Shown here: in pieces, positions 1 through 33,436 of the stretch
Position numbering within the stretch: the first letter of the stretch is position 1
Layout: each line of letters starts with the position of its first letter
From: an uncultured Clostridia bacterium
Lineage (GTDB): Bacteria > Bacillota > Clostridia > Christensenellales > Borkfalkiaceae
Assembly: GCA_947627955.1 (NCBI GenBank)
Contig: CANQXZ010000016.1
Coordinates: 1 to 33,436, forward strand
Length of the DNA stretch: 33,436 nucleotides
Direction of reading: 5' to 3'
Notes under the pieces: generated by a model
What the model saw: only the letters and a program-made list of their open reading frames with translations
Databases searched by the model: none
Told to the model about the DNA's origin: nothing
Translations under genes and position numbers: made by a program

Positions 1-74
1 ACATTCGACTTGCATGTGTTAAGCACGCCGCCAGCGTTCATCCTGAGCCAGAATCAAACTCTTAAGTTCAATTT
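1..74 (-). rRNA. rrs: 16S ribosomal RNA, 5' end only
   Basis: The reverse complement reads the universal 16S 5' region: AGAGTTTGATTCTGGCTCAG, then the GAACGCTGGCGGCGTGCTTAA block and the ACATGCAAGTCGA block. Only about the first 74 nt of the gene are present; the rest lies beyond the left edge. The mature 5' end is placed by analogy with other 16S genes at the AAATTGAA stretch and may be off by a few bases. The pattern fits Bacillota/Clostridia, but this stretch is too conserved for finer placement. Confidence 0.95.
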
Positions 75-259
75 GTATAAAACCAATCTTTCGATTGTGG
101 CTCTATCTCGACTAAAAAGTCAAATTATCTTTGCTGACTTTGCTTTGTGGTACTAATGTACTTCAAAGTAATTGACAGAAACTTTATAAAATCGTTTCCT
201 TCTATTCAATTTTTAAACTGCGAAAACCGACCAAAAACAGTCGGCGCTCACCAGCGAGC
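75..259 (-). other. 16S rRNA leader
   Basis: AT-rich transcribed leader between the proximal rRNA promoter and the 16S 5' end, about 185 nt. No coding frame here is convincing. RNase III processing stems and boxA elements are expected in such leaders, but I could not identify them with confidence because the 3' partner sequences lie outside the window. Confidence 0.6.
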
Positions 260-265
260 TTGTCT

Positions 266-295
266 ATAATATCATAACGTGAAATATTTTGTCAA
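266..295 (-). promoter_or_regulatory. rRNA promoter, proximal (P2)
   Basis: On the minus strand, a perfect -35 TTGACA (295-290) is followed by an 18-bp spacer and -10 TATTAT (271-266). Predicted +1 is near 259, about 185 nt upstream of 16S. The near-consensus elements fit a strong rRNA promoter. Confidence 0.75.
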
Positions 296-344
296 CGGTT
301 TTAGCAAACTTTTTTAAATAATTTTTAAAAATTTGCCGCGACAA

Positions 345-362
345 AACCTTTCGCGAAAGGTT
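345..362. repeat. 18-bp perfect palindrome between rRNA promoters
   Basis: AACCTTTCGCGAAAGGTT is a perfect inverted repeat without a loop. It sits about 50 bp upstream of the P2 -35 and just downstream of the P1 start. It could be a protein-binding site acting on rRNA transcription or a hairpin in the P1 transcript. No family is assigned. Confidence 0.5.
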
Positions 363-383
363 CTCCCCGCCGAGAGCTTTTCT

Positions 384-412
384 AAGATAACACACCGCAA
401 TTTCAAAGTCAA
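384..412 (-). promoter_or_regulatory. rRNA promoter, distal (P1)
   Basis: On the minus strand, -35 TTGACT (412-407), 17-bp spacer and -10 TATCTT (389-384). It lies 117 bp upstream of P2 in the same direction, giving the tandem-promoter layout common at rRNA operons. The -10 is weaker than that of P2. Confidence 0.5.
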
Positions 413-496
413 GCAAATGATTTAAAATTTTTTTAAATTTTCGCGGCAGGTTATTTTTTGACATTTTACGAAAATTTTATACATAAATTTTCAATG

Positions 497-525
497 TTGA
501 CTTTTCCCGCGATATGCTTTATTAT
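497..525 (+). promoter_or_regulatory. Promoter of the membrane-protein operon (leaderless type)
   Basis: -35 TTGACT (497-502), 17-bp spacer, -10 TATTAT (520-525), then six bases and the ATG at 532. Predicted +1 falls on the A of ATG. This rules out the in-frame ATG at 514, which lies inside the promoter spacer. Confidence 0.65.
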
Positions 526-531
526 ATATAT

Positions 532-1260
532 ATGGAAAATACGGAAAAAGTGAAGGGAATGAAGGGCAAGAGGATCTGCTCCGTCCTGGCGGGTATAATA
601 AACATCGTAAAGGCGCTGCTCATGCTTGTGGTCATCGTAGTCGACGTGCTCGGCGGCGGGGCGAATTGCCTCGGCTACGTCGCGGGAGGAGGCGTCACCG
701 GCAACGAGGGCATCGGCGTCATCGGAATGCTGCTCGCGGGTCCCTTTATGATCATTTTCATACTTATAGCGGTCGTAGTGCTCGGCGTGCCCCTCGTCGT
801 GATGCTGTGCGGCGCGGTGACCCTGTTCAGGGCAAACGGCAAAAAGACGCGCTCCACGGTGCCCGTAGTCCTTTCGATCATAGCCGACTCTCTCGTCGCG
901 CTGATATTTGCGGCGAACGCCGTTAAGATGTTTTTCGGAGACGTCACGGACGCAATCACAATGATTGCCACGCTTACGCTCGCCGCGATCTGCATAGTCA
1001 ATATCCCGCTGTGCGCGGTGAGCCTTTCCATGATAAAGGCACAGAACAAGATAATAAGCGACAAAAAGAAAGCCGAACGTGCGGCGCAAGCTGCCGCCGC
1101 GCAAGCCGCCACGGGAGCGCAAAATGCTCCCGCCCCCGCGGCACAGCCCGTAGCGCCCGCGCCCAAACCCAAGCCCGCGCCGCCCGCCGTGCCCGAAGTG
1201 CCGAAAGGTCCCACGCCCGTGGCAAGATATCCCCGTCCCTCGGACGCTGACAAAGATTGA
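532..1260 (+). CDS. Unknown membrane protein with Ala/Pro-rich tail
   Basis: This 242-residue protein is not one I recognise. Four hydrophobic stretches follow a short charged N terminus (roughly residues 17-35, 65-95, 107-130 and 140-165), so it should be a polytopic membrane protein. From about residue 175 it becomes a charged helix and then a low-complexity tail of Ala, Pro and Lys (repeated AP and PKP), probably in the cytoplasm or at the cell surface. The start is chosen at 532 because the promoter ends six bases before it; there is no ribosome-binding site. In-frame GTG 550 and ATG 559 are the alternatives. It is the first of four co-directional membrane-protein genes ending at a shared terminator near 2520, which suggests a joint function that cannot be named. 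Confidence 0.8.
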   Translation: MENTEKVKGMKGKRICSVLAGIINIVKALLMLVVIVVDVLGGGANCLGYVAGGGVTGNEGIGVIGMLLAGPFMIIFILIAVVVLGVPLVVMLCGAVTLFRANGKKTRSTVPVVLSIIADSLVALIFAANAVKMFFGDVTDAITMIATLTLAAICIVNIPLCAVSLSMIKAQNKIISDKKKAERAAQAAAAQAATGAQNAPAPAAQPVAPAPKPKPAPPAVPEVPKGPTPVARYPRPSDADKD

Positions 1261-1279
1261 CTTGGGGAACTGTCACGCC

Positions 1280-1525
1280 ATGTATAAAGTGCTGAGAATA
1301 ATCTTCTGCGTAATATCCGTGCTCGCCGCGGCTTCGGCGATCTTTATCTTCGTGTATTTCCAATTCTGGGGGCTCGCCGCGGTAGGCGTCTGCGTTGCCT
1401 CGGCAATCGGCATGATACTGTGCAAGCGCGCGCAGGAACGGGAGGAACTCAGAAAAAACCCTCCCCCTCCCGAAGGCGACTTCATTACGGGCAGAGTAGT
1501 AAAGGATGAAAAAGAGGATAAATAA
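1280..1525 (+). CDS. Small unknown two-TM membrane protein
   Basis: An 81-residue protein with two hydrophobic helices (about residues 4-26 and 30-48), then a basic and acidic cytoplasmic-looking tail containing a run of prolines. ATG 1280 is preferred over an in-frame TTG at 1262 because GGGGAA at 1264-1269 gives a well-placed ribosome-binding site. The 3' end overlaps the next gene by 20 nt in another frame, which suggests translational coupling. No family recognised. Confidence 0.75.
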   Translation: MYKVLRIIFCVISVLAAASAIFIFVYFQFWGLAAVGVCVASAIGMILCKRAQEREELRKNPPPPEGDFITGRVVKDEKEDK

Positions 1526-1973
1526 GGCGGCTGTCGCCGCCGCGGCGGTGAACTATGCCGCGTTCACCTTTTCGCTGCCGATACTTGCGGTGCACGCCAT
1601 GTTTTTTGTCATTAGCATACCTATCCCCTTTCTGTGGGGAGTCTCGATAATCGTAGGCGCGTTCGCCGCCCTGCTATTTGTCCTCTCGCTGGCGCAAGCC
1701 CTGCTTTCGGCAGGCGTGGCGGCGTTCGCGTGCATGGGCAGAAGGACGCCCGCGCTCGTGGCGGATGGCGTGCTCATAGGCGTTTCGCTGCTGTTCGCGG
1801 GGGCGTACGCCGTCTATTGCGGCTTATACGTCTACTCCGTCGTGACCTCGTTCGAATTCACGGAATCGGGCATGTTCATACTGCTGAGCGGCATTGCCGC
1901 CGTCTGCGCCCTCGCGGGCTCGGCGTGCGCCGTCGCCGCGCTCATAGGGGAATGCAGATCCCCGAAAAAATAG
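1506..1973 (+). CDS. Unknown four-TM membrane protein
   Basis: A 155-residue, very hydrophobic protein with about four membrane helices (residues 10-35, 40-72, 85-112, 122-150) and short basic ends (MKKR at the start, RSPKK at the end). It starts within the preceding gene. No conserved catalytic motif is visible and I do not recognise a family. Size, topology and operon position resemble its neighbours, so the four may be distant relatives, but I cannot see convincing sequence similarity by eye. Confidence 0.8.
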   Translation: MKKRINKAAVAAAAVNYAAFTFSLPILAVHAMFFVISIPIPFLWGVSIIVGAFAALLFVLSLAQALLSAGVAAFACMGRRTPALVADGVLIGVSLLFAGAYAVYCGLYVYSVVTSFEFTESGMFILLSGIAAVCALAGSACAVAALIGECRSPKK

Positions 1974-1980
1974 GAAAAAG

Positions 1981-2001
1981 GCTCTCCTTATACGGGAGAG
2001 C
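1981..2001 (+). repeat. Small hairpin before the fourth gene's ribosome-binding site
   Basis: GCTCTCC (1981-1987) pairs with GGAGAGC (1995-2001) around a 7-nt loop. The stem ends one base before the ribosome-binding sequence GGAGG of the gene at 2012. There is no T-run, so it is unlikely to terminate transcription. It may stabilise the mRNA or tune translation. Confidence 0.4.
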
Positions 2002-2011
2002 GGAGGTAGAT

Positions 2012-2488
2012 ATGAAAGAACAGAGAATAAGGACAGCCGTGACGGTATTGATATGGCTCGCCGTCGCGGCGGGCGCGGTCGCGGCATGGTACTGCTTCGG
2101 CGGATATGCCTTTTTGTACTCAAAAATAACCATGGGCGACGAAACCACTCTCGACGAGGGGTTAAGCACTTTTTTCACACAGCTGTTTCTCGTGTTCGCG
2201 GGGGTAGCCGAAAGCATACTGCTGATAATAAAGTTGGTGTGCGCAATAGGGCTGACCGTTGCCGCCGCGCGCAAAAAGACGGGCGGAACGGGCTTCCTCT
2301 ATGCGGGATTTATACCCTGCCCCGTGGGCGCGCTCGTACACGTGTTCTGCGCCGTCGCAGGCACAGGCGTGCATATCGGCGTGACGGCAGCCTTCGCGGT
2401 CTTCGCCGCACTTGAAATAGCCCTGTTCGTGACGGGGATAATCTCCGCCGTCCTCAGAAAAAAGGCGGCGGCACAGCCCGCCGTTTAA
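2012..2488 (+). CDS. Unknown four-TM membrane protein
   Basis: A 158-residue protein with about four hydrophobic helices (residues 8-33, 58-85, 92-115, 120-148) and a basic C terminus. The start is the ATG with GGAGG at 2002-2006 just upstream; the frame is open further upstream but lacks a comparable start. Two cysteines lie in the third and fourth helices. It is the last gene of the plus-strand membrane cluster and is followed within 15 nt by a strong bidirectional terminator. Function unknown. Confidence 0.8.
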   Translation: MKEQRIRTAVTVLIWLAVAAGAVAAWYCFGGYAFLYSKITMGDETTLDEGLSTFFTQLFLVFAGVAESILLIIKLVCAIGLTVAAARKKTGGTGFLYAGFIPCPVGALVHVFCAVAGTGVHIGVTAAFAVFAALEIALFVTGIISAVLRKKAAAQPAV

Positions 2489-2500
2489 ACGGGCAAAGAT

Positions 2501-2540
2501 AAAGCGGCGCGGTCTCCCTTCGCGGGGACCGCGCCGCTTT
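2501..2540. terminator. Bidirectional intrinsic terminator
   Basis: A 14-bp GC-rich stem (2501-2514 with 2527-2540) is bounded by AAA on one side and TTT on the other. It lies between the stops of two converging genes (2488 plus, 2550 minus) and probably ends transcription from both sides. Confidence 0.8.
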
Positions 2541-2549
2541 TACATGTGG

Positions 2550-3119
2550 TCATTCGCCGACAACGATCTTTGCGCGGGGCTTTGTGAGGAACACGCTCGC
2601 GAGCATGCTCACGGCGGAAATGGCGGCGAATATCCCGCCCACAAGCGAGCCGAACGCAAACGTTATCTGCTTGCGTATCTCGTTTGTAACCTCTTTGCCG
2701 CCGACCGCGGGGTTGAATATCACTATATATCTGGTGACGAAAAAGAGCGTTGCAGCCACCGCAAAACAGCACGCGGCTACGATGGACGGTATCCTTTTGC
2801 CTATGCCGAGCATGTCGAGGACCGTCGCGACGACCCCGACGGGCAACAGCAAATACGCTATCGCCACGGGCGAAACCGTGAACAACCTGACCGAATAAAC
2901 TATGCTCATGTACGCCGGCAGCTGCGTCCCCGCCGCCTCAAGCACGTCCGCCGCGTCGCGCGTGACGGGCGAACCGAACGCTATGTTCAGCCCGGAACAC
3001 GCCGTTCCTCCCGCCCCGAGCGTGATATTAGGCGCAAACAGCATGAAAAACGCCGTTACGCCGAAGAGCAGCGAGGCAACGCACGGGATCTTGTTCAAAA
3101 CCTTGTCTGTTTCGTTCAT
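2550..3119 (-). CDS. Unknown membrane protein, target of the adjacent XRE regulator
   Basis: A 189-residue protein with four hydrophobic regions: one after the N terminus (about 13-35), a long one in the middle (about 75-110), one at about 115-138 and one near the C terminus (about 155-180). The start at 3119 is supported by a GGGGGG ribosome-binding stretch about 8 nt upstream; the frame stays open for another 110 codons but runs through the promoter. It diverges from the small XRE-type gene at 3249, and three operator copies lie over the promoters of both. The likely arrangement is that the regulator controls this membrane protein. It resembles the four plus-strand neighbours in size and hydrophobic pattern. 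Function unknown. Confidence 0.8.
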   Translation of the reverse strand: MNETDKVLNKIPCVASLLFGVTAFFMLFAPNITLGAGGTACSGLNIAFGSPVTRDAADVLEAAGTQLPAYMSIVYSVRLFTVSPVAIAYLLLPVGVVATVLDMLGIGKRIPSIVAACCFAVAATLFFVTRYIVIFNPAVGGKEVTNEIRKQITFAFGSLVGGIFAAISAVSMLASVFLTKPRAKIVVGE

Positions 3120-3170
3120 AATTTTCCCCCCGACGGAATAAATTTCTCCGTCCGACATAATTATATTATA

Positions 3171-3184
3171 GTCATATTTATGAC
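3171..3184. promoter_or_regulatory. Operator copy 1 (14-bp inverted repeat)
   Basis: GTCATATTTATGAC, half-sites GTCAT and ATGAC separated by 4 bp. It lies just downstream of the -10 of the leftward promoter, covering its predicted start. Confidence 0.7.
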
Positions 3185-3191
3185 CATATTC

Positions 3192-3220
3192 AGTATAGTC
3201 ATTTTTATGACAATTGTCAA
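3192..3220 (-). promoter_or_regulatory. Promoter of the membrane protein gene at 2550-3119
   Basis: -35 TTGACA (3220-3215), 17-bp spacer and -10 TATACT (3197-3192) on the minus strand. The predicted leader is about 65 nt and ends in a good ribosome-binding site. Confidence 0.8.
3198..3211. promoter_or_regulatory. Operator copy 2 (14-bp inverted repeat)
   Basis: GTCATTTTTATGAC, with the same half-sites as copy 1. It fills the spacer between -35 and -10 of the leftward promoter, where a bound protein would block RNA polymerase. Confidence 0.75.
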
Positions 3221-3242
3221 GTAAATGACAATAAAATATAAT
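3214..3242 (+). promoter_or_regulatory. Promoter of the XRE regulator (leaderless type)
   Basis: -35 TTGTCA (3214-3219), 17-bp spacer and -10 TATAAT (3237-3242), then six bases and ATG 3249. It shares bases with the divergent promoter's -35 and with operator copy 3. Confidence 0.75.
3216..3229. promoter_or_regulatory. Operator copy 3 (14-bp inverted repeat)
   Basis: GTCAAGTAAATGAC, half-sites GTCA and TGAC with one weaker position. It overlaps the -35 elements of both divergent promoters. A second palindrome, GACAATTGTC (3209-3218), bridges copies 2 and 3. Confidence 0.7.
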
Positions 3243-3248
3243 AAAAAT

Positions 3249-3464
3249 ATGATAAGCTACGAACCGTTCTGGAAGACGGTGAAAAAGCGCGGGGAAACCA
3301 CCTATACGCTGATATACCGCCACGGCATCAGCAGCGCCACAATAGACAGAATGAAAAAGGGCAAGGGGATAAGCACTGCAAAGATCGACGATTTTTGCAG
3401 GATCCTCAATTGCAACGTGCAGGACATTTTGGAATACAGAGAACGGTCCCCCGAACAAAAATGA
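3249..3464 (+). CDS. Small XRE/Cro-type HTH transcriptional regulator
   Basis: A 71-residue single-domain DNA-binding protein. The stretch YTLIYRHGISSATIDRMKKG followed by ISTAKIDDFCRILNCNVQDIL is typical of short Cro/CI-type regulators in Firmicutes: helix 2, turn and recognition helix, then the conserved dimer-side helix with the L-C/N-x-x-xDIL ending. No sensor domain is present. The start at 3249 is chosen because the -10 ends six bases before it; an in-frame ATG at 3225 lies inside the promoter. The three 14-bp operators upstream suggest that it represses itself and the divergent membrane-protein gene. Confidence 0.85.
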   Translation: MISYEPFWKTVKKRGETTYTLIYRHGISSATIDRMKKGKGISTAKIDDFCRILNCNVQDILEYRERSPEQK

Positions 3465-3612
3465 CGGGAGACCGCGCTTTCTTTACACCGTTTTTTCACG
3501 GCGTTTTTTGTAATTTTACCCCTTCCGTCATACCCCTTACACAATCGCTCGGTATAATTTAAGGGCACATTGGGAAATGCCGGAAGGCTTTCATCAAATT
3601 TTCCTCTTTAAA

Positions 3613-3652
3613 GAAAGGCTCCCGCCGCAGGGCGGAAGCCTTTCCGTTTTTT
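3613..3652. terminator. Intrinsic terminator after guaA (bidirectional)
   Basis: Arms 3613-3626 and 3631-3644 pair around GCAG with one mismatch. The plus-strand side is followed by a T-rich run, and the minus-strand side by TTTCTTTAAAG. It sits 15 nt beyond the guaA stop. The rest of the gap 3465-3612 is AT-rich with short hairpins and no convincing gene. Confidence 0.75.
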
Positions 3653-3658
3653 ATGATA

Positions 3659-5191
3659 TCATTCCCATTCGATAGTCGCGGGAGGTTTGGAGGTGATGTC
3701 ATAGACTATCCTGTTGACGTGTTTCACCTCGTTGACTATGCGGTTGGATACCGTTTCGAGCACGTCGTAGGGTATCCTCGCCCAATCGGCGGTCATGGCG
3801 TCGAGAGAGGTCACCGCGCGGATGGCGACGACGTTCTCATAGGTGCGGAAATCGCCCTGCACACCCACCGTCTTGCTGTTGGTTATCACGGTGAAGTACT
3901 GCCATATCTCGCCGTCGAGCCCCGCCTTTGCTATCTCCTCGCGCAGAATGTAGTCGCTGTCGCGCAGGGTCTCGAGCTTTTCGGCGGTCACTTCGCCCAT
4001 TATCCTTATCGCGAGCCCCGGCCCCGGGAACGGCTGGCGCATTACCACCGATTTGGGGAGCCCGAGCTCGAAGCCGACCTTTCTCACCTCGTCCTTGAAC
4101 AGGTCGCGGAGAGGCTCTATTATCTCCTTGAAGTCCACCACCGAGGGCAGTCCGCCCACGTTGTGGTGGCTCTTTATCACTGCCGATTTTCCCTTGCCGC
4201 TCTCGATTACGTCGGGATATATGGTGCCCTGAACGAGAAAATCCACTTTGCCTATCTTCTTGCTCTCCGCCTCGAAGGCGCGTATGAACTCCTCGCCTAT
4301 TATCTTGCGCTTTTTCTCGGGATCGGTCACCCCTTTCAGCTTGGAGAGGAACACCTCCCCCGCGTCCGCTTTTATGAGGTTCATGCCGAGCCCGTCGCGG
4401 AACACCTTCATGACTTCGTCCGCCTCGAACTTCCTTAAAAGACCGTGGTCGACGAAAACGCAGACGAGCTTGTCGCCCACCGCCCTGTGCACGAGGGTGG
4501 CGGCAACGGCGGAATCCACTCCGCCCGACATTGCGCACAGCACCTTTCTGTCGCCTATCTTTTCCTTGAGCTCCTCCACCTTATGCGCGACGAAGTTGGA
4601 CATGGTCCAATCGCCCGTTGCGCCGCAGACGCCGTACAAAAAGTTTTTGAGTATCTGCATGCCGTATTGCGTGTGGTTTACTTCTGGGTGGAACTGCACG
4701 CCGTATATCCCCCTCTTCACGTCGCCGAACGCCGCAAAGGGGCAGTTGTCGCTGTAAGCTATCCTTTCGAACCCTTCGGGGAGCTCGGTTATCCTGTCCG
4801 TGTGGCTCATCCAGCTTACCGCGCGCTGCGGCAAGCCCTCCGTGAGCGGGGATTTGAGATAGGTCACTTCGGCTTTGCCGTATTCCGAAGCCGAGGCGCT
4901 CTCCACCGTGCCTCCGAGGAGGTGCGCTGTGAGCTGGCAGCCGTAGCAGATGCCCAGAACGGGTATGCCGAGGGAGAACACCTCCCCGTCTATGCGGGGG
5001 GAACCCTCCTCGTAAACGCTGTTGGGACCGCCCGTGAAGATTATGCCTATGGGAGCGTATTCCCTTATCTTTTCAACGGACATCTCCGATGGCAACAAAT
5101 CGCAGTATACGCCGAGTTCGCGCACCCTGCGGGCTATCAACTGGTTGTACTGTCCGCCGAAGTCGAGGACGAGAACTTTCTGATGCTGCAT
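3659..5191 (-). CDS. guaA: GMP synthase (glutamine-hydrolysing)
   Basis: A 510-residue cytoplasmic enzyme that converts XMP to GMP using glutamine and ATP, the last step of guanine nucleotide synthesis. The N-terminal class I glutamine amidotransferase domain has the nucleophile Cys82 in GICYGCQ and the His-Glu pair in [10 protein letters not shown] near residue 170. The ATP pyrophosphatase domain begins with the P-loop SGGVDSAV near 225. The C-terminal dimerisation domain ends in the typical [13 protein letters not shown]. Length is normal and all key residues are present. It follows guaB by 21 nt, and AAAGGA upstream of the ATG serves as ribosome-binding site. A terminator follows. Confidence 0.98.
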
Positions 5192-5212
5192 ATAATTTTC
5201 CTTTGAAAGAGT

Positions 5213-7265
<2,053 letters not shown>

Positions 7266-7304
7266 ATTCTTTGCTACCGACCGTGTAATTTGTGAATTTT
7301 CAAT

Positions 7305-7333
7305 ATTTTATCACAGCGACGTGAAAAATGCAA
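7305..7333 (-). promoter_or_regulatory. Promoter of the 7265-guaB-guaA operon
   Basis: -35 TTGCAT (7333-7328), 17-bp spacer and -10 TAAAAT (7310-7305) on the minus strand. The leader is about 33 nt, too short for a purine riboswitch, and none is seen. Confidence 0.6.
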
Positions 7334-7353
7334 CTAAATAATATGGAATATTA

Positions 7354-7382
7354 TTCATAATATCCGCCGCGCGCAATATATT
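7354..7382 (+). promoter_or_regulatory. Promoter of the lipoprotein gene (leaderless type)
   Basis: -35 TTCATA (7354-7359, weak), 17-bp spacer and -10 TATATT (7377-7382), then six bases and ATG 7389. It is divergent from the gua operon promoter, with 20 bp between the two -35 elements. Confidence 0.5.
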
Positions 7383-7388
7383 TATCGT

Positions 7389-8072
7389 ATGAAAAAACTT
7401 GTTCCCATCTTCCTCGCGGCGTTTTTCTGCGCCGCGGCGGCGGGCTGTTCCGCCAAGCCCGACTACATGGACTGCATCTCCGAAAAGCGGAGCGATATCT
7501 TCCTCTATTCCGACGACAGCCTCACATTGCAGATAAACTGCGTCTGCCGCGAGCAGCCCTTCAACGCCGACGGCATACGCGGGGAGATGTGCGAGCTCAC
7601 CGAGATCTTCGCAAAATTTGCCAAAACGCCCTCCTCCGCGGAGATAGAGCTCTGCGGGCATTCGGGCGAGATGAATTATTCCGCCGTCAAGGGCGAATTC
7701 TCGCTCGTCTATTCCTCCCCCGCGCTGACGGGCGAGGGCGTGGACGTGAAGATAAGCGCAGACGGGCAGGAGCGCGAGGTGCGCGCCCTCAGCGTGAAGG
7801 ACGCGGGCGTTATAAGCTGCGAGAGCGCGGTGCGGTGCGCCGCCGAGCACGACAGGGAGCTGTTTTCCTCCCTGACCGCGCGGAAGGCTTTCAAGGGCGA
7901 GATATTCGTGCGACTCTTGTACGACGAGGGGTGTTACTACTACGTCGGCGTGTGCGACAGGGAGAAAAATATAACGGCTATGCTCCTCGACGGCAATCTC
8001 GGAAAAGTGATAGCCACAAAAAAGCTGAAAGCCGAAACGGCTTTCAGCTTTGGAGAAATTCGGTTATTATAG
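7389..8072 (+). CDS. Unknown lipoprotein
   Basis: A 227-residue secreted lipoprotein: basic start MKK, hydrophobic core and lipobox AAAGC, which puts the lipidated Cys at about residue 21. The mature part is acidic and mixed alpha/beta with several Cys residues. It reads like the small uncharacterised lipoproteins common in Clostridia, and no catalytic motif is visible. There is no ribosome-binding site, and the ATG lies six bases after a -10-like element. The last 29 nt overlap the 3' end of hemW on the other strand, and this region encodes the terminator hairpin of the hemW operon. Confidence 0.85.
   Translation: MKKLVPIFLAAFFCAAAAGCSAKPDYMDCISEKRSDIFLYSDDSLTLQINCVCREQPFNADGIRGEMCELTEIFAKFAKTPSSAEIELCGHSGEMNYSAVKGEFSLVYSSPALTGEGVDVKISADGQEREVRALSVKDAGVISCESAVRCAAEHDRELFSSLTARKAFKGEIFVRLLYDEGCYYYVGVCDREKNITAMLLDGNLGKVIATKKLKAETAFSFGEIRLL
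8021..8051 (-). terminator. Terminator of the lepA-MGMT-hemW operon, inside coding sequence
   Basis: A 13-bp perfect stem (8021-8033 with 8039-8051) and a 5-nt loop. On the minus strand it is followed by a run of seven T. It spans the hemW stop and lies within the last codons of the convergent lipoprotein gene. On the plus strand there is no T-run. Confidence 0.8.
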
Positions 8073-9156
8073 AATTCTGCACGAACAGATATTTGTCCTT
8101 TATCCGCATGAAATTGCCGCGGAACTCGATATATTCCGACATTTTTTCGATCGCGGCGGCTTGCTCTTTTAAAAAGTCGGAGCCGAACAGCTCTCTGTAC
8201 TCCGCGGTGTCGAGCCCGCGCGACGTCCTCAGGGCAAGCATTATGAACTCTTCCTTTCTGCCCGCCTCGTCCACCTCCTCGCGGTCTATCACCGCCAGAT
8301 GCCCCGAGAGTATGCACTTGAAGTACTCGTCGAGGTCGAAGGTGTTCGTCAGGCGGACGTTGTTTATGCAGGAGGAAGCCGAAACGCCGAAGCCCATGTA
8401 TTCGCCCCGACGCCAATAGTTCATGTTGTGGCGGCTCTCCATGCCCTTTTTGCAGAAGTTGGACACCTCGTACCGCCCGAACCCGAGCTCTTCCAGCCGC
8501 TTTACCCCCGCCTCGTAGAGGTCCGCGACCTCGTCCCCGTCGGGCAGTTCGCCGTTGAGATAATCGGTGTATATCGGCGTGCCCTCCTCGGGGGTCAAAG
8601 CGTACATCGAAATGTGCGAAGCCCCCGCCTCCGCGGCGACCTCGATGGTCTTTATCACGTCGGCGGCGGTCTGGTCTTTCAGACCTATCATAACGTCCGC
8701 GCTGAAATTCTTGCCTTTGAGCAGCTCGGCGCAGTTTAAAAACTGCCGCAAGCCGTGTATCCTGCCCAGCTCTTTGAGCTGGCTGTCCAGCGCGCTCTGC
8801 AAGCCGACGGAATAGCGGTTTATGCCGCAGGCGGAATATACGGCTATCTTCCCCGCGCTTACGGTGCCGGGGTTTATTTCTATGGTGATCTCCGCGTCCG
8901 CGGAGAGGCGGAAGTTCTTCTTCACGGCGGCGACGAGCATGGCGATATACCTCTCGTCTATGACCGACGGCGTTCCGCCGCCTATGTAGAGAGTGTCGAA
9001 AGAGAGGTCTTTGAGTTCCTCCCTGCGCATAGCCATTTCCCTGTAAACGCACGCCATATAGCTCTCGGCGTAGTATATCTTGTCGGGAAAGGAAGCAAAG
9101 TCGCAATAGCGGCACTTGGATTCGCAAAAGGGTATATGTACGTAGATCCCTGCCAT
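8044..9156 (-). CDS. hemW: Radical SAM heme chaperone HemW (CPO-like)
   Basis: A 370-residue radical SAM protein. The N terminus AGIYVHIPFCESKCRYCDF carries the CxxxCxxC cluster motif with the extra Cys/Asp-Phe context of the HemW/HemN family. The SAM-binding GGGTP-type motif (YIGGGTPSVI) follows near residue 60, and the C-terminal HemN_C-like domain is present. HemW family members are thought to deliver heme rather than oxidise coproporphyrinogen. The start is the ATG that shares one base with the stop of the MGMT-like gene (TGATG). It is the last gene of the lepA operon and ends in a terminator that overlaps the convergent lipoprotein gene. Confidence 0.93.
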   Translation of the reverse strand: MAGIYVHIPFCESKCRYCDFASFPDKIYYAESYMACVYREMAMRREELKDLSFDTLYIGGGTPSVIDERYIAMLVAAVKKNFRLSADAEITIEINPGTVSAGKIAVYSACGINRYSVGLQSALDSQLKELGRIHGLRQFLNCAELLKGKNFSADVMIGLKDQTAADVIKTIEVAAEAGASHISMYALTPEEGTPIYTDYLNGELPDGDEVADLYEAGVKRLEELGFGRYEVSNFCKKGMESRHNMNYWRRGEYMGFGVSASSCINNVRLTNTFDLDEYFKCILSGHLAVIDREEVDEAGRKEEFIMLALRTSRGLDTAEYRELFGSDFLKEQAAAIEKMSEYIEFRGNFMRIKDKYLFVQNSIITEFLQS

Positions 9157-9464
9157 CAGAAGCCCTCCCACCTGTAAATTTTCATATCTATCCTGCCGTC
9201 GCCGCAAAAGACCACGCCCTCGCTTTCGAGGAGCGCCCGCTGCACTCCCGCGCCGCCGAACGCGAAACCCGCGCTCACGGAGCCGTCGGCAAACACCACC
9301 CTGTGGCAGGGCACTTCGCCCGGGCGGGGGTTGCAGTGGAGAGCCCACCCCACCTGCCGCGCCGCGCGCGGCTTGCCCGCAAGAAGAGCCACGTCCCCGT
9401 ATGAGAGCACCTTGCCGCGGGGTATCCTTTCAACTACCGAATACACGTCCCCGAAAAAGCCCAT
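9156..9464 (-). CDS. MGMT-family alkyltransferase-like protein
   Basis: A 102-residue protein equal to the C-terminal active domain of O6-alkylguanine-DNA alkyltransferases, without the N-terminal domain. It has the helix-turn-helix arginine finger region (GKPRAARQVGWALHCNP) and the acceptor motif PCHRVV with the Cys retained near residue 53. Many short relatives (ATL proteins) have Trp in place of this Cys, so this one may still transfer alkyl groups. Substrate specificity cannot be told. It starts 1 nt after the lepA stop and overlaps hemW by one base, so translation is probably coupled. Confidence 0.88.
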   Translation of the reverse strand: MGFFGDVYSVVERIPRGKVLSYGDVALLAGKPRAARQVGWALHCNPRPGEVPCHRVVFADGSVSAGFAFGGAGVQRALLESEGVVFCGDGRIDMKIYRWEGF

Positions 9465-9465
9465 A

Positions 9466-11271
9466 TCAGTCCTTATTCGTCTTCAATATCTGCATGAACA
9501 CTTCGCTGGGCACTTCCACGTTGCCTATCTGCCTCATGCGCTTTTTGCCCTCTTTCTGCTTTTCGAGGAGCTTCTTCTTCCTCGTTATGTCCCCGCCGTA
9601 GCACTTGGCGAGCACGTCTTTGCGCATCGCCTTTACCGTTTCGCGGGCGATTATCTTGCCGCCCACAGCCGCCTGCACGGGCACCTCGAAGAGCTGCCTC
9701 GGAATGGCTTCCTTCAAGTTTTCGCAGAGCGTTCTCCCCCTCGGATAGGCGGAATCCTCGTGCACTATCATGGAGAGGGCGTCGCACACCTCGCCGTTCA
9801 AGAGTATGTCGAGCTTGACGAGCTTGCTCCTTTCATATCCCTTCAGCTCGTAGTCGAAACTCGCGTAGCCGCGCGTTCTCGACTTCACGGCGTCGAAAAA
9901 GTCGAAGATTATCTCGTTGAGGGGCAGGTCGTATTCGAGGCGCACGCGGCTCTTGTCGAGATAGGTCATCTGCAGGAACACTCCCCTCTTCTCCCTGCAC
10001 AGGTCCATTATCTGCCCCAGATAGTCGGGCGGGGAATATATGTCCGCCTTGACGATGGGCTCTTCCATGTGCTCTATCTCCGAGGCGGGGGGAAGGTGCG
10101 AGGGGTTGTCCACGAAGAGCTCCTCCCCGTCCGTCTTTACGACCTTATAGCTCACCGACGGCGCGGTGGTTATTATGTCCAGCCCGAACTCCCTTTCTAT
10201 GCGCTCCTGTATTATCTCCATGTGCAGCAGCCCGAGAAAGCCGCAGCGGAAGCCGAAGCCGAGCGCCTGCGAGGTGTCGGGCTCGAATAAAAGGGAAGCG
10301 TCGTTGAGCTGGAGTTTCAAAAGCGCCTCTTTGAGATCGCCGAACTTGCTGCCGTCGAGGGGATATATGCCGCAGAACACCACGCTCTGCACCTTTTTGT
10401 AGCCGGGCAGGGGCTCGGCGGCGGGCTCCGCTGCGCCCGTGACCGTGTCGCCCACGGCTACGTCCGTTATGGACTTTATGGAGGCGGCGATATAGCCGAC
10501 TTCGCCCGCCGAGAGCCCGTCTTTGGGCACGGGCGAGGGATTAAACGCCCCCGTTTCGGTGACCTCGTATATCTTTTCCGAGCGGAAGGTCTTTACCCTG
10601 TCGCCCGCCTTTACCCTGCCGTCCTTTATCCTAACGAAGAGTATAACGCCCTTGTAGTTGTCGTAATAGCTGTCGAATATCAGCGCCCTCAGAGGGGCGT
10701 TTTCGTCGCCAGCGGGCGCGGGGAAGTACTTTATCACGTCCTCGAGCACCTCGCGGATATTGGTGCCCTCTTTTGCGGAGACGAGGGGCGCGTAAGAGGC
10801 GTCGAGCCCTATTACCTCCTCTATCTCCTTTTTCGCCTCGTCGGGGCGGGCGGAAGCCAAATCTATCTTGTTTATCACGGGCAGTATTTCGAGGTTGTTT
10901 TCGAGCGCGAGATAGACGTTGGCGAGGGTCTGCGCCTCCACGCCCTGCGTCGCGTCCACGATGAGCACCGCGCCCTCGCATGCGGCGAGGGAACGGGATA
11001 CCTCGTATGTGAAGTCCACGTGCCCCGGCGTATCGATGAGGTTGAGCTCGTACTCCTCCCCGTCGTCAGCTTTATAGAACATTCTCACGGGCGCGAGCTT
11101 TATGGTTATGCCCCTCTCGCGCTCTATGTCCATGGAGTCGAGAAGCTGGGCTTCCATGTCCCTCTCCGAGACCTGCCCCGTGCACTCCATCAGCCTGTCG
11201 GCGAGAGTGCTCTTGCCGTGGTCTATGTGCGCTATTATGCAAAAATTGCGGATATGCTGCTTGTCTGCCAT
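9466..11271 (-). CDS. lepA: Elongation factor 4 (back-translocating GTPase)
   Basis: A 601-residue ribosome-associated GTPase. G-domain motifs are [10 protein letters not shown] (P-loop), DTPGHVDF (G3) and NKIDLASA (G4), followed by domain II, EF-G-like domains III and V, and the LepA-specific C-terminal domain ending in [17 protein letters not shown]. Full length and intact. No ribosome-binding site precedes the ATG: TATAAT ends six bases before it, so the mRNA should be leaderless, which is unusual for a housekeeping translation factor. It heads an operon with the MGMT-like gene and hemW. Confidence 0.97.
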
Positions 11272-11277
11272 AATTCA

Positions 11278-11306
11278 ATTATATAAAACGCGCCGTGTTT
11301 TTGCAA
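11278..11306 (-). promoter_or_regulatory. lepA promoter (leaderless type)
   Basis: -35 TTGCAA (11306-11301), 17-bp spacer and perfect -10 TATAAT (11283-11278), then TGAATT and the lepA ATG. Predicted +1 coincides with the start codon. Confidence 0.7.
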
Positions 11307-11352
11307 GGAAAAATCCCCGCCCGCGCGCTGTTTTTTAAGCGTTTTAAGAGGT

Positions 11353-11385
11353 GCGGGCGCCGCGGCAAACAGCCGCGGCGCCCGC
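11353..11385 (-). terminator. Hairpin terminator after the MreB-like gene
   Basis: A 14-bp perfect GC stem (11353-11366 with 11372-11385) and loop AAACA, 15 nt beyond the stop at 11400. The following minus-strand sequence is only weakly T-rich, so it could also be a 3' stabiliser. Confidence 0.65.
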
Positions 11386-11399
11386 AAAGCTATCATAAG

Positions 11400-12413
11400 T
11401 CAGTCCACGGCGAGGCTGTCGCACAAGTCCTCGTCGGCGAGAATGGCTCCGCCCCCGATAACCGCCGCAAACAGCGGTTCTTCGGGCATTATGACGGGGA
11501 TATCGAGCTCCTTGCCGATATACTCCGAAAGCCCGTCCATCTTCATGAGCCCGCCCGAAAGATATATTCCGCCGCGCATCACTGCCGAGCACGCTTCGGG
11601 CGGAAGTTTCGACATCACCGAGCGCACATATTCGAGTATCTTGTCTATATGCGCCTTTATTATGGGCAACAGCATGCCCGAATTCACCGCAAGGCAGTCC
11701 GGCGCGCCCGACGAGACGGCTATGCCGTCCGCCACTATCAGCTTGTTGTCGTCGCGAAGGAGGCTCCCGACGGTGTTCTTGACCCTCTCCGCGGTGAGGG
11801 CGCCCACCTTGAAGTTGTTGTTTTCGGCGAGTTCGTCCATTATGCGCGCGTCTATGTTCCAGCCGCCCACGTTGAGCGTGAGCCCCGAGATCATCCCGTC
11901 GCGCGAGAACGCCGCCACGTTCGTGACGGTGTGACCCATGTCGAGGGAAAACACGGGCGTGCTCTCCCCTATCACCGCGTTGTGCCCCGCCACAGCCGCG
12001 AACGGCGTGAACGTCACGTTCACCGCCTCGAACCCGCACTCAGTCGCGAGCCGCACGTATTTTCCGCGGATATCCGCCTTTGCGCCGCAGGGCACGGTGA
12101 GCATGAGCTCGGCAAATCTCGCCTTTCTGGGCGGGAGCTCCACCTTTTCGAGAAAGTACTCCAAAAGGAGAGCGGCGAGCCGCTCGTGAACTATGTCGCC
12201 CTCCCACACGGGGGAGACGATTTTCGTTCCCTGCGCCGCCCTGCCCGCAAGCGCGCGCGCCTTGTCGCCGAACGCCTTTACGGCGAACTTCTTTTCGCCC
12301 TTTTCCGCATACTCCTCCACGGCGACGCACGTCGCCTCCGTGAGCACCACGCCGCAGCCCGGCATGTATATCTTGGTCGTGGACGACCCCATATCTATGG
12401 CTATCTTCTTCAT
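11400..12413 (-). CDS. Divergent MreB-like actin-family protein
   Basis: A 337-residue ATPase of the actin/Hsp70 superfamily, closest by eye to MreB. Phosphate-1 is IDMGSSTTKIY at the N terminus, phosphate-2 is SLDMGHTVTNVA near residue 155, and the adenosine motif is GGIYLSGGLMKMDG near 285. MreB normally has a DIGGGTT-type phosphate-2 loop and LTGGGALL, so both signatures are altered. It follows maf with an ATGA overlap, as MreB often does in Firmicutes, but mreC and mreD are absent downstream, where a terminator follows. It may be an MreB paralogue in cell shape control or a different filament; ATP binding seems retained. Confidence 0.8.
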   Translation of the reverse strand: MKKIAIDMGSSTTKIYMPGCGVVLTEATCVAVEEYAEKGEKKFAVKAFGDKARALAGRAAQGTKIVSPVWEGDIVHERLAALLLEYFLEKVELPPRKARFAELMLTVPCGAKADIRGKYVRLATECGFEAVNVTFTPFAAVAGHNAVIGESTPVFSLDMGHTVTNVAAFSRDGMISGLTLNVGGWNIDARIMDELAENNNFKVGALTAERVKNTVGSLLRDDNKLIVADGIAVSSGAPDCLAVNSGMLLPIIKAHIDKILEYVRSVMSKLPPEACSAVMRGGIYLSGGLMKMDGLSEYIGKELDIPVIMPEEPLFAAVIGGGAILADEDLCDSLAVD

Positions 12414-12967
12414 ATGTCCTCGCTTATCTTTCCGAGCAGTTTTTTTATGAGGGGCAACGGCAGCCCGACTACGTTTGTATAGTTCCCGAAATATTCCTTA
12501 ACGACCCCGCCGTCCTGTATGCCGTAACTGCCCGCCTTGTCGAGGGGCGAGCCGCCCGCCACATAGAGATCTATGAACTCGTCGGTCAGGACGTTGAACT
12601 TGACTTCCGTCCTGTCGAAGTCCACAAGTTTGTTGTATCTGTTCCTCACGCAGACCCCCGTTATCACCGAATGGGTCTTGCCCGAGAGCATTTTGAGCGT
12701 CCTCTTCGCGTCGTCCCTGTCCTTCGGCTTGCCCAATATCTCGTTGCCGAACACGACTATCGTGTCGCAGCCTATAACTGTAGCCGAGGGGTATTTTTCA
12801 AACACCTCGTCGCACTTGTGCTCGGCGAGCGCGCACGCCATCCTGTCGGGGAAGAGGGACATGTTCACCTTTTCCTCCCCTGTGGCGGGGACGACGTCGA
12901 AAGACGGCAGTATCTGTGAAAGAAGTTCCTTGCGCCTCGGCGAGGCGCTTGCGAGAATGTATTTCAT
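12410..12967 (-). CDS. maf: Maf family nucleoside triphosphate pyrophosphatase
   Basis: A 185-residue cytoplasmic enzyme that hydrolyses non-canonical or methylated nucleoside triphosphates to monophosphates. It has the N-terminal signature ILASASPRRKELL, the VIGCDTIVV segment with the catalytic Asp, and the YVAGGSPLDKAGSYGIQ motif. Length is standard. The start is MKYILASAS at 12967; it has no clear ribosome-binding site, and an intrinsic terminator ends about 10 nt upstream, so expression from the ppx promoter should be limited. It overlaps the MreB-like gene by 4 nt. Confidence 0.95.
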   Translation of the reverse strand: MKYILASASPRRKELLSQILPSFDVVPATGEEKVNMSLFPDRMACALAEHKCDEVFEKYPSATVIGCDTIVVFGNEILGKPKDRDDAKRTLKMLSGKTHSVITGVCVRNRYNKLVDFDRTEVKFNVLTDEFIDLYVAGGSPLDKAGSYGIQDGGVVKEYFGNYTNVVGLPLPLIKKLLGKISEDI

Positions 12968-12976
12968 ATCCGTGGT

Positions 12977-13003
12977 AAAAATGCCGCCCGCTGGGGACGG
13001 CAT
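12977..13003 (-). terminator. Terminator between ppx and maf
   Basis: On the minus strand a 9-bp stem (13003-12995 with 12989-12981, one G-T pair) and 5-nt loop are followed by TTTTT. It lies 6 nt after the ppx stop and about 10 nt before the maf start. Confidence 0.75.
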
Positions 13004-13008
13004 TCGCT

Positions 13009-14523
13009 TTACAGTATTTCGAGATTTTTGTGGAAGGATTTTCTGAACTCCGTGCCCGCCGCCATCGCGTTCTTTATCTCGAGCGAGGCGTCGCCCACGA
13101 TCTCCGTCTTCATAATTACCGAATCGCCGAGAATGTCGCAGTTCACGCTCTTTATCGCGCCCGAGCTCGCCCTGTCCAGACTTTCCGCTATCCTCAGCAT
13201 TACGCCGAGCTTTTTCACTATTTCGAGGTCGTCGTCGGACACGAGATCCCTGAACCGCGCCCAATCGTAGAGGTTTATGTCCTCCTTTTTGTGGCAGCAA
13301 GCCACGAACGCCGCCAGAACTATTTCGCGGTGGGTGACGCCGTACAGCGTGGAATTGAGTATCATATACCAGCTGTGCCGCTGGTGGTTGTAGTACTTTA
13401 TCCTCATCCCGCAGTCGTGCAGCATCGCGGCGACTTTGAGTATTTTGAGATATTGGCGGGGGAACTTGTGCAATACCCTGAGCTGCTTGAAGAGCTGTAT
13501 GCTCAGATTGACGACGTGCTCCACGTGTTTTTCGTCGCAGTCGTAGTACTTCACGAGGGTGAAGAGCGAATAGTTCAAAACGTCCGCGATGGGCTTTTCC
13601 AGCGTCATGGGGAGCGCCTGGTTGAACATTATCCCCTCCCTGAGCCCCGCGCCCGAAAGGGTGAAACTATCCAGATTCATGTACCGCATAAAGGACTTTA
13701 TCACGGCAAGGGCGGCGGGAAGGATGTCCGCGCGCTCGGCGGAGAGCCCCTTTATCTTCTTCTTTTTGTCGAGGTCGAGGACCTTTATCATGTCGTATAT
13801 GGGCGTGAAGTCCTCTTCGAGCATATGGTAGTTGTGCACAGTGTCCAGAGGATACTTGTGCACCATTTTGGTGATCTTGAACAGATTCCTGAACGAGCCG
13901 CCAACGCCTATCATCTGTACGTCTTCGTCCACCTCTTTGAGCCAATCGACCTGTTTGAGCTGTTCGGTGAAGAATTCCTCTATCTTTTCGGCTTGCTCCT
14001 CGGGTCTGAGCCCGTCCTCGGAGAACATTCCCGTAAGCGTCACTGCGCCGAAAGGCAAAGTGACGTAGTTGAGCATGTTCCTGCGGTTATAGTAGACTAT
14101 CTTCGTGGAACCGCCGCCTATTTCGAGGATTATGCCCTTGGGGGCGTCCATGGTGTTTATTACGCCGCGGTACACCAAAACCGCCTCCTCCTCGGCTGAG
14201 AGGACGCGTATCTTTATCCCGCAGCTCGCCTGTATCTCGTCGAGGAAACTGCGCTGGTTCTTCGCCCTCCTCACGGCGGCGGTGGCAACGGCTATCGTGC
14301 GCGTGACCCCGCTCGCGTCGCAGAGCTTGCGAAACATTTTAAGGGTCTTTATGGTCTCGGCAACGCGGGCGGGCTTCAAAAACCCGTCCCTCTCCATGTC
14401 CTGTCCGAGCCTTACGCTTTCCTTCAACTCGTCCACGACCATAAAGTATCCGTCCGCAAAGAGATTAACTATTACAAGTCTTGCGGAATTCGAGCCCAAA
14501 TCGATGATGCCAATCTTTTCCAA
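13009..14523 (-). CDS. ppx: Ppx/GppA exopolyphosphatase family protein
   Basis: A 504-residue protein with the two actin-like domains of Ppx/GppA phosphatases and a C-terminal HD-type helical domain. The N-terminal phosphate-binding loop is IIDLGSNSARLVIV, the second is GIILEIGGGSTKI near residue 140, and the acidic SAEEEA motif sits just before it. The HD domain shows AAMLHDCGM near 365. The family hydrolyses polyphosphate or pppGpp; which of the two cannot be read from sequence. The HD-bearing long form is common in Bacillota. It has its own promoter, and a terminator separates it from maf. Confidence 0.9.
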   Translation of the reverse strand: MEKIGIIDLGSNSARLVIVNLFADGYFMVVDELKESVRLGQDMERDGFLKPARVAETIKTLKMFRKLCDASGVTRTIAVATAAVRRAKNQRSFLDEIQASCGIKIRVLSAEEEAVLVYRGVINTMDAPKGIILEIGGGSTKIVYYNRRNMLNYVTLPFGAVTLTGMFSEDGLRPEEQAEKIEEFFTEQLKQVDWLKEVDEDVQMIGVGGSFRNLFKITKMVHKYPLDTVHNYHMLEEDFTPIYDMIKVLDLDKKKKIKGLSAERADILPAALAVIKSFMRYMNLDSFTLSGAGLREGIMFNQALPMTLEKPIADVLNYSLFTLVKYYDCDEKHVEHVVNLSIQLFKQLRVLHKFPRQYLKILKVAAMLHDCGMRIKYYNHQRHSWYMILNSTLYGVTHREIVLAAFVACCHKKEDINLYDWARFRDLVSDDDLEIVKKLGVMLRIAESLDRASSGAIKSVNCDILGDSVIMKTEIVGDASLEIKNAMAAGTEFRKSFHKNLEIL

Positions 14524-14593
14524 AATCTATACTCCCACGCGGCGCTCCTGCGCCCTGCGTTTACACACGGAAACCTAAAATTTCAGCGTTTGA

Positions 14594-14622
14594 ATTATAA
14601 CATAATAATAATAGTTTGTATA
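14594..14622 (-). promoter_or_regulatory. ppx promoter
   Basis: -35 TATACA (14622-14617), 17-bp spacer and perfect -10 TATAAT (14599-14594) on the minus strand. The leader is about 64 nt, carries a small GGCGC/GCGCC hairpin, and ends with GGAAAAG before the ATG. Confidence 0.55.
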
Positions 14623-14630
14623 GATTTTTT

Positions 14631-14665
14631 AAAAATTTTTGTGCACTTTGCACAAATAAAAATTT
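14631..14665 (-). terminator. AT-rich hairpin after the folate operon
   Basis: TTGTGC and GCACAA form a stem around ACTTT (14639-14655), extended by imperfect A/T-rich arms that give T-runs on both strands. It lies shortly after the folBK stop and probably ends the folate operon transcript upstream of the ppx promoter. Confidence 0.5.
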
Positions 14666-14678
14666 AAATATCAAAAAA

Positions 14679-15473
14679 TCACAATCTTTTGAGGGGTATT
14701 TTCAAATCGGGACAGACAAAATCGGGGGCGATCTCCTTTAATGGGGACAGCACAAAGTCCCGCTTTGCGTACTCGGGATGGGGGATGATCAGCCCGTCCC
14801 CGGCGATAATCTTATCGCCGAAAAAGACTATATCTATATCGAGCGTTCTGTCCGCCCAGCGCCTTTCCCTCGTCCTGCCGCACTCCGCCTCTATCCTCTG
14901 CGCCGCGGCGAGAAGGGCGCGCGGCGTAAGTAAAGTCTCCACCTCAACGGCGCAGTTCAAAAATCTGTTCTCCGCAACGCCGCCATACGGCTCCGTTTCG
15001 ATATATGAGGAGACCTTTTTCACCTTGATATGCGGGAACGTGTTCAGTTTTTCTATCCCCATGTCGAGATAGGCTTTTCTGTCGCCCAAACTCGAGCCGA
15101 GGGAAAGATACGCCCTTTCGCGCTCCACTTCCGCAAAGACGCCCACGGAGCCGAACTTCTGCTTCATGGGGGCTTTGGGCTTGTACAGCGTGAGGGCTAT
15201 CTTCTTTGCGGGGAGTTCCTCCATGACGGCGTACGCGCACTCGTACGCCAATTTTTCTATGAGGTTGAAAGTGTTTTCCCGCGCGATCCTGCCTATTATC
15301 TTGCAGACGGAGGAATAGTTCACCGTATCGGCGATGTCGTCGGAACTGTAAGCCCGCGAAAAGTCGGCGTATATGTCCGCGTCGAACACAAAGGGCTGTG
15401 GCTCCCTCTTTTCAAAGTCCTTCACCCCGTGGCAGGCTTCGATCTCCAGCCCGCGTATCAGAATTTTATCCAT
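14679..15473 (-). CDS. folBK: Fused dihydroneopterin aldolase / HPPK (FolB-FolK)
   Basis: A 264-residue bifunctional folate enzyme. Residues 1 to about 117 are FolB (MDKILIRGLEIEACHGV start, NLIEKLAYECA and ALTLYKPKAPM motifs), which cleaves dihydroneopterin to hydroxymethyl-dihydropterin. Residues about 120 to the end are FolK (YLSLGSSLGDRKAYL, then WADRTLDIDIVFFGD and IPHPEYAKRDFVL), which pyrophosphorylates that product. Such fusions occur in several Firmicutes. The start at 15473 has GGAGGT upstream and overlaps the end of folP by 8 nt. The frame extends further upstream inside folP but lacks family similarity there. It is the last gene of the folC-folE-folP-folBK operon. Confidence 0.93.
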   Translation of the reverse strand: MDKILIRGLEIEACHGVKDFEKREPQPFVFDADIYADFSRAYSSDDIADTVNYSSVCKIIGRIARENTFNLIEKLAYECAYAVMEELPAKKIALTLYKPKAPMKQKFGSVGVFAEVERERAYLSLGSSLGDRKAYLDMGIEKLNTFPHIKVKKVSSYIETEPYGGVAENRFLNCAVEVETLLTPRALLAAAQRIEAECGRTRERRWADRTLDIDIVFFGDKIIAGDGLIIPHPEYAKRDFVLSPLKEIAPDFVCPDLKIPLKRL

Positions 15474-16260
15474 CTGTACCTCCGTTCCGCCCGTAGTATT
15501 CGCGTATGACGCGCGCGTTTTCGGCGACGTCGTGCACCCGCACGAAGAGCGCGCCCTTTTTGCACGCCGTGAGAGTGGCGGCAAGGGTCATCGGCAGCCT
15601 GTCCTCCGGCTTGCCGCCGAACATCGACTTGCGCGAGCAGCCGAGAAGGGTGGGATAGCCGAGGGATAAAAGCCTTTCGTAGCCGTTTAATAGCTCGAAA
15701 TTCTGTTCCTTCGACTTCGCGAAGCCTATCCCGCCGTCCACGCAGATCCTGTCGCCCGATATCCCCGCGGCGAGCGCCCTTTGCACCGAAGCGCGCAGAA
15801 AGCCCATAATGGGCTGCCATATGGGGTCCCGGATAGGGGTAACCGAGTTGTGCATTATGCACACCGCCGCGCCGCGTTCGGCGATCACGGAAGCCATCTT
15901 CTCGTCGTGGGTGAGCCCCCATATGTCGTTTATCATGTCCGCGCCGCCCTCGAGGGCAGCCTGCGCGCTCTCCGCGAAATAGGTGTCCACCGATACGGGA
16001 ACGCCGAAATTGCGCTTTATGTCCAAAAGGGAAGAATAAAAGCGCTCCGTCTCCTCCGCCGCGCTTATCTCCTTATAGCCCGGGCGGGTGGACTGCGCGC
16101 CTATATCCAGCACCGCCGCGCCGTCGGCTATCGCCCTCTCCGCCGCTTTCAGCACGCCGTCGCGCGTCTTTCTGCTGGGCGCGTAAAAGCTGTCCGGGGT
16201 GAGGTTGATTATCGCCATCACGTATGTGCGGTCCCTGAATTCGGTTGTGCCGATCTTCAT
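15466..16260 (-). CDS. folP: Dihydropteroate synthase
   Basis: A 264-residue TIM-barrel enzyme joining hydroxymethyl-dihydropterin pyrophosphate to p-aminobenzoate; it is the sulfonamide target. Family motifs are present: MAIINLTPDSFY, DIGAQSTRPGY (pterin and loop 2), SVDTYFAESA, INDIWGL, and LLGCSRKS near residue 215. The loop-1 motif NLTPDSF is complete. It begins within folE (ATGA overlap) and ends within folBK, so the genes are translationally coupled. Confidence 0.96.
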   Translation of the reverse strand: MKIGTTEFRDRTYVMAIINLTPDSFYAPSRKTRDGVLKAAERAIADGAAVLDIGAQSTRPGYKEISAAEETERFYSSLLDIKRNFGVPVSVDTYFAESAQAALEGGADMINDIWGLTHDEKMASVIAERGAAVCIMHNSVTPIRDPIWQPIMGFLRASVQRALAAGISGDRICVDGGIGFAKSKEQNFELLNGYERLLSLGYPTLLGCSRKSMFGGKPEDRLPMTLAATLTACKKGALFVRVHDVAENARVIREYYGRNGGTDG

Positions 16261-16802
16261 TTTAAAAGCAGGAATACCTCCTCCTTTTTGTCCTCGGGAA
16301 AGGCTCCGCCGAAGGCGTAAGTCACCGTCTTGCTGCCCGGTTTTTTAACGCCGCGGCAGGTCATGCAGGTGTGCTCGGCTTCGCATACCACCATCACGCC
16401 CTTGGGCTTCAATACCCGCATGACTTCGTCCGCTATCTCTCTTGTCAGCCTCTCCTGTATCTGCAATCTCTTTGAAAATACTTCCACCGTGCGCGCGAGC
16501 TTGGAGATGCCCACCACCCTGCCGTCGGGGATATACGCTATGGCTATCCTGCCGAAAAAGGGCATAAGGTGATGCTCGCAGGTGGACGAAAAGGCGATGT
16601 CCTTTTCCACGACGAGGTCGCCGCTCTCCGCGGCGAACGTCTTTGAAAGGTGCTCTTCCGCCGACTTGCCCTCGCCCGAGAGCAGTTCGGCATATGCGTC
16701 CGCGACCCTGCGCGGCGTGTCTTTCAGCCCCTCGCGCTCCCTGTCCTCGCCGAGCGCTTCCAACAGCTCCTCTATTGCCTTTACGACCTTTTCCCTATCC
16801 AA
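16257..16802 (-). CDS. folE: GTP cyclohydrolase I
   Basis: A 181-residue enzyme converting GTP to dihydroneopterin triphosphate, first step of folate synthesis. Zinc ligands and catalytic residues are visible in STCEHHLMPFFG and CMTCRGV, and VVGISKLARTVEVFSKRLQIQE is the family core. The start is a TTG (LDREK) with AAAGGAGG seven bases upstream; no ATG fits as well, and the frame upstream lies in folC. It overlaps folC by 22 nt. Confidence 0.95.
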   Translation of the reverse strand: MDREKVVKAIEELLEALGEDREREGLKDTPRRVADAYAELLSGEGKSAEEHLSKTFAAESGDLVVEKDIAFSSTCEHHLMPFFGRIAIAYIPDGRVVGISKLARTVEVFSKRLQIQERLTREIADEVMRVLKPKGVMVVCEAEHTCMTCRGVKKPGSKTVTYAFGGAFPEDKKEEVFLLLK

Positions 16803-17980
16803 TCCGATGCCTCCTTTAAAATAGTGAACGTGCCGCACACCGCGACTGTGCCCTCTGCGCTTTCAAGCGCACGGCTTACCCCGTCCGCCTCGACTACGTC
16901 CCCGCAGTATTTGCGGCATATCTCGGCGATAACGCTCCTGTCCGCCGCCCGCGGGCTGTCGGGGGTGACGACATATATCTTCCGCGCGCATGGCGCGAGC
17001 CGTGAAAGCACCCCGTCCGCGTCCTTATCCGCAAGGCACCCGAAGACGAGGGTCGCCCCGCCCGGGAAAAACTCCTTCAGATACGCCGCAAGGGGCTCAA
17101 CGCCCGCGGGATTGTGCCCGCCGTCCAGAATATACGTGTTTTTGCCCGAGCGCACCGTCTGCAACCTGCCCGCCGAAAACGCCTCGGCTATGCCTTTACG
17201 GATAGCCTCTTCGCCTATGCCGAGCCCTCTCGCGCACTCTATCGCCACGGCGGCGTTGTAGGGCTGCGCGAAGCCCTGCATGCGCGTGAAGAATTCCCTT
17301 CCGCGGTACAAAAATCTCTGCCCGCTCCCGTCCGCGGAAAGCGGGGTTATCTTATCGCAGATAAGACACTTGCGCGCGCGGAAAAAGTCGAGAGCTTCGG
17401 GCGGCTGCAACGCGCAGACCACCGCGGGGCAATCCCTTATTATCCCCGCCTTTTGCCTGCTGATCTCCCCTATCGTGCCGCCGAGCACGGCGGTGTGGTC
17501 CAGCCCTATCGAGGTTATCAGCGCCATTTCCTTCCTCAATACGGCGTTGGTGGCGTCCGAGAGCCCGCCCAGCCCGCATTCGGCGACGGCGTACTCGCAC
17601 CCCTCCCCCGCAAACGCGGCAAACGCCGCCGCGGTGAGTATCTCAAACGGCGTGGCGCCGTCCTCCGCCGCTTCGAGGGCGGCTTTGAGATAGCCGTCCG
17701 CTCTCTCCTTTTCAAGGGGCGCGCCGTCCACCGCTATCTGTTCGTAAAATCCGAACACCGCGGGCGATGTGAAAGTTCCCGTGCGCTTGCCCGCGGCAAG
17801 GAGTATCGCCGTGACGTACTGCGCGACGGAGCCCTTGCCGTTGGTGCCCGCAATGTGGATGATCTTGAGTTTTCCGTCGGGAGAGCCGAGCTTATCGAGT
17901 ATGGCGCGCGTCCTCTGCGTGCCGAACTTCATAGCCCCGCCGCCCGCCTTTAAAACGGCTGAAACAATTGCCGTATCCAT
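16781..17980 (-). CDS. folC: Folylpolyglutamate / dihydrofolate synthase
   Basis: A 399-residue Mur-ligase-like enzyme adding glutamate to dihydropteroate and folates. It has the ATP-binding loop HIAGTNGKGSV near residue 43, FTSPAVFGFYEQIAVDG after it, the ECGLGGLSDATN motif near 130 and the LDHTAVLG segment. The C-terminal domain has ILDGGHNPAG. Slightly shorter than usual but intact. First gene of the folate operon, with a promoter 27 nt upstream and GAGG as ribosome-binding site. Together with the three downstream genes it covers GTP to dihydrofolate, except dihydroneopterin triphosphate dephosphorylation and p-aminobenzoate supply. Confidence 0.95.
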   Translation of the reverse strand: MDTAIVSAVLKAGGGAMKFGTQRTRAILDKLGSPDGKLKIIHIAGTNGKGSVAQYVTAILLAAGKRTGTFTSPAVFGFYEQIAVDGAPLEKERADGYLKAALEAAEDGATPFEILTAAAFAAFAGEGCEYAVAECGLGGLSDATNAVLRKEMALITSIGLDHTAVLGGTIGEISRQKAGIIRDCPAVVCALQPPEALDFFRARKCLICDKITPLSADGSGQRFLYRGREFFTRMQGFAQPYNAAVAIECARGLGIGEEAIRKGIAEAFSAGRLQTVRSGKNTYILDGGHNPAGVEPLAAYLKEFFPGGATLVFGCLADKDADGVLSRLAPCARKIYVVTPDSPRAADRSVIAEICRKYCGDVVEADGVSRALESAEGTVAVCGTFTILKEASDWIGKRS

Positions 17981-18006
17981 TTTTTGAAGCCTCTTATTAC
18001 GGGGAA

Positions 18007-18035
18007 ATTATAGCATATCGCCCGCTATAAAGCAA
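18007..18035 (-). promoter_or_regulatory. Folate operon promoter
   Basis: -35 TTGCTT (18035-18030), 17-bp spacer and perfect -10 TATAAT (18012-18007). The leader is about 20 nt, too short for a tetrahydrofolate riboswitch. Confidence 0.7.
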
Positions 18036-18052
18036 GAATATTAGAGTTTTTT

Positions 18053-18080
18053 TTGACAATACTAAATTTGACTGTAATTA
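18053..18080 (+). promoter_or_regulatory. Promoter of the DUF421-DUF4363 pair
   Basis: Perfect -35 TTGACA (18053-18058), 16-bp spacer and weak -10 TAATTA (18075-18080), divergent from the folate promoter. The leader is short, with GGAGAAAGG before the start. Confidence 0.5.
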
Positions 18081-18095
18081 TCACGGAGAAAGGTT

Positions 18096-18770
18096 TTGGC
18101 GCTCGTTTTTATACGCACAACTATAATATTTCTGACCCTGCTCGTGGTCATGCGGCTCATGGGGAAGAGCCAGATAGGCGAAATGCAGCCCTTCGAGTTC
18201 GTCATAACACTGCTTATCGCCGAGCTCGCGTGCATTCCCATGGCGGACTCGTCCGTGCCCCTGCTGTACGGCATAGTCGCGGTGATATCCATATTTATAC
18301 TGCATCAGATAGTGTGGCTCGCCGACCTGTGGTTCAGACCCGTAAAGGACGTCATCTGCGGCAAGCCCTCGGTGGTGATAAACCGCGGCGGGATAGACGT
18401 ATATCAGCTGAAAAAGAACAATCTCAACGTCTCCGATCTTATTGAGAGCATGCGCGGCGCGGGATACTTCAATCTCGACGACGTGTATTACGGGCTGTAC
18501 GAGGCGAACGGCTCCTTTTCCGCCCTCGCAAAAGAGGAGCCCGTCTCCTCCCTCCTGCCCCTGACCCTCGTCGACCTCGGAAAAGCCGACAAAAAAAATC
18601 TGTCGGCGTGCGGTCTGGACGGCGACGGGCTGAACGCCTTTTTGAAGGAGCGGGGCGCCCGCTTAAAAGACGTGGTAGTGCTCACCGTGAATTCCGAGGG
18701 GCGGGCTTACTTCCAGAAAAAGGGCTGCAACTATGAAATTCTTAAACTCGGGGTGACGGGCAAATGGTGA
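18096..18770 (+). CDS. DUF421 (YetF-like) membrane protein
   Basis: A 224-residue protein of the DUF421/YetF family. Three N-terminal membrane helices (about residues 5-22, 35-52, 55-80) include the typical RLMGKSQIGEMQPFEFVITL segment. They are followed by the cytoplasmic alpha/beta domain with KPSVVINRGGIDVYQLKKNN and the L-ESMRGAGYFNLDDVYYGLYE-type motif. The start is a TTG with GGAGAAAGG upstream. Family function is poorly known; members have been linked to spore germination and envelope phenotypes. It overlaps DUF4363 by 7 nt, a pairing common in Firmicutes. Confidence 0.92.
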   Translation: MALVFIRTTIIFLTLLVVMRLMGKSQIGEMQPFEFVITLLIAELACIPMADSSVPLLYGIVAVISIFILHQIVWLADLWFRPVKDVICGKPSVVINRGGIDVYQLKKNNLNVSDLIESMRGAGYFNLDDVYYGLYEANGSFSALAKEEPVSSLLPLTLVDLGKADKKNLSACGLDGDGLNAFLKERGARLKDVVVLTVNSEGRAYFQKKGCNYEILKLGVTGKW

Positions 18771-19141
18771 AGTCGATAATCTATACCCTCGCCGCAACTG
18801 TGCTGTGCATTGCGCTGTTTGTGTTCACGGAGTTTTACGTCGGCAAGCAGTTCGGCGATTTTTCCGCCGCGCTCGAGACTTTGTACGACAAGGTGGAGAA
18901 CGGCGACGCCAACCGCGAGGACGGCTATGCCGTGCGCGCGCTGTGGGAGGACAGAAAGAAGAAATTGCAGACCTTCCTCCCCCACAACGACATTTCATAC
19001 GTCGACTATTGGCTGAACGAGGCGTGCGGGCTTATCTACACGGGAAATTACGAACTCGCGCTCGGCAAGATAGAGGTGCTTAAAGCGGTCGCCCGCTCCC
19101 TGCCCGCGGCGTACGGCATAAGCCTCGAAAATATCTTTTAA
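18764..19141 (+). CDS. DUF4363 family protein
   Basis: A 125-residue protein with one N-terminal membrane helix (residues 4-22) and a helical extracytoplasmic domain. It fits DUF4363, which is usually encoded next to DUF421. Overlap of 7 nt with the upstream gene implies coupled translation and probably a joint complex at the membrane. Biochemical role unknown. Confidence 0.85.
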   Translation: MVKSIIYTLAATVLCIALFVFTEFYVGKQFGDFSAALETLYDKVENGDANREDGYAVRALWEDRKKKLQTFLPHNDISYVDYWLNEACGLIYTGNYELALGKIEVLKAVARSLPAAYGISLENIF

Positions 19142-19205
19142 ATTACAGTTTTCCCCAAAAAAAGCGACGACAAGCGCCCCGTAGCTCCTTCATGCGCGCG
19201 CGGAC

Positions 19206-19235
19206 TTGACAAATTATATCTTTTCAAAGTATAAT
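19206..19235 (+). promoter_or_regulatory. Rightward promoter in the palindrome
   Basis: Perfect -35 TTGACA (19206-19211), 18-bp spacer and perfect -10 TATAAT (19230-19235). Nothing codes on this strand downstream for several kilobases, so a short RNA ending near the hairpin at 19369-19401 is possible. Confidence 0.65.
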
Positions 19236-19292
19236 ATCGAATATAGGAATTACAAGCAGCTCGACGGGCAGATTATAATTCCTATATATGGC

Positions 19293-19322
19293 ATTATATA
19301 TTGAAAATATATAATTTGTCAA
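19293..19322 (-). promoter_or_regulatory. Leftward promoter in the palindrome
   Basis: Mirror image of the rightward promoter: perfect -35 TTGACA (19322-19317), 18-bp spacer and perfect -10 TATAAT (19298-19293). It would transcribe antisense to the 3' end of DUF4363. Confidence 0.65.
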
Positions 19323-19368
19323 GCGCATGCGCGCATGAAAGGTTCAACAAGTGCGCAACCGAGCACAG

Positions 19369-19401
19369 CGCGCCCGCCGTTCGGAAAGAACGGCGGGCGC
19401 G
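19369..19401. terminator. Strong hairpin after the PRC-barrel gene
   Basis: A 14-bp perfect stem (19369-19382 with 19388-19401) and loop GGAAA. It lies 16 nt beyond the PRC-barrel stop and faces the palindromic element from the other side. No T-run follows on either strand, so it could be a terminator or a 3' stabiliser. Confidence 0.6.
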
Positions 19402-19417
19402 GGCTTCAAAATATGAT

Positions 19418-19759
19418 CTATTCGTATTCCTCGAAGCTCCGCCGCGAACGAGGGGGCGGCGGCGGACAGGGCGGCGGGCACGGAGGGGGCGGACAGGCAG
19501 GCTTTTGCCCCGCAGGGGGCGGCGGCGGATTTTCGCCGAAGTTCACGAGCACGGCGTCCTCTCCGATCTTGTTGACGCACCTCAACGGCAGAAACAGTTC
19601 GGGTTTGGACAGTCTGAACCCCTTGCAGCCCGTAACGGTGAAACCTGCCACCTTGCCCTCGGGGAAGGAAAAGGTGATATCGCACACCTTGCCGAGGTGC
19701 TTGCCGTCGGCAACGTTTATCACTTCTTTCTGCTTCAATTCGGAAAAAACGACGTCCAT
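19418..19759 (-). CDS. PRC-barrel (YlmC/YmxH-type) protein with Pro/Cys-rich tail
   Basis: A 113-residue protein. Residues 1 to about 75 are a PRC-barrel of the YlmC/YmxH type found in spore-forming Firmicutes (FSELKQKEVINVADGKHLGKV start, GFRLSKPELFLPL and NKIGEDAVLV near the end). Beyond it is an unusual low-complexity tail of about 30 residues made almost only of Pro and Cys, then RSRRSFEEYE. The domain alone is about the size of typical family members, so the tail is an addition. ATG 19759 matches the family start; no ribosome-binding site precedes it, and two in-frame ATGs upstream are less likely. Confidence 0.8.
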   Translation of the reverse strand: MDVVFSELKQKEVINVADGKHLGKVCDITFSFPEGKVAGFTVTGCKGFRLSKPELFLPLRCVNKIGEDAVLVNFGENPPPPPAGQKPACPPPPCPPPCPPPPPRSRRSFEEYE

Positions 19760-19771
19760 ATACATAAATAT

Positions 19772-19803
19772 ATGCGGGAAGCCCGTCAAATTGCTTCCCG
19801 CAT
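19772..19803 (-). terminator. Hairpin between cvpA and the PRC-barrel gene
   Basis: An 11-bp stem (19772-19782 with 19793-19803). It lies 19 nt after the cvpA stop, and TATATTTAT follows on the minus strand. TTGACG, a -35-like hexamer, spans the loop and stem edge, so a PRC-barrel promoter may overlap the terminator. Confidence 0.55.
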
Positions 19804-19821
19804 AAAAATTTTGTCGATTTT

Positions 19822-20385
19822 TCAGTGACTCATCAGATCTTTCACGAAATTCACTATCCCGCTCGCGGGGTTGTGCTCGTAGATGGGGCGGACTATGCAG
19901 TTCGCGTTTGCGGCGAGGGAGTTATAAAAGCTCTCCGCAGTGTTGCCGCCGACCCACATGATAATCTGGAAGACAAGCAGGATAATGACGAACGCCGCCG
20001 CGACAAAGAGCAGCGCGCCGCCTATCCTGTTGACCACGTTTATCACCGGCACGTCCGAATCGGTTATGCGGTCTATGAGTTTGACCGTAAGGAAAAGGAG
20101 CAGCATGAAGATAAGCGCGAGCACGATGTAGTAGATTATCAGTTCGAGGTGTATCTTCGCAAGGAAGCCGATATGCGCCCACTTGGAAGCAAGCTCTTCG
20201 AGCATGGTGCTGACAAAGGGGATCTTGAGGATAACTCCCCCGAAAAAGTAGCAGAGAATTACCGCAACTATCACCCTCGTGACCTTGCCCGCGAAAAAGC
20301 TGAGCCCCTTGCCGAAGCCGACTATCACGCCCAACAGCGCCATAACGAGCAAGACTCCCAAAAATATCCAATCGCCGTAGCCCAT
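19822..20385 (-). CDS. cvpA: CvpA family membrane protein
   Basis: A 187-residue membrane protein of the CvpA (colicin V production) family, with four hydrophobic helices (about residues 5-22, 26-50, 75-100, 115-140) and the family's Gly-rich first helix (GVIVGFGKGLSFFAGKVTR). It ends in a short soluble tail. The start at 20385 follows AAAGGAGG, which is better than an ATG six codons upstream. CvpA proteins are linked to envelope homeostasis and export; the exact role is unclear. It has its own strong promoter overlapping the end of degV. Confidence 0.88.
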   Translation of the reverse strand: MGYGDWIFLGVLLVMALLGVIVGFGKGLSFFAGKVTRVIVAVILCYFFGGVILKIPFVSTMLEELASKWAHIGFLAKIHLELIIYYIVLALIFMLLLFLTVKLIDRITDSDVPVINVVNRIGGALLFVAAAFVIILLVFQIIMWVGGNTAESFYNSLAANANCIVRPIYEHNPASGIVNFVKDLMSH

Positions 20386-20417
20386 AAAATCCTCCTTTCG
20401 CATATTCTGACAAATAT

Positions 20418-20446
20418 ATTATATAATCTTTGCCCGCAAATGTCAA
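20418..20446 (-). promoter_or_regulatory. cvpA promoter
   Basis: Perfect -35 TTGACA (20446-20441), 17-bp spacer and perfect -10 TATAAT (20423-20418). The degV stop codon TGA forms the middle of the -35 hexamer. Confidence 0.8.
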
Positions 20447-21273
20447 TTGTCGGGGCTTATTTTTTCCGCGTAAACAATGCCCGCCGCGCGCGGACCTATG
20501 TGCGCGCCGATAACGGGGCAGATATTTTCCTTTCGGGTGTACCCAACGCCCGACTTTTCCATGAGTTTGAGGGAGTTGAAATCGTCCATGGTATATATGC
20601 AGAACACGGGCTTTGAAAAGTCTATTTTGTCCTTTGCCACCCGCGAGCACACATAGGACATGGCTTTGGGCATTCCGAACTGTTTTGAAAGGACTTCCAC
20701 CTCCCCCGCGGCGTTCACGGTGACGACGGGCTTTACCCTGAACGCCGTGCCTATCGCCGCCGCGGCTTTGGGGATCCTGCCGCCCTTGCCGAGATACTCT
20801 ATCGTGTCGAGGGCGGCGTACAGCTTTATCCGCTGCCTGTACTTCAAAAGGAGATCCGCCACTTCCGCCGCGCTCTTGTCCCTGTTCGCCGCGCCCTCTT
20901 CCACGAGCATTTTGAGCATCACAGTAGTGCACTTCAAATCGCACACGCTCACGTTTTTATAGCCCGCCGCCACCTCGCGGCACCTGTCGTAAGAGCCCGA
21001 CAGCGCCGAGGATATGGGCAAAATAAGCGCCTCGTCCGCAGAGGCGAGCGCCTCTTTTACGGCGCCTTCTATACAGCCGTAAGTCAGCTGCGAGGTGTGC
21101 GGAAAGGTCTTTTCGCTCACGAGCAGCCTGTAAAAGCCGTCGCAGTCTATATCTATGCCGTCGCGGTATTCCCGCGTTCCGAACTCTATCGAAAGCGGCA
21201 TCACCTTTACGCCCAGACTTTCGGCTTCGGCGGGGGAAATATTCGCGGAAGAATCCGTTATTATCGTCAGCAT
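20443..21273 (-). CDS. degV: DegV family fatty-acid-binding protein
   Basis: A 276-residue DegV-family protein, by analogy the FakB subunit that presents fatty acids to a FakA kinase. It has the N-terminal ITDSSANISPAEAESLGVKVMPL, the TSQLTYG segment near residue 60, SSALSGSY near 88, and the GKGGRIPKAAAAIG loop near 163. The C-terminal half has GAHIGPRAAGI. Complete. It overlaps the upstream marR gene by one base, so the MarR-type regulator probably controls it, as seen for fatty-acid-responsive loci. No FakA is present in the window. Confidence 0.92.
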   Translation of the reverse strand: MLTIITDSSANISPAEAESLGVKVMPLSIEFGTREYRDGIDIDCDGFYRLLVSEKTFPHTSQLTYGCIEGAVKEALASADEALILPISSALSGSYDRCREVAAGYKNVSVCDLKCTTVMLKMLVEEGAANRDKSAAEVADLLLKYRQRIKLYAALDTIEYLGKGGRIPKAAAAIGTAFRVKPVVTVNAAGEVEVLSKQFGMPKAMSYVCSRVAKDKIDFSKPVFCIYTMDDFNSLKLMEKSGVGYTRKENICPVIGAHIGPRAAGIVYAEKISPDN

Positions 21274-21713
21274 CAGCCCTTACCTCCGTTTATCCCGTCT
21301 ATCGTACGCACGAACTTTTCGAACAGCCTGTCGGTCTCTTGCAGCTCTTCCTCGGTGAGCGCCGACGCGAGAGATTCGAACACGTACTTGCCGTAGTTGT
21401 CCTCGCCGTGGTAAAACTTTTCGAATTTTTCGGTGGTTTTCAGCCTGAACGTGCGCCTGTCCCCGGTGGGTATCCTCTCGAGATACCCCTTTTCCATCAG
21501 CTTTTTCACCTTATACGCCGCGTGGGAGGAGGTTATGGAGAGGCACTCGGCGAACTCGCCTATCGTAGGCTCGCCCATCAGCCCCACCGTCTCCACGGCA
21601 AAGAATTCAGTGGCGGTGAGCGCGCCGTCCCCCTCGCCTATCGTCCTGAATATCTTTTTGTAGAGTTTAAGCCTGAAATCCCGGTAGATCTTTTCGAAAT
21701 TTTCCTCTATCAT
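21273..21713 (-). CDS. MarR family transcriptional regulator
   Basis: A 146-residue winged-helix regulator. Helices precede the core TIGEFAECLSITSSHAAYKVKKLMEKGYLERIPTGDRRTF, which gives the HTH and the wing Asp-Arg-Arg motif typical of MarR proteins; a C-terminal dimerisation helix follows. It is transcribed with degV and resembles FabT-like regulators of fatty-acid genes in size and partner, but that function is inference. A palindrome between its promoter and start (21732-21743) could be its own operator. Confidence 0.92.
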   Translation of the reverse strand: MIEENFEKIYRDFRLKLYKKIFRTIGEGDGALTATEFFAVETVGLMGEPTIGEFAECLSITSSHAAYKVKKLMEKGYLERIPTGDRRTFRLKTTEKFEKFYHGEDNYGKYVFESLASALTEEELQETDRLFEKFVRTIDGINGGKG

Positions 21714-21731
21714 GAATATCTCCGTTAAAAA

Positions 21732-21743
21732 TTTTAGCTAAAA
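21732..21743. promoter_or_regulatory. Candidate MarR operator
   Basis: TTTTAGCTAAAA is a perfect 12-bp palindrome, extended imperfectly by A/T on both sides. It lies between the marR -10 and the start codon, a usual place for an autorepressor. Confidence 0.5.
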
Positions 21744-21754
21744 AATTTGAGATA

Positions 21755-21783
21755 ATTATACATATAAAATTCCCGCGAGTCAA
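21755..21783 (-). promoter_or_regulatory. marR-degV promoter
   Basis: -35 TTGACT (21783-21778), 17-bp spacer and perfect -10 TATAAT (21760-21755). The -35 lies in the loop and stem edge of the hairpin 21770-21805. Confidence 0.75.
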
Positions 21784-21805
21784 GCGGTATCGGGCTTCGC
21801 GGGAA
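21770..21805 (-). terminator. Terminator after the zinc-motif gene
   Basis: A 9-bp stem (21770-21778 with 21797-21805) followed on the minus strand by ATTTTAT. It lies 18 nt after the stop of the upstream gene and contains the marR -35 within its loop. Confidence 0.55.
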
Positions 21806-21823
21806 GATCCGTTTAAAAAAATT

Positions 21824-22438
21824 TTATCTTTTGCGGGAAAAGCGCGCCTTTTTGCTGTTTTTGAGCTTGCGGGGCGCGGGCAAACGCTTCCTTTTGAAAG
21901 AAAGGCACACCCTTCCGCCGAACGCCCTGTCCCTCCCGCGGGGAAGGGAATAGAGTCTGAGCCTTTCCGCCGCCGAATACAGCCCGAACGGCGCCTCTTC
22001 GCCGCCGAAGAGATATTCGTCGTTGAAGATCCTGCCGCATGCGTGGCAACCGTTGGCGGGCAGACTGTAACCGTACGGCGCGAAATAGCGCTTTTTTATC
22101 CCGAACTCCTCCCTGAGGGTGCGGGCGACGTCCTCGGGGAGCCCGTCCAGCCCGAAGAGAAGGCTTATCTCGCCCTTGCCGTACACGGCGGGCAGAAGAT
22201 CCTCGCGGTATCTGCCGAGCGCGACGGCGACAAGGCGCACGTCCGCGCCGCAATAGGGGCACTTTTCCCCGACTTCGGCGATGTACGTTTCCGAAGAGAA
22301 TATCCTGCCCTTTATCCACTCCGCAAACTTCGGGTAGTCGGCGTAGCGGGCGACTTTCCACTTCCCGCCCGCGCACGGTTTCGCGCCGAGGGCTCTAAGG
22401 CGAGGCGCGTCCTCTTCGGGCGCAGAAAACTCTATCAT
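21824..22438 (-). CDS. Unknown protein with DUF5710-like start and two zinc-type Cys pairs
   Basis: A 204-residue soluble protein. The first 45 residues (APEEDAPRLRALGAKPCAGGKWKV) resemble the DUF5710 pattern of small domains with an ALGA-x-W core. A Cys pair follows at about residue 60 (CPYCGADV) and another near 130 (CHACGRIF); together they could bind one or two zinc ions. The C terminus is rich in Arg and Lys (KRKRLPAPRKLKNSKKARFSRKR) and may bind nucleic acid. The start at 22438 has GAAGGAGGG upstream; an ATG five codons earlier lacks this. Nucleic-acid binding is inference. Confidence 0.75.
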   Translation of the reverse strand: MIEFSAPEEDAPRLRALGAKPCAGGKWKVARYADYPKFAEWIKGRIFSSETYIAEVGEKCPYCGADVRLVAVALGRYREDLLPAVYGKGEISLLFGLDGLPEDVARTLREEFGIKKRYFAPYGYSLPANGCHACGRIFNDEYLFGGEEAPFGLYSAAERLRLYSLPRGRDRAFGGRVCLSFKRKRLPAPRKLKNSKKARFSRKR

Positions 22439-22456
22439 GCTTCCCTCCTTCATACA

Positions 22457-22485
22457 AGTATAGCACGCTTTGAGGCGGATTTCAA
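22457..22485 (-). promoter_or_regulatory. Promoter of the zinc-motif gene
   Basis: -35 TTGAAA (22485-22480), 17-bp spacer and -10 TATACT (22462-22457). The leader is short and includes a strong ribosome-binding site. Confidence 0.65.
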
Positions 22486-22567
22486 GGGCGGAGCGGAATT
22501 TTGCCGCAGAAAGGCAAATTATGACTGAAAAGGGAGAAAATCAAGGGCGGACAAAGGGAATTTCCTG

Positions 22568-22596
22568 TTGATTTTGCGGCGGGCATTTGTTATAAT
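22568..22596 (+). promoter_or_regulatory. Promoter of the LRR lipoprotein gene
   Basis: -35 TTGATT (22568-22573), 17-bp spacer and perfect -10 TATAAT (22591-22596). The leader is about 100 nt and ends in AAGAGG before the ATG at 22705. Confidence 0.7.
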
Positions 22597-22704
22597 GGAT
22601 TCGGGAATACGGCTCGCGGATCTGTCCGCGCGACCGCAGCGCGGCGTTTGGGAGAATACTGCCCCGCTGCACCGTATAAAAAATCCCCGAAAAAGAGGTA
22701 TCTC

Positions 22705-25700
22705 ATGAAGAAACTTTTGATCGCCGTTCTCATCGCCCTGACGTGCGCCTGCGGCGCAGCCGCGCTCTCTTCCTGCGCGCGCAAGGACGAACACACCCAC
22801 TCTTTCGGCGAATGGACCTCCGTGACCGAGGCGACATGCACCGAAAAGGGAACGGAAAAACGCACCTGCGAATGCGGATACTCTGAGGAGCGCGAGACAG
22901 ACGAGCTCGGGCACAGCTGGCAGTATACGCACGCCCAGAACTCCGACGAGCATTCGCACACCAAGTCGTGCGCGCGCTGCGACATTGCGCCCACAGCGGA
23001 AAGCTGCACCTTCACCGACAACGTTATCACGCCCGACTGCATGCACGGGGGATATATCGAGCACGTCTGCACGGCATGCGAATACGGTTACAGGGACAAC
23101 GAAACGGGTCCCACCGATCACGTTTACGGCGCATGGAAGCACGTGGACGACACTGCCACCCACATGCGCACCTGCCTCAACGCAAACTGCGGGCATTCCG
23201 AGACCGAGAGCTGCACTTACGATACGGAAGATGTTCCCGCGACCTGCACTTCGGCGGGCTACACCAAAAATACCTGCCGTGACTGCGAATACTACTTCGA
23301 ATCCGCGCAGGTCGACAAGCTCCCCCACGCCTACGGCGGCTGGACGTACGCCCACACGGACAGCGAGGGCAGACATATCCATCAGCGCGTGTGCGGATAC
23401 GGCTGCGGCGCGACCGAGACCGATTACTGCACCGAAACAAACCCCGTAGTCACCGAACCCACTTGCAGGAGCGGCGGCTGGACGACATATACCTGCGAGG
23501 TCTGCAACGTAGCGCACACTGCCGATCCCAAGCCCATAGGGGAACATAGTTGGGGCACGTGGACGGTGGGCACAGGTCAGCCCCTGCACCACGAGAGGGT
23601 ATGCTCGGTATGCGATCTCCACAGCTACGGTCTGTGCTCTGTCACCACCACGGTGACGGACGCCGACTGCGAAAACGACGGCGTTACCGTCACGGAGTGC
23701 TCTGTGTGCGACAGGCACACGGAAGTCACCAGCCCCAAGCTCGGGCACGACTATCCCGACGAATGGACGCACAACGAGGGCGTGGACACCCACTCCCGCA
23801 CCTGCCGCCGCCCCGAATGCGGAAATATAGAGACCGACGACTGCGAGATGGAGAGAAAGGTCAATCCCTACACCTGCACCACGGACGAAACGATAACGGA
23901 GAGCTGCCTCTATTGCTCGAATTCGAGGACGGAGAGCGGCGAGCCCGCGCCCGGGCACAGCTGGGGACAGTGGACGCACGACAGCGGCAAAGAGACGCAC
24001 ACCCACACCTGTTACGTGTGCCGCGCCACGCAGACCGAGGAATGTAACTACAACATAACGGAGATACCCGCGGACTGCACCAACGTGGCGAAAATCAGAA
24101 AGGAGTGCGACGCCTGCCAAAACACCGTGACGGAGGATAAGCCCGACAGCAAGGCTTACGGGCACCTCATAGTTCAGGTGGAAGAGCCCACCGCCACCCA
24201 CCATCACGTGCGCTGCGACCGCCCCGGCTGCGATTTCGAGCACGACGGCGCGCACGAATACTACGATACCAACTACTGCCTGTACTGCAACCGCGACGGG
24301 CTCGAATACAAGCTCGACGCCTCGGGCACGTACTATATCGTCCTACACGACAGCAACATAAAGGGCGCAAGGCGGATAATAATTCCCGAAACGTACAACG
24401 GCTATCCCGTCAGGGAGATAGCCTCGGGGATAACCACTACGAACGGCTCGTACAACGGCTTCTACAACAACAAGGACATAACCGAGCTCGTGCTCCCCGA
24501 AACGCTCGAGACGATAGGCGATTACGCCTTCGAGAGCTGCACGAACCTCAAAGCGGTGACCGTGACGCACGAGGACGACGGGGACGAATATCACCCCTCG
24601 CTCAGGGAGATAGGGGATCACGCGTTCGGCAACTGCTCGAGCCTGCGCTCGGCAGCCAACCTCCCCGCCACCCTCAAACTGATAGGCGACTATGCGTTCA
24701 GCGGCTGCTCCCAGCTCGCGGAAATAACCATTCCCGACGGCGTTGAGACGATAGGCGACCACGCCTTTTATAAGACCGCCTACCGCGCCGACAGAACGCA
24801 CTGGACGGAGGGCGCGCTGTACATCGGCAGGCACTTAATAGCGTTTGACGGCGCCACGGCGGACTTCGAGATAAGGCAGGGCACCCTTTCGGTGAGCGCA
24901 GAAGCCTTTAAGGACAACAAGACCCTCAAAAATCTGACGATGTACGCGGGCATAAGGGAGATAAACAAGGACGCATTTTTGGGCTGCGACAACCTCGACA
25001 GCGTAATTTTCCACGGCAAATTCGCCGATTGGCTGAAGATAAACTTCGCCTGCGACCACTCCAACCCCGCCCACCTCGCGCCCAACCTCAGCATAACGGA
25101 AGCCGAATCGGACATAGTCATACCCGAGGGCATTACGGCTATACCCAACGGGACGTTCCGCGACACGGCGATAACCCGCGTGGATATCCCCGAAACGGTG
25201 ACGTATATCGGCGCCGAAGCCTTTAAAAACTGCGCGGGGCTCGCCGAGATAGTCCTTCACGGCGGGATAACCGAAATAGGCGCGGGCGCGTTCGACGGCA
25301 CGGCTTACTACGCGGAGGACGGCAATTGGGAAAGCGGAGCGCTCTATATTTACACAGCCGACCGCGCAATATCATACCTTGTCGCCTCGAAGCAAGAGGC
25401 GGCGGGCGAGACCGTGAACATACGCACCGACTGCAAGGTGATAGCCGACCGCGCCTTCTACGGCAACGCCGTATTGACGACCGTGACGGCGGGCGACGGA
25501 CTGTACACGATAGGCGAGAGCGCCTTCGAAAACTGCTCCGCCCTCGCAAACGTGACTATCGGCACGGGGCTCAGGATCGTATTCGAAAAGGCGTTCTACG
25601 GCTGCAACAGCCTCGCAAATGTCACGTTCGCACAGCACGCCGCATGGATGGCTACAAACGGCGGCGGCGCGGCGCGGGTCAAGACGACGGGTCCCTCCGT

Positions 25701-25770
25701 CAACCTCGCGGGAGAGATAAACAGATATTCCTACGGCAAGTGGAACTTCCTGCGCGCGATAGAGGGCTGA
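22705..25770 (+). CDS. Large surface lipoprotein: Cys/His repeats plus BspA-type LRRs
   Basis: A 1021-residue secreted lipoprotein. The signal peptide ends in lipobox LSSC (lipidated Cys at about residue 24). Residues about 30-540 hold roughly nine degenerate repeats of 50-60 residues, each with His/Trp (HSWGxWTH-like), a THxHTC-type stretch and CxxCG pairs, suggestive of metal-binding or disulfide-linked stalk units. From about 560 to 1010 come BspA/LRR_5 repeats, recognisable by the recurring IGDYAFxxCxxLxxITIPDGVETIG pattern. Such LRRs often mediate adhesion to host or cell surfaces. No C-terminal wall anchor is seen, so attachment is through the lipid. It is monocistronic, with its own promoter and terminator. 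Ligand unknown. Confidence 0.88.
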   Translation: MKKLLIAVLIALTCACGAAALSSCARKDEHTHSFGEWTSVTEATCTEKGTEKRTCECGYSEERETDELGHSWQYTHAQNSDEHSHTKSCARCDIAPTAESCTFTDNVITPDCMHGGYIEHVCTACEYGYRDNETGPTDHVYGAWKHVDDTATHMRTCLNANCGHSETESCTYDTEDVPATCTSAGYTKNTCRDCEYYFESAQVDKLPHAYGGWTYAHTDSEGRHIHQRVCGYGCGATETDYCTETNPVVTEPTCRSGGWTTYTCEVCNVAHTADPKPIGEHSWGTWTVGTGQPLHHERVCSVCDLHSYGLCSVTTTVTDADCENDGVTVTECSVCDRHTEVTSPKLGHDYPDEWTHNEGVDTHSRTCRRPECGNIETDDCEMERKVNPYTCTTDETITESCLYCSNSRTESGEPAPGHSWGQWTHDSGKETHTHTCYVCRATQTEECNYNITEIPADCTNVAKIRKECDACQNTVTEDKPDSKAYGHLIVQVEEPTATHHHVRCDRPGCDFEHDGAHEYYDTNYCLYCNRDGLEYKLDASGTYYIVLHDSNIKGARRIIIPETYNGYPVREIASGITTTNGSYNGFYNNKDITELVLPETLETIGDYAFESCTNLKAVTVTHEDDGDEYHPSLREIGDHAFGNCSSLRSAANLPATLKLIGDYAFSGCSQLAEITIPDGVETIGDHAFYKTAYRADRTHWTEGALYIGRHLIAFDGATADFEIRQGTLSVSAEAFKDNKTLKNLTMYAGIREINKDAFLGCDNLDSVIFHGKFADWLKINFACDHSNPAHLAPNLSITEAESDIVIPEGITAIPNGTFRDTAITRVDIPETVTYIGAEAFKNCAGLAEIVLHGGITEIGAGAFDGTAYYAEDGNWESGALYIYTADRAISYLVASKQEAAGETVNIRTDCKVIADRAFYGNAVLTTVTAGDGLYTIGESAFENCSALANVTIGTGLRIVFEKAFYGCNSLANVTFAQHAAWMATNGGGAARVKTTGPSVNLAGEINRYSYGKWNFLRAIEG

Positions 25771-25788
25771 CATAACACAGATCAAGGC

Positions 25789-25815
25789 GAAAGCACCCCG
25801 AACGGGGTGCTTTCT
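25789..25815 (+). terminator. Terminator after the LRR lipoprotein gene
   Basis: GAAAGCACCCC and GGGGTGCTTTC form an 11-bp perfect stem with a 4-nt loop. It begins 18 nt after the stop. The following sequence is not strongly T-rich, so some transcription may continue into comF. Confidence 0.65.
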
Positions 25816-25834
25816 CAAAAGTCGAAGCTATTTC

Positions 25835-26548
25835 ATGGAGAGGCACGTGGAAAAATATGCAAAAATCAAGGGGACGTTCTTCCCCGCATACTTCCGCTGC
25901 ATACTTTGCGGCTTGGAGATTTTCGGGGGTGAACTGTGCCCGCGCTGTCTTGCGGAAGTGGAGTTCAACGACGGGCACACCTGCCCTGTCTGCGGCAGAA
26001 AGACGGCAAAGAGCGAGATATGCATGGACTGCAAGGACCGCCCTCCGCTGTTTACAAAGGCGGCTTCGCCCATAGTATACGGCGACGGCGGCACGAAGCT
26101 CATATCCCGCTTCAAGCTCGGCAACCCGTGGCTCGCGGAATATCTGGCGGGCAAGATGGCGCCTCTCGCCGCAAAACTGCCCGCCGCCGACCTCATTGTC
26201 TGCGTGCCCGCCGCGCGCGGCGCGCTGAAAAAGAGGGGCTATGACCAATCGGCTCTGCTCGCGGAGAGGATATCCGCCGAGTGCGGCGTTCCCTTTTCAA
26301 AAGACGCCGTAATAAAGACAAAAAAGACCCGCCCGCAAAAGGGACTTTCAAAGCGGGAACGGCTGAAAAACCTGCAGGGGAGCTTCAAGGCGGACAGGGA
26401 ACTCGTAAAGGGCAAAAAGGTGCTTTTGATAGACGACGTCATGACTACGGGCGCCACTCTCGACAGCGTTACGGAGGCATTGAAAAAGGCGGGTGCGGGC
26501 GAAGTTTACGCGCTCACAGCCGCCTCCGTGCGCTACAAAGCGCCCTGA
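25835..26548 (+). CDS. comF: ComF family phosphoribosyltransferase-like protein
   Basis: A 237-residue ComF-type protein. The N-terminal zinc ribbon has CILCG and CPRC, then CPVCG and CMDC (about residues 22-66). The phosphoribosyltransferase-like domain ends with the PRPP-type motif VLLIDDVMTTGATL near residue 200; VPAARGALKKRGYDQSALLA near 130 is also family-typical. In naturally competent Firmicutes ComF takes part in DNA uptake. ComFA and other com genes are absent from the window. The start at 25835 lacks a good ribosome-binding site and GTG 25847 is an alternative. Convergent with the MATE gene, 5 nt apart. Confidence 0.9.
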   Translation: MERHVEKYAKIKGTFFPAYFRCILCGLEIFGGELCPRCLAEVEFNDGHTCPVCGRKTAKSEICMDCKDRPPLFTKAASPIVYGDGGTKLISRFKLGNPWLAEYLAGKMAPLAAKLPAADLIVCVPAARGALKKRGYDQSALLAERISAECGVPFSKDAVIKTKKTRPQKGLSKRERLKNLQGSFKADRELVKGKKVLLIDDVMTTGATLDSVTEALKKAGAGEVYALTAASVRYKAP

Positions 26549-26553
26549 AAAGT

Positions 26554-27900
26554 TCACATATATCCGTATTTTTTTCTGAAAGCGAGCACGCAAGCCACCG
26601 TTATGGCGAGGGCGGCGAGCTCGGAAAAGCACACCGAAGCCCACACTCCGTCCAGCCCCCAAACGAGGGGAAAGAGGAACACCGCTCCCACCCTTAAAAG
26701 GAGGGAACGCGAAAAGGAGATCACCGCCGAGATGAGCCCGTTGTTGAGCGCCGTAAAGAGCGCCGAGCCGAATATCCCGAACCCGCTGACAAGATAGGAC
26801 AGGGAATAGATATAGTGCCCGCGGAGGGTTATCTCATATATCTTTCCGCCGAAGCCGAATATCCCTACGAGGGGCACGGCGCACGCCTCGGCGAACACGG
26901 TCATGGCAAGCCCCGCCGCGGCGGTTATGACCACTCCCTTTTTAAACAGGTTTTTCAGCTCGGCAGAGTTGCGCGCACCGAAGTTGTAGCCTATCACGGG
27001 CGTAGCTCCCACGGCAAAGCCCATGAACACCGAAAAGAATATCATGGAGAGATAGCCTATCGCGCCGTACGCCGCTACGCCCGCCTCCCCCACGAACCTC
27101 GTTATCTGCTCGTTGAAGAGCAGCATCACCACGGACGTGGAGATATTGGAGAAGAACTCCGAAGAGCCGTTCGTCGCCGATTTTACGAGGGCGCGGAAAT
27201 AGAACCGCGTGCCCGTAAAGCGCAACAGCCCTCCGTTTTTAAAGGAAAAATAGAACACGGGCACGAGCCCGCCGAACGCCTGACTTGCGAAAGTCGCCCA
27301 CGCGGCGCCCGTAAGTCCCGCCTTAAAGCCCGCGACGAGCATGGCGTCGAGAGCCATGTTCATCAGCCCCGCCCCCGCCGTAACGGCAAGCCCGAGGCGG
27401 GGCTTTTCCGCCGTCACGAAAAAGCTCTGGAACACGTTCTGCAATATAAAAAAGGGCTGACCGGCAAGCAATATCCGCCCGTACTCCACACAGTAGGAGT
27501 ACAGCTCCCCCTCGCTCTCGTGGCAAAGCGCGCGCGCTATCGACGGCACGGCGAACTGTCCCGCTATCATAACGCACGTTCCCGCCGCCGCGGTGAAGTA
27601 CACGACGAGCGAAAAGTACTCGTTCGCCCTCTTCCGATCGCCCTCCCCGAGCGTCTTGGAAACGAGCGCGCTGCCGCCCGTCCCGAACATGAACCCTATC
27701 GAGCCGAGGACTATGATCAGCGGGAATATGTAGTTTGTGGCGGCGAGCGCCGTCTCCCCGACGAAGTTGGATATAAACAGCCCGTCCACGATGGAATACA
27801 CGCTTATGAACACCGTCATCACCACTGACGGCGCGACGAACCGCAGGAGCCGTTTATATGTGAAATGGTCCGAAAGCCTTATCTTGTCTGCCTTTTCCAT
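26554..27900 (-). CDS. MATE family multidrug/cation exporter
   Basis: A 448-residue integral membrane protein with about 12 helices in two homologous halves, typical of MATE transporters; the N-terminal FVAPSVVMTVFISVYSIVDGLFIS segment and GFMFGTGGSALVSKTLGEG near residue 70 point to the MepA-like branch. It would export drugs or metabolites in exchange for Na+ or H+; the substrate is unknown. No ribosome-binding site precedes the ATG; instead the leader holds a hairpin followed by six T ending about 10 nt upstream. The stop lies 5 nt from the end of comF and no terminator is visible between them. Confidence 0.93.
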   Translation of the reverse strand: MEKADKIRLSDHFTYKRLLRFVAPSVVMTVFISVYSIVDGLFISNFVGETALAATNYIFPLIIVLGSIGFMFGTGGSALVSKTLGEGDRKRANEYFSLVVYFTAAAGTCVMIAGQFAVPSIARALCHESEGELYSYCVEYGRILLAGQPFFILQNVFQSFFVTAEKPRLGLAVTAGAGLMNMALDAMLVAGFKAGLTGAAWATFASQAFGGLVPVFYFSFKNGGLLRFTGTRFYFRALVKSATNGSSEFFSNISTSVVMLLFNEQITRFVGEAGVAAYGAIGYLSMIFFSVFMGFAVGATPVIGYNFGARNSAELKNLFKKGVVITAAAGLAMTVFAEACAVPLVGIFGFGGKIYEITLRGHYIYSLSYLVSGFGIFGSALFTALNNGLISAVISFSRSLLLRVGAVFLFPLVWGLDGVWASVCFSELAALAITVACVLAFRKKYGYM

Positions 27901-27909
27901 AAATACCCG

Positions 27910-27956
27910 AAAAAACGCGCCTTAAAAAGAGAGCGCGCCGCCCGCACCTTGGCGGG
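27910..27956 (-). promoter_or_regulatory. MATE leader with terminator-like hairpin
   Basis: Two stems in the 60-nt leader: CCCGC/GCGGG (27941-27956) and, closer to the gene, CGCGC/GCGCG (27937-27933 with 27920-27916) followed by TTTTTT (27915-27910). The second resembles an attenuator, although its stem is only 5 bp. Confidence 0.4.
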
Positions 27957-27967
27957 ACGGTATCCCG

Positions 27968-27996
27968 AGTATAGCCGCCGCGGAAGAATATGTCAA
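27968..27996 (-). promoter_or_regulatory. MATE exporter promoter
   Basis: Perfect -35 TTGACA (27996-27991), 17-bp spacer and -10 TATACT (27973-27968), divergent from the DUF3737 promoter with 18 bp between the -35 elements. Confidence 0.75.
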
Positions 27997-28014
27997 GCAA
28001 TTCGCCCGAATGGG

Positions 28015-28043
28015 TTGACCCGAATGCCGCAATGTTGTATAAT
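28015..28043 (+). promoter_or_regulatory. DUF3737 gene promoter (leaderless type)
   Basis: -35 TTGACC (28015-28020), 17-bp spacer and perfect -10 TATAAT (28038-28043), then TTTATC and ATG 28050. It is the clearest example of the leaderless pattern in the window. Confidence 0.8.
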
Positions 28044-28049
28044 TTTATC

Positions 28050-28904
28050 ATGGACTCACGCAAAACGATAGAAAATATAGTTACCGACAGGGAACGCGCC
28101 CTCTACAACACCGTCTGCGCCGACATAACGGGCTGCACTTTCGCGGGCGAAGCCGACGGCGAGTCGGCTTTGAAGGAGTGCCGCGACATAAGGGTGCGCG
28201 GCTGCGCCTTTTCGCTGCGCTATCCGCTGTGGCACGTGAAGGACTTCACGGCGGAGGACTGCGTAATGGACGTAAACGCGCGCGCCGCGGTGTGGTATTC
28301 CGAGAGGGGCAGATTCTCCCGCTGTAAGCTCGGCGGGATAAAGGTGTTCCGCGAATGCGCTGACATCGCCGCGGAGGATTGCGAGATATCCTCCTTCGAA
28401 TCGGGCTGGCATTGCCGCGGGATAACGCTCACAAACTGCCGCGTGCTCTCCGAATACCTGCTTTTAGGCAGCTCGGACATACGCATAGCCGGCTGCGCGC
28501 TCGACGGCAAGTACCCCCTGCAATACGTAAATAACGCCGTTATAGAGAACTCCGCGATAAACTTTAAAGACGCGCTCTGGCACGCGAAGGACGTCACGGT
28601 GAAAAACTGCGAGCTGAAGGGCGAATATCTCGGCTGGTATTCCGAAAACCTCACCCTCGAAAACTGCCTCATAGAGGGCACCCAGCCCCTCTGCTACTGC
28701 AAGGGTTTGAAACTTATAAACTGCCGCATGAAGGACTGCGACCTCGCCTTCGAGCTCTCCGAGGTGGAGGCGGATATTGCGGGAGAGATACTCTCCGTGC
28801 GTTCCCCCCTCTCGGGGACAATCGTCTGCGACGGCGTCGGCGAGATCGTCCGCGACGTGACGGGCTATGAATGCAACGGAAAAATAGTCGTCCGCGGAAA
28901 GTGA
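28050..28904 (+). CDS. DUF3737 family beta-helix protein
   Basis: A 284-residue protein with the short, regular repeats of a right-handed beta helix (INCxMKDC, ENCxIEG, KNCELKG). Start ERALYNTVCADITGCTFAGEADGESALKE and FSLRYPLWHVKDF fit DUF3737, which is common in gut Firmicutes and has no established function. It is cytoplasmic by lack of signal or membrane segments. The frame is open to 27990, but that would start upstream of the promoter, so ATG 28050 is chosen. Confidence 0.88.
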   Translation: MDSRKTIENIVTDRERALYNTVCADITGCTFAGEADGESALKECRDIRVRGCAFSLRYPLWHVKDFTAEDCVMDVNARAAVWYSERGRFSRCKLGGIKVFRECADIAAEDCEISSFESGWHCRGITLTNCRVLSEYLLLGSSDIRIAGCALDGKYPLQYVNNAVIENSAINFKDALWHAKDVTVKNCELKGEYLGWYSENLTLENCLIEGTQPLCYCKGLKLINCRMKDCDLAFELSEVEADIAGEILSVRSPLSGTIVCDGVGEIVRDVTGYECNGKIVVRGK

Positions 28905-28930
28905 TAACTTGGCGCAAAATTGTGGATAAC

Positions 28931-28956
28931 TGCCGAAAAACGTGCACGTTCGGGCA
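28931..28956 (+). terminator. Candidate terminator after the DUF3737 gene
   Basis: TGCCGAA pairs with TTCGGGCA (one bulge) around the palindrome ACGTGCACG, followed by TTTT. It lies 26 nt after the stop, just inside the DnaA-box cluster. Confidence 0.5.
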
Positions 28957-29079
28957 TTTTGGGGGTGGTTTATCCACATTTTTTTATCCACAAAAATTGT
29001 TCATTGCCGCCATGCATAATAAATATTCATAAAAATTATCCACAATTTGTTGACAGCTGTCTGTTTTTACGGCTTTTTT

Positions 29080-29098
29080 CGCCAAAATTGGCGTTTTT
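29080..29098 (+). terminator. Small intrinsic terminator
   Basis: CGCCA and TGGCG form a stem around AAAT, followed by TTTTT. Plus-strand orientation, within the DnaA-box cluster. Confidence 0.45.
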
Positions 29099-29200
29099 AT
29101 GCCAAGATGATGTGAAAAGTTATCCACAATGCACCGTTTTGCATAAAACGCATGAATAAAAAACGGGCGTTTGCCTCCGCCCGCGCAAAAGGTATGGGTC

Positions 29201-29247
29201 AAAAGCGCGGCGGGCGTCCCTTTAAAAGGGGCGCCCGCCGCGCTTTT
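29201..29247. terminator. Strong bidirectional terminator after dnaJ
   Basis: A 16-bp perfect stem (29201-29216 with 29232-29247) with T-runs on both sides, 6 nt beyond the dnaJ stop. A smaller hairpin CGGGCG/CCGCCC lies just left of it. Confidence 0.85.
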
Positions 29248-29252
29248 TTACT

Positions 29253-30404
29253 TTACTGCTTTTCCACCTTCTCGCCGTACACCGCCGAGAGGTTGTTCGC
29301 GTACTTTGTCATGTTGTCGCAGGATCTGAGGGGGACCGAATCCTCGTAGTCCTGCAATTTCTTCGCCTGCTCGCGGCTGAGGCGGGAGGGTATGTCTATC
29401 TCCACAGTGACGTACAGATTGCCCGTGCCGTTTACCGTTTTAACGCCCCGCCCGCGGAGGGTGAACTTCGTGCCCGAAGCCGTTCCCTCGGGAATGGTGA
29501 GTTCCAGCGCGTTGTCAATGCCGGGCACCTTTATCTTGCCGCCGAGTACCGCCGTCCTGTAAGATATGGGCACGGTGACGTATAAGTCCCTGTCCTCGCG
29601 GCGGAGCATCTTGTGCGGCTCTATCCTGAAATAGATATACAGATCGCCGCTCTCGCCGCCTCCGCCCGCCGCCTGTCCGTAACCGCGCTTAATGAGGCTC
29701 GAATCGCTGTCTACGCCCGCGGGAATGTTGACGGTGAACGTCGTGTCGCCGCGCACAAAGCCCTTGCCCTTGCAGTCGGGGCACTTGTCGAGGATCTTCT
29801 TGCCGAGCCCGTTGCAGTCGGGGCAGACGCCCACCTGAATGGTTCTGCCGAAAATTGTATCCTGCTGGTACTTGACCTTGCCGCTTCCGCCGCAGCGGGG
29901 GCACTTCTGGAAAGCCGTGCCGCCCCGTGCGCCCGTGCCCGAGCACGCCGCGCAGGGCTGGTTGCGCGTGTAGCTGACAGTCTTGGAACAGCCCTTTATG
30001 GCGTCGAGAAAGGAGAGATTTATCGTCTGTCTTATATCCGCGCCGCGCGGGGTCGCCGCCGCTCTCGGACCCCCTCCGAAGCCGCCGCCGAACATGGAGT
30101 TGAATATGTCCTCGAAGCCCGAAAAGCCGCTGCCGGAAAATCCTCCCGAAAAGCCGCCGCCGAAGGGGTTGCCGCCCATTCCCGGGTGTTCGAGTTCATA
30201 GTCGTACTGCTTCCTCTTCCCCTCGTCGGAGAGGACCTCGTTAGCCTCATTTATCTCCTTGAATTTTTCCGCGGCAGCCGCGTCCCCGGGGTGGAAATCG
30301 GGGTGATACTGTTTGGCAAGTTTTCTGTATGCCGATTTAATTTCGTCCTGCGACGCCGTCTTGGAAACTCCGAGCACGTCGTAGTAATTCTTCTTTTCCG
30401 CCAT
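29253..30404 (-). CDS. dnaJ: Chaperone DnaJ
   Basis: A 383-residue type I J-protein. The J domain has HPD ([10 protein letters not shown] near residue 35), then a Gly/Phe-rich linker (about 75-115). The zinc domain has four CxxCxGxG units ([32 protein letters not shown], about 145-215) and is followed by the two substrate-binding C-terminal domains. Complete. It stimulates DnaK ATP hydrolysis and delivers substrates. It follows dnaK by 90 nt. No good ribosome-binding site is visible before the ATG. Confidence 0.97.
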
Positions 30405-30456
30405 AGCCGATCGTTCTCTCTATGCAAGTTTGAAATCAACGCCCATAAACGCGTAC

Positions 30457-30477
30457 AAGGGGGCGCTCAGCCCCCTT
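30457..30477 (-). repeat. Hairpin between dnaK and dnaJ
   Basis: AAGGGGG (30457-30463) pairs with CCCCCTT (30471-30477) around a 7-nt loop, 17 nt after the dnaK stop. No T-run follows, so it probably protects the dnaK mRNA 3' end rather than ending transcription. Confidence 0.55.
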
Positions 30478-30494
30478 TCGCTATTTATGACCTT

Positions 30495-32336
<1,842 letters not shown>

Positions 32337-32363
32337 TCAGCCGCGCGATGGCGGCGGATTTTT

Positions 32364-32933
32364 TTAGACCGTCACCGAAACCTGTGCGTAGCGGATGACC
32401 TTATCCTTGGTCCTGTAACCCTTTTTGAGCACAAGTTTCACTGTGTTGGGAACTTCCCCTTCCGCGCAGGGAACGTTCATTACCGCTTCCGCCACGCCCT
32501 CGTCGAACGCGTCGCCCGCGTTTACGGGTATCTCCTCTATGCCGAGGGACTGCAAGACCGTGGAAAAGCTCTTTATCACCTTTTCAATGCCCGCTTTCGT
32601 CTTCTCGTCGGCGGCGGAGTCGTAAGCATATCCGAAGTTGTCCGCCACGGGAAGAAGTTTCAGAACGGCTTCCGCCGCGCCGTCGCGGTAGGCGTTGGAT
32701 ACAGCCGAGGCGTTGCGCTTCCTAAAATTGTCGTATTCGGCGGAAACCGAATACCACTTGCGCTTATAGTCCTCGGCAAGCGCCCTGACTTCGGCAAGTT
32801 CGTCCTTTTTTTCGGTTTTTTCCGCCTTTTCCGCCTTCGCCTCTTCAGCCTCTGCGGCGGGCTGACCGCCTGCGGGCTTTTTTTCCTTTTCGCTCTCTGC
32901 GCCTGCGGTATGCGTTTCGCTCTTTTTGCTCAT
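32364..32933 (-). CDS. grpE: Nucleotide exchange factor GrpE
   Basis: A 189-residue cofactor releasing ADP from DnaK. An acidic, Lys/Glu/Ala-rich N-terminal third (coiled coil) leads into the conserved KRKWYSVSAEYDNFRKRNASAV region and the beta domain ending in VLKKGYRTKDKVIRYAQVSV. Start with GGAG seven bases upstream. First gene of the grpE-dnaK-dnaJ operon; hrcA does not precede it here and no CIRCE operator is seen. Confidence 0.96.
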   Translation of the reverse strand: MSKKSETHTAGAESEKEKKPAGGQPAAEAEEAKAEKAEKTEKKDELAEVRALAEDYKRKWYSVSAEYDNFRKRNASAVSNAYRDGAAEAVLKLLPVADNFGYAYDSAADEKTKAGIEKVIKSFSTVLQSLGIEEIPVNAGDAFDEGVAEAVMNVPCAEGEVPNTVKLVLKKGYRTKDKVIRYAQVSVTV

Positions 32934-32962
32934 GTTTGCTCCGTTTTATGCTTTGTTCCTTT

Positions 32963-32968
32963 ATTATA
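32963..32968 (-). promoter_or_regulatory. Candidate -10 of the grpE operon promoter
   Basis: TATAAT (32968-32963), 29 bp before the grpE start. The -35 position with a 17-bp spacer is TTATCG, a weak match, so the promoter may need an activator or alternative sigma factor. No CIRCE inverted repeat (TTAGCACTC/GAGTGCTAA) is present. Confidence 0.4.
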
Positions 32969-33044
32969 TAAAACAAAATCGCCCCCGATAAACAGCCCGT
33001 AGCAAAAAAGTTACGTTTTTTATGCCGATTTCTGCTAATAATTA

Positions 33045-33053
33045 TGTGGATAA
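33045..33053 (-). promoter_or_regulatory. Isolated DnaA box
   Basis: TGTGGATAA, a perfect DnaA box in minus orientation, about 110 bp upstream of the grpE start. Single copy here, so it may be chance or linked to the cluster at 29 kb. Confidence 0.4.
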
Positions 33054-33120
33054 ACCGTCCGCGCGCCCTTTTCGGCGATGTGCGCGCCGCCGTCCGTGCG
33101 CACAGCCCCCGGAAAATCTG

Positions 33121-33149
33121 TTGACAACGCGCCCCGCGTTTGGTAAAAT
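33121..33149 (+). promoter_or_regulatory. Promoter in front of the terminal repeat
   Basis: Perfect -35 TTGACA (33121-33126), 17-bp spacer and -10 TAAAAT (33144-33149). It points into a highly structured non-coding region, so an RNA gene is likely downstream. Confidence 0.65.
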
Positions 33150-33174
33150 GAATCTGCTTCGTAAGCTGGCAAGC

Positions 33175-33251
33175 GGTGCTGCTTTGCAGGCGACACGCCG
33201 TTTGCGGCGGGCTTGTGAGGAGCGAAGCGACGGAATAGCGAACCTCGCCTA
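33175..33251. repeat. Direct repeat, copy 1 (77 nt)
   Basis: Identical to 33360-33436 over exactly 77 nt; the base before differs (C versus T). It contains GGCG/CGCC and CGCCG/CGGCG hairpins and the segment GAGGAGCGAAGCGACGG. No protein in any frame is convincing. Confidence 0.85.
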
Positions 33252-33277
33252 CCGAGGCGGGGTCGCGTCAAACCGTT

Positions 33278-33315
33278 CGGCTTGGCGTTTGCGAACCCCT
33301 TCGCGAACCAAGCCG
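33278..33315. repeat. Nested hairpin between the repeat copies
   Basis: CGGCTTGG (33278-33285) pairs with CCAAGCCG (33308-33315), enclosing GCGAA and TTCGC. A further hairpin, CCTCG/CGAGG, lies just to its left. Together with the repeat they make a strongly structured RNA if transcribed from 33121. Confidence 0.7.
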
Positions 33316-33359
33316 TCTGCATATCAAAACTTAATAACTATTTGCAGAGATGGCAGAGT

Positions 33360-33436
33360 GGTGCTGCTTTGCAGGCGACACGCCGTTTGCGGCGGGCTTG
33401 TGAGGAGCGAAGCGACGGAATAGCGAACCTCGCCTA
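33360..33436. repeat. Direct repeat, copy 2, cut by the window end
   Basis: Second copy of the 77-nt repeat, 185 bp to the right of the first, running to the last base of the window. It is preceded at 33344-33361 by a stretch matching the 5' end of a tRNA-Ser. Confidence 0.85.

Follow-up and report, generated by a model that had tools for sequence, protein, structure and literature searches.

Promoters ending six bases before the start codon suggest leaderless genes in a clade of uncultured Clostridia

The stretch of DNA analysed here, hereafter the window, comprises 33,436 nucleotides from the genome of an uncultured Clostridia bacterium of the Borkfalkiaceae (order Christensenellales). A preliminary description had assigned five of its genes a common layout, consisting of a -35 box, a 17-base spacer, a -10 box, a gap of six bases and an ATG. 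Direct reading of the sequence located all five sites where they had been placed, each with this spacer and gap, and each was also recovered by script. The first, on the plus strand, has a -35 box TTGACT (497-502), a -10 box TATTAT (520-525) and the gap ATATAT (526-531), followed by a gene (532..1260) for a membrane-like protein of 242 aa that has no match in Pfam or NCBIfam. The second, also on the plus strand (-35 TTGTCA, 3214-3219; -10 TATAAT, 3237-3242; gap AAAAAT), precedes a gene at 3249..3464 that encodes a 71-aa Cro/C1-type regulator (HTH_26). A weak -35 box, TTCATA (7354-7359), marks the third plus-strand site (-10 TATATT, 7377-7382; gap TATCGT); the 227-aa product of its gene (7389..8072) has an N-terminus that we judged by eye to be lipoprotein-like, and again matches neither Pfam nor NCBIfam. 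On the minus strand, TTGCAA (11306-11301), TATAAT (11283-11278) and the gap TGAATT stand before the ATG at 11271 of lepA (9466..11271), which encodes elongation factor 4 (TIGR01393, 989 bits). The fifth site, with TTGACC (28015-28020), TATAAT (28038-28043) and the gap TTTATC, precedes a DUF3737 gene on the plus strand (28050..28904). The genes at 532, 3249 and 28050 each have a further in-frame ATG upstream, at 514, 3225 and 28032 respectively, that falls within the promoter. No tRNA gene was found within the window.

As had been proposed, these genes lack a Shine-Dalgarno (SD) sequence: GGAG, GAGG and AGGA are all missing from the 20 bases before each of the five ATGs. The strong ribosome-binding sites ascribed to other genes are likewise borne out, with an SD-like word present at 2012, at 20385 and 22438 on the minus strand, and at folE. 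A possible sixth leaderless gene, at 3158 on the minus strand (TATAAT ATAATT ATG), was rejected. It was left out of the counts below because its -35 box is weak and a better promoter, TTGACA-17-TATACT (11/12), lies further upstream.

The preliminary description had set a genome-wide excess at six bases as a test, and such an excess was found. In a sample of 820 kb of the 1.65-Mb genome, with genes called by our own codon-usage caller that makes no use of promoters, a -35/-10 promoter is followed at exactly six bases by an in-frame ATG in 26 cases, 21 of them outside the window. The neighbouring gaps hold far fewer, with 2 in-frame ATGs at gap 5 (3 when more ATGs are allowed) and 5 at gap 7, over a background of about 1.7 per gap. 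The peak is thus one base wide and places the end of the -10 box where it is expected for -10-adjacent leaderless genes, some 6-7 bases ahead of the start codon. With spacers of 16-18 bases allowed, 17 was the best in 22 of 27 sites. Gap-6 pairs make up 26 of the 194 predicted promoter-ATG pairs at gaps 0-44. The window itself holds five such sites, whereas the remainder of the sample would predict about 0.9 (Poisson P 0.002); such richness is to be expected when a window has been picked for this feature.

The peak extends to relatives, in which the numbers of sites at gaps 6, 7 and 8 were 12/2/1 (G059), 4/0/1 (G047), 8/4/5 (G314) and 5/5/2 (G043); it is blurred in G314, where gaps 7 and 8 are also populated, and in G043, where gap 7 equals gap 6. 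Across five genomes, gap-6 sites correspond to 2 to 6.5% of called genes. Within the order, G161 yielded 0 gap-6 sites in 160 kb, and two control genomes from outside the order showed no six-base peak in the 200 kb searched of each.

When six genomes were pooled, an SD-like word preceded 1 of 55 gap-6 genes versus 734 of 1,369 other genes, or about half of the latter, although a -10 box in this position partly excludes an SD by itself. Neither the five window genes nor the gap-6 set has the arrangement of SD-led genes, in which an SD word precedes the start by 5-12 nt and the leader measures about 20-40 nt. This agrees with the earlier suggestion that two modes of initiation exist side by side. 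In a weak test of the anti-SD tail, GGATCACCTCC was missing from all 180 loci searched and GGATCACCTCCTTT occurred in 6 of 41 genomes, the window's own not among them; draft metagenome genomes often lack rRNA, so this result shows no more than that the tail, where seen, is intact.

The claim that the spacing rather than a motif is conserved held in part. The gap sequences do differ, and a gap motif beyond position -1 was rejected, positions -6 to -2 being mixed; position -1, however, is a pyrimidine at all 26 sites of the window's own genome. In the six pooled genomes, T or C occupied this position in 55/55 gap-6 sites versus 883 of 1,411 starts (P 2e-11). The signature is weaker against neighbouring gaps (35/41; difference from gap 6, P 0.005), because a T often precedes the ATG at starts in general (293 of 578). 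The -1 pyrimidine suggests that transcription starts on the A of the ATG.

Whole-genome counts with a TTGA-TATAAT pattern were then compared between groups. In 38 genomes of the genus, including the window's own, 347 of 1,348 sites (26%) fell at gap 6 (pooled P 4e-71), compared with 825 of 8,363 (9.9%; 1.09-fold, P 0.008) in 187 genomes from other orders of the class. Taken singly, only 15 of the 38 genus genomes reached P<0.001, so that the case is carried by the pool. Sums added from a hand-copied per-genome table gave a gap-6 share of 36% in the nine named genomes of the clade versus 9.2% in 40 other Bacillota, the null of 9.1% (1/11) assuming equal gaps. Per-genome pattern counts are whole, and the N{2,12} pattern can count one promoter twice if two ATGs follow it. 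The TTGA pattern replaced a first one without a -35 box, applied to 41 genomes, which was noisier (34 in the own genome vs 12 in the reversed-pattern control). As sampled, the gap-6 excess is concentrated in one clade, and within the order it is uneven (G027 0/13, G036 1/36, G035 2/31). The 10/46 of G131 includes six near-identical repeats. G221, from outside the order, has 12/46 and also P<0.001.

Orthologues of lepA were taken from the best 30 of 61 genomes with a match, and those of the DUF3737 gene from the best 30 of the 49, among the same 61, in which it was matched. Gap 6 occurs in 7 of the 30 best same-genus lepA loci, own included, with seven different gap sequences, and in 9 of 30 for DUF3737, own included; the DUF3737 orthologue L168 keeps gap 6 with a GTG start. 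A clear gap 6 is missing from 23 and 21 of the 30 loci, respectively. Other lepA copies appear leadered, and gaps of 7, 9 or 10 also occur among the lepA orthologues. In all, 80 lepA loci were assembled, 49 of which were searched by pattern with L100 left out, and 50 of the 81 rows of a quick single-gene LepA tree were counted. Since lepA is found in both states within one genus, and about half of the other called genes carry an SD-like word, leaders have probably been gained and lost gene by gene.

We consider it very probable that the gap-6 genes are leaderless genes transcribed from the A of the ATG, a reading that draws on the observed promoter spacing, reading frame, conservation in some orthologues, -1 pyrimidine, SD absence and concentration in the clade. 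A housekeeping promoter of the sigma-70/sigma-A type would lie so close to the gene that the initiation point of RNA polymerase, seven bases past the -10 box, coincides with the A of the start codon; the mRNA would carry 5'-AUG at its front without an SD sequence. Leaderless mRNAs are initiated by the 70S ribosome, or by the 30S subunit with IF2, and resistance of initiation to kasugamycin is a property of the family. Both the position of the 5' end and this ribosomal mechanism are what we infer for the genes described here.

Among the alternatives, the one that survives best, though still unlikely, is that a second promoter upstream yields the main, leadered mRNA and the adjacent promoter is secondary. 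C. phytofermentans offers a precedent in the portion of PMC5171806 considered, in which 4% of intergenic transcription start sites lie at start codons and the genes concerned generally have another upstream start site and a typical ribosome-binding site. Here, another promoter-like site lies 14-90 nt upstream in 8 of 55 gap-6 genes, some of which may therefore be transcribed with a leader as well; at the threshold applied, the other 47 have none, and an SD-like word of use to a longer mRNA is missing from 54 of the 55. Slightly less likely still is a very short leader (1-4 nt), the polymerase starting one or two bases earlier, as the gaps of 7, 9 and 10 in lepA orthologues and the blurred peaks of G043 and G314 might indicate; a pyrimidine at -1 with a purine at +1 nevertheless fits initiation at the A of the ATG, and the peak in the own genome spans a single base. 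We find it improbable that the gap-6 ATG serves merely as a transcription start (initiator A at +1), with translation from a later in-frame codon that has its own ribosome-binding site. At 3158 on the minus strand a second in-frame ATG does follow a GGGGGG stretch, 39 nt downstream, but this arrangement would make out-of-frame ATGs equally frequent, whereas the 820-kb sample has 26 in frame at gap 6 and 2 and 0 in the other frames. Leadered orthologues of lepA and DUF3737 share this start to the residue or differ from it by a few codons, which, like the GTG of L168, also speaks against this alternative. Chance proximity of TATAAT and ATG in A+T-rich intergenic DNA, picked by eye, is hardly credible despite the window being richer than the rest of the sample, as it is refuted by the genome-wide peak, the sites outside the window and the pooled genus counts.

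If the leaderless reading is correct, leaderless expression, so far a matter of few genes in Clostridia, would become a regular trait of a large gut clade, with lepA, nth, ruvX, rdgB, rsmG, trmL, tsaE, addB-like, pcrA-like and other genes as candidates. Gene annotation would also be affected: our promoter-blind caller disagreed with the gap-6 ATG on the start in 10 of 55 cases, and its start lay inside the promoter for three of the five genes in the window, so that the N-termini would be wrong. With rather less assurance, we lean towards the view that the clade independently expanded leaderless expression into a second mode spanning the genome, with leaders such as that of lepA gained or lost within the genus. 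The clade would then be a natural record of leader origin and loss, in which close relatives allow lepA with and without a leader to be compared.

In the open-access literature that we searched, we found no paper that names Christensenellales together with leaderless genes, nor one that names Bacillota together with leaderless transcripts and transcription start sites; the comparisons below draw on portions of the cited texts. GeneMarkS-2 predicted leaderless transcription for 21.6% of the bacterial species in a collection of 4,769, as recounted in PMC9581028, the main text of which has no word beginning Clostridi or Firmicutes. Leaderless transcripts amount to about 2-3% in three solventogenic clostridia, and 15 genes are listed for C. 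difficile (PMC9045289, PMC7438776). Clostridium-type species thus have few, and the comparison with our 26 of 194 pairs is rough because ours are predicted and theirs mapped.

Predicted leaderless genes of Firmicutes have a TAtAAT box about 12 bp upstream, occur in 56 of 209 genomes and average 4.2% of genes (PMC3160421). The box type is shared with the present clade and the average is close to the level found here, but that prediction is sited in Lactobacillales and Mycoplasma, and the main text has no word beginning Clostridi. In Actinobacteria, as here, the start codon is taken as the transcription start and two modes of initiation share a genome; unlike here, leaderless genes average about 19%, the TAnnnT box is weaker and the G+C content is high (PMC3160421). 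The leaderless genes of Deinococcus-Thermus resemble ours in a -10 box some 6-7 bp ahead of the start codon, the lack of an SD and the presence of SD-led genes alongside (PMC12340547). The TANNNT box is found in almost a third of the genes of D. radiodurans (PMC12340547), whereas gap-6 sites account for 2-6.5% of called genes here, where the TATAAT is near consensus and accompanied by a clear -35 box. The gap-6 genes would therefore belong to a known type, well known elsewhere and reported for few genes in Clostridia, and it is the clade that is new.

Direct reading bore out the layout that the preliminary description had given for all five window genes (ATG at 532, 3249, 7389, 28050 and, on the minus strand, 11271): a -35/-10 promoter, a gap of six bases, then the start codon. 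The genome-wide excess at six bases, set beforehand as the test, is likewise present in the genome of the window, a 1.65-Mb draft in which the window is contig 16. Our sample comprised the window and 40 further stretches of this genome (820 kb in total), and 670 genes were called in it by a codon-usage script blind to promoters. An exact TATAAT stood six bases ahead of the called start in 16/645 genes, with only 0 to 3 at every other gap from 2 to 16. Requiring at least 3.5 of 6.5 points for the -35 and at least 5 of 6 for the -10, and admitting all in-frame ATGs near the start, we obtained 26 sites at gap 6, 2 or 3 at gap 5 and 5 at gap 7; out-of-frame ATGs at gap 6 numbered 2 and 0 in the two other frames. 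Twenty-one of the 26 fall outside the window. They represent 26/670 called genes and 26 of the 194 promoter-ATG pairs with gaps of 0–44 (row summed), an excess above background of about 24 in the sample, or about 50 when scaled to the genome.

The same description held that the spacing, not a motif, is conserved. This stands for most of the gap, whose bases are mixed in our genome, but fails for the last one. Base -1 is T or C in 26/26 sites (22 T, 4 C) and in 55/55 sites pooled from six genomes (of which G161, a same-order member, contributes none), compared with 883/1,411 ATG starts there; at neighbouring gaps the figure is 35/41 (difference from gap 6, P 0.005). Because bacterial transcription start sites typically pair a -1 pyrimidine with a +1 purine, this pattern points to the A of the ATG as the putative +1. 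A 17-base spacer fits best in 22 of 27 sites, namely the 26 and that of the minus-strand gene at 3158, which has a weak -35. A Shine-Dalgarno-like word precedes 1/55 gap-6 genes versus 734/1,369 others in the five genomes with sites, a comparison that depends partly on layout, as the -10 box fills part of the Shine-Dalgarno space. Gap-6 genes more often have a divergent neighbour upstream (23/53 versus 259/1,307), as expected for genes with their own promoter. Judged by these sequence tests, the window genes are very probably leaderless, with predicted 5' ends at their start codons.

For the 27 proteins encoded at the 26 sites and at 3158-, NCBIfam, Pfam or both were searched. LepA, Nth, RuvX, TsaE, RsmG, RdgB/HAM1 and TrmL scored above the curated NCBIfam cut-off, and AddB-like, PcrA-like and MntP-like proteins under it. 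ComEC and BrkB/YihY-like membrane proteins, AraC- and Cro/C1-type regulators, a xylose-isomerase-like barrel, DUF3737 and DUF4250 passed the Pfam cut-off, and 7/27 had no match at E 0.001 in these scans. Several of the genes are housekeeping ones for DNA repair and RNA modification; leaderless genes are described as comparatively common among those for information storage and processing (PMC3160421).

Among the best 30 same-genus lepA loci, own copy included, an adjacent promoter whose gap is exactly six bases is found in 7/30; the seven gap sequences all differ, and each has T or C as its last base. One locus each shows a gap of 7, of 9 and of 10. TATATAAT lies further upstream in 12/30, where a leader is expected (a class read by eye); by eye, 7/30 have no clear promoter and 1/30 is cut off. 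Upstream of lepA in these loci (L121–L150), one genus appears by eye to alternate the adjacent gap-6 promoter with the same kind of promoter plus a leader, and CGGA/AGGA-like words are seen in many of the leadered loci. For DUF3737 (best 30 loci, own copy included), gap 6 was found in 8/30 with ATG and 1/30 with GTG, and gap 7 in one; L163 is doubtful, and the remainder either have longer leaders or lack a clear promoter. For both genes, leadered and leaderless orthologues start at the same residue or within a few codons.

Across whole genomes, we counted gap 6 against gaps 2–12 in the pattern TTGA-(18–20)-TATAAT-gap-ATG (null share 1 in 11). Gap 6 accounts for 15/45 matches in our genome and 347/1,348 in the 38 genomes of the genus, our own included, 15 of which individually reach P<0.001. 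Within the order, 24 genomes gave 122/627 and 7 genomes 45/173. The 187 genomes from other orders of the class gave 825/8,363 (1.09-fold, P 0.008), with G221 (12/46) the sole genome outside the order at P<0.001 in the class draw. Seven of 49 named genomes reach this level, those of L021, L023, L025, L026, L027, L030 and L043. A ten-row clade of the LepA tree, with SH-aLRT support of 98, unites these seven with the window's genome, L022 (5/29) and L024 (5/16), the latter two below that significance. Its nine named members sum to 129/355, versus 115/1,254 for the other 40 named genomes. L025 is Candidatus Ornithoclostridium, placed in Christensenellales by NCBI, and from the tree we infer that the window's genome would belong there too.

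Gene-level profiles mostly agree with these counts. Gaps 6/7/8 number 12/2/1 in G059 and 4/0/1 in G047, and the peak is broader in G043 (5/5/2) and G314 (8/4/5). The gap-6 share of called genes ranges over five genomes from 8/342 (G314) to 12/185 (G059). No gap-6 site was found in 160 kb of G161, nor in 200 kb each of G131 (same class) and Paenibacillus (G054). The trait is unevenly distributed inside the order. Contig G131:C1 holds six near-identical promoter-ATG copies in several places, probably a repeated or mobile element carrying its own gap-6 start.

The window has further features of note. The spacer of the divergent genes 3158- and 3249+ (3156–3251) contains two 26-nt near-repeats, 85% alike, bearing GTCAT-N4-ATGAC palindromes, and a third inverted repeat overlies the -35 of the Cro/C1-type regulator (3249+); these repeats likely form an autoregulatory operator array. 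The ORF at 22705–25770 (1,021 aa), preceded by an SD-like GAGG, encodes, as judged by eye, a large lipoprotein-like product in which many Cys/His-rich repeated units are followed by leucine-rich-like repeats. An 80-nt direct repeat, 99% identical (33172–33251 and 33357–33436), may be the reason for the assembly break at the contig end. No tRNA gene was found in the window.

The architecture itself is already known. Leaderless genes of Deinococcus-Thermus, with a -10 motif about 6–7 bp ahead of the ORF (PMC12340547), and the TA-led genes of PMC3160421 share it. For its concentration in this gut Clostridia clade, we found no report in the open-access literature searched. By the account in PMC9581028, 21.6% of bacterial species are predicted by GeneMarkS-2 to use leaderless transcription. 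TA-led genes are reported in 56/209 Firmicutes genomes at an average of 4.2%, centred on Lactobacillales and Mycoplasma (PMC3160421). Mapped transcription start sites in Clostridium-type species include few leaderless ones (PMC9045289, PMC5171806, PMC7438776): about 2–3% of transcripts in three solventogenic clostridia, 15 genes in C. difficile and, in C. phytofermentans, 4% of intergenic start sites, mostly in genes with another start (PMC5171806). The per-gene level that we predict here from sequence resembles that known for some Firmicutes.
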